A model generated the notes under the pieces. The model did no database searches. It worked only from the letters and a program-made list of their open reading frames with translations, and had not been told where the DNA came from. A stretch of DNA of 64,000 nt, taken from Candidatus Woesearchaeota archaeon. Its GTDB lineage: Archaea; Nanobdellota; Nanobdellia; Woesearchaeales; GW2011-AR4. Where the stretch lies: the NCBI GenBank assembly GCA_016180235.1, contig JACPBQ010000002.1, forward strand, positions 128,206 to 192,205. The letters run 5' to 3'. Shown here one piece after another: positions 1-64,000 of the stretch; position 1 is the first letter of the stretch, and the number at the start of each line of letters is the position of its first letter. Both the position numbers and the translations under genes were made by a program.

Positions 1-1
1 A

Positions 2-439
2 TACCAATACATAGAAATCAATAAGAAAAACATCAAGGATGAGGACATAAACAATGCTGTTATTGATTTTAAGGTGGAGAAAAAGTGGCTGATAGACAAC
101 GATGCAGATGAAAATGGTGTTGTTTTGAACAGATACATGGCCTTATGGGAAGAATTGGAAACGGAAAAAACAGGCTCTGATGCAGAATATGCCTATTACG
201 AGGCAGAAACGCCATCCTTCTCTTATTTCGCCATCGCTGTCAAGGAAAAAATTGTTCCTGAGGAAGTTGCTGAAAATGCAACGCCAGCTAATGTTACGGA
301 GCCGTTAGGAGAAATAAATGAAACCGAGGAAATAAAAGAGGAAGTTCCAAAGAAAAGCTATGGCTTATTGATAATAATGGCTGCTGTAATCCTGGCCGTT
401 TTAATCAGTTATTTTAACTATCGGAGAAAAAGAAGATGA
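2..439 (+). CDS. C-terminal part of a PGF-pre-PGF-domain-like surface protein with C-terminal TM anchor (5' end outside window)
   Basis: Frame open from window start; 'VVLNRYMALWEELETEKTGSDAEYAYYEAETPSFSYFAI' resembles PGF-pre-PGF domain; Glu-rich linker; TM 'YGLLIIMAAVILAVLISYF' then RRKRR. Confidence 0.75.
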   Translation, partial: YQYIEINKKNIKDEDINNAVIDFKVEKKWLIDNDADENGVVLNRYMALWEELETEKTGSDAEYAYYEAETPSFSYFAIAVKEKIVPEEVAENATPANVTEPLGEINETEEIKEEVPKKSYGLLIIMAAVILAVLISYFNYRRKRR

Positions 440-619
440 AATGGATAATGAGAGTCCAGAAAATAGGAAGAATACAAAGAAAAGTGATTTTGTGCTTATT
501 GAAGAAATAAAAGATAAAAAGCTAGTCTTTTGGTGTTGATAAAAAAGAAAAAATTAAAGGATAAAATAAAAAAGTGCTATGCTGCACTAGCAATGAAATA
601 AATATTTAAACAGTGCAGC

Positions 620-1423
620 ATGAATCACAAAATAATGACCAGATTGGTTCTTGATCTGAAAAAATCTATAGAAGAGAATGCGTCTGATTACTATGAGAAG
701 GCAAAAAAAATAAAGAAAAAAATAGCCGGGGCAGGGGAAGCATTGCAGAAAAGCCTCAAAAAGCTCAGGGAACTGGAGGCGAAAAGGGAAAAGCATGAGG
801 AAAAAGAGGAAAAGCTGAGCAAGGCGAAGGAAAGGAAAAAGGAATGGTATGAAAAATTTAGATGGTTCATAAGTTCTGACGGCTTTTTGGTTGTAGGAGG
901 AAGAGATGCTACATCAAACGAGATAATAATTAAAAAGCATGCTGAAAAAAATGACCTGGTACTGCATACGGACATGGCAGGAAGCCCTTTTTTTGTAATT
1001 AAAGCCGATAATAAAAAAATCCCTGAGTCCACGATAAGGGAGGCTGCTGACGCTACGTGTACCTTTTCCCGGGCTTGGAAGCTGGGTTTGCAGTCATCGG
1101 ATGTTTTCTACGTTTCTCCGGAGCAGGTAAGCAGGAAAGCCAAATCAGGGGAATACCTTACAAAAGGCGCATTTATGATATACGGCAAGACAAATTACAT
1201 GGAAAACAAAGCCAATTTAGCCATTGGCTTGGCAAAAGACAATGCAGTTATGTCGGGGCCTTTGGAAGCGGTAAAAAAACACTGTGAAAAATATGTTGTT
1301 TTAAAGCAGGGGGATGAAAAGGCAAGCAGCATAGCAAAAAAAATAAGTTATAAATTAGGCGGAAATCTCGATTTGGACGAGATAATAAGGGCTTTGCCTG
1401 CCGGAAATTTTGCTGTTTTCTGA
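620..1423 (+). CDS. Coiled coil + NFACT-R (DUF814) RNA-binding domain protein, stand-alone
   Basis: 'SSDGFLVVGGRDATSNEIIIKKHAEKNDLVLHTDMAGSPFFVIK' NFACT-R signature preceded by Lys/Glu coiled coil. Confidence 0.8.
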   Translation: MNHKIMTRLVLDLKKSIEENASDYYEKAKKIKKKIAGAGEALQKSLKKLRELEAKREKHEEKEEKLSKAKERKKEWYEKFRWFISSDGFLVVGGRDATSNEIIIKKHAEKNDLVLHTDMAGSPFFVIKADNKKIPESTIREAADATCTFSRAWKLGLQSSDVFYVSPEQVSRKAKSGEYLTKGAFMIYGKTNYMENKANLAIGLAKDNAVMSGPLEAVKKHCEKYVVLKQGDEKASSIAKKISYKLGGNLDLDEIIRALPAGNFAVF

Positions 1424-1493
1424 AAAATAATTGTTACTAAAAAGTGGTTAATTAATAGAAAGATTTATAAGGTGGAATTTTTCCAGTTTTAGT

Positions 1494-2420
1494 ATGCAAC
1501 CAGTATTAAAGCTGCATGGAGTAAGGGGATCTATTCCTGCAGCAGACAGGAAATTTATGGAGTACGGGGGTAACACGAGTAGTTATACCCTTAGAACCCC
1601 AGGTAATAGCTTGGTTTTTTTGGATGCAGGAGTTGGTATTCTTAATGCACTGAACGAACTTCACAATCCAGTAGCTGACAGGGTAGTTTTGGCTTTAACT
1701 CACCCTCATGCAGACCACATTCAGGGATTGGCCATGCCAAATGAGCGTGGTGTGGAAGCGCTTCCATGGCTAAGCCAAAATGAGGGATATGAAGGCAAAA
1801 AAGCGGCTTTAATAGGGCCTAAGGGAATTGTAGATGGCTTAAGAGCGTACTACGACAAGAAATTCATTTGGCCGGTTCCTCTGGAATGGATGCCTGGAAT
1901 TGATTTTGAAAACGTCACAGAGGCAAATGAAGGTGGCACTTTCTCTATCGATGATTCAACTAAAGTTACGACAATATACGGAAATCATCCCGTTGCTACC
2001 GGCGTTGTCCTCTACAGGTTCGATATGCAGCATGACGGCCAAAAAAAAGCATTTGTTTTCGCGACAGACCATGAATTTGATTATGTAGGGCCGAACAAGG
2101 AGAATCCGGACGCTGACAAGATAATGAGGAAATATATAGAGTTTGCCAAAGGTGTGGATATATTGTTGGCAGATGCGCAATATGACAGCCACCAATATAT
2201 GACTGGGGGGCCAAAAGACATACGAGGCTTTGGACATTCGCACGCCTACCAGATTATCGGAGCGGCTAATGAAGCTAAGGTAAAAAAAGTAGTATTAACA
2301 CATCACGACAGGAGAGATGACCAATCCATGAAGAACCTTGACAACGATCTCCAAGAAATGGGAAGGAATTTTGGTCTGGAAGTGATTGTCGCAAAGGAAG
2401 GCATGGAATTCAGATTTTAA
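1494..2420 (+). CDS. MBL-fold metallo-hydrolase
   Basis: 'LTHPHADHIQG' HxHxDH motif, 'VRGSIP...GGNTSSY' N-term, later 'ATDHE' and 'LTHHDR'. Confidence 0.85.
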   Translation: MQPVLKLHGVRGSIPAADRKFMEYGGNTSSYTLRTPGNSLVFLDAGVGILNALNELHNPVADRVVLALTHPHADHIQGLAMPNERGVEALPWLSQNEGYEGKKAALIGPKGIVDGLRAYYDKKFIWPVPLEWMPGIDFENVTEANEGGTFSIDDSTKVTTIYGNHPVATGVVLYRFDMQHDGQKKAFVFATDHEFDYVGPNKENPDADKIMRKYIEFAKGVDILLADAQYDSHQYMTGGPKDIRGFGHSHAYQIIGAANEAKVKKVVLTHHDRRDDQSMKNLDNDLQEMGRNFGLEVIVAKEGMEFRF

Positions 2421-2460
2421 TCAAAAACCTTAAAATAGCATTGATATTTTTCTCTAATTG

Positions 2461-3261
2461 ATGAAGCTTCCAATGATAGAGCCGGAAAAAACTTTCCAAT
2501 GCAACCAGTGCGGTAGCTGTTGTTCTCATATTAGGGGCATGATGCCAAGGGACGATAAGGAATTTATACAAAAAATGGCTTATGGCAAATTGCCTTTAGT
2601 GCAGTTAATCCCGATAGAAAAAATGTCATTTCCCTTATGGGACTGGGAAGCAAAAAGGTTTATGGAGTGGCAGAAAGAGGTGGATGTTGATGCAAAAGTG
2701 AAGCCGTCCAGGGGTATTCTTGACTTAAATTCTAATAAAGCGATAATTGTTACTTATTATATGGACTCCGATGCATGCCCCCTACTCCAAGAAAAAAAAT
2801 GCTCAATATACCACAGAAAGAGAGCCTATGTATGCAGGCTTTTTCCTTTCCAGAGAGGCCCTTTCCTAAAAACAAGCCAGGAGCCGACAAAGCATAATAT
2901 GTTTGGGACTTGCGGCGCAATGGATCCATTGATGCCAATAATACCCGAAACTTATGAAGATATGGTAAAATTTTTGTCTAAGGCATTTCCCGACGGCTCT
3001 TTTGAGAATGCAGTGCAGTTCGATTACATAACGGAATGGGTAAACAAAACTATAATAGATTTGATGAGAAAAAAAATGCTCAGGCCTGCAATGAACTATC
3101 CATATGACTTGTTTTTAAAAAGGTTTCAAAATGCGGAAAAGGTTGATTTTACTGATTTTTTAGAGCAGTCAGGATATATAGAGAGTAAAGAAGAATTAAT
3201 AAAAAGTTTTGATGATAATAAGGATGCAAAACAGCTGATTGATGAGTTTTTGAGGCAATAA
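2461..3261 (+). CDS. YkgJ-type cysteine-cluster protein
   Basis: 'FQCNQCGSCCSHIRG' and 'CPLLQEKKCSIYHRKRAYVCRLFPF'. Confidence 0.8.
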   Translation: MKLPMIEPEKTFQCNQCGSCCSHIRGMMPRDDKEFIQKMAYGKLPLVQLIPIEKMSFPLWDWEAKRFMEWQKEVDVDAKVKPSRGILDLNSNKAIIVTYYMDSDACPLLQEKKCSIYHRKRAYVCRLFPFQRGPFLKTSQEPTKHNMFGTCGAMDPLMPIIPETYEDMVKFLSKAFPDGSFENAVQFDYITEWVNKTIIDLMRKKMLRPAMNYPYDLFLKRFQNAEKVDFTDFLEQSGYIESKEELIKSFDDNKDAKQLIDEFLRQ

Positions 3262-3320
3262 TGAAAACTGCACTAATCCTCAGGTTAAAGTCAGAGTTTT
3301 TTTATCAAGCAGTTTTCAGG

Positions 3321-3349
3321 ATTGAAAATTCTTATACCGAATTTTCAAT
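3321..3349. other. Perfect 11-bp inverted repeat/hairpin (ATTGAAAATTC-7nt-GAATTTTCAAT)
   Basis: Read directly from sequence; intergenic between 3261 and 3385. Confidence 0.7.
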
Positions 3350-3384
3350 AATTTAATAAATCCAAGTTATATCCTAATTAAAAA

Positions 3385-3984
3385 ATGATAACCGCTGCTG
3401 AAATGATGGAATTGGAAGCTGAATCTGGAATTCCGGTAATCAGGCTAATGGAAAATGCGGGAAAGGCATTTGCAGATGCCTTAAAAGAAAAAATAAATGT
3501 AAAAAACAAGAAGATCCTCATTGTCGCTTACCATGGCAACAATGCAGGGGATGGGTTTGTTGCTGCAAGGCATCTATGCGATGATTCTGAAGTCAATGTC
3601 CTGTTTGTTGGAGACGAGAAAAAAATGAAAAAGGAAACTTTGGCAAATTTCAAAAAAGTGGACAGCAACGGGAAAATACAGGTTCTGAATCTGGAATCTG
3701 TTGATTTCTCTGATTATGACTTGATAATAGATGCTATTTTCGGGACAGGGATAAATGGGAGCATAAACGACCCGTTAGCGACATTAATCAGCAACCTTTC
3801 AAAGTCAAAATCTTATAAAGTGTCCATAGATATGCCATCAGGAATCAATCCCGATACTGGGGAAAAAGCCAATGCCTTTTTTGAGCCGGATCTCATAATC
3901 ACAATGCATGATATTAAGAAAGGGCTTGAAAGCTATAAAGACAAGACGATTGTTGTTGATATTGGAATAAAAAAGAAAGAATAA
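3385..3984 (+). CDS. nnrE: NAD(P)H-hydrate epimerase
   Basis: YjeF_N-like: 'LMENAGKAFADAL', 'GNNAGDGFVAARHL', 'DAIFGTGING', 'SIDMPSGINPDTG'. Confidence 0.85.
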   Translation: MITAAEMMELEAESGIPVIRLMENAGKAFADALKEKINVKNKKILIVAYHGNNAGDGFVAARHLCDDSEVNVLFVGDEKKMKKETLANFKKVDSNGKIQVLNLESVDFSDYDLIIDAIFGTGINGSINDPLATLISNLSKSKSYKVSIDMPSGINPDTGEKANAFFEPDLIITMHDIKKGLESYKDKTIVVDIGIKKKE

Positions 3985-4853
3985 TGGAATATATATCAAA
4001 AAAAGATATTAAGCTGCCAAAAAGGAAAAAAGACGGCAAAAAAGGGGATAATGGCAGGATTCTTGTTATTGGAGGCTCTAAAGAATATGTTGGGGCGGTT
4101 GCCCTTGCAGGAATGGCTGCATTAAGAAGCGGAGCTGACTGGGTTACAATAGCGGCTCCTGAGAAAGTGGCATGGGCCATTAACTGTTTAAGCCCTGATT
4201 TGGTTACCAAAAAGTTAAGAGGTGATTATTTTTCTTTAAATCATCATAATACTATTTTGGATTTGTTAAAAAAGCATGATGTTGTTTTAATGGGCAACGG
4301 CATTGGATTGAAAAAGGAAACAAAGCAATTCCTGAAAAAAATAATTAAAAAAATAAAAAACCATAAAGTAATCGATGCGGATGCAATCAAAATTCTATCG
4401 GCAAACGACTTGGAAAATTCCATAATAACTCCGCACATCAGGGAATTGGAAATTTTCATGCAAAATTCCAGAATAAAAAAGCCATTGATTAAAAGAATAA
4501 TAAATGAAAAAAATATCCAAAAAAAAGCCTCATTAATAAAGCTGAATTTCCAGAAATTTTTAAATAGAAATAATGTAATTTTGCTAAAAGGGCATGTCGC
4601 AATAATAATATCTAAAAATAAAATCTATTGTAATATGACCGGAAGCCCGGGCATGACTAAAGCCGGGACTGGAGATGTTTTAGCAGGGCTAGTTGCAGGA
4701 TTTCTGGGGCAGGGCAGCAGCTTGCTGCAAAGCGCTGTAAATGCTTCATATTTTGGAAAGATTATAAGCGATATTCTGCTGAAAAAGAAAAAAGGCTTTA
4801 CTTATCTTGCTTCTGATATGGTTGATAATATAAAGAGAGTTCTAAAAAATTAG
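3984..4853 (+). CDS. nnrD: ADP/ATP-dependent NAD(P)H-hydrate dehydratase
   Basis: YjeF_C/carbohydrate kinase-like: 'GGSKEYVGAVALAGMAALRSGADWVTIAAP', 'NMTGSPGMTKAGTGDVLAGLVAGFL'; 1-nt stop/start overlap with upstream epimerase. Confidence 0.88.
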   Translation: MEYISKKDIKLPKRKKDGKKGDNGRILVIGGSKEYVGAVALAGMAALRSGADWVTIAAPEKVAWAINCLSPDLVTKKLRGDYFSLNHHNTILDLLKKHDVVLMGNGIGLKKETKQFLKKIIKKIKNHKVIDADAIKILSANDLENSIITPHIRELEIFMQNSRIKKPLIKRIINEKNIQKKASLIKLNFQKFLNRNNVILLKGHVAIIISKNKIYCNMTGSPGMTKAGTGDVLAGLVAGFLGQGSSLLQSAVNASYFGKIISDILLKKKKGFTYLASDMVDNIKRVLKN

Positions 4854-7024
4854 CCGAACAGCCCAAACAGTCTCAAGAGTCCCTTTGATTTTTTCTCTTT
4901 CTGCTCAATTAATCCATTTATGTCCTGCATCTGCCTCTCTAAATCAGCCACTTGTGCCTTAAGAATTGCTTTTGCATTCTCGTCTGTCACCTGATCTGCC
5001 AGGCTGCTCAGGGATTTGATTGAGGATTCCAGGCTCTGCTTGCTTCTTTCCAGGCTCTGGATTTCGCTTTCTTCCATCTCTTTCGCAAAGCCCAAGAACA
5101 GCTTTATTTTATAGCCTAGGCTTTTCTCTTCTTCTCTCTGTCCAAGCTCTTCCAATGAATCAGAAACTTCAAGCAATCCGTTCGCTTCCTCGTCCAGTAT
5201 TCCGGTAAATTCTCCGGGAACTCCCCTCTGCTTAAGCTCAAGTATTTTCTCGACAACCTGCCTGGGCTTGTTGGAATAAACTGATTCTTTGAAATATTGC
5301 TCCGCAAATTTGCATCTTTTCTTCGCTTCTTTTATAATGAACTCCCTGAAATTGGATTCAGTAAGCCTTTCTTCGCACCTTTCCGAAATTCCTGAGAATT
5401 GGCCGCATCTTCTCTCTCCCTCTTCATAGCACTTAGCTGTCTCCTTCCCCATCCTCGAGCATTCCCTCTCCATCTGCCTTATCTGCTGCCTTGAATCAAG
5501 CTCGCATCTTTGCTCCGTTCTTGAAGATTCCCTCTCAAAGTCTTTTTTTCTCCGTTCCATGCAGCTGCCTATGAAATTATCCTTCCCGCATCCTTTAGGC
5601 ATCTGCCCGCAATACGCTTCCTGGTATTCCCATTCTTTCCTGCACTGGGCTTTAAAGTCATCATAATCATCCAAAACCTGCCGTCCAGTAATTCCCACTA
5701 CATTGCCCGTTATTCCATTGCCGCTGTCATCAATTGTACACCTGATATCAGTTATGCATTCCCCATCAAAGACTTTCTCCGGAGCGCCATTGTTGTTAAT
5801 GCATTCATTTGCCATTCTTTCGGCTTCTTCATTCGTAAAAGGGCATTGTTTTCCGCAGTCTGACTCGCAGCTTGCCTCATTTTCAGAATCAGCATTGCAT
5901 ATTCCGTCTCCGCAGGCTGCATTTTGCCTGCACTCATAGCCGACAACGCATCCTTTATCATCATATTTTAATTCCAGGCTCTCCCCTGCATTGCACTGGC
6001 CGATATCAGCCCTGGGGCAGCTTGCTTCTTTTTGCACGCACTGGTAATACATGCATCCGTTATTGTCATAGAAATCATCGGCATGGGCATTTTCTCCGCA
6101 TTCCGGCATTTTAGCATCGGGGCATTTGACTTTTTCAACAACATTTCCAACGCAAAAATATTCCTTTATGCAGCCTTTATCGTCATACTTCTGGTCCCAG
6201 TATCCGCTGCATTCTTCTTTGGGGTAGGGGACATCTTCGCATTTATACGCCCCCCATCTTATCATGCATTCTTCAATAAAATCATCCTCGTCGCATTTAG
6301 TGCTTTTCAGCTCAAGCTCGCAGTTCCTGTCCTGCTGCTGCCCGTAGTCTTCCCATTCATACCCGCACTCCTGCTCCAAAAATCCCTGCTGCTGCTCCAT
6401 GTATTCTTTTGAGCGGAAGACACACAATTTAATGATAGCTTCCTTGTTTACGGGGCACGAGTTTGCAAGAATCTCCATCTTCTCCAGCTCATCTCTTGCC
6501 TCTTCGATATTGCTACGGCCAAAAGAGCAATGGAATCCTATCTCTTCCCTGCAGCTTGCTTCCATTTCCCCTGCTTTATCGCATGCATTAGAAACATCTC
6601 CTATCTTATCTTTGGCTTTTCCGATTATGATGTCAGCAATCTTATCAGGATCATTGCAATAAGGCATGACTTCTGACTCATCAACCTCGTCTCCTAAAAT
6701 CTCAAAGACCATCTCAAATACCATATCATTTTTGCTTATGCCCTCAAAGTTTCTGCTGAATTCGCCTCTTGGCATTTCATCATCAAAGCCTTCAGGGCCG
6801 CGATTTGGGCCGCTTCTGTCCTCTGCAAAATCTTCTATTGTGCATCCGCAGCCGCTTTCATCAGAAAAGTACCTTCCTTCCTCGCAGTCAAATTTTATTG
6901 TCTTGCATACAGAAGGATCCTGGCTTACGTATTTTCTATCGCTAATGTCCTGGCCCAAAGAGGAATAAGCAGCAATGGCCATAAAGAATAACAGCAAAAA
7001 GGATATTCCAAGTTTGTTTCTCAC
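4850..7024 (-). CDS. Large secreted Cys-rich protein with signal peptide
   Basis: 'MRNKLGISFLLLFFMAIAAYSSLG' signal peptide; many Cys pairs; repeated 'YDDKGC..EYxC' units; C-terminal coiled coil. Confidence 0.7.
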   Translation of the reverse strand: MRNKLGISFLLLFFMAIAAYSSLGQDISDRKYVSQDPSVCKTIKFDCEEGRYFSDESGCGCTIEDFAEDRSGPNRGPEGFDDEMPRGEFSRNFEGISKNDMVFEMVFEILGDEVDESEVMPYCNDPDKIADIIIGKAKDKIGDVSNACDKAGEMEASCREEIGFHCSFGRSNIEEARDELEKMEILANSCPVNKEAIIKLCVFRSKEYMEQQQGFLEQECGYEWEDYGQQQDRNCELELKSTKCDEDDFIEECMIRWGAYKCEDVPYPKEECSGYWDQKYDDKGCIKEYFCVGNVVEKVKCPDAKMPECGENAHADDFYDNNGCMYYQCVQKEASCPRADIGQCNAGESLELKYDDKGCVVGYECRQNAACGDGICNADSENEASCESDCGKQCPFTNEEAERMANECINNNGAPEKVFDGECITDIRCTIDDSGNGITGNVVGITGRQVLDDYDDFKAQCRKEWEYQEAYCGQMPKGCGKDNFIGSCMERRKKDFERESSRTEQRCELDSRQQIRQMERECSRMGKETAKCYEEGERRCGQFSGISERCEERLTESNFREFIIKEAKKRCKFAEQYFKESVYSNKPRQVVEKILELKQRGVPGEFTGILDEEANGLLEVSDSLEELGQREEEKSLGYKIKLFLGFAKEMEESEIQSLERSKQSLESSIKSLSSLADQVTDENAKAILKAQVADLERQMQDINGLIEQKEKKSKGLLRLFGLFG

Positions 7025-7191
7025 TTACACACCTCTTTAGAGGTTGTTATTTTGACTTTTATTATTTAAAACTTATGGTTAGAAGGGCAATTCTTTTAGA
7101 AATCTTTAAATACTATTCTTTTTAATAATATATAAAATTTATCATAAAATAATAAAAAAACTATTAAAATTAATAGTATAATGAAGGCAGC

Positions 7192-7347
7192 ATGGTAAAA
7201 GTCCAGAAACTTCCGTCGGGACAATTGGTAATAACTATCCCTAAAGTCCTTGCAGAATATGAGGGCCTGAAAAAAGGCATGCAACTGGAGTTTAAGAAGC
7301 ACAAGGACGGATTTGTCCTAAGCATAAAAAAAGAGGGCAGTAAATGA
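7192..7347 (+). CDS. Small AbrB/SpoVT-like DNA-binding protein (51 aa; below ORF-track cutoff)
   Basis: MVKVQKLPSGQLVITIPKVLAEYEGLKKGMQLEFKKHKDGFVLSIKKEGSK: swapped-hairpin AbrB pattern. Confidence 0.65.
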   Translation: MVKVQKLPSGQLVITIPKVLAEYEGLKKGMQLEFKKHKDGFVLSIKKEGSK

Positions 7348-7505
7348 GATTAAAAGAGCTGGCAGACTTAATGGAAAAATCAGTAGAAGAAGTAAAAATT
7401 ATGCTTGAGAAGAATGATATTATAGAGCTAAAGCTTACTGAAAGCAATAAGAATAAAATAAGCAAGAAAGAGGGCATCAGCATATCGGAACTGCGACTGC
7501 CTTAA
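7344..7505 (+). CDS. Small hypothetical protein (53 aa), ATGA-overlapping with the AbrB-like ORF
   Basis: MRLKELADLMEKSVEEVKIMLEKNDIIELKLTESNKNKISKKEGISISELRLP. Confidence 0.5.
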   Translation: MRLKELADLMEKSVEEVKIMLEKNDIIELKLTESNKNKISKKEGISISELRLP

Positions 7506-7546
7506 AAATTCAAATAAAATGCATTTTGAAAAAATAGGTGAAAATA

Positions 7547-9256
7547 ATGGTAGGCAATGAATTTATTGTTTTGAGCCTCATTCTGATTATAGCGGTTGTT
7601 GTGTCGTTGGTTATGAGGCTCCTAAAGCAGCCGCTTATAATCGGATACATAATAACAGGGATAATTGTAAGCCGCTATCTGATTCCGGAGTCTGCATTGT
7701 CTATTGCAACTTTTGCGGAAATTGGAGTGGCCTTGCTTCTTTTTCTTGTTGGCCTAAATCTGAATCCCAAGATGGTGAAAGAGGTCGGGAAAGTTTCGAT
7801 TATAACAGGAATCGGCCAGGTGCTGTTTACCTCGCTTATCGGATTTTTCATCGCTAGATATTTTGGCTTCTCCATTACGGAATCAGTTTACATATCAGTT
7901 GCCCTGACCTTCAGCAGCACCATAATAATCATGAAGCTGCTTTCTGACAAAAATGATCTGGAGACGCTTTACGGAAGGATTGCCATAGGATTTCTTATCG
8001 TGCAGGATTTAATCGCAATATTTATCCTTATGGCAATATCTTCGCTGTCTTCAGGCGCTGATTTTACAAGCATGGCTTTGCAGACAGTCTTAAAAGGTGC
8101 AGGGCTATCGATAGCTGTATTCGTGGCAGGAATATACATGCTGCCTAAATTAACCAAGGCAGTTGCGCGCTCCCAGGAATTTTTGCTGTTGTTCTCAATC
8201 ACCTGGAGCCTGGCAGTAGCCTCACTTTTCCTTTACTTCAGTTTCTCGATAGAAATAGGCGCATTGCTGGCCGGAATAACGCTGTCCTTGTCACCATACA
8301 GGTATGAGATAAGCTCCAGGATGAGGCCGTTGCGCGATTTTTTCATCGTGATGTTTTTCGTATTGATTGGCACCCAGGTGGTTTTCTCTGACATAAGCCA
8401 GTACATATATCCAATAATTGCTTTTTCGGCATTTGTTCTTATAGGAAATCCCCTGATAGTCATGATTTTGATGGGTTTGCTTGGATATACAAAAAAAAAT
8501 TCATTCCGGGCAGGCTTGACTGTTGCTCAAATAAGCGAATTTTCCCTGATCCTCATAGCTCTGGGCGTAAAGCTGGGCCATCTGCCATTGGAGATATTAT
8601 CTTTGGTGACTGCAGTAGGCATAATAACAATTACAGGGACAACTTACTTCATCACCTACGGAAACAGGATATATCCTTATCTTTCAAGGTACCTTTCTAT
8701 ATTTGAAAGAAAGGGCAAAAAAGTTGATGAGCACGCTTATCATAAGGATAAGGCGTATGATATAATTCTTTTCGGGCACAACAGGATTGGATATGATTTA
8801 TTGGAATCGTTTAAGAAATTAAGGAAGAAATTTCTGGTTGTTGATTATAATCCGGAAATAGTCATTAACCTTGCCAAAGAAGGCGTTGACTGCAAATACG
8901 GCGATGCAAGCGATTCCGAGCTTCTGAATGAGCTGAATTTAAACAAAGCCAAGGCGGTTATATCAACAATACCGGATATTGACACAAATTTGCTGCTGAT
9001 AAATAAGATAAAAGAAAGCAATGGTAAAGCCATTATCATAGTTGTAGCCCATAGGATTGAGGATGCTTTAAAGGTGTATGAGGAAGGCGCAACTTATGTT
9101 ATTATGCCGCATTTCCTGGGAGGCAAACACGCTTCTGTATTGCTGGAAAAGTATGGCTTCAACATCAATAAGTTTCTTAAAGAAAAAATCATGCATCTAG
9201 AGCATCTCAAAAGAAGAAAAGACCTGGGCCACGAGCATCCCACTCATGATTATTAA
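7547..9256 (+). CDS. CPA2-type monovalent cation/proton antiporter with TrkA-N (RCK) domain
   Basis: Polytopic Na_H_Exchanger domain followed by 'DIILFGHNRIGYDLLESFKKLRKKFLVVDYNPE'; ORF track start 7538 (GTG), ATG at 7547 follows AGGTG. Confidence 0.88.
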   Translation: MVGNEFIVLSLILIIAVVVSLVMRLLKQPLIIGYIITGIIVSRYLIPESALSIATFAEIGVALLLFLVGLNLNPKMVKEVGKVSIITGIGQVLFTSLIGFFIARYFGFSITESVYISVALTFSSTIIIMKLLSDKNDLETLYGRIAIGFLIVQDLIAIFILMAISSLSSGADFTSMALQTVLKGAGLSIAVFVAGIYMLPKLTKAVARSQEFLLLFSITWSLAVASLFLYFSFSIEIGALLAGITLSLSPYRYEISSRMRPLRDFFIVMFFVLIGTQVVFSDISQYIYPIIAFSAFVLIGNPLIVMILMGLLGYTKKNSFRAGLTVAQISEFSLILIALGVKLGHLPLEILSLVTAVGIITITGTTYFITYGNRIYPYLSRYLSIFERKGKKVDEHAYHKDKAYDIILFGHNRIGYDLLESFKKLRKKFLVVDYNPEIVINLAKEGVDCKYGDASDSELLNELNLNKAKAVISTIPDIDTNLLLINKIKESNGKAIIIVVAHRIEDALKVYEEGATYVIMPHFLGGKHASVLLEKYGFNINKFLKEKIMHLEHLKRRKDLGHEHPTHDY

Positions 9257-9302
9257 TCGAAGCAGAAACATTTAAATACTAAATCATATATTAATATACA
9301 TA

Positions 9303-9314
9303 TTAGTATACTAA
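9303..9314. promoter_or_regulatory. Perfect palindrome TTAGTATACTAA downstream of TATA-like TTTAAATA (9271), possible operator of the 9346-13873 gene set
   Basis: Sequence inspection. Confidence 0.45.
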
Positions 9315-9345
9315 ATTAGGAAAAAAAGAGGATTTTGAATTAGAA

Positions 9346-10761
9346 ATGGCTACAACAGCAGACCTTATGAAGTTCGGCTTCAAGCAGGAAGAGCTTGCAG
9401 AGCAGACTCGCGGCCAGTACTCTAAAACAGGCTTCCCGGTGCCGGCAAGGCGCTACAGGCTGCATTATGAAGGCTATAACATATCAATTGAGGAGCCTTA
9501 TTTCTATATTCTGCATTACCTAAGGTACTATGCGGGCTTTCCGAGCATAGACAAGATAACAGACATATTTGCTGCAGCAGAAAACAGCGCATTTTTCGGG
9601 GCTAACCAGCAGCGATTGGGAATGCAGCAGGACAAGGTATCGCAATTCCTGGCAACAATAGGAAAAATGGTCAAGGAGCTTTTCCAGCTGGTAAGGGAAT
9701 TAAGGGTTCTGGACGAGAGGCTGAGCTACTACGTAGACTCCTTTAAACCGGAAAGCAGGAGCAGGGAGAGTGCAGAGATTACATTAAAAGGCACATGGGT
9801 TGATTTAGTCGAGCAGGGAGCTAAAAATCCGGCATCCGTTTATGGGATGGCCAGGGAAGTGCAGTTTACAACTTTGCCTGACTTGTTTTTCTCGACGCAT
9901 CCATTAAGGCAGGAAGATGTTGATGAGATTGTGGATAGGGAAAGGGGAGCATTCAACAGAAAAGTCAAGGAAGTACTGAAAAGAAAGTTAAGGACATTTT
10001 TAGCCTGGAAAGAGCACACATTTGACGAGCTGAAAAACAGGAGAGTTTTTACATTGAAATACCTCAGGCAGCATTACGAGATCATAAGGATGTACATACA
10101 CTGGGTAAAGCCATACCTAAGGAATATACAGCGTTTGCAGCTGGACCAGAGCAAGACCGAAACTCCTGACTTATTGGTGGCTTTTGAAAGCTCGATGATA
10201 GAAGTGGAATTATTGGCGCGAAAGCCCGGAACAGTCAATCAGTGCCTCCTCATAAATTATCTTTTCAGGACAAGGCCGGAGATGTCTTACAATCAGGAAT
10301 ACCAGCGCGGCCCCATACATCTTGGCAGGGTTGAGATTGACATCAGGTGCTACGGATGGACAAGCCAGGAAATAGAAAACTACAAGAAGATGCGCGAGCA
10401 GGAAGATTTCCAGCTTTTGGGAATAATAGACGGCTCTGTCAAGGCTGCAATGGAAGCCCTGGGAGACGAGCTTATGAGATACCTGAAGGAAGCCGGAGAG
10501 GACATGGGGCCAAAGCCCGCTCAGCAGGCAGAAGGGAAAAAATCATCTTTCATGAGCCCTTATTCATCTGTTTTCAAAGGCTTTTCTGAGCTGTTTGGAA
10601 AGGCCAAAACGCCAAAAAAACAGCCAAGGCCGAAAAAGCCGAGCAAGACTGATTTAATGAAGATGTCTATGGCGAGGACCGGCGCAGAGGCAGGCGCAAA
10701 GTCTTATGCCTGGACAATCTATCACCATTTCAAAAAGCATCACGGAATGCTGAACTGGTAA
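9346..10761 (+). CDS. Conserved hypothetical protein (471 aa)
   Basis: Long ORF with start context and archaeal codon usage; no family recognised with confidence. Confidence 0.7.
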   Translation: MATTADLMKFGFKQEELAEQTRGQYSKTGFPVPARRYRLHYEGYNISIEEPYFYILHYLRYYAGFPSIDKITDIFAAAENSAFFGANQQRLGMQQDKVSQFLATIGKMVKELFQLVRELRVLDERLSYYVDSFKPESRSRESAEITLKGTWVDLVEQGAKNPASVYGMAREVQFTTLPDLFFSTHPLRQEDVDEIVDRERGAFNRKVKEVLKRKLRTFLAWKEHTFDELKNRRVFTLKYLRQHYEIIRMYIHWVKPYLRNIQRLQLDQSKTETPDLLVAFESSMIEVELLARKPGTVNQCLLINYLFRTRPEMSYNQEYQRGPIHLGRVEIDIRCYGWTSQEIENYKKMREQEDFQLLGIIDGSVKAAMEALGDELMRYLKEAGEDMGPKPAQQAEGKKSSFMSPYSSVFKGFSELFGKAKTPKKQPRPKKPSKTDLMKMSMARTGAEAGAKSYAWTIYHHFKKHHGMLNW

Positions 10762-10869
10762 ATAAAATAAAAAAATGCCAATACGGTTAAGAAACAAGTT
10801 AACAATAATTTGATTATGTTTAAGATGATATAAAATTAATAATTAAACGCAAATAAAAATAATTCATAT

Positions 10870-10913
10870 CCGGCGTTTTTGCAAAAACAATGCGGGAGGG
10901 CAAAAAACGCAGG
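10870..10913 (+). repeat. Hairpin-element copy A (within 10762-11075)
   Basis: CCGGCGTTTTTGC...GCAAAAAACGCAGG; same core at 47789-47832 and (reverse) 60636-60677. Confidence 0.7.
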
Positions 10914-11075
10914 TTATTATTTTGATTTTCATGAAAATCAGAGATTTTCAGGACACGGAAAATTTTAAATTTTCTCGTGTTTCATTGTCATAATGAAATA
11001 ATGTTTGCATTAAAATATGACAAAACAAATAGTTGGTAACTGATTGATTAAATGCTAATAATGAGTGACTAAAAA

Positions 11076-13265
11076 ATGAAATTTACAGACGGCTATTACA
11101 GCCACCATCCAATGGTTGATTATTTCAATTCCATGGAGCCGGAGTCATATGGGATGAAGGCAGACAACAGGCCTGATGTCAACCTCGGCATAAATGACAT
11201 AGGCATGTCTGTTCCGATGGGAATCTCTGCCCAGAATGTAGCCGGAATATATTCAAAAATAAGGATGGGCGCTGGCAAATTGGAGATACAGTTCCCGGGC
11301 TATAGGGTAGGAAACCGCAACCAGCAGACTCCCGAGATGCTTGGAGAGGACCAAAGGCAGGCATTGAGGGAAATGCAGATGGCAAACGAAGTAAGGTTCA
11401 ACACTCACGCTTCCTTCGGCCTTATGGGGATGATGGGCCGCGATGAGAGGGGGAATTTTTCGACTTATGGGGCTTACCAGGATCTTTTTGAGCTAAAGCG
11501 CGCAATTGACTTTCAGGCAGACATGGGCGGTGGAAGTGTGGTCATGCATTCAGGAGAATTTGAAAGGCCGATGACTGACATATTTATTGATGATGAAACT
11601 CACAGAAGAAATTTAGCGCGCGACTCAAGCGGAAGGCTGATGATAAAGCAGGCCCATACCCAGGAATTTGATGCCAAGTTTGACTTAATGGATGCAAGAA
11701 CAAGCCAAAAAATGGAGACAGTGCAGAAGGACAGGCTGGTTTCATACCCGGTATGGAAAAGGGCAAAAGAAAACTACACTGGGCTGGATATAAATGGGAA
11801 CCGTGTTTTAATCAGAAAAGGAGATTATATCGACTATGAGAACAAGAAGATAATTGACCCATGGGATGCTACAAAAGGAAGAGTCCCGGAATACAGCGAA
11901 AAAACAGGAAGATTTGAGGTTGCAAGGAGGCATTTTGATTATTTCAAGGAAGAAGCGCAGGAATATAACGAATATCTGAAGAAAAAAAAAGGAAGAGAGC
12001 TGAATTTCTATGAGAAAATCTATCCTGAAGAGATGTTTTTAAGGGCCACGTTAGAGACGCAGGAAGGCCACGCCCGCGGATGGGCGCTGCAGTATGGTGA
12101 AAGGGTTGATAGGGAACTGAAGACCTTGGAAAAGCTGAGAAAAGCAAAGGAATTTTATCAGAAACTGGAGAAAAACATGCCGGAAGACGAAAAATGGAAG
12201 ATAATGAAGCAAGTTTCAGACTTTGGCGAAGTTACAAGCACCCTTGTGCCTTCAGAAAGCAAACTGCCTACAAAAATACTTGACGATGCAATAAAAAACC
12301 AGGAAAAGGGCCTTGAATTTGCAAGGCAGGCTTCAACCTCACAGGAGCAGCAGGCATTCGACACCCATGAAACAAAAGAGAACCTCATCACGCCTATAAA
12401 AAGGCTAGAGCAGCACGGAGTAAGGATGTATGCGGAAGCAGGGATACATGCCCTGAGGAGGACAAAGGATCCAAATAATCCTGTTGTTGTTGCCATAGAA
12501 AACCTGTTCCCTGAAAGGTTTGGAGGCCATCTTGAAGAGCTGAAATGGGTAATAAAAAAATCAAGGGAAAGGATGGTTGAGATGCTTACTTCTCCAAAAG
12601 TGCAGCTGGGGGTCAGCAGGATGCCGACGGAAATGGACGAGGAAAAACTGAACGATGCCATGACTCCGGGAAGGGAAAGTATGCTGCAGGAAAATCCTTA
12701 TTATATGGGTATGGGGAAGGAGGAAGCGGAAAAAATTGCTGCAAGGCACATAAAAGCGACTTTGGACACTGGCCATCTGAACATGTGGAAGAAGTTCTGG
12801 CAGGAAGATCCGAGGCTTACAAAAGAGCAGAACGATACAAAATTCAGGGAATGGTACCTTAAGCAAGTGGAGAGTTTGGCAAAAGAAGGAATGGTCGGAA
12901 ACGTCCACCTTGCGGATAACTATGGTTTCCAGGATGACCATTTAAGCCCCGGGCAGGGAAATGCGCCGATAAAGGAAGCTGTGGCAATTTTGAAAAAATA
13001 CGGCTATGACCGCGCCATTACAGTAGAGCCAGGAGCGGATGCAACCACAGACCTAAGCGATTTCCATGGCCTGATGAAAACATGGAGATTATTCGGCAGC
13101 AGTGTCTACGGCATGGGAACCGGCGGCGGAGGACCTCAGGTGCCGCAGAGATGGGGGGATGTGCAGTATTCTTACTTCGGCCAGAACAGGCCCCCGTATT
13201 TCGTGTTTGGCGGATATGCGCCAAGCAACGACTGGACTTTATGGACTGCGGTTCCTATGGAGTAA
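11076..13265 (+). CDS. Large xylose-isomerase-like TIM-barrel (AP endonuclease family 2-like) protein
   Basis: 'GGGSVVMHSGEF', 'VVVAIENLFPERFGG', 'ATLDTGHLNMWKKF', 'GNVHLADNYGFQDDHLSPGQGNAPIKEAVAILKKYGYDRAITVEPG'. Confidence 0.7.
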   Translation: MKFTDGYYSHHPMVDYFNSMEPESYGMKADNRPDVNLGINDIGMSVPMGISAQNVAGIYSKIRMGAGKLEIQFPGYRVGNRNQQTPEMLGEDQRQALREMQMANEVRFNTHASFGLMGMMGRDERGNFSTYGAYQDLFELKRAIDFQADMGGGSVVMHSGEFERPMTDIFIDDETHRRNLARDSSGRLMIKQAHTQEFDAKFDLMDARTSQKMETVQKDRLVSYPVWKRAKENYTGLDINGNRVLIRKGDYIDYENKKIIDPWDATKGRVPEYSEKTGRFEVARRHFDYFKEEAQEYNEYLKKKKGRELNFYEKIYPEEMFLRATLETQEGHARGWALQYGERVDRELKTLEKLRKAKEFYQKLEKNMPEDEKWKIMKQVSDFGEVTSTLVPSESKLPTKILDDAIKNQEKGLEFARQASTSQEQQAFDTHETKENLITPIKRLEQHGVRMYAEAGIHALRRTKDPNNPVVVAIENLFPERFGGHLEELKWVIKKSRERMVEMLTSPKVQLGVSRMPTEMDEEKLNDAMTPGRESMLQENPYYMGMGKEEAEKIAARHIKATLDTGHLNMWKKFWQEDPRLTKEQNDTKFREWYLKQVESLAKEGMVGNVHLADNYGFQDDHLSPGQGNAPIKEAVAILKKYGYDRAITVEPGADATTDLSDFHGLMKTWRLFGSSVYGMGTGGGGPQVPQRWGDVQYSYFGQNRPPYFVFGGYAPSNDWTLWTAVPME

Positions 13266-13360
13266 AAGGCAAGGTTTGGCTATATCCTGGATTTTTATAT
13301 AATTTTTAAGATAAATCTTTAAATTCTATTCACCAACCTTGCCATATTAACAAGCTTAAA

Positions 13361-13873
13361 ATGGCAGAAAACGAGGATATCAGGGAGCTGAAAAAGGAAT
13401 TAAAGAAATTAAAGCCTCAGGACAGGATAAAAAAGCTAAAGCAGCTTGAGGAGAAAAGGAAGGAGGAAATAACGGAGATAGAGGACTTGATAAGGGATTT
13501 TGAAAAAGAGATGAAGACGGACACAGTTGCAGAAGAAATTGCTCCGGAAGCAAGGGATGTGAATATTGCGCATTTGTTTGAGGAGGAGAGAGCAGGGCTT
13601 GAGTCTGCTGCAAAAAAAGAAGCGCCAAGGGACGATAAAAATTCAGGATATATCCCGATCAAGCAGTTATATGGAGACTATACAGCGCTTAAAGATATAC
13701 AATATGCGAGCATGACGGGCTCTTTGACGCCCTCACACCTGGAAAAAATGGACAGGATAGGCGAAAGGCTTGACAGGACCAAATACCATTCTGCAAGCCA
13801 GGATGTTGCCAATATACTGGTTGCAAGCAAAGCCACTTTGTACAAGATAAAGAAATATGCAGGTTTGGAATGA
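13361..13873 (+). CDS. Coiled-coil hypothetical protein
   Basis: ORF following the TIM-barrel gene on the same strand; N-terminal Lys/Glu coiled coil. Confidence 0.6.
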   Translation: MAENEDIRELKKELKKLKPQDRIKKLKQLEEKRKEEITEIEDLIRDFEKEMKTDTVAEEIAPEARDVNIAHLFEEERAGLESAAKKEAPRDDKNSGYIPIKQLYGDYTALKDIQYASMTGSLTPSHLEKMDRIGERLDRTKYHSASQDVANILVASKATLYKIKKYAGLE

Positions 13874-13884
13874 TTTCTTAGAAT

Positions 13885-14514
13885 TTATGCAGTAGAGCGT
13901 TTAAGGGCAAGCAGGGGCCTGTAAACGGACATCATATTCATCAGCCTGTATTTTTCCCATTCGCCTGAATCAATATTCAGCCCGACTGGAGGCACAAATC
14001 CTATATCTCCGGCAACTTCTCCCCTGACAAAATATTTAAAGTGCTTAGCAGCTTTTTCCATTGTTTCCTTGTTAATCATCTGCCTTGTGCTCTCCCCATT
14101 CCCCATAGCAGCTAAATTTTCATTTTCAGTTATTCTGTAAGAGCCATATGCAATGAATTGCCCAATATGGCCCCACATCTTATCATAATTTGCATAGATT
14201 GTGTATGCGGACATTCCGGCATAATGCTTTATGGTCCCATATCCCCCATGCACAGGCTTTTCTTCCTTGTTTTCTGATTCATCTTCAGCAGTATGATCTA
14301 AAGTTCCTTTACCCTGATTCTCATCAGTCTTTTCACTTACTTTCAAAGAATTGATTACTACACTTGCGACGATAGATGCAATAGAGGATTTATGCCTTGA
14401 AACCGTCTTATGGATCCTCTTATTGTTCATTGTTTTCCTGCCAGAATTATTAATTCTTATTTTGGTTAGGTTCATTAGAATTAATTCAACTAATGTTTCA
14501 TTTATTTTTCCCAC
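13885..14514 (-). CDS. Hypothetical protein
   Basis: ORF only. Confidence 0.5.
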   Translation of the reverse strand: MGKINETLVELILMNLTKIRINNSGRKTMNNKRIHKTVSRHKSSIASIVASVVINSLKVSEKTDENQGKGTLDHTAEDESENKEEKPVHGGYGTIKHYAGMSAYTIYANYDKMWGHIGQFIAYGSYRITENENLAAMGNGESTRQMINKETMEKAAKHFKYFVRGEVAGDIGFVPPVGLNIDSGEWEKYRLMNMMSVYRPLLALKRSTA

Positions 14515-14600
14515 AAGACCACCTTATTGGATATTATATCCAGCAGGAACATTTCCGGTTATAAATAATTTATTATCCTGCAACAATACCTTTAAAGAAT

Positions 14601-15203
14601 CTATTTTAGCTTCTGCATGAGCCTTTTTAGGCTGCTGCTGGCCTCTATCGCGGCTGCAAGCGCCCCATATTCCGCAAGCTTGTAAGAGTCAGCATAAGCT
14701 ACTATGACCAAATCGGTTTTTGAGAGATTAAAATTAGCCTCTATACCCTTAAAATCGTATTGATTGGCATCTTCCAGTTCATAAAGCTTAAGATTTCCGT
14801 CATAATCGAGCACCAAAGCGCCGTCAGCTCCCGCCTTTACAGCAGTATCCCTGATCTCATAAGCCTTTCGCAGGCTTTTTTTGTTTTTAATGTGCTTGAT
14901 ATGGACTGCTATTCCCTTTTTACGGGAAAAAATAGAAGATAAGTCTGCTTTTGATGTCTTTATCTTTTTATTTGCCTCTATAAGCAGCTCTTTTCCTTTT
15001 TGGCTGAGATAATGCCCTTTTTTGTCCGATATTAGCAGCTTGCTTCCCTTTAATATATCAAGGATGCTCCTTACAGTGCCTTCGCCAAGCTCTAAGCTCT
15101 CAGATAGCGCAGACCTGCTTACAGGCTTTTCTATCCTGAACAGGCATCTCAAGACATCCAGCTTTGTAAAGTTTGGAAGGTTTCCAACCATGAAATGCAG
15201 CAA
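14601..15203 (-). CDS. DUF4443-type winged-helix regulator
   Basis: 'KLDVLRCLFRIEKPVSRSALSESLELGEGTVRSILDILKGSKLLISDKKGHYLSQKG' wHTH followed by a ligand-type domain 'VKAGADGALVLDYDG'. Confidence 0.7.
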   Translation of the reverse strand: MLHFMVGNLPNFTKLDVLRCLFRIEKPVSRSALSESLELGEGTVRSILDILKGSKLLISDKKGHYLSQKGKELLIEANKKIKTSKADLSSIFSRKKGIAVHIKHIKNKKSLRKAYEIRDTAVKAGADGALVLDYDGNLKLYELEDANQYDFKGIEANFNLSKTDLVIVAYADSYKLAEYGALAAAIEASSSLKRLMQKLK

Positions 15204-15246
15204 CTTAAGTGCATATTTAAGTTTTGCCCCTTATAAAACAACAAAA

Positions 15247-15399
15247 TGTCAAAAACCACAATTCATATAATGGTGGCATGTTTCTTAGCGAAAAGCTAAG
15301 AAGTGGTTTTTGAGCATGCTCGGAAATATACCATAATTATTTATATTATAGTATTACTTCCATCAGTTATAAACTAAGGGTATATTTCCGACATATAAA
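15247..15399 (+). repeat. Structured inverted element, copy 1
   Basis: TGTCAAAAACCAC..hairpin..TTCTTAGC/GCTAAGAA..GTGGTTTTT GAGCATGCTC CGGAAATATAC...GTATATTTCCG; reverse complement of 16926-17036. Confidence 0.85.
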
Positions 15400-15425
15400 A
15401 ACTTCCTTCAAATAGGGAAAAAACA

Positions 15426-15959
15426 ATGAAGCCGTTAGCATTCCAGCAGATAAAAAAAGAGTATGATGCTTTCTATAATGAGCTGCTAAGCCAGGGACAG
15501 CTCCCTCTGAGGTCCACAGGCAAAGGCTTTTGGGGTCATGTTCCAGCTGAAGATATTTATGAGGCATTTAAGCAGCTGAATTTGCAGGATCATAAAACAT
15601 TCATTGACATAGGGAGCGGTGATGGAAAAGTAGTTTTGATAGCTTCCTTGTTCTGCAAAAGAGCAGTTGGCATTGAGATAGATGACGAGCTGTTCAGGAA
15701 ATCCCTGGATATGCAAAAAAGCCTCGGCATAGGCAATGCGGCATTTTTTAATGATGATTTCTACAGCCATAGCGTCTCAGGATTTGATGCTGTATTCGTA
15801 TATCCTGACGAGCCTATGCACCGGAATTTGGAAAAAAAGCTTCTTAACGAGCTTACTGGGAAGCTGATACATTGCGGGCATCATTTTCATCCTGAAAACC
15901 TTAGGAAGCACAAGGACGTAATAGTGAATGGCACCCTGATGACAGTCTATACTAAGTAA
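15426..15959 (+). CDS. Class I SAM-dependent methyltransferase-like protein
   Basis: 'TFIDIGSGDGKVVLIASLFCKRAVGIEIDDELF'. Confidence 0.8.
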   Translation: MKPLAFQQIKKEYDAFYNELLSQGQLPLRSTGKGFWGHVPAEDIYEAFKQLNLQDHKTFIDIGSGDGKVVLIASLFCKRAVGIEIDDELFRKSLDMQKSLGIGNAAFFNDDFYSHSVSGFDAVFVYPDEPMHRNLEKKLLNELTGKLIHCGHHFHPENLRKHKDVIVNGTLMTVYTK

Positions 15960-16794
15960 ATATCATAAATCCGGAATCATCTAAAATCTTATTTCCGATT
16001 TTCACTTTGTTTTTGCTTATTATTTCAATTTTTTTATTTTGGCTTAATTGGTTAAATAATTCATTTTTTATTGTTGGCATTATTTCATCGTATTCTAAAA
16101 TATTGTCCTTTAATTTATAATCCTTAAAAGCAAAAATCCCGTCATTCTCGGTGTAAAGGACAGCGCTTTTAAGCATATTCTCAAATTTGCCCGCTAATTC
16201 CGGGGAATATTTTTTTATTGTTCTCAGGTTCTCTTTGGCTATATTTACCGATTCTTTGCAGTTGAAATCATGCGGAAAATGGCTCAATAAAGTTATGTCA
16301 AAATACCTCATTGCATGGTTCGTATAGAATGGGAATTCAAAGCCATTAGAATTATTCAGGGTAGGGAGCATGTAATCATTTTGAATTTTTTCCTGTTTTT
16401 TCCTGTTTTTTGTAAAAAAATCAATGCAGCATTCCGGGTAGCCAAGTATTTCTCCAACAGCCCGGTCATCATTTTTGCTCTCTAGTATTTTGAGAAAGTT
16501 TGCTTTGTTTTTATCCCTGGATATATATAAATGATATAGCCCGGGATTTGCATTATTAATTGAAACTCTCTTGACTATATTGGCATAATTTCCTTTCCCC
16601 CGGTCAGCAGTTTTTACGACTTTAAAATCCGATATTTCCAAAAAAAGGTTATTTTTGCTGCAAAAATCTTTGATTTTGGCTAATTCATCTTGATTGGCAT
16701 CCAGCCTTACTGCCATCTTTAAATTATTAAGAAGATAAAAAATCTCCAATGATCGTGTATAATTAGCGAATATTTTCAATAATTCTTTCACCAT
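15952..16794 (-). CDS. DUF483-like protein
   Basis: 'AVGEILGYPECCIDFFTKNR' signature; overlaps the 3' end of the convergent 15426-15959 gene by 8 bp. Confidence 0.65.
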   Translation of the reverse strand: MVKELLKIFANYTRSLEIFYLLNNLKMAVRLDANQDELAKIKDFCSKNNLFLEISDFKVVKTADRGKGNYANIVKRVSINNANPGLYHLYISRDKNKANFLKILESKNDDRAVGEILGYPECCIDFFTKNRKKQEKIQNDYMLPTLNNSNGFEFPFYTNHAMRYFDITLLSHFPHDFNCKESVNIAKENLRTIKKYSPELAGKFENMLKSAVLYTENDGIFAFKDYKLKDNILEYDEIMPTIKNELFNQLSQNKKIEIISKNKVKIGNKILDDSGFMIFT

Positions 16795-16925
16795 AAAAGC
16801 TGATAAATAAGCCTATAATTAAAATCCTTTTGTTTATCCTGAAAGTAAGAGAAGGATATAGAAAATTCAACCAAAAGCATAAATCATGTTGAATTTTCTT
16901 TATCATTTAAAGATAGTCATAAAGG

Positions 16926-17036
16926 TTTATATGTCGGAAATATACCATAGTATATTTCCGAGCATGCTCAAAAACCACTTCTTAGCGTTTAGCTAAGAAA
17001 TATGTCACCATTCTATGAATGGTGGTTTTTGACAAA
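16926..17036 (-). repeat. Structured inverted element, copy 2
   Basis: Reverse complement matches 15247-15399 with conserved stems; lacks a ~40-nt segment in the last loop. Confidence 0.85.
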
Positions 17037-17060
17037 TAAAATTACGGAAACTAAGATATA

Positions 17061-17858
17061 ATGAAATTTGACATCCCTAGGAAGGAGCATCCGAATATTG
17101 AGAAGTATGAGAGGCATGTTGTTGAGACAGCCCACAGGTTTGCAAACGAAATCTATAAGGAGATGGGTGCCCTTATAAGGGCAGTTGTTATTTTCGGCTC
17201 TGCTGCAAGGAAAACCACAACTTCAAAAAGCGATATAGATGTTCTTGTCATTCTCGATGACCTTACAATAAGCCTGAGTCCTGAGGTTGTTGAGGCTTAC
17301 AGGGTCATAGTCAACAGGTCCATTGTAAAAGTGTCCACAAACCTGCACATAACTACCTTGAGGTTCACTTCATTCTGGGAATATATAAGGAATGGCGACC
17401 CAATAGGCATCAACATATTAAGGGACGGTGTTGCCTTGATTGACTCCGGATTCTTTGAGCCTTTGCAGGCTTTGTTGAAAAAAGGAAAGATAAGGCCTAC
17501 ATCAGAAAGCATCTGGACATATTACATAAGGGCTCCTAACACCTTGCATAACAGCAAATGGCATTTGCTGCAGGCAACAATTGACCTTTACTGGGGCGTC
17601 ATTGATGCTGCCCACGCAGCCTTGATGAAGCACGGTGAAATACCTCCCACTCCGGAGCATGTTGCAGACTTATTGGAGCAGAAGCTTGTCAGGAAAGGGC
17701 TCCTTGAGCAGAAATATGTAACAACAATGAGGCATTTCTACAAGCTCATGAAGATGATTACTCACAGGGAGGTTAAAGAGATAAAAGGGGAAGAGTATGA
17801 CCGCTATTACAAGCACGCAGATGAATTTGTAAGAAGGATGAGGGAGTTTATTGAGTAG
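17061..17858 (+). CDS. Nucleotidyltransferase-domain protein
   Basis: 'AVVIFGSAARKTTTSKSDIDVLVILDD' GSx..DxD polymerase-beta-like NTase motif. Confidence 0.85.
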   Translation: MKFDIPRKEHPNIEKYERHVVETAHRFANEIYKEMGALIRAVVIFGSAARKTTTSKSDIDVLVILDDLTISLSPEVVEAYRVIVNRSIVKVSTNLHITTLRFTSFWEYIRNGDPIGINILRDGVALIDSGFFEPLQALLKKGKIRPTSESIWTYYIRAPNTLHNSKWHLLQATIDLYWGVIDAAHAALMKHGEIPPTPEHVADLLEQKLVRKGLLEQKYVTTMRHFYKLMKMITHREVKEIKGEEYDRYYKHADEFVRRMREFIE

Positions 17859-17893
17859 TGATGTTTCATTTAGAACAAAAATTAGCCGCTTAA

Positions 17894-20800
17894 TTATTTC
17901 TTCAACACAATAAACGCTGATCCTATGATGAATGCTGCAGTTCCTATGAATATTACAATCATTATTGAAAGCAGTATGTAGTATGCATCCGTATTTACGA
18001 ATGATATCTCTATTGGCTTTTCAGGCTGCTCTTCAGCTTTTGGCGCAGGCGTAATCACTTCCACCTTTGGCTTCTCTTCCTGCACCCCTTCCCTGACATC
18101 TTTTACCTGCTCGCACTGCTGTGTCGCAAGGTTTACTGTCTCTGTACTGCTTAATTTGCCGTCATAGTATGTATTTACTTTTATCGGATATATTCCCGAA
18201 AGGAGGTCGTTGCTTATGGATGCCGTGGCTGTTTTTGTAAACCTGTTGTCATCGGTCCCTGAATCAAGCTCTATTGCATTTGTTACCGAGTTTATTCCCA
18301 GCTCTGGGCTCGATATCTCCAATGTTACATCATCCTCGTCATCCGCTCCTGTGTTTATTATCTCTGTATTAATGGAAACTGTCCTTTGGCATTTTATTTC
18401 TGAAGGGGTTGCAGTTGCCCTTAATACCCTTATCTCGTGGTTTTCTTTCTCAACATCAAGCTGAAGCTCCCATCTTATTTCATGGTTGGTCCCATTCTCG
18501 TCCCTTCCTTCAACCTCTATCAAAACATCAAAAGTGTCTTCATCAACTTCAAGAGGCACTTCAAAGTCAATTTTAACATTATCGTCTTTCTGCGCTTTTA
18601 GGTCAAATTCGCTGGCATCCCCGTCAAGATCGTCCCCATCATCAATGTCTTCTATTGTGATTTGCACATCTATGTCTTCTATCTCCAGGTCTTCATCATT
18701 TGTAAAGAAGTTCTTTATCTCTAAATCAAAGCTGATTTTGTCTCCCGGTGCTGCCTCTTTTTTTATCCTGCTGTTGTTCTGCACATTCTTGTCTGATTTG
18801 CTTCCCACTTTGATGTCCAAGTCAGTTATCCTTAGCCTTGCCCCCTCTCCCACGATAAGACTATAAGATTGTGTATCCGTTAGGTTTCCATCAGATACCT
18901 GCACTGAAACGCTGAAATTTCCTAATGATGCAGGGGTAAAGGTTATCAGTCCGGAGCCTGAGCTTATGCTCATTCCCGAAGGTGCGGTTGTCAGGGAGAA
19001 GTTTAGAGTATTGCCGTCAGGATCCGCTGCTTCCACGTCATACCTGTACTGCTGATTAAGTGTTGCAGAAGTTGATGCTGTTGAGGTTATCACCGGTGCT
19101 CCATTGGTTCCGTTCTGCTGCGTGAAGAATGTTGTAAAGTGCGCAACATTAAATCTTAGGATATCATTAGTGTTGTCATAAGTTATATTTGTGCATATTG
19201 TTGCCGGGCATAGCGCTCCGTTTGAGGTGCTCTCGAATCCAGATGCCATGAATATTAAAGGAGCTTTTGTGAAATTAAGCCCTTTCATCAGCAAAGAAGC
19301 TGACTTGTTCAGTCCAGGATATGTATTTGTATCAACAGATATGAGTCCATTGCTTATGTTGAAAGCATCTTCAAGGTTTGCTACACCGCTGAAGTTCAGC
19401 GTATTAGTCCCGAAATCAATGCCTCCGGATGTGCTTTGGTTTATTGTGATATTTGCAGCTGACTGCCTTTCTGTCTCATTCAAATTCAATATTGGGCTTG
19501 TCAGTTCTGTTGAATTGATGATGTCGCTGACAGTCAAAGTCCACCTGTTCCTTGCGGTTGCGCTTGCATTGTCAGTAACAATAGCGGTTATATTATAAAT
19601 TCCGACATTTAATCCTGTAACTGTTACATTGGAGGCATTTGAAGGCCCTATTGACGTGCCGTTCCTGAACCACGATGCAGTAGGCGTGTCTCCTGAATCC
19701 ACATCTGCGAATGTGATTTCAAACCTCTGGCTTCCCGTGCCTGATGCTATTGTCTTGTTCTGCGCTGGGGAGAATGAGGTTATTGTTGGCGCGTCATTTA
19801 CATTTAATACTGTTAAAGTCACTTGGTTGCTCGACGTGCTGTTTGTCCCGTCGCTTGCCGTGAATGTTATGGTGTTTGTTCCTGCAAAATTAGAGCTTGG
19901 AGTAAGAGTTACTGCATGAGTTGCAGAGTTTATTGAAACCGCAACATTTGAGGGTGTTGTTGATGTAAAGCTTAGTGCGTCATTATCCTGGTCTGAAAAA
20001 TAATTGTCCAGGTCTATTGAAGTGTCTGCCGTGTCTTCTGTCAATGTCACATTAGCTATAGTCCCATTATTTGCCGGAGCCCTGTTTGAAACTTCAAGGA
20101 ACTGGAATGTTGACGAATTGCTGCTGTTCAGGCTTCCATCGCTTGCTATAACTTTCCAGTAATATGTCTTTGCTTTAGTCAGATTATTGACAGTTATTCC
20201 AGTACTGGAAGTTGTTGCATTGAATGATGGAACGGAAGTATTTGAAAAGAATACGTAATAGATTATGCTGCTGCTCTCAGGGTCTGTAGAGGCTGACCAG
20301 TTAAGCGCTGTTGTGGTTGATGACACATTCGAATTGTTTGCCGGAGACGTTAAAGTTGGTGCTGTCGGAGCGTCGTTCACTGCGCTTACAGTGACTACAA
20401 CAGTGTCTGAGTCCGTGTTTACCCCATCGGAAGCGGTAAATATTATTGTCTCCTGCCCGTTGAAGTCTGATGCTGCGCTTACATTCAGCATCTTTGTTGT
20501 CTGGTTTATCTTTACTTTTACGCTGCTGTTGCCGAAAGCGCTTACGGTTATGTCATTTATCTGTGTATCCTGGTCCGTTATGAACTGGCTCAGGTTGACA
20601 GTTGCGTTATGGCCATCTTCATTGAAAGTTATGTCTGGAATGCCTGTTATCACAGGGCTGAATGAGCTTATTGATAATGTCAAGGCCTGGGAGCTGTTTG
20701 AATTTCCGACTTCGTCAAATGCTGTAACCAGCAGGGTGCATGAGCTGTCCAGGACTCCGGGGCATAGCTGGTAAGTTGCGTTTACTGTGCGCCATACATT

Positions 20801-23800
20801 GCCTCCGGTGTTATTCAGCTGAGTTCCGTTAATGCTTACATTGGAAACTGTGTTTGTGTCAGCAGCGGTAACATTTATCTTAAGTACAGTTATGTTATTG
20901 ACGTTTGTTGAGCTGTTTATGCTTATGCTTACATTAGGCGGAATGTCGTCAACAGTCAATGCCAAGGTTTGAGCGTTGTTTACATTTCCAACTATGTCTG
21001 TTGCTGTAAATCTTATTGTGCATACTGCATCGGTGCTTGAGCAATTAAACGCGCTTGGAGTTGTTGATAAGGACCATACCGTTGTCTGGTTTACTGTCGA
21101 ATTAAGGACCATTTGAACTGCAGTTCGGTTTCCAACAGTTACTGTTGAGCCTGAATCAAAGTTGGTGTCGTTTACTGTCACATTTATTCTAATTGAATCA
21201 GTGCTTCTTACCTTGAGGTCTGTATCACTAATATTAATGTTTGAAACGTTCGGGTTTAAATTATCGACAAGCAAGGTCAGGGTTACCGATTGGTTCAGGT
21301 TGCCTGCGCCATCCCTTGCATTAACTGTTATTGTGCAGTTTCCGTCAGCTGTGCATCCAAGCTGTGAAACATTGGTTGTTACAGCCCAAATATCTCCGGA
21401 AAGCAGAGACATTGCCACGGTGCTTGAATTTGAGATATTGACAGCTGCTATTCCCGCGGCTCCGTTGGTTACATTTACAGTTATATTAAGGGGTGTTGAG
21501 CTCTTTACTTTGCTGTCCGTGTCATTTTTGTTCAGGCTTGTGACTTTTGGATTTGACAAGTCAATAGTATAGGTCCAGAATACTGAGAGGGGGTTTCCTG
21601 CATTATCTTGCGCAGTTGCAGTGATATTTACCTTGGCTTCGTTGCTTCCCAAATCCACTGTTCCATTGGCAAAGAACCCATTGGATATTGAATCAAATGT
21701 TATTGAGTTGACTGAAAAAGTGAATCCTGAAAAGGTATATTTGAATGTGCTTGAGTTTATCGAGCTTGTTTTTACTCCGCTTGTGGCATCAGTTACGTTA
21801 AAGATTATTTGCTGGAAGCCGTTGTTGACGAATGAATTATTTGATGGGCTTACTACTTTTATTACAGGCAGTGTGTTGTCTATAGTTATTATCAAATTTG
21901 AATTTGTTGTTTTTCCTACGGTATCATTCGCAAACACGCTTATGTTGTATGAGCCGTCAGAGAATTGTGAGGTATTAAGGCTTTGGCTGTAGTCATTTCC
22001 GCTTTGGGTTGGGATGAAATTAAGCACAATGCCGCTGCCGTTCACTAAAGTTATTGAAAAATTAGCAACAGAGGTTGTAGCATCAGAGATTGTAACATTA
22101 ACAGGCTGGATTCCTGAAAGGTTTGCATTGCTTGCAGGAGTGATGAATGTTACCGCAGGCCCTGAATTATCAGCAGTTAAAGTCACAAAAAGCTCATTGT
22201 TTGAATTTCCTGCAAAATCTGTTGCATTTATTGTGAGGTTATGGTTTCCGTCAGTTAGGATGGAAGTGTCAAATTGCAGAGTCCAGTTTCCTGCATTGAT
22301 GTTGCCTCCAAGCAAAGACATAGACCCAAGATTTCCGCCTGTGCCGTTCCTGAGCGAGACTGTTTTCACTCCAGCAGTGCCCTCGCTCGCGGTTATTGTC
22401 ACGTTTATAGTGCCGCTGACATTAGTGTTGTTTTGCGGTCTTATGAAAAATACTGTTGGATTAGTGTTATCTGAAACAACCGTAAGGAATTTCTCTTTGT
22501 TGAGGTTTCCTGTAAAGTCAGTGGCATAAACAGTTATGTTGTGGCTTCCATCAGATAATGTTGCACTATCATGAGAAGCGTTCCAATCATTCGCATTATT
22601 GTTGCCTGCTGATAAGATTATATTGCTGCTGCCGTCTGTAATGTTGAAAAATACTGAATTTACTGCTGTTGCAGCATCTGTTACAGTTACATTAATGACG
22701 AAAGTCCCTGAAATATTGGTATTGTTTGATGGGGAGTTTATTGAAACTATTGGGGCAGTATTGTCTATTGTAATCTCGACAAATTCAGAAAAGTTATAAT
22801 TGCCAACAAAGTCTGTAGCATTAATTGTGAAGTTTGATTTCCCGTCTGAAAGAGCGCTTGTATTAATTACATAAGTCCAGTTATTGTTATTAAGATTTCC
22901 GCCCAATAAGGACATGCTTACAATATTGCTGCTGTTAGCACCGTTCTTCAAAGTAACAGTTTTTGTTCCTGTTGTTGTGTCTATAGAAGTTATTGTTATA
23001 TTAAGCATTCCTGAGACATTTGCTCCGCTGGAGATGGTCACAAAGCTTACGGAAGGGTTTGTATTGTCTACTGTTATGTTATATAGTATCGAAGTGGAAG
23101 CCAATCCTACACTATCATTAAAGGAGACAGTGAGATTGTATTTCCCATCAGTATTAAGCAAAGTGTTCCATGTGAAGTTCCACAAGTCTCCATCCTTATC
23201 CATTGAGAAATTTGAGTTGTTGAAATTGAGGAAAGAGGTGTTTACAGTATAAATCTGGTCTGTTATATTTACGGTTATATTGACGATGCTGCTTATGTTG
23301 GAATTATTTTTAAGGCCGTTAAGCCAGCTGTTGAATGTTGGGGGAAGATTGTCATTAGCCGCGCCTGGGGTTTGAACGGAAAGGTTGATTATGTTTGCAG
23401 AGCCATCAGGGAAACGGCCGGCAGAAATATTCGCATTTGATCCACCATAGGAGACATTATCCGTAACATTTCCAGAACTGTTAAAAAGCACTATAAAGTC
23501 ATCGCTATTAGTCAATATAAAACCAGAATTTTGTGAGCCATATTCAAAAATCCTTACACCGCTCTCATTCACTTCCGGGTTGGTATTGTTAAAAAAAGAA
23601 AAGTTATGCGCTAATACTGCAAATCCCTGGGGAGAGATAGTAAAAAAAGTGTCAATGGTAAAGTTTTGTTCAGAGGAAACTTCAACTACCCAATTGTTCA
23701 GGTTAACTTCGGAAGTTCCATTATTATATATTTCAATCCATTCTCCAAGTTTGTCTTCTGCACTACCTGTAAAATTAGAATCGGCCAAAAACTCATTAAT

Positions 23801-23893
23801 CAAAATCTCTCCTTTGGCAAAAGAAGCCATAGAAATAGATAGTATGACTATAAGAATTACTAATAATAAGCTCTTGGCACCCTTATTTTTCAA
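17894..23893 (-). CDS. Giant (1999 aa) surface protein: signal peptide, lamin-tail domain, many Ig/cadherin-like repeats, CARDB-like C-term module, C-terminal TM
   Basis: 'GEILINEFLADSNFTGSAEDKLGEWIEIYNNGTSEVNLNNWVVE' (LTD); repeated 'DNTNP.V.F..P..N.NVSG..N.T' modules; TM near C-terminus. Confidence 0.85.
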   Translation of the reverse strand: MKNKGAKSLLLVILIVILSISMASFAKGEILINEFLADSNFTGSAEDKLGEWIEIYNNGTSEVNLNNWVVEVSSEQNFTIDTFFTISPQGFAVLAHNFSFFNNTNPEVNESGVRIFEYGSQNSGFILTNSDDFIVLFNSSGNVTDNVSYGGSNANISAGRFPDGSANIINLSVQTPGAANDNLPPTFNSWLNGLKNNSNISSIVNITVNITDQIYTVNTSFLNFNNSNFSMDKDGDLWNFTWNTLLNTDGKYNLTVSFNDSVGLASTSILYNITVDNTNPSVSFVTISSGANVSGMLNITITSIDTTTGTKTVTLKNGANSSNIVSMSLLGGNLNNNNWTYVINTSALSDGKSNFTINATDFVGNYNFSEFVEITIDNTAPIVSINSPSNNTNISGTFVINVTVTDAATAVNSVFFNITDGSSNIILSAGNNNANDWNASHDSATLSDGSHNITVYATDFTGNLNKEKFLTVVSDNTNPTVFFIRPQNNTNVSGTINVTITASEGTAGVKTVSLRNGTGGNLGSMSLLGGNINAGNWTLQFDTSILTDGNHNLTINATDFAGNSNNELFVTLTADNSGPAVTFITPASNANLSGIQPVNVTISDATTSVANFSITLVNGSGIVLNFIPTQSGNDYSQSLNTSQFSDGSYNISVFANDTVGKTTNSNLIITIDNTLPVIKVVSPSNNSFVNNGFQQIIFNVTDATSGVKTSSINSSTFKYTFSGFTFSVNSITFDSISNGFFANGTVDLGSNEAKVNITATAQDNAGNPLSVFWTYTIDLSNPKVTSLNKNDTDSKVKSSTPLNITVNVTNGAAGIAAVNISNSSTVAMSLLSGDIWAVTTNVSQLGCTADGNCTITVNARDGAGNLNQSVTLTLLVDNLNPNVSNINISDTDLKVRSTDSIRINVTVNDTNFDSGSTVTVGNRTAVQMVLNSTVNQTTVWSLSTTPSAFNCSSTDAVCTIRFTATDIVGNVNNAQTLALTVDDIPPNVSISINSSTNVNNITVLKINVTAADTNTVSNVSINGTQLNNTGGNVWRTVNATYQLCPGVLDSSCTLLVTAFDEVGNSNSSQALTLSISSFSPVITGIPDITFNEDGHNATVNLSQFITDQDTQINDITVSAFGNSSVKVKINQTTKMLNVSAASDFNGQETIIFTASDGVNTDSDTVVVTVSAVNDAPTAPTLTSPANNSNVSSTTTALNWSASTDPESSSIIYYVFFSNTSVPSFNATTSSTGITVNNLTKAKTYYWKVIASDGSLNSSNSSTFQFLEVSNRAPANNGTIANVTLTEDTADTSIDLDNYFSDQDNDALSFTSTTPSNVAVSINSATHAVTLTPSSNFAGTNTITFTASDGTNSTSSNQVTLTVLNVNDAPTITSFSPAQNKTIASGTGSQRFEITFADVDSGDTPTASWFRNGTSIGPSNASNVTVTGLNVGIYNITAIVTDNASATARNRWTLTVSDIINSTELTSPILNLNETERQSAANITINQSTSGGIDFGTNTLNFSGVANLEDAFNISNGLISVDTNTYPGLNKSASLLMKGLNFTKAPLIFMASGFESTSNGALCPATICTNITYDNTNDILRFNVAHFTTFFTQQNGTNGAPVITSTASTSATLNQQYRYDVEAADPDGNTLNFSLTTAPSGMSISSGSGLITFTPASLGNFSVSVQVSDGNLTDTQSYSLIVGEGARLRITDLDIKVGSKSDKNVQNNSRIKKEAAPGDKISFDLEIKNFFTNDEDLEIEDIDVQITIEDIDDGDDLDGDASEFDLKAQKDDNVKIDFEVPLEVDEDTFDVLIEVEGRDENGTNHEIRWELQLDVEKENHEIRVLRATATPSEIKCQRTVSINTEIINTGADDEDDVTLEISSPELGINSVTNAIELDSGTDDNRFTKTATASISNDLLSGIYPIKVNTYYDGKLSSTETVNLATQQCEQVKDVREGVQEEKPKVEVITPAPKAEEQPEKPIEISFVNTDAYYILLSIMIVIFIGTAAFIIGSAFIVLKK

Positions 23894-23998
23894 TTTACTA
23901 AACCCCCAATCCTGAGAATAAGTTTAGAACCCGTATCCTTATTTAAATATTGTTGTGTTTAAGTGGTTATTTTAATTCGTCATAGAAAGGTGGTTAAT

Positions 23999-25450
23999 TT
24001 ATTGCAGTTTTTTTCCGGTAGCCTTGATTATAAGATAAGCTATGCCGGCAATAACCAAAACATTCAGTGCAATTATTGAAAACCAGAATCCGGACCTTTT
24101 TGTCAATGGAACTTCAGTAGTTGTCTCAGGCTTTAAAACAGGAACTTTAACCCCTTCTTCCATGGTTTCTTGCTGCGTTTCCTCAGCCTGCGCTGGAATT
24201 TCTTCTGCCTCCTCTGTTTCTTCCACTGCCTCAGTTTCAGGAGCCTCTTCCGCCGCAGCTGCATCAGAACAGCCTTCCACCACAAGGCTTACTGATTGTT
24301 TTTCCCAGACAATATCGTCCTGGATATAAGCTTTAACATCTATAGGGTAAGTCCCGGATTTTGTTTTGGCCCTGTCTGTGCTTATTGCCAGGCTCTTTGT
24401 GAACTCATTTGTATCGTCAAAAGGATCCTCTTCAAGCTCTATATTTCTCTGAAGGTAGCTTACCCCCAAATCTGAATTTACAATCTCAATGCCCGCATTC
24501 TCTTCTATTCTCGCGCCAAGGTTCTTTATCGTTGCAGTTAAGGTTGACGTTCCTCCGCACACCACTTTTTCCGGGAACAATGATGCATGTGTTACAACAA
24601 CCTCCCTTGGCTCTTTTTTGACAGTCATCTCCAGGTTCATTGTGGCTGTATGCACATTGTTATTGGTGTCTTCCCCTTCCACCTCTATAACTATGTCGTA
24701 TGCTCCCTCAGCAACCGAAAGAGGTATGTCAATAAAAACATCGACGTCCTGGCTTTTTCCGGAATCAACATCAAACTCCTGTGACTCCTCATCTATATCA
24801 TCGCCGTCATCTATGCTCTCTATTGTGACAGATATTGTTACCTGGTCTATGTCTATGTCATCATTCTCCTCAAAAGTATTCTCGATGTTAAAATTGAACC
24901 TTAACTCTGAGCCCGGTCCTACATCTTCCTCGCCAAAATCAAGCCTTCCTCCGTCGCTTACATCCGTATCAGCCTCATTCCCTGATGAGATAGTTCCGTC
25001 TGACCGGTGGGTTAGCCTTGTTGTAAGGAAAACATCAAGGTCTTCAATTATTAATCCCCCTACAACATCAGCCCTTATGCTGAATAAAGGTGATTTACTC
25101 AGCTCTGTAGAAACAAGGTTTACAGAACCTAAAGTAACATTTCCAGTAGAGGTAAGCGCAGGTATTGTTAATGTGAAATTTATATTTTCACTTGCGCCAG
25201 CTGAAAGGTTGAAATTTGTCTTGTTGAAGCTCAGGGTAAAATCACTGTCGCTGAAAGTGAATGTAACTCCAGTCAGGTTGACATTGCCGTCATTAGTCAA
25301 TGTGAATGTTCTTACTTTTGAAGTCCCAAGCGCCGATGTCCCCAGATCTATATTGTTAACAGTTGCTACACTGGCTGCAGCACTTGCGCTAAGGGAATAC
25401 AATGCCAGAACAAATATTGACAAAAACAAAAGCTTCTTCATTTTTACCAC
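23999..25450 (-). CDS. Surface protein with CARDB-like module and C-terminal TM
   Basis: Signal peptide 'LLFLSIFVLALYSLSASAAA'; shares a C-terminal module with the 1999-aa neighbour. Confidence 0.8.
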   Translation of the reverse strand: MVKMKKLLFLSIFVLALYSLSASAAASVATVNNIDLGTSALGTSKVRTFTLTNDGNVNLTGVTFTFSDSDFTLSFNKTNFNLSAGASENINFTLTIPALTSTGNVTLGSVNLVSTELSKSPLFSIRADVVGGLIIEDLDVFLTTRLTHRSDGTISSGNEADTDVSDGGRLDFGEEDVGPGSELRFNFNIENTFEENDDIDIDQVTISVTIESIDDGDDIDEESQEFDVDSGKSQDVDVFIDIPLSVAEGAYDIVIEVEGEDTNNNVHTATMNLEMTVKKEPREVVVTHASLFPEKVVCGGTSTLTATIKNLGARIEENAGIEIVNSDLGVSYLQRNIELEEDPFDDTNEFTKSLAISTDRAKTKSGTYPIDVKAYIQDDIVWEKQSVSLVVEGCSDAAAAEEAPETEAVEETEEAEEIPAQAEETQQETMEEGVKVPVLKPETTTEVPLTKRSGFWFSIIALNVLVIAGIAYLIIKATGKKLQ

Positions 25451-25604
25451 AAGTGATATTATTATAGAGTAGTTAATTCATATATAAATATTATGGTTTT
25501 AACGGCAAATCTGGAATATAATATCTATTGTTTTTTTGTAATTGAATATCTTTGTAAAGTCGATATTTCCCTTTTCCTCAAACCCATCTCCCTTATGGTT
25601 GTTT

Positions 25605-26168
25605 TCATCTTTTTTCTTCAGCTTCGGAAATATCTTCTGAATCTCCATCTTGATTTTGCTCTGCATGCATCTCCGGATTTTCATCCCTTTCCTCAACTAT
25701 TTCATTTATCTCTTCATTGACGTGCGCTATTTCTTCCATTGCCCCTGCTATCTTATTGGGATTCTGCTCAGCCTCGGATAATTCTTCTTTTATTTCATTG
25801 ACTTCCTGCATCATCTTTCCTATTTTTTGCTTCTCCTGCTCTGCTACCTGCTCCGGTGTTACGCCAATCTCCTGCATAAGCTCGTTCAGGGAAGCAGTTT
25901 CCTGTGTTATGTCATAATCGTTATTTGAGAACTTGTTTAATTCTTCTAATGGATCATTTTCTTCATTTAGTCTTGCCTGAGGCTCAAAACCAATATTTGA
26001 ATCTGAATTTGGTTTTGGCATTTCTTTTGCTGTTTCGCGCCTCTCCTGATTATTTTGGCTCTTTATGTTCAGAATGCTCTTTGCCTTCTCCGTAGCCTCA
26101 TACGCAGATGCAGCCAAGCCCTGTTTTTTGAGCGTCTCAGCAAGCTGTTTTACCCTCTGATCTTCCAT
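25605..26168 (-). CDS. Acidic hypothetical protein with short N-terminal helical motif
   Basis: 'MEDQRVKQLAETLKKQGLAASAYEATEKAKSIL' N-term; Glu-rich remainder. Confidence 0.6.
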   Translation of the reverse strand: MEDQRVKQLAETLKKQGLAASAYEATEKAKSILNIKSQNNQERRETAKEMPKPNSDSNIGFEPQARLNEENDPLEELNKFSNNDYDITQETASLNELMQEIGVTPEQVAEQEKQKIGKMMQEVNEIKEELSEAEQNPNKIAGAMEEIAHVNEEINEIVEERDENPEMHAEQNQDGDSEDISEAEEKR

Positions 26169-26210
26169 ATTTATGCTTTCTTTGCAGAAATATTATTTAA
26201 ATTTTGCTAA

Positions 26211-26708
26211 TTATAAGGTACAGATAAAGATCCAGTCTTTTTTTCCGTCAATAATCTTTAAAATCTCAAAATTTTTATTGATTTCATTCTCTATTGCTCC
26301 AAATTTGCTGCTTCTTTTGAGGATGCTGAAAGCAAAGTCTTTTTTCCCGACCCTTTTGATCTCTTCCATTCCTTTTTTGAAGTCATCGAAATTATGCATT
26401 GAAGAGATTGAAATTATCTTGTCAAAAGTCCTGTCCTTGAATGGCAGGTTTTCCGCTTTTGCCAGTATCTTGTTTGATTTATCATTCTGCACAATCATAT
26501 CCATCGATGGGTCTATTCCAATGACTTTGCAGTTGAAATCTGAAGAAAGCCCAGTACCGCATCCGACATCAAGCAGAAGTTCATTGTTTGTTATACTGAA
26601 ATTCTTTTTTATAATGCCTATTTTTATCCTCTGCTCCTCCCCATAAAGCCCATCATATCCTGCTGAGATTATTTTATAAAAGTCCATTTTTTTGATTAAT
26701 TTAGGCAA
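26211..26708 (-). CDS. Class I SAM-dependent methyltransferase
   Basis: 'LLLDVGCGTGLSSDFNCKVIGIDPSMDMI', 'LPFKDRTFDKIISISSMHNF'. Confidence 0.82.
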   Translation of the reverse strand: MPKLIKKMDFYKIISAGYDGLYGEEQRIKIGIIKKNFSITNNELLLDVGCGTGLSSDFNCKVIGIDPSMDMIVQNDKSNKILAKAENLPFKDRTFDKIISISSMHNFDDFKKGMEEIKRVGKKDFAFSILKRSSKFGAIENEINKNFEILKIIDGKKDWIFICTL

Positions 26709-26776
26709 TATTATAAACTTTAATATTTTTAATTAGTTTCAAATGATTTAAATATTGCGGGAATTTTCCCAAAAAC

Positions 26777-27610
26777 ATGAAAAAAGGACAGTTAAGAGCC
26801 GAGATAATAAACTCTTTGAAAAAATATACAAGGCATGACAACGTTTTCCTTTCTCCCAGGGGCAATAAGGCAATTTTTGCAGCATTGAGGCTTGTCAGGG
26901 AAACAAGCCCAAAAAATTCCATTTTAATCCCAGACCAGGGCGGCTGGATTACCCATATCCAATATGCAGAAGATTTAAGGTTCAATATAAAAACGCTTGA
27001 TACAGATTATGGCGTCATCAGGCTGGATATATTAAAAGAAAACATGAAAGATGCCGCTGCCATAATCTACTCAAACCCCGCCGGCTATTATGCCGAGCAG
27101 CCTGTAAAAGAGATTTACGATTTTTGCAGGAAAAACGGGGTATTGGTGATAATGGACATAAGCGGCTGCATCGGCTCTGATTTTTATCATGGAAACTTTG
27201 CTGACATCATTGTCTGCAGCTTTGGAAGGTGGAAGCCTGTAAACCACGGTTATGGGGGCTTTATCTCGATAGCCAGTAGGGAAGTTTCTGAAAAAGATAA
27301 GAATATGCTGGAAAGTCTGGAGTTTGATGAAAAATACTATCCGGAATTATGCAAAAAACTGGAAAGCCTTAAAGGAAGATATGAAATGTACGGAAAGGCA
27401 AATAAAAAAATCAAGGAAGAATTAAAAAATTTCAATATTTTGCATAAAAGCAAAGAGGGTGTTAATGTCATAGCAAAATTTGCAGATGAGGACGAAAAAA
27501 GCAGGATAATAAGCTATTGCGAAAAGAATAAATACGAGTTCATTGTTTGCCCAAAGATGATAAGAGTCAATGAAAATGCAATAAGCATAGAGGTGAAGAG
27601 GATTGAATAA
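26777..27610 (+). CDS. PLP-dependent aminotransferase-fold (DegT-like) protein
   Basis: 'NKAIFAALRLVRE', 'AAIIYSNPAGYYAEQPVKEIYDFCRKNGVLVIMDISGCIG', 'IIVCSFGRWKPVNHGYGGFIS'. Confidence 0.65.
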   Translation: MKKGQLRAEIINSLKKYTRHDNVFLSPRGNKAIFAALRLVRETSPKNSILIPDQGGWITHIQYAEDLRFNIKTLDTDYGVIRLDILKENMKDAAAIIYSNPAGYYAEQPVKEIYDFCRKNGVLVIMDISGCIGSDFYHGNFADIIVCSFGRWKPVNHGYGGFISIASREVSEKDKNMLESLEFDEKYYPELCKKLESLKGRYEMYGKANKKIKEELKNFNILHKSKEGVNVIAKFADEDEKSRIISYCEKNKYEFIVCPKMIRVNENAISIEVKRIE

Positions 27611-28178
27611 AACAATAATTTTTATTTTGATTTTTGGCTTGGCAGTTGTATATGGCTGCTCTTTCCAGCTGACTTTTGAGAAAGGAGTAAAAAAAATGGA
27701 CAAGCTCGACAATCAGTATGGTGCAAGCTTAAAATCTCCTCCGGATAATGCAGATAAGATTACCGGGCTGGTTGCAGGGCTGAATGATTTTAAGGCTGCA
27801 AACCCGGATATTCCGGATTCCCTTGCACTCCTAATAGACTTTAGGGTAAAATTCCTGGAATCTGCAAAGCTTGATTTGGAAGGCTGGCAGTGGGGGAAAG
27901 CAAGCACAACTGATTACGGCTTTGGATGCAGCAAAGGCTACCCAAGGATTACAGAATCAGCAAAGTTAAGGAATGCATCCGCGCAAAAGGGCAATGAAGC
28001 AGTAGCAATATTGCAGGAATTTGTGGACCGCTACCAAGCTGAAGCCCAAAGCCTCAATATATCCCAGAAGGATGTTTTAATCCTAAAGACAGAATATTTC
28101 ACAATGGAAGAAAAAGCAGCAAGGGATGCAAGAATCATGAGAAGCCTCTGCAAAGATCAGGCAAATCAGACAGGGTAA
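27603..28178 (+). CDS. Small lipoprotein-like hypothetical protein
   Basis: 'IIFILIFGLAVVYGCSFQ' lipobox-like N-term; overlaps upstream gene. Confidence 0.6.
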   Translation: MNKTIIFILIFGLAVVYGCSFQLTFEKGVKKMDKLDNQYGASLKSPPDNADKITGLVAGLNDFKAANPDIPDSLALLIDFRVKFLESAKLDLEGWQWGKASTTDYGFGCSKGYPRITESAKLRNASAQKGNEAVAILQEFVDRYQAEAQSLNISQKDVLILKTEYFTMEEKAARDARIMRSLCKDQANQTG

Positions 28179-28179
28179 G

Positions 28180-28614
28180 ATGGAACTCAAAAAGCCCGGC
28201 AGCATGGAAGAATGCCTGTACTTTACAAACCGCTCTTTAGGTAACGAAGGGTATGCAATAGCATGGGTTTACAGGAAGCCCTGCCCAAAATGCAAAAATG
28301 CGCGATTAGGAAAACCAATAAAAAAAAATGGGAAGGCCGACAAGAAAGCAGCAGTTTATGAATGCCCATCATGCAAGTACCAGGAGCCGAATGAGAAAAT
28401 TGAATCAGAGTTAAAAGTCGAGGTAGAATACAAATGCCCCCATTGCAGCAATGAAGGCTTTGCGACAACAGAATACAAACGGAAAAGCTTTGAGGGCGTC
28501 CCTGCCTATGTCTTTGAATGCGAAAAATGCAGCAAAAATATAGGCATAACAAAAAAATTAAAGGGCTCTAAGAAAAAAGCAAGCAAGGCAGATGCTGATG
28601 ATGCAGATGAGTGA
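28180..28614 (+). CDS. Zinc-ribbon protein with multiple CxxC pairs
   Basis: CPKC..CPSC..CPHC..CEKC. Confidence 0.7.
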   Translation: MELKKPGSMEECLYFTNRSLGNEGYAIAWVYRKPCPKCKNARLGKPIKKNGKADKKAAVYECPSCKYQEPNEKIESELKVEVEYKCPHCSNEGFATTEYKRKSFEGVPAYVFECEKCSKNIGITKKLKGSKKKASKADADDADE

Positions 28615-28771
28615 TTTCTTAGTTGTTAGGTAATTTTTACTATTTTGAGTGATTGTTTGTTATTGGCTTTAATGTTTGTTGGTTATTGTCTTATATTGGC
28701 ATGAGTCTTATAATTGGCTTTTTTGACAACATTTTTAAACAAAAACATTACTCTTAGCATAGGTGGTTTAA

Positions 28772-30844
28772 TTCAAAAATAAAGATGATAATAAAAAAAT
28801 AATTGTAACCTCTGCACTACCATATGCCAATGGGCCTTTGCATTTGGGGCATCTGGTAGAGTACATCCAGACAGACATATTTGTGCGCTTCTTGAGATTA
28901 ACAGAAAAAGATGTTGTTTACTGCTGCGCTGACGACACCCACGGCACTCCAATAGAGCTGAAGGCCAATGAGCTCAAGATAAAGCCTGAGCAACTCATTG
29001 CAAGGGTCTTTAAAGAGCATACAAGGGACTTCAAAAATTTCCTGATAAAGTTTGACAGCTACCATACAACCAACTCAAAGGAAAACAAGCATTTTTCTGA
29101 CTTGATTTTTTCTAGGTTAAATGAAAAAGGCCATATTTATACCAAGGATATTGAAGTAACTTATTGCGAGCATGATAAGAGGACCTTGCCGGACAGGTAT
29201 GTAAAGGGAAAATGCCCTAAGTGCGGAGCGGAAGACCAATACGGCGATGTCTGCGAGAAATGCAACGCAGCCTACAAGACAGTTGATTTGATTGATCCTT
29301 ACTGCATACTATGCAAAAAAGCTCCGGTAAAGAGAACCTCAAAGCATTATTTTTTTAGGCTATCCTCATTTTCAAAATTTTTAGAGGGATGGATAAAAGA
29401 TAACAAAAATCTGCAGCCGGAAATAAAGAATTTTGTATTGAACTGGATCAAGACAGGCCTGGAAGACTGGGACATAAGCAGGGACGGCCCTTATTTCGGC
29501 TTCAACATTCCCGGAGAAAAAGACAAATACTATTATGTCTGGCTTGATGCCCCGATAGGCTATATAGCGAGTTTTGCAAACTTAGTCGGAAATGTTGAAA
29601 AAGCAGAGAAAGAATGGAATAACTCAGAAATAATACATTTCATTGGAAAAGATATAACCTACTTCCACTTGTTGTTCTGGCCGGCTATGCTGCATGGCGC
29701 AGGATTCAAGCTGCCAAAGGACATTGTTGTCCATGGTTTCCTGACTGTAAATGGCGAAAAGATGTCCAAAAGCAGGGGCACATTCTTTACAGCAGAGGAA
29801 TTTTTGGAAAAATACGATGCAGAGCACCTAAGGTATTATTACGGCAACGTACTGTCAAAGAAACTGGCAGATATAGACTTGAATTTCAGTGAATTCAGGG
29901 AAAGGATAAATAATGAGCTTGTTGGCAATTTGGGAAATTTCTGCTATAGGATAATCAGCTTTGTAAATAAAAATTTCAATGGAAAAATAAAAAATATTGA
30001 CAGCAACAAGGATATAATTGGTGCTATAAATCAAAAAGTGGGCATAATAAAAAAGCACTATGAAGAGTTCAACTTTAATTTTGCCGTCAATGAGGCATTA
30101 TTATTGTCCGATATTGGAAATAAGTATTTCCAGCAAAATGAGCCCTGGAAATTGATTAAAGAAGACAAGGAAAAAACCCGGGAAATATGCGCATTATGCG
30201 TCAACATTGCGAAAGACCTCAGTATTTTGATCCAGCCAGTATTGCCAAAATTTTCTGAAGAACTGCAGAAGCAACTAAATGTCAAAAATCTGAAATGGAA
30301 GGATATTAACTTTGATTTAAAAAACCATAAGATTGGAAAGGAAAAGATTTTGGTTGAGAAGATTGCGGAAGAAAAAAAAGAGGTCTTTCCGCTAAACCTG
30401 AAAGTTGCTAAAATTCTTGATGTAAAAGACCACCCGGATGCAGACAAGCTCTATGTCCTGCAGATTGATTTAGGCAGGGAAAAAAGGCAGTTAGTCGCAG
30501 GATTAAATGGCCATTATTCCAAAGAGGAGCTGAAAAACAAGAGAATAATTGTGATCACTAATTTAAAGTATGCAAAATTAAGGGGCATTGAAAGCCAGGG
30601 AATGCTGTTGGCTGGAGATGACGGAAAAGAAGTAGGTGTTTTAACAATTAAAAACGCAGAGCCTGGAGCACAGGTTGGAATTGATAATTTTGAAAATTCC
30701 AATGAACAGGTTACATTTGAACAGTTCCAGAAATTAAAGATTGTTGTAAAAAATAATCATCCTTATTTTAATGGCAAGGAGATAAAAGCCGGTTCTGAAG
30801 GCATCAAGGTAGAGAAGGTAAAAGACGGAGCAGAGATAAGATAA
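28772..30844 (+). CDS. metG: Methionyl-tRNA synthetase with C-terminal tRNA-binding (EMAPII/Trbp111-like) domain; start codon unresolved
   Basis: 'IIVTSALPYANGPLHLGHLVEYIQTDIF' (HIGH), 'KMSKSRG' (KMSKS), C-term 'LKVAKILDVKDHPDADKLYVLQIDLG'. Frame opens after TAA at 28769-28771; the ORF-track start (TTG 28838) truncates the HIGH region. Confidence 0.93.
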   Translation, partial: FKNKDDNKKIIVTSALPYANGPLHLGHLVEYIQTDIFVRFLRLTEKDVVYCCADDTHGTPIELKANELKIKPEQLIARVFKEHTRDFKNFLIKFDSYHTTNSKENKHFSDLIFSRLNEKGHIYTKDIEVTYCEHDKRTLPDRYVKGKCPKCGAEDQYGDVCEKCNAAYKTVDLIDPYCILCKKAPVKRTSKHYFFRLSSFSKFLEGWIKDNKNLQPEIKNFVLNWIKTGLEDWDISRDGPYFGFNIPGEKDKYYYVWLDAPIGYIASFANLVGNVEKAEKEWNNSEIIHFIGKDITYFHLLFWPAMLHGAGFKLPKDIVVHGFLTVNGEKMSKSRGTFFTAEEFLEKYDAEHLRYYYGNVLSKKLADIDLNFSEFRERINNELVGNLGNFCYRIISFVNKNFNGKIKNIDSNKDIIGAINQKVGIIKKHYEEFNFNFAVNEALLLSDIGNKYFQQNEPWKLIKEDKEKTREICALCVNIAKDLSILIQPVLPKFSEELQKQLNVKNLKWKDINFDLKNHKIGKEKILVEKIAEEKKEVFPLNLKVAKILDVKDHPDADKLYVLQIDLGREKRQLVAGLNGHYSKEELKNKRIIVITNLKYAKLRGIESQGMLLAGDDGKEVGVLTIKNAEPGAQVGIDNFENSNEQVTFEQFQKLKIVVKNNHPYFNGKEIKAGSEGIKVEKVKDGAEIR

Positions 30845-30880
30845 TTATCTGTTACAAATAATAGAATAATTATTAATTTA

Positions 30881-30967
30881 TTTCTATTATTAATATCAGA
30901 AAAATAAGTATTATTTTGATATTTCTATTATATATAACAGAAAAATCTGTAAATTATAACAGAAAAA
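30881..30967. repeat. A/T-rich direct-repeat array upstream of locus 1
   Basis: TTTCTATTATTAATATCAGAAAAAT (30881) and TTTCTATTATATATAACAGAAAAAT (30922), plus a further TTATAACAGAAAAAT. Confidence 0.65.
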
Positions 30968-30999
30968 TATATAAATGGAAAGCCCGGAAATAATGATAA

Positions 31000-31275
31000 A
31001 TGCAAAAAGAGGACCTTAACCATTGCATGCTTATTTTCTATACTTTAAAGTATATCCCGCAGAAAGAAAAAGTAAAGGTCCTGAGAGATCTCAATGGATA
31101 TAAGGAAAAAAAGCAGGGCAAAGAATACCATCATAGCGGCTTGGTGCAGAAAGCCAATGCGGAAAAGCTCGGCTCTAACGTCATTCTGGTCCCAATAGGC
31201 AGTTTCGCTGATTTTCAGAATTTTTTCAGCAAAAGCAATATAAGCATCAGGCTGAAAGAGGTCTTGGTAAAGTGA
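31000..31275 (+). CDS. Small conserved hypothetical protein (91 aa)
   Basis: ORF; GTGA overlap with downstream gene. Confidence 0.6.
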   Translation: MQKEDLNHCMLIFYTLKYIPQKEKVKVLRDLNGYKEKKQGKEYHHSGLVQKANAEKLGSNVILVPIGSFADFQNFFSKSNISIRLKEVLVK

Positions 31276-33362
31276 ATATTAAAAACAAAAGAGGCCAGGC
31301 AGCAGTTTTCATAATTATAGGGCTCATTATCCTGATTACTGCAGGAGTCATATTTTTCATCCAGAGAGAAGAAATAAAGCCTATTGAAAAAGAATCAGGG
31401 GAGCAGCCCCAGTTTGCAGGCCAGGCAGAACTGAAGAATTTTGTTGATAGCTGCCTGCAAAGCTCTGTTTTGCAGGGTTTGCAGATAATGAGCCTGCAAG
31501 GCGGCTATATAGATATTCCTGCTGATTCGAATATCTTGACAGCAGACGGAAATGATATCCCTTACTGGCTCACTGCTGACAGCGTAGCAATACCATCGCT
31601 TGATTTCATGCAAACAGAGCTGGAAAATTATGTTGTGAAAGAGCTTGAATCATGCGTCAGCGGTTTCAAGGATTTTAAAGATCAGGGCTTTGAAGTTAAT
31701 TACAGCAGCATAAAAGCAGATGCAGCCATGGGAAAAGCTGTTGTTGTGAATGTTGATTTCCCGATTATGCTGAAAAAAGAAGGAATAAGCTTTGAAGAAA
31801 AGGATTTTGTGTATACAGTTCCGATAGACATGGAGCTCATACAGAAAACCGCTTCTGGCCTTGCTGCTCTGGAAGACTTCCACACTTACCTTGAGGACCA
31901 TACAAAAAATCTGATTTCATTGTACTCTGGAGTTGACCAGAACAGGCTGCCTCCTTTTTCCCAGTCTACCACAAACCTTAATTGCAATTTTGTCAGCTGG
32001 AGCAAGGAGGAGGTAAAAAACAGATTAAAGAATATCCTTAATTTTAATGTTCCAAACTTAAAAATAGAGGGAACGAACTATAATTTAGCAGGTTCTGATG
32101 CTGTTTATGAAAGCTTCGTTTATGACTTGTTTAATGAAAATTTTCCAAACTTGAAGATTGATTTTATTTATGAAAACAGCTGGGAATTCCTGGCTTTTGA
32201 CATTGTCCCCAGCAGCGGAAATTCATTGATTCCGGAAAAAGTCGTTGGGACAAATATACCCATGCTGCCGCAGATTTGCGTTTTTAAGTATCCTTTCAAG
32301 TATACAATGCAGTATCCAGTTTTAATTAAAATTACTGATTTAAATTCGGCAAAAATAGACCCTGCGGCTGATGTTTATTATGAAAAACAGGGCTTTGCTT
32401 TCCAGTTCCCAATGGTTTCTTACTTATGCGGAAATCAGAACAGGAAATGCGTTGCTGGAAATTTTCCTCAAATTGATGTAACTTCTTTTGCCGTTGGAAA
32501 TACGACTTTACTGCCTCAAACTTTGTTCTGCAAACCAGAGCAGATGATAAGCAATGAAATAACAGTAAAGACTTTTGATTCTTTAACTGCAAATAGTTTA
32601 TCGAATGTTGATGTAAATTATTACTGCGGCAGCTACCAGAATGACTGCTTTATCGGAAGGACCGATGGGAATGGTGTTTTAAAGGCAAAATTCCCGCTAT
32701 GCATTAACGGGCAGATATACTTTGCAAAAGAGGGCTATTCAATTTTAGGCCAGGGCTTGACAACCCATGAAATTCCAAAGTCTGAGCTTGCATATTTCCT
32801 GAATCCGAAGAACAGCCTTAAAGTGGAAATGAAGAAAGTAAGTATTCTTTCATTAGTTCAGGATTATTTTGAAAATAATAAGTTAAATATTGAAAACAGT
32901 TTGCAGGATGTTATTGCTGGAGAGAAAGTTACAATAGTTTCTGATACAGGCTTATTTTACATTTATCCTGATCCTGCAGACAGGACTCTGCAGATTGGCA
33001 CCGGAAACCATAAGTTTGGGCTGCAGTTGACAGCGGAAAATGCAAGTTCGCTTGGATTTCTGAACGCTGATGCTTCGGTATCAAAAGAAGATTTGAGAAA
33101 AAGCAAGGTTGTATTTTATGTCTTTGAGGACAGCAGCACTGACTCTATTTTGAGGGCAGACGGGAATCTGGAAGCCGAGCTGTTGTATTCATGCGGGAAA
33201 AATGCAGACGATAGCTGTAATTTTGATTCATGCAGTTTTGCCGGCATAGACGGCTTAAATATACGGGACTTTAATGATAATTTGGAAACATGCGAAAAAG
33301 CATTTAATATTACGATAGCAAAAGAGCAGTACCGGGATTTAATAAAGCCCGTATTCAGCTGA
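31272..33362 (+). CDS. Locus 1 protein A: pilin-like signal, secreted 696-aa protein
   Basis: 'NKRGQAAVFIIIGLIILITAGVIFF' N-term; paralogous to 38489-40609 and 47927-49816 (FVDSCLQ....GGYI...IPYW). Confidence 0.82.
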   Translation: MNIKNKRGQAAVFIIIGLIILITAGVIFFIQREEIKPIEKESGEQPQFAGQAELKNFVDSCLQSSVLQGLQIMSLQGGYIDIPADSNILTADGNDIPYWLTADSVAIPSLDFMQTELENYVVKELESCVSGFKDFKDQGFEVNYSSIKADAAMGKAVVVNVDFPIMLKKEGISFEEKDFVYTVPIDMELIQKTASGLAALEDFHTYLEDHTKNLISLYSGVDQNRLPPFSQSTTNLNCNFVSWSKEEVKNRLKNILNFNVPNLKIEGTNYNLAGSDAVYESFVYDLFNENFPNLKIDFIYENSWEFLAFDIVPSSGNSLIPEKVVGTNIPMLPQICVFKYPFKYTMQYPVLIKITDLNSAKIDPAADVYYEKQGFAFQFPMVSYLCGNQNRKCVAGNFPQIDVTSFAVGNTTLLPQTLFCKPEQMISNEITVKTFDSLTANSLSNVDVNYYCGSYQNDCFIGRTDGNGVLKAKFPLCINGQIYFAKEGYSILGQGLTTHEIPKSELAYFLNPKNSLKVEMKKVSILSLVQDYFENNKLNIENSLQDVIAGEKVTIVSDTGLFYIYPDPADRTLQIGTGNHKFGLQLTAENASSLGFLNADASVSKEDLRKSKVVFYVFEDSSTDSILRADGNLEAELLYSCGKNADDSCNFDSCSFAGIDGLNIRDFNDNLETCEKAFNITIAKEQYRDLIKPVFS

Positions 33363-33455
33363 ATGGCAAAAAATATGTCCAATATCTTGGACTTAAGTAC
33401 CAAAAATGGGACAAAGGAATAATAAGCAAGCTCAAATCGTCGATAAAAGGCAAAA

Positions 33456-34583
33456 ATGAACAAGATATTAAGAAAAAACATTGCAGTTTTTATGATTGCC
33501 CTGATTGCAACTATGCCTTTCTATGTAAGCAGCGCTTTTGCGCAGGGCAATGTCCAGAATCCTGCACAGAGCTGCATTGAGAAAAACCAGCAAGGGAAGG
33601 ATTTTGTAGAGTTCATGGACAGCGGTCCAATAAAAACCCTGGAAACCGTTGCCAGTACTTTGCATTTTACCTGCACTGCTTGGTCAACAGTGGATGTAGC
33701 AATTAGCATAACTCAGATTCCTCTGGGTTTTGTAAGTGATCCTGCAAACCCAGATCCAGCAGCCCAGGTTACCACTTGCGCCATAGCCCTAAAAACACCT
33801 GGTGTAAACTCTTTTGTCTTAGCAGCCTGTGAAGTTAACGAAGCTGTTAGACACGTAAGGACTGCTTTAGGTGTTGTATTTGACCCTCTTTGCAGCCTGC
33901 AGGAATGCGCTTTCTGCAATTCTAAGCCTGGTGACCTAAGCCCGGCAAAAGGCGTTACAAAAGCTGCTGATTTTGCCGGAGCCAGTCCAGAAACAGTTAA
34001 GAAAATACAGGGTGTGCAAAAATCTTTAGGTGAAACAAAAGACTTCTTCCAGTTATCTCCTTATGACAATATATATGTCGCTATGGCATGCATGTGCCCT
34101 GTTGGAATCCTGTTTAACCTAAGGAAATTAAAAACCATTTACCAGACTAATAACTGCTGCATAGAGCAGGCATGCGCCAACGGTGTTAGCGTTGAAAGCT
34201 GCGACAGGCAGTTTAGCGAAGCTACCTGCATGTATTGGCAAGGCTCTGTTTTCAGCATGCTGATTAAGATTATAATAAGCTTTATTGCAGATTATATAAT
34301 AAAAAATTTCCTGCCCAAAAAGATTGAGGAGCTTATAGGCGCAGGTTTTGCTTACGGACAGGCTATTTTCGCGCTTTTTAATGCCTATAACCATATACAA
34401 AAACTGCAGTCTTCCTTCAAGTGGATGAGCGAAACGTTTTCAGAGCCGGAATGTGATGATTTGGGCTTTGGCAAGATAAGGGATGAAAGGAGAGGGGAAG
34501 CAACATCAAAGTTCTGTACTTTAGTGCAGATAGATCTGAACAATGATGGAAGATTTGACAGAATAGTGCCAAGATGCCCATAA
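33456..34583 (+). CDS. Locus 1 protein B: secreted Cys-motif protein
   Basis: Signal peptide 'IAVFMIALIATMPFYVSSAFAQ'; C-terminal Cys module shared with 40763-43906. Confidence 0.75.
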   Translation: MNKILRKNIAVFMIALIATMPFYVSSAFAQGNVQNPAQSCIEKNQQGKDFVEFMDSGPIKTLETVASTLHFTCTAWSTVDVAISITQIPLGFVSDPANPDPAAQVTTCAIALKTPGVNSFVLAACEVNEAVRHVRTALGVVFDPLCSLQECAFCNSKPGDLSPAKGVTKAADFAGASPETVKKIQGVQKSLGETKDFFQLSPYDNIYVAMACMCPVGILFNLRKLKTIYQTNNCCIEQACANGVSVESCDRQFSEATCMYWQGSVFSMLIKIIISFIADYIIKNFLPKKIEELIGAGFAYGQAIFALFNAYNHIQKLQSSFKWMSETFSEPECDDLGFGKIRDERRGEATSKFCTLVQIDLNNDGRFDRIVPRCP

Positions 34584-34589
34584 TACAAA

Positions 34590-35999
34590 ATGATTAACCT
34601 AAACAAGCAAAGGATTGCAGTTTATCTTTACCTTTTTTTAGTCTTCACCTTAATCTTCGGATTGAGCTTTACAGTCAAAGGGAACAAAATAACCGGAAAT
34701 TTTGTGTTGGAGATTGGAAATTTTGTCAATAGCATCAATATATCTTTTTTTGCTTTGATTGTGTTGGGGTTTTTATTGTCTTTGGCTTTTTCTTTGTTCA
34801 TAATAAGGCATGCTAGTGAAATAAAAAAAGAGATAAGTCATAAAAAAATAAAACCGATTTTAAGCACAATAGTTATTTTGTTAATTATTTCGTCTTTGGG
34901 TTTTGGGATTTATTTTGGAAATGAAAATAAAATAACAGGGTACGCTGTTGCTCTTACCAATACATATAAAATAGTGGAAGATCGTGGAGACGGGCTAATG
35001 CATGCACCTCTTAGCTTTTGGAATAAAATAGAAGGCCATCGCTATTGGATAGGAAAAACAGAAGCAGACGATAGCTTATCATACGACGCTTATGTTATTA
35101 CAGCAAATAATAAAGTATTCAAATGCGGATTATTTACATGTTCAGAGCAGGATAATGCAATAACGGATGAAATTTTAAATGTAGTGTATCCACCACCGGT
35201 ACCATCAACACCATCACCGCCTACACCAGTAGTGCCAGCAGTACCACAACCAGCAGCAGCGCCTGTGCCTGTATCATCAGCACCACCCCCAATAAAAGAT
35301 ATTACAGATATTACAGATGAATTCAAAGATTTAGGAGAATTCTCAAGGGTATTTCAAGACAATGAATATAATTTATATGCTCTATCAAAAGAAGACGGAA
35401 AAATATATGTTGTATCAGGAATAAAGGGTGGCCCTGTAAGTAAATCAGACACCGAACCTTTAAGAGAAGAGGCAACATCTTCAAAACTGATAACTAAAAA
35501 ACTGGCAATAGAGTCGCAAGCTTACAACGCAGTTTGGCAGCTTCTTGACCTCACATTAGGCCAGTTTGCATTTGGCTATGTGGAAGACTACTGCAAAGCC
35601 CAATATGACAGCTCAGACTATGAGGGAGGCCAAACAGCATCATCCTACGCCACAAACACACAATCATTATTATCAGGGCAAACCACTCCAACAACTAATA
35701 ACTGCATAGGCAACCAAACAACCATGACAGCCCAGGCCCAGAAATCCATAATTGCAACAGGTTTTACTTACCAGACTTCATGGACAGTAACACCATGCAA
35801 GGAAAATGTCCAGTACACTATCTATCTGGCAAACAGCATTAATGACAGCATAGGAATAGCAACAGGAGTTGCCAATAAGGGAACAACACAGTCAGAATCA
35901 AAGCAGTTCAGCTATGCAAAAAATTACCAGTTCATCTGCATGCAGGTGTCAGACACTTCTATAGGAAATAATGGCTATGCATGCTTTAATGTTGTTTAG
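34590..35999 (+). CDS. Locus 1 protein C: TM N-terminus, Pro-rich linker, extracellular domain
   Basis: Three N-terminal TMs; 'PPPVPSTPSPPTPVVPAVPQPAAAP'; C-term 'YTIYLANSIND'. Confidence 0.7.
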   Translation: MINLNKQRIAVYLYLFLVFTLIFGLSFTVKGNKITGNFVLEIGNFVNSINISFFALIVLGFLLSLAFSLFIIRHASEIKKEISHKKIKPILSTIVILLIISSLGFGIYFGNENKITGYAVALTNTYKIVEDRGDGLMHAPLSFWNKIEGHRYWIGKTEADDSLSYDAYVITANNKVFKCGLFTCSEQDNAITDEILNVVYPPPVPSTPSPPTPVVPAVPQPAAAPVPVSSAPPPIKDITDITDEFKDLGEFSRVFQDNEYNLYALSKEDGKIYVVSGIKGGPVSKSDTEPLREEATSSKLITKKLAIESQAYNAVWQLLDLTLGQFAFGYVEDYCKAQYDSSDYEGGQTASSYATNTQSLLSGQTTPTTNNCIGNQTTMTAQAQKSIIATGFTYQTSWTVTPCKENVQYTIYLANSINDSIGIATGVANKGTTQSESKQFSYAKNYQFICMQVSDTSIGNNGYACFNVV

Positions 36000-36047
36000 A
36001 GTTCTTAAGTTATTAAGCAGAAAAGTTTATATATTTGGTGTAATACG

Positions 36048-36060
36048 TAGGTAATACCTA
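36048..36060. promoter_or_regulatory. Inverted repeat TAGGTAATACCTA, likely antitoxin operator, downstream of TATA-like TTTATATA (36025)
   Basis: Palindrome plus overlapping direct repeat GTAATAC just before the AbrB-like ORF. Confidence 0.55.
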
Positions 36061-36076
36061 AACATTGAGGTTAAAA

Positions 36077-36283
36077 ATGGCAATATCAATAGTAAGGAAA
36101 TCGGGGAACAGCACAGTATTAGTTTTGCCTCCGGAGTTCGTCAGGGAAAGGAAACTAAGGATAGGGGAAACAGTAGAATTTGAAGTATTCAAAAAAACAG
36201 ATTTAAGTAAGCTTTGGGGCATAAGCAGGCATTTGAAAATAGATGCCCAAAAGGCAAAAAATGAACTTAGGAAAGAATGGTAA
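36077..36283 (+). CDS. AbrB/MazE-like antitoxin
   Basis: MAISIVRKSGNSTVLVLPPEFVRERKLRIGETVEFEVF. Confidence 0.78.
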   Translation: MAISIVRKSGNSTVLVLPPEFVRERKLRIGETVEFEVFKKTDLSKLWGISRHLKIDAQKAKNELRKEW

Positions 36284-36645
36284 TTTTTCTTGATACTTAT
36301 GCGATAATAGAGATAGCAATAAGCAGCCCAAACTACAAAAAATATGCTCTGGATTCAAAAGATGCAGTAACTACAGTTTTTAATTTAATGGAAGCGCACT
36401 TTTACTATTTAAAGAATTTTGGCAAAGAAGAAGCAAACAAAACTTATAGTGTTGTAAAGACGTTAGTAATACCTATAGACGATTCTACAATCAAAGAGGC
36501 CAATGAGTTTAAGCTTGCAAACCTAAAAAAACGCTTAAGCTTTGCAGATTGTATTGGTTACTCAACAGCCCTGAAATATAAGGCCAAATTCCTGACAGGG
36601 GACTATCAGTTCAAAGGCATGGAAAATGTGGAGTTTGTCAGATAA
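36277..36645 (+). CDS. PIN-domain (VapC-like) toxin
   Basis: 'VIFLDTYAIIEIA' N-term Asp, conserved Glu 'NLMEAH', C-terminal 'LSFADCIGYSTAL..AKFLTGD'; overlaps antitoxin. Confidence 0.8.
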   Translation: MVIFLDTYAIIEIAISSPNYKKYALDSKDAVTTVFNLMEAHFYYLKNFGKEEANKTYSVVKTLVIPIDDSTIKEANEFKLANLKKRLSFADCIGYSTALKYKAKFLTGDYQFKGMENVEFVR

Positions 36646-36663
36646 AAAGGTTTAATTTGTTGT

Positions 36664-37806
36664 TTAAATCAGCTCAAATAAGCTCTGGTTAATCAAGCTT
36701 TCATAGAAAGCAACATCAGTTATGTTCAATTTGCTTAATTGCTTTAGGCTCTCGCAGCTCTGCTTCAGATACTGGTTAGTTACCTTATCGCACACAGTAT
36801 AATCTTTCTTGTCAATGACAAAATTCATGTAGCAGGAATCTTTCCTGCTGTCCTTGCTTATTTCCTCGCATACCTCGCTCCTTCCGACTATTTTTGCAAC
36901 ATTGCTCAGGCAGACATCCTTTGTCCTTTCATCAGCTATTTTGGCGCAGTAAGCCCTGTCGCCTAAAACCTCGCCGATTTTATTGAAGCACAGGTCTCTT
37001 GAAGTCTGCAATTCCAGCTGATTGCACAATCTTTCCGCTTCCTGCCTGTTTTGCCCTGCTATCTGCTCGACTTTCTCCAGGGTTTCAAAAGTCGTAATTG
37101 CAGAATTTCCTGGAGTTGTTTCTTCATCTGGCACAGGTTCTTCTCCAGTTTCTTCAGGAGTTTCGGCAACTGGCTCTTCTGTAATTTCTTCTTCTATTGG
37201 CTCATCACCAACCGACCCTTCAGCAACCTGCCCCACTATCTTTACAGGCAATGTTGCAACAGCCCTCTGGCCATTATAAGTCGCTATAGCCCTTAAGACA
37301 TAATCCCCAGCCGCAGCATCAGGAGGAACTTGCATGTTAATCTGATTTGAGCCTTTTGTTTCTATGGCCCTTGTCTCTTCCTTGAACGTAACAACATCAT
37401 TTGTCTTTATATTGATCAATTCATACTTCAGGCTGACATCATACCTCCTTGCAGAGCCTAAATTATCAAGTTCGGAAATAAACGTTATATCTTCACCGCT
37501 ATTAACCGTTGTCTTTACGCTTTCCAGGTTTAAATCAAGCAGTGTTCCAGGCGCTTTGCTGCCGGCAAAATTAAAAAATACGAAAGAGACAGCCACTATC
37601 CCGATAAAAATTGCTGCAATTCCTATTAAGGCAGCGGGAGAAAAATGTATTATATGCCTTACTTCAGGGCTGGAAATATACCTTATAGCTTCATCAATAT
37701 CTGCAGGAGAATAGCCATATTTTAAAAGATAATTCCTTATTGTCTGTACATCAAAGCCCCTTTTTATCTGCTCTTGTATGTAATCAACAAGCTTCGTATT
37801 TGCCAT
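36664..37806 (-). CDS. Membrane-anchored protein: UBA-like N-term, TM, CARDB-like domain, C-terminal Cys repeats
   Basis: 'LVDYIQEQIKRGFDVQTIRNYLLKYGYSPADIDEAI'; TM 'AALIGIAAIFIGIVAVSFVFF'; Cys repeats 'RAYCAKIADERTKDVCLSNVAKIVGRSEVCEEI'. Confidence 0.72.
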   Translation of the reverse strand: MANTKLVDYIQEQIKRGFDVQTIRNYLLKYGYSPADIDEAIRYISSPEVRHIIHFSPAALIGIAAIFIGIVAVSFVFFNFAGSKAPGTLLDLNLESVKTTVNSGEDITFISELDNLGSARRYDVSLKYELINIKTNDVVTFKEETRAIETKGSNQINMQVPPDAAAGDYVLRAIATYNGQRAVATLPVKIVGQVAEGSVGDEPIEEEITEEPVAETPEETGEEPVPDEETTPGNSAITTFETLEKVEQIAGQNRQEAERLCNQLELQTSRDLCFNKIGEVLGDRAYCAKIADERTKDVCLSNVAKIVGRSEVCEEISKDSRKDSCYMNFVIDKKDYTVCDKVTNQYLKQSCESLKQLSKLNITDVAFYESLINQSLFELI

Positions 37807-37887
37807 TGAATCTTTCTTTTTCTTATTATATATTTAAATGTTGTTTTAATTTTGCTAAAACTCAATACTATTTTAATATACCTTATT

Positions 37888-37977
37888 TATACTTTAGTTA
37901 TACTTAATTTTGTATAAATAATACTCTATAAATACTTAAAATATACTTTAATTATACTATTTTTTGTATAAATTATT
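37888..37977. repeat. A/T-rich imperfect 36-bp direct repeat pair upstream of locus 2
   Basis: TATACTTTAGTTATACTTAATTTTGTATAAATAATA / TATACTTTAATTATACTATTTTTTGTATAAATTATT. Confidence 0.75.
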
Positions 37978-38156
37978 AAAATAAAGCTGATTTATAATAA
38001 AAATATTTATATACTAGTATACAAATTATATCCTAATTATGACAAAATATAGGATAAAATCAGCATAGATAAAGGCTTTAATGACTAAAATAAATTAAAA
38101 TTTCCAATTTCATCAAAAAAGCCAAAAACAAAGAAAAACTGATTTCCATTATAATA

Positions 38157-38294
38157 GGCGAGGTCGAGCGTGTGCGTGAGATGCGAGTGAGCAAGTAGTA
38201 AAGCTATAAGTGATATACTCAATTATTCACTCGCTCACAATTCACTGACAGCGAGACCGAGCACTATATTTTGTGAGCGAAGCGAACAGGCTAA
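38157..38294. repeat. GC-rich GCGAG-island upstream of locus 2 protein A
   Basis: GCGAGGTCGAGCG...CAGCGAGACCGAGCACTATA; related copy at 40658-40702. Confidence 0.6.
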
Positions 38295-38322
38295 AAATTT
38301 TAAAAAATTAATTTAATCAAAA

Positions 38323-38487
38323 ATGCCAACCATCCAGATAAGAATTACGGTTTCTAAAGAAATTAATGACTTATTGGAAAAAGCAGCCAAAAAGCTTGGC
38401 AAGAAAAAGTCAATGCTGGCCAGGGAATTAATGGAACAAAAATTGTATGACCTAAATTTAATACAAAAGGAGCTGAAGGAAATCTAA
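38323..38487 (+). CDS. Ribbon-helix-helix (CopG-like) small DNA-binding protein, 54 aa (below ORF-track cutoff)
   Basis: MPTIQIRITVSKEINDLLEKAAKKLGKKKSMLARELMEQKLYDLNLIQKELKEI. Confidence 0.68.
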   Translation: MPTIQIRITVSKEINDLLEKAAKKLGKKKSMLARELMEQKLYDLNLIQKELKEI

Positions 38488-38488
38488 G

Positions 38489-40609
38489 ATGGGAACAAAG
38501 GCGCAGGTTTCAATATTCATCATTTTTGGGATCGTAATTTTAGCGGCAGCTGCAGTTGTGTTTTACATAAATACATCCGGGCAGAAAGAGGAGATTGCTC
38601 CCGGAGTTTTTATTTCAACTCAGGAAATACCAACTCAGCTTGACCCTGTAAGCAGTTTTGTCACGCAATGCCTTGATGATGTGGCTGTCAGCGGCCTGAA
38701 GCTGATAGGCGAGCATGGAGGCTATATAGACACCAACAGCCCTGAACTCACAAAGCAGAATTTCAAAATAAGCGATGACCCGACTGAAAGCGATGCTGTT
38801 GCTTTTGCACCAGGAAGCGAATTTAAAATCCCGTACTGGTGGTATCTGGAAAGCAATAATAATTGCGAGGGGACATGCAGGTTTTCAAGCAAAAGACCGG
38901 AATTAAGGGATGATGATGGCTCAATAGAAAAGCAACTCAACAGGTATATAGAAAAAAATATGCCGGAGTGCATAAATAATTTTGAAAGCTTAACCGGGCA
39001 GGGATTTGAAATCAGCGGATTAAGCGCAATAAAAGCCAATGCAAAAGTTGCGGAAAGCGATGTTGTCGTAGTCATGGACTATAGATTAAGCGCAAAAAAG
39101 GAAGGCATTACATCCACTTTGGACCAGTTCTTTGTGAGGGTTCCGGTTGACCTGGAAAAAATCTACAATCTTGCCACAGAAATAACAAACTTGCAGCAGA
39201 AATACCGCTTCCTCGAAAGGCAGACTATGAACCTTGTGTCTTCTTTCTCGTCAGTCGATAGCAATAAGCTGCCTCCGGTTACAGACATGAGGTTTGAGTT
39301 CGGAAGCACTACAAGCTGGAGGAAATCGGATGTAAAAAACAGTATCATGCAGGTACTGGCAAGCTACATCCCCATGTTCCAGGTAGATGGCACAAGGAAC
39401 TTCAATCGCGACTTTTACTCTTCGGAATTAAAGCAGAGGCTTTATGACAGCATGATTGTTCCCGTTGCAAATCAGGAATACAACAATTTGGATGTGACAT
39501 TCAATTATCTTGACTTCTGGCCGATATATTTCAGCATTAATTGCAACGGGGAAATTTGCCAGCCAGAATCAGCTTCCTCGAACCTGCTGGCCCTTATAGG
39601 GCTGCAAAGGTATGATTTTGCATACGATGTTTCATTTCCGGCATTAGTCGGGGTTTTTGACCAGGACGCATTGAACGGACAGGGCTATAATTTCAATTTT
39701 TTCCTGGAAGCCAATGTAAGGAACAACCGCGAGCTGGAGTCAGAGTTTGTGCCTTTGCAGACAGCCGATATTCCTGCCGCATCTTTCCTCTGCGATTTAA
39801 GCAACAGGAACAGCGCTGAAGTGACAATCAAGGTGATTGATGCAGTTGAAGCAAAGCCGCTGGATGGTGTAAGCGTTACTTTAGGAGTTGCAGGAGAAAA
39901 CTGCTACATCGGAAGCACAAACGAGAATGGCACTTTGGTTGCAAAATTTCCAGCCGGGACAGCAGGCGCACTCATTAGCTTATTGAAGCCTGACTATATC
40001 TCAAAATCGCAGTTGTTTGACGCGAGCCCTGACAGGAAACTTTCTCTGGAAGCGAAGCTTGACCCTGTCAAAGAAAAGAAGATAACAATAAAGAAAAAGC
40101 TGCTCGAAAAAACAAGCAGAGGCTGGGAGTTTACAAACAAAATTTCTGACTTAAAGCCGGATGAGGAGGCATTTGTGACGCTGACAAGATTAAGCCCGCT
40201 TACAGAGGAGGATTTTGATGCTGTTGCAAGCATAAAGGGGCCCAACGAGGAGCAGATCAGGCTGGCTCCGGGAAAATATGAGGTTAATATAAACACTTTC
40301 CTGAGGGAAAACATAAGGATACCTGAAAAGAAAGTGAGGAAAAAAACCGGTTTGTTCTCGGAAGAGGAATTTACCATCCCCGGATTTGAGTTTAATGCAA
40401 ACAATCCTTATCCTTCCGGAGGCTTAAGGATGAATGTTACGATAACAGAAGAGGACCTAAAGAAAGACACCATCACATTTTTTGCGGTAAGCCCGGCTTT
40501 GGAGAATGTTCCTGAGCAGCAAAGGTCAATTGATGATTTGAATCAGGCGGCAAATATTGACGAGTATTCAAGAGTTTTTGCAGCATTGTTGGCTCCAGTA
40601 TTCCAATAA
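38489..40609 (+). CDS. Locus 2 protein A: pilin-like signal, secreted 706-aa protein
   Basis: 'GTKAQVSIFIIFGIVILAAAAVVFYI'; 'FVTQCLDDVAVSGLKLIGEHGGYID...IPYWWY'. Confidence 0.82.
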   Translation: MGTKAQVSIFIIFGIVILAAAAVVFYINTSGQKEEIAPGVFISTQEIPTQLDPVSSFVTQCLDDVAVSGLKLIGEHGGYIDTNSPELTKQNFKISDDPTESDAVAFAPGSEFKIPYWWYLESNNNCEGTCRFSSKRPELRDDDGSIEKQLNRYIEKNMPECINNFESLTGQGFEISGLSAIKANAKVAESDVVVVMDYRLSAKKEGITSTLDQFFVRVPVDLEKIYNLATEITNLQQKYRFLERQTMNLVSSFSSVDSNKLPPVTDMRFEFGSTTSWRKSDVKNSIMQVLASYIPMFQVDGTRNFNRDFYSSELKQRLYDSMIVPVANQEYNNLDVTFNYLDFWPIYFSINCNGEICQPESASSNLLALIGLQRYDFAYDVSFPALVGVFDQDALNGQGYNFNFFLEANVRNNRELESEFVPLQTADIPAASFLCDLSNRNSAEVTIKVIDAVEAKPLDGVSVTLGVAGENCYIGSTNENGTLVAKFPAGTAGALISLLKPDYISKSQLFDASPDRKLSLEAKLDPVKEKKITIKKKLLEKTSRGWEFTNKISDLKPDEEAFVTLTRLSPLTEEDFDAVASIKGPNEEQIRLAPGKYEVNINTFLRENIRIPEKKVRKKTGLFSEEEFTIPGFEFNANNPYPSGGLRMNVTITEEDLKKDTITFFAVSPALENVPEQQRSIDDLNQAANIDEYSRVFAALLAPVFQ

Positions 40610-40657
40610 CAAAATCACGGAAACAAAAAAACAATGAAAAAAATTCCAACAATAAAT

Positions 40658-40702
40658 CGCGAGGCGAGCGATGTGTAGAGACAGCGAGCCGAGCACTAAA
40701 AT
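40658..40702. repeat. GC-rich GCGAG-island downstream of locus 2 protein A
   Basis: GCGAGGCGAGCGATGTGTAGAGACAGCGAGCCGAGCACTAAAA. Confidence 0.6.
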
Positions 40703-40762
40703 TGCGGAGAATTTTGAAATCAGACAAAAAAGTTTCAATAATAAAAAACACTAAAAAATAAA

Positions 40763-43700
40763 ATGATTAAAATGGCCGGAAATCACAAGCAAAAAATTGC
40801 AGTTTTAATGGTCTTATTAGTTATTATGCTGCCTGTTTATTCTTCTCTGGCATTTGCCGACCTGTCGAAGATAGAGGCAAGGGGAAAGGATAATGTAAAC
40901 AACTACATAAGGGAAAGTGATTTCATAACATTCAAGGCTACTGCAACAGTTCCCGGAGACACTGCAATAACCGCAAGCCAGGTGCTTTTGGGCTCTAACC
41001 TGCAGTTTGACAGCTGCAAGGCGGGAATAGACGGCTTCGACTGCACATTAAGGTTCCCTGGAAACGGGACGACGTTGTTTGATGCAAAAGCAATCCCGTA
41101 CACAATAACCTTAAAAAATGATGCAGGAAATGTTGTGCAGACAAAAACAGACAGCATTTTCGTCGATAACCTTCCTCCGCAGATAACTTCTTTCACTGTC
41201 GACCAGGCCCTTATAAGCTCGGGCATCGTGCGGTTCAGCTTTGATGTTTTGGATAATGCCTGCGCCGCCTCAAGCTGCGCCGGAAAATGCTCCGGAATTA
41301 AAAGTGTGGAGCTCTCTGACACCAAAAGCAGCTACAAGGACACCATCACTTTCAACACGGATTCGTGCACAGTCTCCAGGACTTTTGAAACATCTGCATT
41401 GCCATTCTCAGAAGGCCAGCATGTTATACTGGCAAAGGCATTTGACAGGTTTGACCAAGTATCAACAGCAGCATCAGCAACATTTCAATTTGACAAAAGC
41501 GCCCCTTTCATCGACTTGAACACATTAAGGGTTGTTGATGGCCTGGATATAGACTTAAGCTCTTTTGGAGCTGCTCCTGTGCCGGTAACGGTAAAGATTG
41601 ACATAAAGGATACCGATCTTAACAAAAATACTGTGTTTGCTGATTTAAGCGAGCTTAATAAAAACGCCAACCTTGGGAATGTACAGGCTTCCTGCGGGGA
41701 AACTCAAAACAGCATAACGGCATGCTCATGGAATATTGCTCTTGCTCCTGACGGTCCCGGACTAAAGAAAGTTACAATACTTGCTTCCGATATTTCCGGA
41801 AATAATGCAAAGACCGAAATAACAAAAAGTTTTGGATTGGATAGTGCAGGGCCTGTTGTCCTTTCTTTGGCCAGTGCACAGGTTGTGGATGGCCAGAACT
41901 TTGCTAAATTAAGCAATAATACCTTTGTTGCAACTTTGAGGGATGATGCTGGGGTAAAGGCTTCTGACATAAAGCTGCATGCGGATACTGTTGTTAAGGA
42001 AGCAGATTCGTGCTCCAAAGCAGTCGATATATGGCAATGCACCTGGAGCAATATCAATTTCCTGAATCCGGGAAAAATAAAAGTATCAATAGATACTGAT
42101 TCAAAAGACAGGCTTGGCAACCTAGTTACAGAGAAATTCGAGAAAGAAGTTATTGTTGATTCCATAAAGCCAAAATTAGTCCAGATTGTTGTAAAAGGCA
42201 TAGGCGGAAGCCAGGAAGCTCTTGAAGAGTTTATAACAACTGGAGACAAGCTGCAGGTCCAGGCAGTCATTGAGGATGATAGTCTGCAGAAAGCTTCTGC
42301 TGATTTCTCCAGGTTTATATTCAATGCAAGGGATGTGAATGCGGATACTTGCACAAAAACCGGAGCAAAAACATTTGTATGCTCATGGACAACATCATCT
42401 ATAGATATAGAGAGTTTTATTGATGATTTCATAAGGCTTCAGTTTACCGATATTGCGGGCAATACTCTGGAAGCCAAGGAGCCTCTAAAGGTCCTTGGGG
42501 TTACAGGAGGCGAGACCCCTGACTTCTGGCAAAGCTCGGTCAGATGCTCTCCGTCTTTGCTTGATAGGGAAACGCTGCCATTGATAAGCCAAAGGGCATT
42601 TTGCCTGGTTTCCCTAACTCCAAAGTCATTGGCAGGCAGCGCATTTGAAGATATAGAACCGGTAAGCGCAACACTTGGGGAATGCAGTGGCGATATGAGC
42701 TTTGTTGATTCTGTCAAGCTGGAAAACAACCAGTTCAGCAAGGAGCCATTGCTCAGGATAAATTTCAAAAGGCAGGATGCAAGGGTTGACAAGATAGATC
42801 TTCTTTGCCCTGTTGACATAATATCCAGGAAAGGCAATAATATCGTTACAACTCCGGAAAAAGAGAATGTAGACATTAATTTCCAGCTCTACAACCAGCC
42901 ATTGGGAGAAGTCTCTGCTAACGTACAGAAGAAGATTGATGATGCAGTTGAGGATTCCGAAGGCATTTTGGATTATGTTGCCTGGATGAAAACTGTTTTC
43001 TTTTATGGGGAAAGGCTATGTAATGTTGGGAATATCGTTGTAAATATTGTCGCTTTATATAAGGCAGTAGGCATATTTTGGGCAGATTTTGATCTGTTAA
43101 CTACAGGAACCCCTGCAAATGCAGCAGCCAAAGCTGAAAGGATATCCTGGGACACTTTGACTGAAGAAGCAAGGCAGGAAACTCTCGGAAAATTTCCATT
43201 AATCACAAAAGCATGCAACCTTGTCAACTGTAAATCCGTTGTAGATAAGAATGCAATAACTTTCGATTTTGAAGGTCCTGAATCTATTTTAGGGAAATGG
43301 AGGCAGGGAGGAAAAGACATACTAGGAACCTTAGATGTTGGCGGCATTGTAAGCAAATATGTCGGTGAAAAAGGAAAAGAGTCAGATCCAACCAGGTTCA
43401 TGAATCCAAAAGACAGCATAGTGGTTGCATCTTTGACTGCATGCATTCCCGGCATTATCTACGGCCTGGACAAATACAGGCAAATTCAATGCATGTATGC
43501 TGATTGCTTGCAAACAGGAGTTGGCAAGCAGGGATTGCCTGTGTTTGCATGCGAGGACCAGAAGAGCTATGCAACCTGCAAATATGTTGTTGGGGAAGTA
43601 TTCAAAGTAATACCAATAACAGCGGCATTTGATTATTACGCAAATCTGATAAAATCAACTTTAGCCAATCCGTTCAAGATATTGGGTGCAGGAATAGCAG

Positions 43701-43906
43701 TTGCATGTGATCCAAAGATTGTAGGTGAACCTTTCAGCTATAATGTTTGTGCAGGAGTAAAAATAGTATCATTGCTTGGTGTAACAATACAGGAAGTAAC
43801 CTCGATATTTGACGCAGACACATGGACAATACAGGAAGACTTCTGCGACAGGCTGGAAAAAGCAGAAGATTCGGACAGCGAAGAAAGCGGAGGGTTATTC
43901 GGATAA
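40763..43906 (+). CDS. Locus 2 protein B: secreted 1047-aa protein with Ig-like repeats and C-terminal Cys module
   Basis: Signal peptide 'IAVLMVLLVIMLPVYSSLAFA'; 'YRQIQCMYADCLQTGVGKQGLPVFACEDQKSYATCKYVVGEVFKVIPI'. Confidence 0.8.
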   Translation: MIKMAGNHKQKIAVLMVLLVIMLPVYSSLAFADLSKIEARGKDNVNNYIRESDFITFKATATVPGDTAITASQVLLGSNLQFDSCKAGIDGFDCTLRFPGNGTTLFDAKAIPYTITLKNDAGNVVQTKTDSIFVDNLPPQITSFTVDQALISSGIVRFSFDVLDNACAASSCAGKCSGIKSVELSDTKSSYKDTITFNTDSCTVSRTFETSALPFSEGQHVILAKAFDRFDQVSTAASATFQFDKSAPFIDLNTLRVVDGLDIDLSSFGAAPVPVTVKIDIKDTDLNKNTVFADLSELNKNANLGNVQASCGETQNSITACSWNIALAPDGPGLKKVTILASDISGNNAKTEITKSFGLDSAGPVVLSLASAQVVDGQNFAKLSNNTFVATLRDDAGVKASDIKLHADTVVKEADSCSKAVDIWQCTWSNINFLNPGKIKVSIDTDSKDRLGNLVTEKFEKEVIVDSIKPKLVQIVVKGIGGSQEALEEFITTGDKLQVQAVIEDDSLQKASADFSRFIFNARDVNADTCTKTGAKTFVCSWTTSSIDIESFIDDFIRLQFTDIAGNTLEAKEPLKVLGVTGGETPDFWQSSVRCSPSLLDRETLPLISQRAFCLVSLTPKSLAGSAFEDIEPVSATLGECSGDMSFVDSVKLENNQFSKEPLLRINFKRQDARVDKIDLLCPVDIISRKGNNIVTTPEKENVDINFQLYNQPLGEVSANVQKKIDDAVEDSEGILDYVAWMKTVFFYGERLCNVGNIVVNIVALYKAVGIFWADFDLLTTGTPANAAAKAERISWDTLTEEARQETLGKFPLITKACNLVNCKSVVDKNAITFDFEGPESILGKWRQGGKDILGTLDVGGIVSKYVGEKGKESDPTRFMNPKDSIVVASLTACIPGIIYGLDKYRQIQCMYADCLQTGVGKQGLPVFACEDQKSYATCKYVVGEVFKVIPITAAFDYYANLIKSTLANPFKILGAGIAVACDPKIVGEPFSYNVCAGVKIVSLLGVTIQEVTSIFDADTWTIQEDFCDRLEKAEDSDSEESGGLFG

Positions 43907-46513
43907 ATGAAAAACAGCAAATCGAAAAAAGCCCACAGTGTTGGAAGTGCTTTGATAGTTGTTATTTTGATTATGTCCATTTTCGCTTTTGGATTGTATA
44001 CCGGGAATAATAATTCAATAAATTATAATAATCAGAATAATGAAAACAATCAAAACAAAATTACTGCGGCTGCTGTTGGGATGGAGAAGATAAGTGGAAT
44101 GGCTGAAGATCAACCACCAACAACGGCTCCAGCACCAGCAGCATCTGCACCACCACATGCGACAAGCAATATAAATCCTAATGACCCAATCGCAAAAATA
44201 ATTGAAGATGTTAATAAAAAAACTTCCAGTAGTACCACGCCCACTGGCACTTCAAAAATGGCGAGTTCGCAGGAAATAAGCAGATTTAGAGACATCGCTA
44301 GTAGATGGACACAATGCTTAAGCAGACCAAATGACTGCAGGAATTACGAACAGTTAGAAAAGCAATATTATGATGAAAAAACAAAATTTGAGTACAGAAC
44401 CAAGTCTCCTGAGGATTTATTTGATATTACACGAGAAGAAGGAACAGACAAATCACTTGCGCAGAATGCCCTTGATTGGAAATTAAAAAACAGGGATGGT
44501 GCTACTATCACTTATCTGTTTGATGAAGAATCTGGAGAAGGGCAAAAACTTTTGGCAAGGACTATTGGAAGGGATAAAGGCCTTGAGAATGTTTTAAAAA
44601 GAGATTATCTAAATCAATATAATGAACTAAAAATCGGTATAGAAGAAGACAAAGCAGCAAAAGCTCAGAGCCTTACATATGACAGCACCAATCAAGTTTA
44701 TGTGGATAGGCAAGGAAATGTATATGAGCCAACAGCAGGGACAACCGGAACTATTTTCAAAAAAACAGGAGAAAAAATAGAGGTAGCGACAACTGCAACT
44801 GGGCAAAAGGCTAATGAAAAATTAGAAGAATTAAAGGGACAAATAATAGGGAAGGAAGTAGATTATGGTGATGAAACTAGTTCAGAAATAGTAGAGGTTG
44901 TTGCCGTTGGCAATGAATTCAAGGCAAAGGATGCTAATGGTTTCCTTTACTCCATATCAAACAGGGGAGAAGTTTTGGAAGATTTGTGGAGCTATCCTCA
45001 ATCAATAAAAGCTGGAAACAACAAGGAAGCAAAACGTGTTGAAAATTTATTGCAAATGACAGACTACGAGTTTGCGGTTTACAAAACCTCTGATGGCACA
45101 CTTTATAATCAAAAAGGCGAGGCGATAACTGATAGTGTGACAAAAGTAGAAAAAATATCGGCTGATGTAAGAATTTTGGAAACAATAAAAGTTGATAAGG
45201 GAAAAGTGGGAAAAGATGTTACTACAACCAAGATTCAAAGCGGTGATTCAAATCCTATTGATATATCCCCTATTGTCAAGGCACAGGTAATCAGCGCCGT
45301 TAAAAGCGCTGGAAAGGAGCCAACAATTGAAGGAAGTCTAGATGATGATGGGAATGCACTCACAATATCGAACGAAAAAGGAGTTGTAAGTAAGATTACA
45401 AGAACCAGCGAAGGAGGCGATGAGATTAATGGCTTCAAAATAGAGAGTCAATTCCTTGATGATCAGCCACTTAATATCTTTAGGACAAGCCCAGATGGAA
45501 AAGTGACTCTAAAAGAAATTAAGGAATCTAAGGAAATTGAAACTGGACAAAAAGATGCTGATGGAAAGCCGATAAAGGAAAAGTATATTATAACAAAAGA
45601 ATGGATTAAGGAAGATGCTATAAATAAAGAAAGGATAGTTCGCACATATGAAGTTGATGAAAAAACAGGTAAGCAAAAAGATGACCAGTATAAAGAGCTT
45701 ATGACTAATTCTAAGACAGGAGAGCCAAAACAATTAAAATATTCTGAAAATCATCCCAGATTTGGTAAAGAAAAAGAAGATTTAGAAATCCTCAAAACCC
45801 AATACACTTCCAGGCAATACTTCGCCAAATTCGAATCAATCCTTACAGATTATGCAGGCCTTGGCTATTACGCAACCCTTTTCTTTGAAGATGAAGACCT
45901 TGATGCCTGGAGGGAAAATGTAGACAAGACATTTGCAACCCTATATTTAGGGACAGAATACTGGACCTCTGACATATGCGCCGTTTCCACGGACATTGAC
46001 AGGAGCAGCCAGGGAGTTGCATATGTTGACACAAAACTGGGATTGGCGGCGGTAGCAGCCCATATTGAAGCCTCAAGGAGCGAGCAGCTTATAGGCCCGG
46101 GAACAGAAGACAACAGCACGGGGATAGTAATGCCTACAAGAGAGTACTTATACAAGATAACCTTTAACGTAAAGAACGGTGATTATGAGTCCGATCCAAA
46201 AGCGTTGGAAATAATGAGATTCAACATATTCTTAAAAGGTGACAGGACTGCTAAATTATTCAGGAATGACGTTGAAGTTGAAAAAGGGGACCGGTTTGGG
46301 CATATTGGAAGAGCTGCTATTGTGCAGTATTCCCGCTTTTTCTATGACAAGATATGCATAGAGTTTGAAACTACGCCGTCATCATGGAGATTGGATGATG
46401 ACGAGCTTTGCAACACAATAATGGGGCCTTCAGGGCCAACAAGCGCAGGAACAGCCCAGCAGCAGCCTTCCCAGCAGCAGGAAAGCGGAGAAGGGGATAT
46501 TCTTGACATTTAA
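43907..46513 (+). CDS. Locus 2 protein C: N-terminal TM, low-complexity Asn/Pro linker, large extracellular domain
   Basis: 'ALIVVILIMSIFAFGLYTG'; 'KITAAAVGM' parallels 'KITGYAVAL' of locus 1 C; C-term 'YLYKITFNVKNG'. Confidence 0.72.
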   Translation: MKNSKSKKAHSVGSALIVVILIMSIFAFGLYTGNNNSINYNNQNNENNQNKITAAAVGMEKISGMAEDQPPTTAPAPAASAPPHATSNINPNDPIAKIIEDVNKKTSSSTTPTGTSKMASSQEISRFRDIASRWTQCLSRPNDCRNYEQLEKQYYDEKTKFEYRTKSPEDLFDITREEGTDKSLAQNALDWKLKNRDGATITYLFDEESGEGQKLLARTIGRDKGLENVLKRDYLNQYNELKIGIEEDKAAKAQSLTYDSTNQVYVDRQGNVYEPTAGTTGTIFKKTGEKIEVATTATGQKANEKLEELKGQIIGKEVDYGDETSSEIVEVVAVGNEFKAKDANGFLYSISNRGEVLEDLWSYPQSIKAGNNKEAKRVENLLQMTDYEFAVYKTSDGTLYNQKGEAITDSVTKVEKISADVRILETIKVDKGKVGKDVTTTKIQSGDSNPIDISPIVKAQVISAVKSAGKEPTIEGSLDDDGNALTISNEKGVVSKITRTSEGGDEINGFKIESQFLDDQPLNIFRTSPDGKVTLKEIKESKEIETGQKDADGKPIKEKYIITKEWIKEDAINKERIVRTYEVDEKTGKQKDDQYKELMTNSKTGEPKQLKYSENHPRFGKEKEDLEILKTQYTSRQYFAKFESILTDYAGLGYYATLFFEDEDLDAWRENVDKTFATLYLGTEYWTSDICAVSTDIDRSSQGVAYVDTKLGLAAVAAHIEASRSEQLIGPGTEDNSTGIVMPTREYLYKITFNVKNGDYESDPKALEIMRFNIFLKGDRTAKLFRNDVEVEKGDRFGHIGRAAIVQYSRFFYDKICIEFETTPSSWRLDDDELCNTIMGPSGPTSAGTAQQQPSQQQESGEGDILDI

Positions 46514-46573
46514 CTGATTCTATACCGATTTAAAAGAAACATTTATATAAATCCGGAATTAAAAATTATCAAG

Positions 46574-47329
46574 ATGAAAGATAATTTCATAAAGCAAAAT
46601 TATGTTTTATTCATAAATTCCTTCAAAAAAATAAACTTAAAGTTCTTTTTAATACTGGCTTTTGACATTCTTTTTTACTTTATTTTCATGCAGATAGGGA
46701 ATTTTTTCATTAAAATCATAGAAAAAAAGGCGGCAAATGTCGATTTAACCCAGAATCTTCTTGGGTTGAACCAGCAGGCTGCTGCCGGCTTATTGGGCTC
46801 TGTAAGGGGATTTTTCTTCTTCCTAATTTTCTCAGCAATTTTATTTCTGCTGCTTATGGTAATAAACTGGAGCATCTTCAAGGGATTGATTTGGACAATA
46901 ACAGCAAATAAAAAATTCAATTTTAATTTCCTGAAAAAATTCTTTTTATTGAATCTTGTATGGCTGCCATTCTGGTTTTTGCTGATATTCCTTTTTGCCG
47001 TGATAATAAACCCCGCAACAGCCCCGATATTAATGATAATAACTGTAATAACTGCATTCTACTTCACCAATATACTCTACCCATTATTCTTAAGAGACAA
47101 TAAGCTAAGAAAAATAAAAGAGGCGTTTAAGCTTGGGATTAAAAAAATACACTATTTTATCGTGCCTTATGCAGTCATAGGTGTTTTGTTTTATATTATT
47201 TCAAAGGCATACAGTCTGATTGCGGCAAATATTGGCCTAAACCCGAATGTTTTCTTCGGAATCCTTTTGGTCTTTATAGCATGGGCTAGGTACTATTTTG
47301 TTGAGATTGTTGGCAGCCTGAGTAAATAG
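46574..47329 (+). CDS. Locus 2 protein D: polytopic membrane protein
   Basis: 5-6 hydrophobic helices; similar layout to 56594-57436. Confidence 0.7.
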   Translation: MKDNFIKQNYVLFINSFKKINLKFFLILAFDILFYFIFMQIGNFFIKIIEKKAANVDLTQNLLGLNQQAAAGLLGSVRGFFFFLIFSAILFLLLMVINWSIFKGLIWTITANKKFNFNFLKKFFLLNLVWLPFWFLLIFLFAVIINPATAPILMIITVITAFYFTNILYPLFLRDNKLRKIKEAFKLGIKKIHYFIVPYAVIGVLFYIISKAYSLIAANIGLNPNVFFGILLVFIAWARYYFVEIVGSLSK

Positions 47330-47538
47330 CTTTCTACAGAAAACTATATATATTATGATATAGGGGGATTACTCAAAAAGAGGTAAGCATGATAAATTTC
47401 TATAAATTACGCTATAAACTGCCGGGTAAAGCGGATTCTTGCAATTTCACCAAAAGCCTTAAATATCCATATATAGCATATATATTAAAATTATATTTAT
47501 TAGATATAAAAAATATATAATATAAATATAAAACATAT

Positions 47539-47694
47539 ATGAGATATACAAAAAAGGTAATCAAAACCTCTGGAGGCCTGGTAGTAAGGGTTCCAGCAGA
47601 TATTGTAAAGCTCCTTAATTTGACAGATAAAGACTATGTTGAGATTGATTTGACAAAAATAGACCTCAAAGAATTAAACAAAAAATCAAAATAA
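47539..47694 (+). CDS. AbrB/SpoVT-like small DNA-binding protein, 51 aa (below ORF-track cutoff)
   Basis: MRYTKKVIKTSGGLVVRVPADIVKLLNLTDKDYVEIDLTKIDLKELNKKSK. Confidence 0.65.
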   Translation: MRYTKKVIKTSGGLVVRVPADIVKLLNLTDKDYVEIDLTKIDLKELNKKSK

Positions 47695-47788
47695 AAAAAT
47701 GCCAGTACGGTTCACAAACAGCTCACAATTATTGGGTTATGATAAAAGGTGATTCAAAATTAAAAATACAAAATAAAAAAAATCATTC

Positions 47789-47832
47789 CCGGCGTTTTTG
47801 CCTTAAATTAGCCATAATAGCAAAAACGCAGG
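47789..47832 (+). repeat. Hairpin-element copy B (within 47695-47926)
   Basis: CCGGCGTTTTTGC CTTAAATTAGCCATAATA GCAAAAACGCAGG. Confidence 0.75.
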
Positions 47833-47926
47833 CTATGAATTATTGTTTTCAATGCCCTAATGAAATAAAGCATGCATGTAGAAATGAGCTAGCAAATAAT
47901 TGTGAAAATTACCTAAGATAAATTAA

Positions 47927-49816
47927 TTGAAAAATAAAATGTCCAAAAAAAGAGGTCAGGCAACTATTTTTATGGTAATGGCGATAATCATATTGCTTCT
48001 TGGATCTTTTTTCTTCTTTGCCCAAAGGGCTTCTCTGGAAAAAACCGAATTGATAAGCCCTGAAACAGCGCCTGTAAAAAGCTTCATAGACACGTGCATA
48101 ACAGATGTTGCGAGGCAGGGAATAACAATTTTAGGATTGAATGGGGGATATATAAATTTCCCGGATGAGATAGAAAGAAGCCCAAGGAGCTACCTGCAGC
48201 TTGGCCCCGTAAGCAGCATAAAAAACCCATACTGGTGGTATGACGGCATTGAAAGCGTCCCGTCAGAAAGCTTTATTGCAGGCCAGATAGAGGGCTATAT
48301 TGCCTCAAACCTTGACAGCTGCATAAGCGGCTTTACAGCCTTTAACCAGCTTGATTTAAAGCAAAAAGGAAAGCTTGAGGTAAAGGTAACGCTTAACGAG
48401 AATGATGTGACTGTAGATGTGAATTATCCCCTGGAGCTTGCAAACAAGCTTAACAGCACCACAATAATGCTGGAAAATTTTAAGGAAACCCTGCCAATCA
48501 GGCTGAAGAAGGCCTATGAGACGGCAAAAGACATCTATGAGTCTGAAAAAAGGAGTTTTTTCCTGGAGTTCAAGACAACAGACCTTATATCCATGGATGA
48601 GAGCATACCCACAACTGGCATAGAAACATCCTGCAGGGAGAAAACATGGCGCGTTGACCGGGTGCAGGAAAAGCTGAAGAGGCTCCTCAATGTAAACCTG
48701 CCTTATATCAACATAGTTAATTCTGACTTTAATGAAAATGCCTATGTGCCAAACCCATTCGGGGAAGACACCTATAAGGACTCTTACTATGAGAAGCACT
48801 ATAAGTGGCAGGTATCGGATAAGGATTATGCTGGTTTGAAGGTTTCATTCGCCTACGAGGAAAGCTGGCCAATGCAGTTTAACGCAAGGCCGAGCAGCAA
48901 TGGCATAATGAAATCAAATGCCCAGAAAAGCCAGGGCTTCCTCGATTTCTTCTGCCTGCATATATGGCACTTTACCTATGATGCGGTATATCCTGTAAGG
49001 ATTACCATAACAGACATTGCTCCTGAATCCGAGCCCTACCAGTTTAACTTTGCATTCAAGGTAAGCGTTGACCACAATCAGCCAAGGAGGGAAAATTTTG
49101 CATCGACATTATTCGAGCAGCCGGATTTAGGCAATCAGGAAGAATACTGCAACGATGTTGTAAATGACATTACAGTATACACCGTGGAAAACACAACAGT
49201 ACAGAAGGATGTGGCGCATGTCAACCTCACATTCGTCTGCGGGGTATTTAGCTGCAATATGGGGGAAACAGACTGGCTCAGCTTTGGCGCTGCAGCAGGC
49301 CTTACCAAAGCATTCCCTTACTGTGTAAACGGGATCCTTAGAGGCAGCAGGGAGGGGTTTGAGGATGGCCAGATGTTCATGCGCACAGAAACTCCGGGTA
49401 CATACATCCTTCACCTTAAGCCCGTAAAGGAATTCCAGTATTATGATATCGTTAAGCATGACTTTGACAATCCCATTGCAGAAAGCGGATTGAGGGAAAA
49501 TGAGAGAATATCAATAACAATAAAATCCCTGCAGGATAATTTTGAATCTTTTGGGGTTTATCCCATTGAAAGGGATTTCCCGATAAGGCTGCTCAATGAT
49601 AACCAGGAATATGAAGTGACGATCTACCTGTCAGACGAAGACAGCATCATTGGCGGCTACAAGGGAATATGGAAAGTTTCCCCTGAGCAGGTGGCAAGCG
49701 CAAAAAAAATAAGATTCCACGTCCTGGAAAAGCAAGGAAGCGAAGATGAAGCAGCGTTATTTGTTGCAGGGCTTGATTCATACTCCAAAAAAGTTCCGCA
49801 GCCGGAGCTGGTATAG
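47927..49816 (+). CDS. Locus 3 protein A: pilin-like signal, secreted ~628-aa protein
   Basis: 'KKRGQATIFMVMAIIILLLGSFFFFA'; 'FIDTCITDVARQGITILGLNGGYINF...NPYWWY'. Confidence 0.82.
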   Translation: MKNKMSKKRGQATIFMVMAIIILLLGSFFFFAQRASLEKTELISPETAPVKSFIDTCITDVARQGITILGLNGGYINFPDEIERSPRSYLQLGPVSSIKNPYWWYDGIESVPSESFIAGQIEGYIASNLDSCISGFTAFNQLDLKQKGKLEVKVTLNENDVTVDVNYPLELANKLNSTTIMLENFKETLPIRLKKAYETAKDIYESEKRSFFLEFKTTDLISMDESIPTTGIETSCREKTWRVDRVQEKLKRLLNVNLPYINIVNSDFNENAYVPNPFGEDTYKDSYYEKHYKWQVSDKDYAGLKVSFAYEESWPMQFNARPSSNGIMKSNAQKSQGFLDFFCLHIWHFTYDAVYPVRITITDIAPESEPYQFNFAFKVSVDHNQPRRENFASTLFEQPDLGNQEEYCNDVVNDITVYTVENTTVQKDVAHVNLTFVCGVFSCNMGETDWLSFGAAAGLTKAFPYCVNGILRGSREGFEDGQMFMRTETPGTYILHLKPVKEFQYYDIVKHDFDNPIAESGLRENERISITIKSLQDNFESFGVYPIERDFPIRLLNDNQEYEVTIYLSDEDSIIGGYKGIWKVSPEQVASAKKIRFHVLEKQGSEDEAALFVAGLDSYSKKVPQPELV

Positions 49817-49817
49817 G

Positions 49818-52800
49818 ATGAAATCAAAAGGTACATTAATCCAGTTTATTGCATTGCTTTTGTTAGAGATAATAATATTGTATCCTGTAAGCTTTGTGCA
49901 TGCCTTGGACATTTCAAATGTTCAGATAACGGACGTAAGCTCCAGTTCTGCAAGGATAAAGTGGTTTACGGATGAGGTTGCGGATGGCAAGGTAAAGTAC
50001 GGCCCGACAAAAGACCTTGGGTTTACTTCCAGGCACAGCACTTTTATTTTTGAGCACAGCCAGCTGCTGCAGGGCCTTGATTCGGAAAAGACCTATTTCC
50101 TTGAGATAGAGTCATCAAACGTAAATGGAGACATTAAAGCAGACAACAACAACGGCCAGATGTATTCTTTCACCACAAAAGACATCACTCCTCCTGCAAA
50201 AGTGGAAGGGCTTGCAGTAACAGGCAAGACCAAAAGCTCCATAACGATGGCATGGCAGGCATCAGGCGCCCAGGACTTAAGCCGCTATAATATTTTCAGG
50301 AACAGCATAAGGATTGCAAATTCAACAGGCACGACATTCACAGACACAGGCCTTAATCCGGGATCGTCTTTTTCCTATAAAGTATCGGCAGTTGATGCGG
50401 CAGGAAATGAAGGTGCGCAGTCTGACACCGTGATTGTATCAACGGAAGCATCAGGCCTTTCCAGCCCGGTGATTAGCGATGTGGATATAGCGGAAATAAC
50501 TGACACAAGCGCAACAATAACGTGGCTGACAAGCAAAAACAGCACCTCGATTGTTTTCTTTGGGGCTGACCAGGCACTCGATAGGGTGGAAGAGATAAAG
50601 CAGCCGGCAAGGAACCATTCCGTAACTCTTGAAGATCTCGAAAAAGGCGCTTCTTACAGTTTTATTGCAGGCTCATGCGATAATGACAATAACTGCGCAA
50701 ATTCTTCGTTATCAACCTTTAAAGCCGGGCTTGGCGCGATAGCCCCGTCAATCAATGCAACAATCCCCATGTTTGTAAACAAAAAAGAGATTGGCATAGC
50801 AGGGTCGATAGAGCCTTTTTCGTCAGTTAAGCTTTTTGTAAATGACTTGAACTTCCCTGCAAGGGCATTGGACAGCAAGGAAACTTCAAAAGGCACATTT
50901 GAATTCCAGGATGTGCAGCTGCAGAAGGAGAATGTTATAAAGCTTCTTGCCACGGACAAGGCAGGCAATAAGAATGAGGCCATTTTCAGGGTAAGCGTCG
51001 ATACGGAAAATCCCGTTGTTATTATTGACCAGGTCCCGGGAATGACATCAAAGAAGAATTTGACAATTATAGGAACAGTAGACGAGCCTGTCTTCATAAA
51101 TTTCTTCCTGAGGTTCGGCTCGAAAGAAAAGCCGGAGAAGATAACAGGGCTTAAGGGCGCTGCAAAAAACAATTCGGTAACGCTGGAATGGAATGAGACA
51201 AAAGACAGGGATTTCAGCCATTATGTGGTCTACAGGAAAGATGTCGGGCCGATAGCGGTTGCAAAACCGGCATCATACGATACATATACGGACTTGCTCG
51301 TCAACAAGGGGCAGGAATACTCCTATTGGATTACCGCAATAGACAAATTCGGCAAGGAAAGCGACAAGTCTGATGCTGTTGCAGTAAAAGTCACTGAAGG
51401 AAGGCAGGATATACCAAAGCCGCAGCCTATAGACAGCCTCATCATAGAAAAGCCTGAGTTAAATATCAGCGTGAATAATTCTTTTTCAGGGTCATTAAAG
51501 CTTGAAAAAGATGGCGATTACACCCTGTTGATGGAGGTAATTGACAGGGCAAATAATAGGGTTACCGTCCAGAGAACATTGACATTGGACACAAAAAAAC
51601 CCGACATAAAGATTACAAATCCCCCGTCAGGCACGATGATATTTGAAAACTATGCAAATGAGATTGATATCAAAGGCATAACAGAGCCAAATGCAAAGGT
51701 TCATTTATACATAGAAAGGACTCCTTTGGGGCCGTTAAATAGATCAGCAGATATAGCTGGCTTGCCTGACGACATATTCAATATTGATGACTCTAAGCTT
51801 GACGCTGACTGCGCATTAAAGATTGGCGGGAAAAATTTCTGCCCGGAATCAGCTGATTTTTCCACCACAGCGGACAGCGCAGGCAATTTTGAGTTTGACA
51901 ATGTGGATATAACAAGCATTGCAGCTGCGGGCTTAAGCATAGAGCAGGTTCCCGGAACCCGGCTTATGGAAGAGATCAGGCCGGAAACAACGAAAACCTC
52001 AAGGCTTATTTTTATAGCGACTGACCCAGTGGGATTAAGAAATGCAAAAGAGCATACGGTAAGGGTAGGTACATGCTGGTCGGGGAACCAGAGCTGGGAC
52101 CTTATCCCATTGTCAGAATTCCAGAGCCCGACATTCCTCAGCCCCCAAAGGCTTGCTGAAAACAAGGAAAGCATTTATTTCTTCTTTAATTATTCCTATA
52201 TCGGCCGCGGCAAAGACGGGAAAATAGACAGCGTCTCTCTGCAAAAAGCCTGCTCAGGCACAGAAGTTTTAGGCGATAAGAGGTTTAACACAAGCTGCAA
52301 GATACTCCCATCGGGAGGCTTCTCGACTGCAGTGAATCCCGAAGGCACTGTGACATACACCCAGATTAAGCTGAACAGGGTCGAGAATATGGACAAGTTC
52401 CTGCAGAACGACTGGAATGACTTCTTCAATTCTTTGAGCAATGAACTGGCATTCCCCCTCAAGTTTACCATAAGGTACAGGCATACAGTAGACGGGAAAG
52501 AGATTGTTGAGACACAGACAACATGCCAGGAAGTGAGTTATGTCATGGACAACAGCATAATAGACCCAAGAGAGATTCTTCCGGACTGGCTTTTGTATGA
52601 TTTCGTTGATTTCCTGCAGAACTCAATAAAGGCAGTTAATGATATCAACGAGCAGCTTAGCAAAGTAGTTGATTTTGTGACTGTGGGCTGCGTTTCAAGC
52701 TTCGTTTTGAGGATACCGGTGCAATTTTACAGGCGCCTTATAACCTTCAGCGAGGAAAAGATATTCCAGCTTAAGGATATAAGCAAAAGCATCATCCCGG

Positions 52801-55800
52801 GGTCCAACAACCTTATAAAATTCAATGTTAAGACTGAGCAGGACCAGGAATACTGCAATGCTGTTGCAAACAGCGTCAAAACCCAGTACAAGCTAGGCGC
52901 AGAAAAAAATGCATTATTTGGCTTAAAGCTGAAATATTTCAGCGATAATGACTTGAAAAGATGCTTCCCGGAGGTTGCGGGCATATGGGATACTGAGGCA
53001 TCATTATACACTGCATACAGGTACACTTGCGACAGGATTTTCGGGCATCAGACTCCATCAGCATGGACTGAAAACCTGGATGATGAGAGGATATACCAGA
53101 GGATTCTGGAAGGCAGCCAATGCCCGAATGATCAAAGTGTTTATGGAAGGCCGATACAGGCTGTCAAATGCAGCGAGGCTGCCCCGCAATTCTTCGCAAG
53201 GCAGTTTTTTGCAGTGCAGAACCAGGATCGCTTTGGAGTGGATGATATCTGCTTTGTAGTCCCTATCAGCAACATAGGCACCGGGCAATTAGGCAGCGCC
53301 CAAAGAGGCAATCAGCTGTTCCAGTTAGGCAAGCTCGTTGAAGGGACTCAAAATATTTATGAGATTACAGGAGTAACCCAAATAGGCTATTCTACCGAAG
53401 TAAGGTATGCAATAAAGCAGACAGAAAAAAGCTTCCTCACAAACAGGCCGGAAACATGCGAGCAGTTATGCACTGGAAGCGCGCCTGGCTTGCAGAAAGA
53501 TACTGCTATAATGGACGGTAAAACTTATAACACTTACCCTATAAAAGACCTGAAAAAAGATCCAAGAAACCCGACCGATCCTAATAAGAAAGCTATTCCT
53601 GTATGTGAAACAGCTGCACGGTGCAATGAATGGGCTGCGCAGGCTGCACAGACTGGCCAAAAGGCAGAGATTGTACTTTCTGATAATTCCGGCAAAGAAG
53701 TGGTAGTAAATATAGACACTGCAAAAAGGCAGGGCTATACAAGCGACTGCTTTCCCCCGAAAACTGAGTTTTCAGATGTAAGCGACAATCCCCAGCAAAG
53801 GTATGAATGCTGCTGCTTAAACACAAAAAGCCAAACTGCTCCAACAGTATATTATCTTTATGATGATTTCAACAGGTACGAGGATGACAAAGGCGCAAAG
53901 CAGAGTTCATTCCAATCAAAGTCAGGTGAGGGAGTTCCTGCTGGTTTTAATGACATGCAGTGGAGCTACAGGTACTGGAAAGAAGGGTATATTACTTTAT
54001 CCAAACAGACTACACAATCAGGAAGGAATATCCAGCACAACCAGTACAATCCAAACAGGTACATAGAAGGGAGGGATTATCCTGCATGTTTTGGCCAGAA
54101 TAATTACCTGTATGATGGCGGCTTGCTCAGCCCCGGGCCTGCAGAAGGCGATGTTGGAAAGTTGGTCATGATAGATTCCAGGCAGCAGTTTGAAAGCGCA
54201 TTTTTCTGCGCCAATATCGCTGGCATACAGAACCGGCTTGTCATGCTGAATAATATGCAAAGCGCCCTGGCAAGCTGCCTCATAGATGTCAGGCAAACAG
54301 GGACCTCGGATGCTGCTGCATGCAAGGAATTCTTCACAAGATATGTATGCTCTTCAGTATGGCAGGCAATTAACTTCGCCCAAAGCTTGTTTACAGACTC
54401 ATGCTCATTATCGCCTATCGCGCTGGATGCAAATGCAACTGAAGATTATGCTGCTACAATAAGCGACGGCTTTAAGGCTGTGACGCAAAGCATTACAGAT
54501 TCCCAATCAGAGCTTGCAGGTGAATATGGAAATGCTGAATTGAATAATTTATTGGGGACGGGTACAGGAGAGATCGCAAGGAAAGTCTGCTTGGCAGCAT
54601 TCGGCTATGACTGGGACTTGAGCCTGCAGAATATTGTTGATGCTGCTTACTCCCAATCATTTGAAACCCTTGTGCAAAAAACAACAGGAACAAGAGAGTA
54701 TTTGACGATAGATCCGACAAGCGGCCAGGCAAGATACGATTACAGGTCTTCATGGATAATAAATCCGGGATGTGAAATTGAAAGCTATAGGGTGGAATTG
54801 GCATGCGTAAGCAGGAATGAATTGAATAGGGAAGGAGCCTTTGTTGATCCTTTATCCTCTATTGGAGTAGCTTCCAGAGGTATAAGATGCGATGCAGTAG
54901 GAAGTCCCGATGGGAATAACTGTGACTGCCTGAATCTTGACAAGGAGCAGACCAGGACATTTTTCACATCAAAAGGCAAATTGCTGCAGAACAAGTTTGT
55001 GCAGCAGGCCCAGGACGAGATTGTCTCCTCGCTATACAGGTATGACCACCTCAAGTTTACTTTAAGGCCAAGCCCTAAGCTGAAAGGCAATTTGAGAAGC
55101 ACCTGCTTCCCGCCGGGGCATGAGGACGGGGTATTCTATTTCCCGTTAAGCGACAAGACAGCCAGGGACATAGCTGCATGCAAGCTGGAGCCTATATCGG
55201 GAGTTTTCCAATGCACTGGTGCTCTTGACTTCTGGAGCAAGAAAGGGCTGGCTAATATAGTGGATGTCACAATAAACGGGGAAAAGCCAAAAGACAATTC
55301 ATTCACAGTATTCAGGGGAGATCCTCTAATATTGACACCGACAATTTTCAAGACTCCTGGTTCTCCGAGCAAATGTTTGGTGATGCAGCTTGAGAAGCAG
55401 GGAGTAGGGATAAATTATCCAAAGGTAGAGACCATAAACGTTGATGGCACATACCAGTACTCCCCTATAACGCTGGATGAGAATGTGCAGCCAGTCCAGA
55501 ATCTGGGGATTTTGCCGTCAGCACGATTTGATGGATGCGAATCAGTAGACAAGGCATCAAGGTTGTGCCAGGATATAATGTCAAGGCAAAGGCCAACTAT
55601 CGGGGTTTTGCAGAGAGGAAATATTCAGGATATTGATTTGGCTGTAACTTTCATTGATGAAAAACCCGAAGATGGAAGGATCGACACAAGTGAAAGCAGC
55701 CAGGATATAATGCAGGTAAGTATATTGGGAAGCGCTGTTGATTCAAAAGTATTGGGAAAAGGTGGTTGGTATGATGAAAGCAGGAAAAAGCCTGTTATCG

Positions 55801-56591
55801 ACAAGCCGGAATACAACATAAAACTGCAGATAAACAGCGTTCCTCCTTTTACATCTGAAGTCAAATCAGCGACGTATACGCAGCTGATACCTTCAATAAC
55901 CGGCAGTCAGACCGGCATAAGCTCAACTGGCATAAATACTTTTACTAATCTAAATACCCTCTCTGACAACATATGGCGCTTAAGGTTAAGCCTGTTTGAA
56001 GCAGATGAGAATACTTTCCTCTGCCAAAGGTATAATGCAGGTGAATTAGTGCAGTACCAGGGGACAAAGCAGGAAAAAACATACACAATAAGGGTTGCAG
56101 GCCAAAGCCTTGATGCAGACGCTCCCAGGGTAACGGTAAATGTTTTTCCTGCAGAAATTAAGCAAACAGGCGAAACAGCAAGATTGACTGTTGAGGCAAC
56201 TGATGAAACAAAGCTGGGAAAGATCAATTTTGAGTTGACAAAGCCCGGAGCATTTAGATCCAATTGGAATAATGTTAACAGCCAGCTTGAAAGCCTTTGC
56301 AGGTCGGATGCCTTGCAGGGGAGCGGGGACAGCAAAGTATGCCTGATAGATGTTGACGGCAGCAAGCTTGATGCTGATATACCCGGGACATACAGGGTTA
56401 CGGTAACAGTGCCTGATGAGGATAAAATATCCCATCTTACAACAAGGGAAGCGACAATCGAGGTCCTATGCGGCCCTTCATCTGACAATTCCTATGGGGT
56501 GTGCATGCAGGGAGGAAGGTGTAGCAATGTATTGAAAGATGTAGGCAACTGCCAGACAGGATTTGAGTGCTGCAGAAGGTTCCAGGGTTGA
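49818..56591 (+). CDS. Locus 3 giant secreted protein (~2257 aa) with fibronectin-III-like N-term and Cys modules
   Basis: 'MKSKGTLIQFIALLLLEIIILYPVSFVHA' signal; 'DITPPAKVEGLAVTGKTKSSITMAWQ' FnIII; Cys-rich C-term 'CGPSSDNSYGVCMQGGRCSNVLKDVGNCQTGFECCRRFQG'. Confidence 0.82.
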   Translation: MKSKGTLIQFIALLLLEIIILYPVSFVHALDISNVQITDVSSSSARIKWFTDEVADGKVKYGPTKDLGFTSRHSTFIFEHSQLLQGLDSEKTYFLEIESSNVNGDIKADNNNGQMYSFTTKDITPPAKVEGLAVTGKTKSSITMAWQASGAQDLSRYNIFRNSIRIANSTGTTFTDTGLNPGSSFSYKVSAVDAAGNEGAQSDTVIVSTEASGLSSPVISDVDIAEITDTSATITWLTSKNSTSIVFFGADQALDRVEEIKQPARNHSVTLEDLEKGASYSFIAGSCDNDNNCANSSLSTFKAGLGAIAPSINATIPMFVNKKEIGIAGSIEPFSSVKLFVNDLNFPARALDSKETSKGTFEFQDVQLQKENVIKLLATDKAGNKNEAIFRVSVDTENPVVIIDQVPGMTSKKNLTIIGTVDEPVFINFFLRFGSKEKPEKITGLKGAAKNNSVTLEWNETKDRDFSHYVVYRKDVGPIAVAKPASYDTYTDLLVNKGQEYSYWITAIDKFGKESDKSDAVAVKVTEGRQDIPKPQPIDSLIIEKPELNISVNNSFSGSLKLEKDGDYTLLMEVIDRANNRVTVQRTLTLDTKKPDIKITNPPSGTMIFENYANEIDIKGITEPNAKVHLYIERTPLGPLNRSADIAGLPDDIFNIDDSKLDADCALKIGGKNFCPESADFSTTADSAGNFEFDNVDITSIAAAGLSIEQVPGTRLMEEIRPETTKTSRLIFIATDPVGLRNAKEHTVRVGTCWSGNQSWDLIPLSEFQSPTFLSPQRLAENKESIYFFFNYSYIGRGKDGKIDSVSLQKACSGTEVLGDKRFNTSCKILPSGGFSTAVNPEGTVTYTQIKLNRVENMDKFLQNDWNDFFNSLSNELAFPLKFTIRYRHTVDGKEIVETQTTCQEVSYVMDNSIIDPREILPDWLLYDFVDFLQNSIKAVNDINEQLSKVVDFVTVGCVSSFVLRIPVQFYRRLITFSEEKIFQLKDISKSIIPGSNNLIKFNVKTEQDQEYCNAVANSVKTQYKLGAEKNALFGLKLKYFSDNDLKRCFPEVAGIWDTEASLYTAYRYTCDRIFGHQTPSAWTENLDDERIYQRILEGSQCPNDQSVYGRPIQAVKCSEAAPQFFARQFFAVQNQDRFGVDDICFVVPISNIGTGQLGSAQRGNQLFQLGKLVEGTQNIYEITGVTQIGYSTEVRYAIKQTEKSFLTNRPETCEQLCTGSAPGLQKDTAIMDGKTYNTYPIKDLKKDPRNPTDPNKKAIPVCETAARCNEWAAQAAQTGQKAEIVLSDNSGKEVVVNIDTAKRQGYTSDCFPPKTEFSDVSDNPQQRYECCCLNTKSQTAPTVYYLYDDFNRYEDDKGAKQSSFQSKSGEGVPAGFNDMQWSYRYWKEGYITLSKQTTQSGRNIQHNQYNPNRYIEGRDYPACFGQNNYLYDGGLLSPGPAEGDVGKLVMIDSRQQFESAFFCANIAGIQNRLVMLNNMQSALASCLIDVRQTGTSDAAACKEFFTRYVCSSVWQAINFAQSLFTDSCSLSPIALDANATEDYAATISDGFKAVTQSITDSQSELAGEYGNAELNNLLGTGTGEIARKVCLAAFGYDWDLSLQNIVDAAYSQSFETLVQKTTGTREYLTIDPTSGQARYDYRSSWIINPGCEIESYRVELACVSRNELNREGAFVDPLSSIGVASRGIRCDAVGSPDGNNCDCLNLDKEQTRTFFTSKGKLLQNKFVQQAQDEIVSSLYRYDHLKFTLRPSPKLKGNLRSTCFPPGHEDGVFYFPLSDKTARDIAACKLEPISGVFQCTGALDFWSKKGLANIVDVTINGEKPKDNSFTVFRGDPLILTPTIFKTPGSPSKCLVMQLEKQGVGINYPKVETINVDGTYQYSPITLDENVQPVQNLGILPSARFDGCESVDKASRLCQDIMSRQRPTIGVLQRGNIQDIDLAVTFIDEKPEDGRIDTSESSQDIMQVSILGSAVDSKVLGKGGWYDESRKKPVIDKPEYNIKLQINSVPPFTSEVKSATYTQLIPSITGSQTGISSTGINTFTNLNTLSDNIWRLRLSLFEADENTFLCQRYNAGELVQYQGTKQEKTYTIRVAGQSLDADAPRVTVNVFPAEIKQTGETARLTVEATDETKLGKINFELTKPGAFRSNWNNVNSQLESLCRSDALQGSGDSKVCLIDVDGSKLDADIPGTYRVTVTVPDEDKISHLTTREATIEVLCGPSSDNSYGVCMQGGRCSNVLKDVGNCQTGFECCRRFQG

Positions 56592-56593
56592 AA

Positions 56594-57436
56594 ATGGCCT
56601 CTGAAAATAAAATTATAAGCTCGCTGAAAGAGTCATTTTTAATAATCAAAAAAAACAAGAGGATTTTTTTGCTGGTTTTTATTCTTCAGGTTTTATTCAT
56701 TTCATTTGTAATTGCGGCCAATGCATACTACGTGCCGCGGATATTGCAGAGCATACAGGATGCAATAGGCTATGCGGAAGCGCTGAATATAAATCCCGAA
56801 GCTGGGGATATCGGCATATTGCAGCAGAAAAGCCCCCTCGGCGAAGATCCATTATTGATAAGCAGAAATTACAGCCTAATTATTAAAAATTCCATTAGTT
56901 TATTGGTTCTTATTTTTTTGATATTTGCCGTTGTCAATGGCCTGGCATGGTATTTTGCATCCAATATAGCGGAAAAAAGGAAAAAATTGTTTTCATTGAA
57001 GGGCATTTTTCCTTATATGCTGAAATTTTTCATTATGTCGGTTTTTTTGTCATTTTTCATCTATTTATTGGCCTATAACCTTGTTAATATTGCATTCAGC
57101 GGCTACCTTTCAGTAAAACCTATGGATTTTATTCCGTTATTGTTGATAGTTGTAATGGCCATATATTTCATCCATATTTCGGTCCCGATACTTGATAAAA
57201 TCAGGCTTAAAGAAACGCCAAAAAAAATAATTCGATTGGGAGCAAAAAAATTTGTTCCGGTAATAATTTCCTATTTGATAATTTTAATTTTTATAATGGC
57301 CTCTTTGTTTTTGATTTTTTATTTTATAGAACTAAATCTGTTTTTATTGCTGGCTTCTGTCTTATTGTCAATTTTCGTCTTTGCCTGGAGCAAAATCTTT
57401 TTTGCTGTTATTATCAGGAAATTAAGCGGCTTGTGA
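56594..57436 (+). CDS. Locus 3 protein D: polytopic membrane protein
   Basis: Start MASENKI after SD-like context; 5-6 TMs. Confidence 0.72.
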   Translation: MASENKIISSLKESFLIIKKNKRIFLLVFILQVLFISFVIAANAYYVPRILQSIQDAIGYAEALNINPEAGDIGILQQKSPLGEDPLLISRNYSLIIKNSISLLVLIFLIFAVVNGLAWYFASNIAEKRKKLFSLKGIFPYMLKFFIMSVFLSFFIYLLAYNLVNIAFSGYLSVKPMDFIPLLLIVVMAIYFIHISVPILDKIRLKETPKKIIRLGAKKFVPVIISYLIILIFIMASLFLIFYFIELNLFLLLASVLLSIFVFAWSKIFFAVIIRKLSGL

Positions 57437-58774
57437 TTCTTGGGCATTGTCGTTTGCCGGTCCTTGGTCATCTGCTGTCTCTGACGCCTCAGCCTTATTT
57501 GACTCATAATTATTTCCCGCACCATCAGGATTAGGCTCTCCATCTGCAGATTCTTCTATAGCCTCTTCCAGCCTGCTTTCTCCGGAATCGCTTTCTTCAC
57601 TTTCCTTGTTTTTGTCATACTCATTTACTTTATCGCTGACATAAGCCACTGCCTCTTCTCCTTCCAGCCCCATGTCCTCTGCCTCTTTAGCAGCTTCCAG
57701 CGCTATGGATTCCAGCTTGCTCATTCCTCTGGCCCTTCCTTCCTGAAATTCCTCTGCTGACGCATACCAGTGCCTTGATAATACATCGTATATCTTTCCC
57801 TGTGAAGTGCCCTCCCTTGAAGCTGCCCTTTTTGCATTTACCCTTCCGTGCATCATTCTAATGCCAGATTCAGAGTCTTTTTCAGATACCCCTTCCTCTT
57901 CGTAAAGATGCGCTGTCTCGTGCTCTATGACATTCGCAATATATGTATCCACAAATTTCTGTGCTGATATTCCTTTATATCCATGGGCATGTGCAAGTTT
58001 CCATGCTTCAGATACTAGTTTATTGGACAAAGCAATATGCTTCCTGTAGATTGTTACTGCGTGAGCATGCATCCTGTCCAAATCCCCTGCTCCAATTCCT
58101 TTGAGCTGCCTATCCTGGTCAAAACCTTCAGATAAAAGTGCATCTCTCCACTCCATTGCCCTGTCAGTAAAAGGCACATAGCCTAAGCCCGGGACATAAT
58201 TTAGCCTTTCTGAAAACAGGTATTTCCTGAAACTATGTTCCGCTGTTGCCGCTTGGCTTGTCATCTTGCCAAAATCATTATTCGCAATATTGCCATACAT
58301 AGTCATTAGCTTTATAGGCACATTAACATCAGTCATAGTGGAAAATCTGCTGTATTCCGGTGTTATTTCAGGGCCGAGTGTCATAATTCCGTGAGTTTGC
58401 GGCTTATGGCCGGTTGTAAGTATAGGATTTCCGGCAGTCCATGGAACAAAATAATTAGCCTTGTCTTCCCATGAGTATATATGCCCTAAAGCTGCCAGGT
58501 CTTTCTTGTCAACTTCAGTAGTCCTATAGCAGGTAGCTACCCTCAGCTTGCTGTTGTCGTTTGCAACAGAATAATAATGGATAGTATGGGCCATTAAAGC
58601 CTCAAAAGTCTGTGCAGCTGATGTGTTGTTCCAGGAGAATGAAGGCGCCCATGGTCCTTTGCTTGCCTTATTGCCAAAAACAGTAATAAAGTTTGCCGGA
58701 TTTTCTTTGCTGGGCTTCCCAGTATAATGATCACTGTATATCCCATAGGTCCCAAAACTATCAGGCAATCCCAT
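57422..58774 (-). CDS. Putative zincin-like metallopeptidase (450 aa), ssrA-like C-terminus
   Basis: 'IANVIEHETAHLYEEEG' (HExxH); C-term ...GPANDNAQESQAA. Confidence 0.5.
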   Translation of the reverse strand: MGLPDSFGTYGIYSDHYTGKPSKENPANFITVFGNKASKGPWAPSFSWNNTSAAQTFEALMAHTIHYYSVANDNSKLRVATCYRTTEVDKKDLAALGHIYSWEDKANYFVPWTAGNPILTTGHKPQTHGIMTLGPEITPEYSRFSTMTDVNVPIKLMTMYGNIANNDFGKMTSQAATAEHSFRKYLFSERLNYVPGLGYVPFTDRAMEWRDALLSEGFDQDRQLKGIGAGDLDRMHAHAVTIYRKHIALSNKLVSEAWKLAHAHGYKGISAQKFVDTYIANVIEHETAHLYEEEGVSEKDSESGIRMMHGRVNAKRAASREGTSQGKIYDVLSRHWYASAEEFQEGRARGMSKLESIALEAAKEAEDMGLEGEEAVAYVSDKVNEYDKNKESEESDSGESRLEEAIEESADGEPNPDGAGNNYESNKAEASETADDQGPANDNAQESQAA

Positions 58775-58871
58775 TTTCCACCCAAAATACTATTATGTAA
58801 CTATCTTATAGTGGTAAAAGTAGTATATAAAGCTTTCGGTTTTTTAGAATATTTATTGCCAGAAATTGGAA

Positions 58872-59771
58872 TTATGCTGCATGTCTAAGCTCATAATTGT
58901 CATTGGCAGCGTCTCTAATATCACCAACCTTAACTTTATTGCCTTTCAATATCTTAGGCATTTCCCTATGGTATACTGCAGATTTAGGATTCTTGTGGTG
59001 AGGCGCATCAGGATTGTCAAGATACTGGCCCAGGATATTGTCTAATTCTCCCTTCAAGTCATTTAAAGAACGCATCTTATCAAAATTTGGTGCATATTGG
59101 CCCCCAGACGCCATCCTGCCTAATTGCCCAAGAACTACTTTATACGAGTCAAGCCTGTCAAGATCAGCATCTTCCAGATGTCTTGTGTTATAATGCAATG
59201 AAGCTTGGGTTAAATTGCTTACCAAGTCGCCTATCATAAGTTTAACTAAAAGAGCTCTTGCTTTTTTTCCATCAGGATTATTTTTCTGGGCATCATACCA
59301 CAATTCCCCTATGTTCTCCTCGCTCAGCTTATTTTTGGCTCCAATCTGGATAAGTTTGCCGTATAAATCCTGCGGTGATTTGTCTATCCACTCCCTATGC
59401 TCTGCTGTCTTTGCTATCTCATTCAGGAATTCCTGTAATCCGTTTTCACTTTCATTGTCTAATTCACTGTTTGCAGAGGCTTGCTCCAAATGCCTTCCTA
59501 ATTCCCTATATTTTGCCCGATAAGCATCAACATCCGCTAAAAAATTACCCAGGCCTTTTTTGTCCTCTTCATGTATCGGCGCTGTTAAAAGTTTGACAAG
59601 TCCCTTATTGCCCTTATACATTACACCATTATTGTCCTCAGAAGGACCAAACATATCAGCATAATTATCGAGCTGTTCTTCATGGTATTTTTTTCTTTTA
59701 GCTCTAAATTTTTCAAAATCTACTATAGGATCTATTACAGCTTCTTCGCCTTTTAATACTTTAGTCGGCAT
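58872..59771 (-). CDS. Hypothetical protein (299 aa), ssrA-like C-terminus
   Basis: ORF; C-term ...RDAANDNYELRHAA. Confidence 0.6.
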   Translation of the reverse strand: MPTKVLKGEEAVIDPIVDFEKFRAKRKKYHEEQLDNYADMFGPSEDNNGVMYKGNKGLVKLLTAPIHEEDKKGLGNFLADVDAYRAKYRELGRHLEQASANSELDNESENGLQEFLNEIAKTAEHREWIDKSPQDLYGKLIQIGAKNKLSEENIGELWYDAQKNNPDGKKARALLVKLMIGDLVSNLTQASLHYNTRHLEDADLDRLDSYKVVLGQLGRMASGGQYAPNFDKMRSLNDLKGELDNILGQYLDNPDAPHHKNPKSAVYHREMPKILKGNKVKVGDIRDAANDNYELRHAA

Positions 59772-59899
59772 TTTTGTATCTCAATCATTAAACTTTGTTA
59801 ATATAAATGTTTCGCTTTAAAAAAGCTGGTTTTTAGGTTTTGTTTATTTGTAACTACAATTTAATAGTAAAACTTCTATATAAACCTTCCGCTTTTAGT

Positions 59900-60532
59900 T
59901 TAAGATTGTCTAACAGAACCAAACTCCTCAAAGCTCCCGCACCTCAAAAAAGGATTGTTCTCTTTCTCATGCTTTATTGTAGAATGCTGAATAGAGCCAT
60001 AATCATGCCCCGGATAGACTTTAATGTTTTCATCCATGTCCTTAAGCCTCTGCAGACTTTCCCACTGCTTTTTTATATCTCCCCCGCGCATATCCACTCT
60101 TCCGCAGCCCTCCACAAACAAAGTATCACCAGTAATAAGCTTATCAGTGCCTATTAAAAAACAAACACAGCTGGGCTTATGCCCGGGAGTATGCAAAACG
60201 CTTATTTTTATTTTGCCTACATCTATTTCGTCCCCTTCGTCTATGGTTTTTATCTTTTTAATGCCTAAATTCCTGATGTCTTTTTCCCCGTTTTTATGGA
60301 CATAAACAGCTGCATTGGTAATATCAAATATTTCCTTTACGCCTTCTATATGGTCAAAATCAGCGTGGGTTATGAGGATTTTATTCATTTTCAGGCTGTG
60401 TTTTTTGGCTATATTAAGGATTTTGCTGAGTTCCCATGCCGGATCAACCACAGCAGCCTCTTTTGTCTTTTCATCTCCGATAACATAGGCAAAATTCTGC
60501 ATCTGCCCGACAGGAATCTGCTCGAAAATCAT
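59900..60532 (-). CDS. Glyoxalase II-like MBL-fold hydrolase
   Basis: 'ITHADFDHIEG', 'VLHTPGHKPSCVCFLI', 'LITGDTLFVEGCGRVD', 'VYPGHDYG'. Confidence 0.88.
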   Translation of the reverse strand: MIFEQIPVGQMQNFAYVIGDEKTKEAAVVDPAWELSKILNIAKKHSLKMNKILITHADFDHIEGVKEIFDITNAAVYVHKNGEKDIRNLGIKKIKTIDEGDEIDVGKIKISVLHTPGHKPSCVCFLIGTDKLITGDTLFVEGCGRVDMRGGDIKKQWESLQRLKDMDENIKVYPGHDYGSIQHSTIKHEKENNPFLRCGSFEEFGSVRQS

Positions 60533-60635
60533 TTTCAGTAAATTTTGGTTTTATCCAATGCCAACAATTATTTGTTAATTCGTTTTTTGATTTCACTCTT
60601 TATCTCATTGTGCACTAAAATCAAAATAATAATTA

Positions 60636-60677
60636 CCTGCGTTTTTGTTTTCAGTAGTTGTATAGCAAAAACGCCGG
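60636..60677 (-). repeat. Hairpin-element copy C (within 60533-60775, minus strand)
   Basis: Reverse complement CCGGCGTTTTTGC TATACAACTACTGAAAA CAAAAACGCAGG. Confidence 0.75.
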
Positions 60678-60775
60678 CTAAGATTTTTTGAATTTTTATT
60701 GCCTTTTTTTATAATTTGCAATTAATATTTATCTTAATCAAATAGTTGTGAATTCAGTTGTGAGTTTTATTGTTT

Positions 60776-61501
60776 TTAGATTTTCCTGACAAAGCTCAAA
60801 AACCCTGAATGCCCTATAGCCTGCGACCTTGGCCTGACTTTCCTCTCCTCAACTTCCCATTCCCTTTCAATGATTTCAGAAGTCTTGATGTATGCGAAAT
60901 TCTCATTCTTCCTGATTTCATTGACAAAATCCATAACCTGCGGGATTGTAGGGCTGTATGAAACCAAAAAGCCTCCGGCTTTGAGCGATTTTTCCGCGCT
61001 TTTCAGGGCTTTCCACGGCTCAGGCAAATCCAATGTTACCAAATCAACATTCTTCTCATCAATCCCGTTATAGATATCCTCGTTTTTTATTTTTATATTT
61101 TTAAGGCTTAGAAATTTGATATTGCCCTCGACTATTTTGATGAAGTCCTCTCTTAGCTCGTATGTAACCACTTCCTTTGCAATATTGGCCAAAAAGCAGG
61201 CCAAAGCTCCAGAGCCGGCACCGGCATCCACAACCTTGCTTTTATTGTTCACTCCGGTCTCGGAAACTATCAGGCCGATATCCTTCAGGGGGATAATCTG
61301 CGCGCCCCTCTTGATTTTCCTGTACAGATCAATGAAACTCGGCTCAAAAACAGAAAATTCCCTGCCTGTGTTTGTCTTGATTTTTCCTTTTTTTGCTTTC
61401 AGGCCTTCTTTTTTGAAGAAGCCGAATTTGGTATGAAAATCACTGCCGGGATCCCTGACTAAGAATTTGCTGCCCTGCCTGTCCATCAGAATTTTTGCCA
61501 T
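60776..61501 (-). CDS. trmI: tRNA (adenine-N1)-methyltransferase, TrmI family
   Basis: 'GAQIIPLKDIGLIVSETGV...VVDAGAGSGALACFLA', 'LVTLDLPEPWKAL'; likely start MAKILMDRQG at 61501 rather than the longer ORF-track start. Confidence 0.85.
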   Translation of the reverse strand: MAKILMDRQGSKFLVRDPGSDFHTKFGFFKKEGLKAKKGKIKTNTGREFSVFEPSFIDLYRKIKRGAQIIPLKDIGLIVSETGVNNKSKVVDAGAGSGALACFLANIAKEVVTYELREDFIKIVEGNIKFLSLKNIKIKNEDIYNGIDEKNVDLVTLDLPEPWKALKSAEKSLKAGGFLVSYSPTIPQVMDFVNEIRKNENFAYIKTSEIIEREWEVEERKVRPRSQAIGHSGFLSFVRKI

Positions 61502-61577
61502 TATTCTCCAGAATCCGCTGCAATTTAAAAACATTTTTATATCATTAATAATAAAAATAAGCATATAAAAGGGTATT

Positions 61578-61667
61578 ATGGCAAAAAAGTCAAGGAAAAA
61601 AGGCAAAACCCCGAAAAAAAGCTCAAATAAAAAAACATCAAAGCCGAAAGTATGCGAGTTTTGCTGA
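61578..61667 (+). CDS. 29-aa basic peptide ending CEFC
   Basis: MAKKSRKKGKTPKKSSNKKTSKPKVCEFC; stop just before the AGGT of the next gene. Confidence 0.45.
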   Translation: MAKKSRKKGKTPKKSSNKKTSKPKVCEFC

Positions 61668-61681
61668 AAAGAGGTAAATAG

Positions 61682-62512
61682 GTGATGTTCAGGAAAAAGG
61701 TTTTTCTAATTGTCAGTATATTATTGCTATTGCTCTTTTCTATTGCTTACGCCCATGAAGAGGAAGAAATCCATGACGAAATCTCCGTAGATGCAGAAAG
61801 CCTCAAGTCAGCATCAATAAAATATATAAAAATTGCTTCATTTATCTCTATTTTTCTGATTATTGTTTCCCTTTATATCAAAGGCAAAAATGAAAAAACA
61901 AAATGGCTTTTATTTTTGGGAATAGCTGTCTCTATTGCGGCCTCGACTGCCTACCTTGCTTATTCTACAGTCTACCTAAACCTTGTTTCTGAAACACAGG
62001 GCCCAGTGCATTGGCATGCAGACTATGAGATATGGGTATGCGGCAAGCAAGTTGAGCTTGCCGGGCCAAAAGGCCTCTCGAACAGGATAGGAAGTCCTCT
62101 GTTCCACGACCATGGGGATAACAGGATACATGTGGAAGGTGTTGTAGCAGACACAAGAAATGTTGACTTGCATAGCTTCTTTGAGACTGTAGGCGGCAAT
62201 TTGGATGAAGATATATTGGAAATCCCGACAGAAAACGAAGTTATAAAAGTAAAAAATGATGATTCATGCAATGGGGAAGAGGCAAAGCTGCAGGCTTTTG
62301 TTTATAACGTGGCTAACCCGGATGAAAACAAAAACTGGATTTTTAACCAGAAAAAAATAGATAATTTTCCTGAATATGTTTTGTCTCCTCACTCAAATGT
62401 GCCGCCAGGAGACTGCATAATAATTGAATTTTCAGAGGAAAAGGAAAAAACAGGGCATATTTGTGCCACATACAAAGCAGCAACTGAAAGAGGTGAGCTG
62501 ATTGGCAGTTGA
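61682..62512 (+). CDS. Membrane protein with extracytoplasmic His/Cys-containing domain
   Basis: N-terminal signal/TM; 'GPVHWHADYEIWVCGKQ', 'FHDHGDNRIHVEG'. Confidence 0.65.
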   Translation: MMFRKKVFLIVSILLLLLFSIAYAHEEEEIHDEISVDAESLKSASIKYIKIASFISIFLIIVSLYIKGKNEKTKWLLFLGIAVSIAASTAYLAYSTVYLNLVSETQGPVHWHADYEIWVCGKQVELAGPKGLSNRIGSPLFHDHGDNRIHVEGVVADTRNVDLHSFFETVGGNLDEDILEIPTENEVIKVKNDDSCNGEEAKLQAFVYNVANPDENKNWIFNQKKIDNFPEYVLSPHSNVPPGDCIIIEFSEEKEKTGHICATYKAATERGELIGS

Positions 62513-63212
62513 AGCTTACCTCCCATCTCTGGTAACAGTAGTAACGACAGCCGCTATTGATTCAATCAATCCATGTGCTATCGGCGTATTGATATTGATG
62601 GTTTCTGTCATGCTTGCCGGGAAGCAGTCGACCAAAAGGATGCTTATGCTTGGAAGCCTTTATGTGCTGTCCGTGCTTGTAGTCTACCTCCTGGCCGGTC
62701 TTGGACTAATGTATTACCTGTCTACATTGCCATTGTACCTTGCAGAATACATCTCAATAGCAGTTGGAATCCTTATAATACTTGCCGGCCTTCTGGAAAT
62801 AAAGGACTATTTCTGGTATGGAAGGTGGTTTTCATTGTCAATACCATATGCGGTTTCAAAAAAAATACACAAATACTCGTCAAAGACCACAATCCTCGGG
62901 GTTATATTCCTGGGGGCTTTTGTCTCTGCAGTAGAGTTGCCATGCACTGGCGCCCCTTATCTGGCTATAATAACCTTATTATCCCAAAATTTTGACTTTG
63001 CCGCATTTTTATTGTTGGTTTTATACAACATTATTTTTGTTGCTCCACTGATAATAATTTTGCTGATGGTGGCATCAGGAGTAAAGCTTTATGAGATAAA
63101 AAAATGGAAGCAGGGAGCAAGGCCTTACATGAGGTTATTGATAGGCTTGTTGCTGGTAGGCTTGGGATGGCTGTTGATGCTTATAGCTAACGGCACCATA
63201 AATCTGGGGTAA
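62502..63212 (+). CDS. CcdA/DsbD-like thiol transport membrane protein
   Basis: 'SINPCAIGVLILMVSVMLAG' and 'VELPCTGAPYLAIITLLS' paired Cys-Pro motifs; 6 TM. Confidence 0.8.
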   Translation: MAVEAYLPSLVTVVTTAAIDSINPCAIGVLILMVSVMLAGKQSTKRMLMLGSLYVLSVLVVYLLAGLGLMYYLSTLPLYLAEYISIAVGILIILAGLLEIKDYFWYGRWFSLSIPYAVSKKIHKYSSKTTILGVIFLGAFVSAVELPCTGAPYLAIITLLSQNFDFAAFLLLVLYNIIFVAPLIIILLMVASGVKLYEIKKWKQGARPYMRLLIGLLLVGLGWLLMLIANGTINLG

Positions 63213-63216
63213 AAAG

Positions 63217-63516
63217 ATGAAAAAAGCAAAAGAAGGGAAGATATGCAAATACTGCATTGTGAAAAGAAAGGGCCATACGGAGGAATTTGACGAAAGAAAG
63301 GTTTATGCAAGCTGTTATGCTGCCTGCTTAAACGCGCAGATAAGGCATGCAAAAGCAGAGAAAATCTGCGAGAAAGTTTCGAGGGAGCTTAAGGCATGGG
63401 CAATAAAAAAGAAATATGCAGACTCAAAGGAGATTTTCAAAAAAGTGGCAGCTGCTATGAAAAAGCATGACGAGAATGCGGCTTTCATGTACGAGACTCA
63501 TAGGGATATTTCTTAA
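63217..63516 (+). CDS. ATP-cone domain protein
   Basis: 'VKRKGHTEEFDERKVYASCYAACLNA'. Confidence 0.75.
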   Translation: MKKAKEGKICKYCIVKRKGHTEEFDERKVYASCYAACLNAQIRHAKAEKICEKVSRELKAWAIKKKYADSKEIFKKVAAAMKKHDENAAFMYETHRDIS

Positions 63517-63524
63517 AGGAAAAA

Positions 63525-63677
63525 AGCCCCTGACGAGACATGCAGAAAAACTGTGTTTTTAACGCAGTTTTAAGTTTTGCACTCGCGACCTTTGCCTTTT
63601 AGGTTTAGGCCAACATAGTACCAAGGCTTCGCGGATATTTTTGGTATCTAACGCAATAGCTACTATGCTACAGGGGC
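63525..63677 (-). tRNA. tRNA-Thr(GGT) with three predicted introns (63628-63649, 63598-63618, 63539-63575)
   Basis: Manual fold of spliced product: GCCCCTG TA GCA..TGC G TTGCC TTGGTAA GGCAA AGGTC GCGAG TGCAAAT CTCGT CAGGGGC T. Confidence 0.8.
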
Positions 63678-63754
63678 ATAATAATCTGTAACTCAAGCTG
63701 TTTTAAAAATCTTTTCTATATTGTTAAATCTAAGAATATTATTGAAAATAAAAG

Positions 63755-63951
63755 TGCGGGGGATGGGATTTGAACCCACGAATCCACTAAGGAACAGGAT
63801 ATCTTCTTTACACAGAAGTGTTCCATTGTAGACTTAAGTCCTGCGCGTTTGGTCGGAAAACGGAGTTTTACGACCTCGAAAATCTCCGATTTCCCATTGG
63901 CCAGGCTTCGCTCTAAGGATTCCAAAGCCATTGCTTATAGATTACCCCCGC
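63755..63951 (-). tRNA. tRNA-Leu(TAA) with three predicted introns (about 63912-63942, 63849-63896, 63801-63832)
   Basis: Spliced: GCGGGGGTAGCGAAGCCTGGCCAAACGCGCAGGACTTAAGATCCTGTTCCTTAGTGGATTCGTGGGTTCAAATCCCATCCCCCGC A; class II variable arm TCC/GGA. Confidence 0.78.
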
Positions 63952-64000
63952 AAATTGCCCGGCATGGAAAAAGAAAAGAAAACCCTATTTAAACGTTGCT

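Follow-up and report, generated by a model that had tools for sequence, protein, structure and literature searches.

A pilin-like protein paired with large secreted modular proteins: a candidate surface module present in three copies in a woesearchaeote

What do three successive runs of surface-protein genes in one woesearchaeal genome encode, and do they represent one system? The genes lie in the window, the 64,000-nt stretch of DNA analysed here (contig C5 of a 1.04-Mb woesearchaeote genome, G000), on the + strand at positions 31272-57436, in the order A1-B1-C1, A2-B2-C2-D2, and A3-B3-D3. All open reading frames (ORFs) lie where the initial annotation of this DNA had placed them. That annotation had recognized a recurring A-B-(C)-D unit and had described the third locus as an A, a giant secreted protein, and a D; the unit is confirmed, and the giant is instead the B of locus 3. 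Each locus is one copy of a single A-B-(C)-D surface module. The core domain that defines B (see below) occurs exactly three times in the genome, each time inside the window. The closest relative in the named genome collection is one locus, from a Candidatus Woesearchaeota MAG, with an A1 identity of 73%.

A1 (31272-33362), A2 (38489-40609), and A3 (47927-49816), all on the + strand, are homologous over most of their length, as BLAST (E values of 2e-51 for A1-A2, 3e-48 for A1-A3, and 4e-33 for A2-A3) and alignment both indicate, in agreement with the earlier proposal that they form one family. The motifs quoted for that proposal are real: among 44 long A proteins, the Gln that follows [RK][GA] and the Gly pair of GGYI are invariant or nearly so. 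Each A protein has one transmembrane (TM) segment and a pilin-like signal, with expected cleavage sites G8/Q9 in A1, where an extracellular region follows, A5/Q6 in A2, and G10/Q11 in A3. A Gln followed by a hydrophobic helix, a class III-type arrangement, is present in 108 of 112 A-family proteins; of these 108, [RK] is found at position −2 in 104, [GAS] at −1 in 103, [ST] at +3 in 93, and [FY] at +5 in 105. The resulting class III-type prepilin signal consensus, [RK][GAS]-Q-x-[ST]-x-[FY], is a sequence motif only. Gln at +1 within a QxSxE motif is the mark of the archaeal EppA/DUF361 type (PMC2910488). Glu5 is absent from A, being replaced by Phe or Tyr in 105/108, which fits a tip subunit only. 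The suggestion that A is a pilin-like, possibly tip-located protein is favoured by this motif, by the loss of Glu5, and by the presence in the genome of a prepilin peptidase (PF01478, C5:112990, E 4.6e-15) and of T2SSE ATPases (including PF00437 at C2:61776, E 2.6e-34); evidence for a pilin fold did not emerge.

An AlphaFold model of A2, computed from a five-sequence alignment, is poor (mean pLDDT 50). In this low-confidence model, residues 441-528 (39809-40072, + strand) resemble domains of the transthyretin/CnaB type (best hit with Z 11.8 and rmsd 1.7 over 80 residues), and the SlaB S-layer anchor matches the same domain with Z 10.6; the fold matches cover these residues only, and a common fold by itself shows no function. 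Sequence-profile searches of A against solved structures returned no meaningful relative.

Short A proteins (about 250-440 aa, consisting of the N-domain only) occur elsewhere in these genomes, and 16 of 17 directly precede another protein with a hydrophobic N-terminus, so that the combination of an A with a secreted partner looks general for the A family. On contig C9 of the window's own genome (L117:746-9305), a 420-aa A-family protein is encoded between two very Cys-rich secreted proteins, the first 1677 aa long, with TSP3 repeats and 82 Cys, and the second 747 aa long, with 41 Cys. Two relatives contain genes broken into two ORFs, an A at L057:9918-12516 and a B at L056:9212-17121, each a possible frameshift or assembly error in the MAG.

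The B proteins of the window differ greatly in size and share one domain. B1 (33456-34583, + strand) is a minimal, secreted, Cys-rich B; B2 (40763-43906, + strand) has a signal peptide, Ig-like repeats with paired Cys, and the core domain; and the giant of locus 3 (49746-56591, + strand; 2281 aa) has an FN3/Ig-like stalk, the core domain, and a Cys-rich C-terminal region. The common core domain, about 82 residues long, is located at residues 200-281 of B1 (34053-34298), residues 880-962 of B2 (43400-43648), and residues 1476-1555 of the giant (54171-54410), all on the + strand. In profile comparisons, B2 and the giant are collinear at 98.5% probability (E 3e-15), and B2 and B1 match at 98.2%; the match to B2, together with the common core domain, identifies the giant as B3. 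Across the 77 core-bearing B proteins collected, which range from 375 aa (B1) to 2,840 aa, the core has three invariant Cys, with a fourth in 69/77. As listed, both the giant (49746) and D3 (56567) begin inside the preceding gene; judged from the sequence, translation more probably starts at the in-frame ATGs 49818 and 56594.

Pfam and NCBIfam searches of A, B, C, and D gave, above cut-off, only FN3/Ig-type domains in the giant, and A, C, D, and the B core belong to no named protein family. A B2 profile compared with solved structures found no meaningful relative, and the AlphaFold model of B1 is unusable (pLDDT 41).

C1 (34590-35999, + strand) is a membrane protein with a Pro-rich linker, and C2 (43907-46513, + strand) has a TM anchor, a linker, and a conserved C-terminal domain at 45695-46510. 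The initial annotation had grouped the two through, among other features, a KIT.YAV motif. Homology between the two is weak, with one similar stretch of about 32 residues (E 0.0016); the motif is juxtamembrane and unspecific. We rejected it as proof of homology: it is only about twofold enriched after N-terminal TM segments and is seen on unrelated proteins. The more distinctive feature is the C-terminal domain of about 260 aa, found in C2, shared by the C proteins of the order (25 members), and doubtful in an orthologue of C1 (E 0.0056). This domain is fused to B in some relatives, clearly in L051 (E 8e-45) and L106 (E 4e-48) and more weakly in L079 (E 3e-4) and L100 (E 4e-4), which argues that B and C act jointly. 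A TM segment followed by an (I/L)TG(x)A/V motif also recurs in unrelated surface proteins at several loci (for example L044:12045-14507 and L064:4597-4989); the motif occurs in 18 of 513 windows after TM segments, about twice its frequency in internal windows (p 0.01), and is possibly a membrane-proximal signal.

D2 (46574-47329) and D3 (56567-57436, likely start 56594), both on the + strand, are homologous: they have six hydrophobic segments each, and each matches the family HMM of the other, in line with the common TM layout noted earlier. Their proposed role as a membrane platform finds no such support: D shows no likeness to T2SSF or to any Pfam or transporter family, so that a T2SSF-like platform was rejected as a candidate, and sequence-profile comparison of D with solved structures gave no meaningful relative. 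Several modules elsewhere, such as L083-L088, have no recognized D nearby.

Several other genes of the window accompany the three loci. An accessory 91-aa ORF (31000-31275, + strand) lies directly upstream of A1 and is kept in two relatives (G001 and G004). Between loci 1 and 2, at 36065-36645, a small AbrB-like ORF is followed by a PIN ORF (PF01850, E 2e-8), as in a VapBC-type toxin-antitoxin pair. The − strand at 36664-37806 encodes a protein of 380 aa that has a helical domain at its N-terminus and a single TM segment; its place beside A2, on the opposite strand, is kept in the window's family (L040, L042, L045, L046, and L071), and it lies beside A in L100. Further upstream, at 17894-23893 on the − strand, lies the gene for a secreted protein of 1999 aa, probably another surface giant, in which a lamin-tail domain is combined with many Ig-like domains.

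The pairing of A with B extends far beyond the window. A-family proteins were found in 55/59 relatives. Among 141 genomes of the class, 64 have a long A and 61 have the core; 61 have both, three have A only, none has the core only, and 77 have neither (Fisher p 8e-37, a figure that ignores relatedness). In the three A-only genomes, A lies near a contig end or is only a fragment. Of 80 cores, 76 have a long A within 9 kb on the same strand, and for the other four, A and the core are on different contigs. Viewed from A, a B is found beside 85 of 89 long A genes (as the next gene in 76, as the second in 3, and upstream in 6); the remaining four lie at a contig or locus edge or adjoin a cut-off gene. 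The spacing from A to B has a median of −4, with a 4-bp overlap in 32/76 pairs, typical of translational coupling. The association anticipated by the initial annotation is therefore found across A homologues, where it is strict for B and frequent for D, and the A-B association is beyond reasonable doubt.

The core is present in 150 of 194 genomes sampled across the phylum, and even a genome of only 0.6 Mb, with a completeness of 98% (G045), retains the module. Outside the window's order, each of the 46 positive genomes has exactly one core; within the order there are one to three copies, mostly two, with three in the window's genus. Gene order follows the same division: outside the order, a single A-B is accompanied by D in many cases; inside it, the arrangement is [A2-B2-C-D2][A3-B3-D3], contiguous or split, with orthologues of A2 order-wide; and A1-B1-C1 is found only in the nearest relatives, G001 and G004. 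A tree built from 89 long A proteins places A3 (26/27) as the sister group of the single-copy A from other orders (21/22), with support 0.99; A2 forms its own group (35/36 plus one A3), and A1 forms a separate small clade. The tree indicates that locus 3 is orthologous to the module of other genomes, that locus 2 is an old paralogue, and that locus 1 is a restricted extra copy.

Domains found in B proteins of relatives point to a function. A domain of the SLT lytic transglycosylase and/or M23 peptidase type lies in the B frame in 14 of 43 single-locus genomes, and B proteins with SLT are 1205-2731 aa long; another B carries a GDSL hydrolase and a 3D domain. SLT also occurs in one C protein from the family to which the window belongs (G010, E 3e-25), and two short A proteins have partners that carry it. 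The location of SLT in B varies from residue 377 to residue 2320, so that repeated gain is probable. The SLT copies inspected retain the catalytic Glu and the GLMQ-type motif, and M23 retains HxxxD/HxH. The same Pfam searches of four archaeal control genomes found no SLT or M23. The proposal that B is a cargo or adhesin is strengthened and made more specific by the core domain and by these hydrolases. In the window itself, Pfam found no hydrolase domain in the A-D proteins, and SLT was absent from B1 and B2 (E up to 1) and from the giant (E up to 0.1), so a function in this organism would have to be drawn from its relatives. Murein is not known from these archaea, and the wall of bacteria would thus be the natural substrate.

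A second conserved run was seen in the window's own genome (contig C9, L116:5009-13859) and at L128 and L131. Here small one-TM proteins, several with pilin-like starts, surround an SLT protein of about 560 aa (with Amidase_2 as well in L131), in what looks like another undescribed murein-active pilin-like operon.

Assembly genes are seldom linked to the module. Pfam found no T2SSE or T2SSF among the locus genes of the window. In one genome (G107, L087), a pilus operon with T2SSE and two T2SSF lies about 100 bp from an A-B pair, and this is the sole convincing case; a T2SSE within about 8 kb in G041 and G038 is close to chance expectation, and linkage to pilus operons as a rule was rejected.

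These data are compatible with a model in which A is a pilin-like carrier and B is a giant modular effector or adhesin aimed at bacterial partners, a reading to which we give about an even chance of being right; on the domain evidence, the A-B module is probably a device for attaching to or attacking bacteria. In this model, A would be made as a class III precursor, with a short basic leader cut before the conserved Gln, and mature A would comprise a hydrophobic helix and an extracellular A-specific N-domain, to which long A proteins would add the transthyretin/CnaB-like domain. Because Glu5 is missing in nearly every homologue, A would not form the filament shaft and would probably cap or prime a type IV-like filament; it may otherwise stay in the membrane as a held tip complex. 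B would be exported via an ordinary signal peptide and fold into a disulfide-rich stalk and core, and A would hold it through the core. The variable parts of B, which in many relatives include murein hydrolases, may serve as adhesion or effector modules, with C as a membrane-tethered helper of B and D as a six-TM partner. With this module, the archaeon would make contact with a bacterial partner or prey and open its wall locally.

The data can also be read without a filament, with A as a plain docking or folding partner anchored at its N-terminus and the A-B-C-D set as a static surface coat or S-layer-associated receptor complex. The lack of assembly genes at the locus, the single TM segment of each A, and the near-universal presence of the module, which suits a structural part, agree with such a coat, and Ig/FN3-rich proteins such as B and transthyretin-like domains such as that of A, with its match to SlaB, are common in coats. 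However, [RK][GAS]Qx[ST]x[FY] is far more conserved than an anchor would require, and one or two copies with variable enzyme modules are ill-suited to an abundant coat protein; we regard a static coat as somewhat unlikely. A dedicated export system, in which A would act as pseudopilin, D as channel or platform, and B as released substrate, is distinctly improbable. Such a system would agree with the many loci in which D follows B or C, and SLT and M23 would suit free secreted enzymes, but B has its own Sec-type signal peptide, D resembles neither T2SSF nor any transporter family, and several modules have no recognized D nearby.

A further question is whether bacteria are the target at all: the hydrolase domains might bind without any activity, or they might be directed at the envelope of the archaeon itself. 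That these archaea are not known to contain murein, and that the domain's place differs among proteins, could be taken in this sense; yet retention of the catalytic residues in SLT and M23, and gain at differing positions, argue for a selected activity, and bacteria-killing murein hydrolases have been described from archaea (PMC12352652). We consider inert or self-directed domains unlikely. The preferred reading, a pilin-like A carrying a B aimed at bacteria, can be extended, more tentatively and at somewhat less than an even chance, to a phylum-wide DPANN contact apparatus of an entirely new kind, in which a pilin-derived A would display a disulfide-rich giant B via its core, duplicated and specialized in the window's order, to breach bacterial walls. 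If so, these organisms would usually associate with bacteria and not with archaea. The module, which about three in four of the genomes sampled contain and in which murein hydrolases recur, supplies concrete genes and domains for testing bacteria as partners of Woesearchaeota and Pacearchaeota.

The finding is real and not ordinary, and it is partly known. Fam00969 comprises giant extracellular murein-transglycosylase proteins of up to 3,000 aa from Woesearchaeota and Pacearchaeota, proposed to act in contact with bacterial walls (Castelle et al. 2021, PMC8204110), and Vigneron et al. 2022 (PMC9723730) and a 2025 study of archaeal murein hydrolases (PMC12352652) point the same way. The B proteins of relatives are likewise giant and extracellular with a murein transglycosylase domain, and B very probably includes fam00969, as C possibly does. 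The passages on fam00969 (PMC8204110) mention no pilin-like partner, Cys core, gene order, or duplications; in the open-access article texts searched, we found no description of the pilin-like partner, the core domain, the A-B-C-D order, or the duplications. The label "undescribed" given in the initial annotation thus does not hold for the B-like giants, and the A partner, the core, and the operon do appear undescribed. Known giant transglycosylases are now placed in an operon with a dedicated pilin-like partner.

Compared with established systems, the module combines familiar traits in a different way. Type 4 filament tips are capped by a subunit without Glu5, and in diderms the tip carries the large modular effector PilY1 (PMC10191384); the A-B module likewise co-encodes a pilin-like protein without Glu5 and a large modular secreted effector, but searches found no sequence homology to minor pilins or PilY1, and there are no assembly genes at the locus. 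With archaeal class III/DUF361 (EppA-type) pilins, A shares the basic leader, G/A, Q at +1, S/T at +3, and the hydrophobic helix; it differs in having Phe or Tyr for Glu at +5, a length of 250-800 aa, and no Pfam match. The N-terminal similarity of A to TadE/G of Flp/Tad systems (PF13400) is weak (E 0.018 in one A member, 0.16 in A3) and below cut-off (12.8 bits against 22.3), and there is no Tad operon at the locus. Finally, modular archaeal peptidoglycan hydrolases (PMC12352652) also bring murein hydrolase domains, including M23, to murein-free archaea, with Nanoarchaeota prominent among them; those were investigated as stand-alone modular enzymes, whereas in the A-B system the hydrolase domains are modules of a conserved surface apparatus.

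Follow-up and report, generated by a model that had tools for sequence, protein, structure and literature searches.

A tRNA-Thr(GGU) gene with three predicted introns in a Woesearchaeota genome and a dispersed family of T-loop introns in its order

Nanoarchaeum equitans has both split and intron-containing tRNAs, together with an (alpha-beta)2 splicing endonuclease (EndA). Large-scale transposition of tRNA introns has been described in Thermoproteales, with up to three introns per tRNA and with 59/60 among the listed sites (Fujishima et al. 2010, as summarised in PMC4033280 and PMC4090602). According to these summaries, similar introns reside there in different tRNA species, including at non-canonical positions, as they do in the case reported here. 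Our case lies in another phylum and differs from the Thermoproteales, as described, in that one sequence and structure family is concentrated at 59/60, with two hairpins whose loops are complementary, so far in a single order of Woesearchaeota; this distinction is drawn between descriptions, not sequences. In the Asgard Atabeyarchaeia and Freyarchaeia, introns interrupt 92–95% of tRNA genes and, as a further likeness, more than half of the tRNA genes have several introns, often at non-canonical positions (PMC11291895). They belong to another lineage, and the accessible part of that paper describes no dispersed T-loop family. In the red alga Cyanidioschyzon merolae, tRNA-Ile(UAU) likewise has three introns, located in its D-, anticodon and T-arms, and so one of them in the T-arm; this is a eukaryote, and the accessible part of the report claims no dispersed intron family (PMC9602550).

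The first-pass annotation of our locus had treated several introns per tRNA as known mainly from Thermoproteales and a few other lineages. This framing is outdated: multi-intron genes are the majority in some Asgard genomes, on the accessible text of PMC11291895, and T-loop introns are common in the order studied here. The new part is the dispersed T-loop intron family, intron transposition and multi-intron tRNAs being already known from Thermoproteales and Asgard archaea. In a full-text literature search on tRNA introns in Woesearchaeota and DPANN, with subscription papers outside its scope, we found no description of such a family and no report of an intron invasion centred on the T-loop.

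The window analysed here is a stretch of 64,000 nucleotides (G000:C5:128206-192205) from a 1.04 Mb assembly that is 81% complete. A methyltransferase encoded in it, which we take to be of the TrmI type, has its closest named relatives mostly among Candidatus Woesearchaeota metagenome genomes (53–81% identical). As the first-pass annotation had proposed, the window holds a 153-nt tRNA-Thr(GGU) gene on the minus strand, with the acceptor GCCCCTG/CAGGGGC, the anticodon and the discriminator T all present in the sequence (Table 1). Removal of three predicted introns leaves 73 nt, GCCCCTGTAGCATAGTAGCTATTGCGTTGCCTTGGTAAGGCAAAGGTCGCGAGTGCAAATCTCGTCAGGGGCT, in which the cloverleaf stems are all complete and the anticodon is GGU. 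The box upstream of the gene is likely its archaeal promoter, and a similar box, TTTTAAAAAC, is found upstream of tRNA-Thr in relatives. A 99-aa ORF on the plus strand (63217-63516), presumably an ATP-cone domain protein, converges on the gene and stops 8 nt short of the tRNA 3' end.

Table 1. Positions in the window of the tRNA-Thr(GGU) gene, its parts and neighbouring features.
Feature	Position	Strand	Remarks
tRNA-Thr(GGU) gene, 153-nt precursor, three predicted introns	63525..63677	minus	sequence, folding and ARAGORN
Exon A, tRNA positions 1-28 (acceptor 5' strand, D-arm, 26-28)	63650..63677	minus	positions 1-26 identical to uninterrupted L039
Intron 1, site 28/29, 22 nt, relaxed BHB	63628..63649	minus	also in G001 and several other families
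Exon B, positions 29-37, anticodon GGT	63619..63627	minus	
Intron 2, site 37/38 (canonical), 21 nt, BHB	63598..63618	minus	
Exon C, positions 38-59 (anticodon 3' stem, variable AGGTC, T-stem 5', T-loop TGCAAA)	63576..63597	minus	
Intron 3, site 59/60 (T-loop), 37 nt, strict BHB	63539..63575	minus	homologues in G006 and G042 by blastn
Exon D, positions 60-73 (T-stem 3', acceptor 3' strand, discriminator T)	63525..63538	minus	
TATA/BRE-like box AGATTTTTAAAACAGCT	63698..63714	minus	~20-37 nt upstream of position 1, read from sequence
tRNA-Leu(UAA), 197 nt, at least three introns (9/10, D-loop 3' side, 37/38)	63755..63951	minus	directly upstream of tRNA-Thr(GGU)
48-nt D-arm insertion of tRNA-Leu(UAA)	63849..63900	minus	4-nt ambiguity, CCAA at both ends

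ARAGORN and Rfam found no tRNA in the raw window, Rfam gave no gathering-level match there to an intron or other RNA family, and a permissive Rfam scan of positions 60000-64000 returned only chance matches and a weak tRNA match to the neighbouring gene. An HgcG match over the 5' half of the gene was rejected as chance (12 bits against a gathering threshold of 77). ARAGORN also reports no gene in the 153-nt precursor, and calls the spliced form as tRNA-Thr(ggt); random triple cuts of the same lengths as the introns yielded any tRNA in 8 of 2000 trials. The precursor folds at -52.2 kcal/mol, 4.6 standard deviations better than its shuffles (-35.1 ± 3.7 kcal/mol). Furthermore, the spliced tRNA matches an uninterrupted tRNA-Thr(GGU) of the same order (L039) at 66 of 73 positions, and the seven differences consist of three compensated anticodon-stem pairs and T-loop position 59. 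The three proposed junctions are thus borne out by the ARAGORN call on the spliced form and by relatives with and without each intron. A split or permuted tRNA was rejected, the exons all being contiguous and in order. At the level of sequence comparison and predicted folding, a genuine tRNA-Thr(GGU) gene with three BHB-type introns is confirmed.

The junctions differ in how closely they follow the BHB motif. The T-loop intron had been described as near-textbook with a 59/60 junction, and indeed all elements of a strict BHB are present (h GCGAG/CTCGT, H TGCA/TGCA, bulges AA^A and TG^T). The 37/38 intron is looser, as noted earlier, with one mismatch in its 4-bp helix TTGG/CCTA. For the 28/29 intron the proposed BHB held in part: the inner helix H (TGCG/CGCG) and the bulges (5' TT^A, 3' AA^G) are there, but the outer helix is absent, so that the motif is a relaxed one. 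In relatives the 28/29 motif similarly has an inner helix TGCG/CGCR, 3-nt bulges and no outer helix.

Intact tRNA-Thr(CGU) and tRNA-Thr(UGU) genes are present in the host genome. The first-pass annotation had held that an uninterrupted tRNA-Thr(GGU) elsewhere in the genome would count against the locus; no second tRNA-Thr(GGU) was found in the 81% complete assembly. Only 10 genes of this genome lie above the cut-off of the Rfam tRNA model, which fits many of its tRNAs being interrupted. An intact-T-loop search, read by eye, brought up further interrupted tRNAs, namely tRNA-Leu(UAA), tRNA-Ser(UGA) with a broken T-arm, and an apparent multi-intron tRNA-Arg. The T-arm insertion of tRNA-Ser(UGA) (L144, G000:C6:23200-23900) is long, about 85 nt, has no clear BHB, and is possibly a nested or double intron.

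The splicing endonuclease, which had been suggested as informative, is represented by one PF01974 (EndA) gene in the host genome, a 192-aa ORF (E=2.7e-28) that keeps the Y, H and K residues. Its nearest solved relative is the catalytic subunit of the N. equitans enzyme (3iey_A, E=9e-39). Our case differs from N. equitans in that the tRNA gene is contiguous, the EndA has no counterpart of the loop insertion in that catalytic subunit, and no second EndA subunit was detected in the host genome. In genomes of the host's family we find a single clear EndA gene or none, apart from two in G031, and nowhere a clear second type of subunit. Relaxed substrates have been linked to EndA loop insertions (PMC12397907). 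With neither the N. equitans loop insertion nor a second subunit found, it is not assured that the host EndA cleaves the relaxed 28/29 motif.

We searched 119 related genomes with the 153-nt gene by blastn, and this survey, which the first-pass annotation had proposed, recovered both uninterrupted and partly interrupted orthologues. tRNA-Thr(GGU) is uninterrupted in G111 (L039) and G007 (L050), has the 37/38 intron only in G002, and carries the 28/29 and 37/38 introns without the T-loop intron in the same-genus G001 and in G031, G032, G014, G021, G025 and G009. Among the tRNA-Thr(GGU) genes compared, all three introns occur together in the host genome. The 28/29 intron is also present in other families (G061, G087, G088 and G096). 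Closely similar homologues of the T-loop intron were found in tRNA-Thr(UGU) of G042, from another family, and tRNA-Thr(CGU) of G006, from another genus; its presence is patchy, and it is absent from G001 and most of the host's family. Most genomes surveyed are fragmented, incomplete assemblies, and the named relatives are metagenome assemblies.

A covariance model built from the T-loop introns of G000, G006 and G042 (R1) revealed that many tRNAs of the order have an interrupted T-arm, and 103 candidate loci were collected. Most of these carry one element of about 46 nt, TTCAAA ^ TGWRAAACTGYGTTTYWCA-CYCAG-AAAAACGCAGTTTTTC-TGAATG ^ T. A further model from 36 family members (R2) matched, at E<=1e-5, at least 80 places in at least 49 of 359 genomes of the order (at least 35 of 222 genera), lower bounds given that 14 candidates were scored per genome; two of the 80 places (G096, G009) lie outside any recognisable tRNA. 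At the same threshold R2 gave no match outside the order among 380 sampled genomes of the phylum. The window copy, a training member of both models (R1 E=3.1e-19, R2 E=8.7e-9), is a shortened variant with an incomplete hairpin 1 and is among the weaker R2 matches. Counted only from ARAGORN calls without further introns, as isotype calls made with the intron option are partly unreliable, at least 13 isotypes carry a T-loop intron (Thr, Val, Asn, Cys, Glu, Gln, Ser, Gly, Phe, Pro, Trp, Ile and Leu). One genome, G358, has eight family introns in different isotypes.

The 36-sequence alignment supports a family fold made of the T-stem, a splice helix, hairpin 1, hairpin 2 and pairs between the two loops. 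Standard pairs make up 93.0% of this fold compared with 75.3% in shuffles, and two-sided changes are seen in 19 of 27 pairs compared with 14.0 in shuffles; none of 500 shuffles reached either observed value. Slid structures are 34–52% paired, a control that favours the fold since the structure was derived from the aligned sequences themselves. Across the family cells the T-stem is 100% paired and the splice helix 98.6%, the latter with the variants UUCA/UGAA, UGCA/UGCA and UUCG/CGAA, in which the 3' end of the intron covaries with tRNA positions 54-57. Hairpin 1 varies pairwise (U-A, G-C, A-U), and the two hairpin loops are mostly complementary (CUGUG/CGCAG, CUCCG/CGGAG, CAGAG/CUCUG). In the two-hairpin form, covariation extends to the outer arms of hairpin 1. 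Because an alternative long hairpin, strand 1 with strand 2, is also 93% paired, the loops may kiss or the arms exchange, and the two modelled folds may interconvert.

Intron cores of 40 nt are identical (40/40) between tRNA-Thr(UGU) of G042 and tRNA-Val(GAC) of G354, which belong to two different families; at the 3' end one base differs (C or A), and it pairs with exon base 55 (G or U). The T-stems flanking near-identical introns differ (GGGAG, CCCGG, CTGAG), making long conversion tracts unlikely for such pairs. Of the 44 introns that share their genome with at least one other, 14 have their most similar intron in the same genome, compared with 1.7 by label shuffles (maximum 8 in 1000). As marks of transposed introns we thus find near-identical introns in different tRNAs as well as relatives in which the same site is empty (G001, G007, G111 and others). 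Two-hairpin introns of like style also occur at 37/38, in tRNA-Ile of G130 and tRNA-Asn of G184. The D-arm insertion of the tRNA-Leu(UAA) next to our gene, absent from all relatives compared, has two hairpins with complementary loops (CGGAG/CTCCG) and resembles the T-loop family; tRNA-Leu and tRNA-Thr genes share a contig, often close together, in several family members. We regard these off-site introns as leads, given that a model of the intron core only (R3, below) also matches palindromes outside tRNAs.

We consider it very probable that this is a working tRNA-Thr(GGU) gene from which EndA removes three introns, the T-loop intron being a recent arrival from the dispersed family. The transcript would be cut at three BHB-type sites and then religated, the 28/29 and 37/38 introns would be older residents, and from the sequences we infer both splicing in the cell and copying of introns from tRNA to tRNA. 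The T-arm would form the exon side of the splice site, where the perfect 5-bp T-stem would always supply the outer helix and the 3' end of the intron itself (UGAA) would pair with the near-universal T-loop bases 54-57 (UUCA). A new insertion would in this way bring its own strict BHB and be spliced out. An intron ending in UGAA-NN should thus be spliceable from nearly any tRNA, which could explain why one element is tolerated in many isotypes. Copies could move by reverse splicing, by recombination or by short conversion, each of which is possible.

The T-loop of this gene has one feature that bears on whether it is intact. The G18-U55 contact is nearly universal in tRNA. In tRNA-Thr and some tRNA-Val of the order (window, L003, L039, L050, L073, L111) we observe A18 with G55 and no G18-U55, and G19-C56 is kept; pseudouridine 55 is thus impossible in these tRNAs. 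Of 132 tRNAs parsed, a sample biased to tRNA-Thr, 85 have GG with U55 and 43 have no GG with G55, and two apparent GG/G55 exceptions have their GG elsewhere in the D-loop. Because G55 is also found in tRNA-Thr(UGU) of the same genome and in many tRNA-Thr of the order, we do not read it as decay.

This G55 would otherwise be one argument that the locus is a decaying pseudogene broken by junk, another tRNA-Thr(GGU) doing the work, and a second copy could be missing from the incomplete assembly. We give this reading very little credence: the spliced stems are intact, the anticodon-stem changes are compensated, G55 in intact tRNA-Thr of the order occurs together with D-loop A18, no other tRNA-Thr(GGU) was found in the assembly, and a TATA-like box lies upstream. 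It also seems improbable that the T-loop introns are ancient and immobile, passed on vertically and retained because the intron RNA has a role of its own (a guide or protein-binding RNA, for instance), with their similarity reflecting constraint. Orthologous descent would not lead one to expect identical cores in different tRNAs and families or introns of unrelated tRNAs that cluster by genome, and presence is patchy even between members of one genus; these weigh against this reading despite the strong conservation and covariation of the two-hairpin fold with its complementary loops, and the limitation of the family, as far as searched, to one order.

The route of spread is a separate matter, compatible with the explanation we prefer. 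Gene conversion alone at similar T-arms, without any transposition chemistry of the intron's own, is possible but doubtful; tRNA genes are most similar to one another in the T-arm and introns within one genome resemble each other, but the T-stem differences beside near-identical introns would force tracts to end within a few bases, and the similar introns at 37/38 and in the D-arm sit where T-arm homology is absent. A reading of the T-loop intron as a selfish RNA, a protein-free mobile intron that exploits the tRNA splicing machinery, seems unlikely to us; here the excised RNA (a kissing two-hairpin, likely circular) would re-enter tRNAs by a reversed EndA and ligase reaction, docking at the T-loop UUCA, and become fixed through reverse transcription or recombination.

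If the T-loop intron reached this gene recently from a dispersed family, as we favour, the roughly 80 insertions of one element would be apparently recent gains, with empty sites in near relatives where examined, and the long-standing question of how tRNA introns multiply in archaea can be tested directly on so dense a set of gains. T-loop introns also hide genes from the standard finder: ARAGORN detected 3 of the 103 loci unspliced and 93 once the T-loop intron was removed, compared with 0–2 when the cut was moved 8 to 40 nt upstream and 3–11 when it was moved 8 to 12 nt downstream. Such hidden genes are one reason why the tRNA sets of these small-genome archaea seem incomplete, and completeness estimates by tRNA counts, as well as claims of missing tRNAs in such archaea, need rechecking.

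A model of the intron core only (R3) also matches AT-rich palindromic pairs outside recognisable tRNA genes and is too unspecific, so that the intergenic intron copies it suggested are unproven. Among its matches are dispersed repeats of G281 (L252-L258), which lie outside recognisable tRNAs, form paired short hairpins, have 40-nt cores identical at three loci and at two loci, and are possibly a structured RNA or REP-like element. There was also no sign of a viral carrier: an exact intron 17-mer in viral contigs came down to two loci, with no tRNA around the match. In G211:C23 (L073) a tRNA-Val-like copy that carries the T-loop intron and is partial or disrupted has an intact tRNA-Val(GAC) immediately upstream. 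Finally, T-loop introns of other sequence are found in tRNA-Leu of G001 (L220, ~39 nt) and G030 (L221, ~18 nt), and in the host's family 59/60 is a general intron hot spot, beyond the two-hairpin element.
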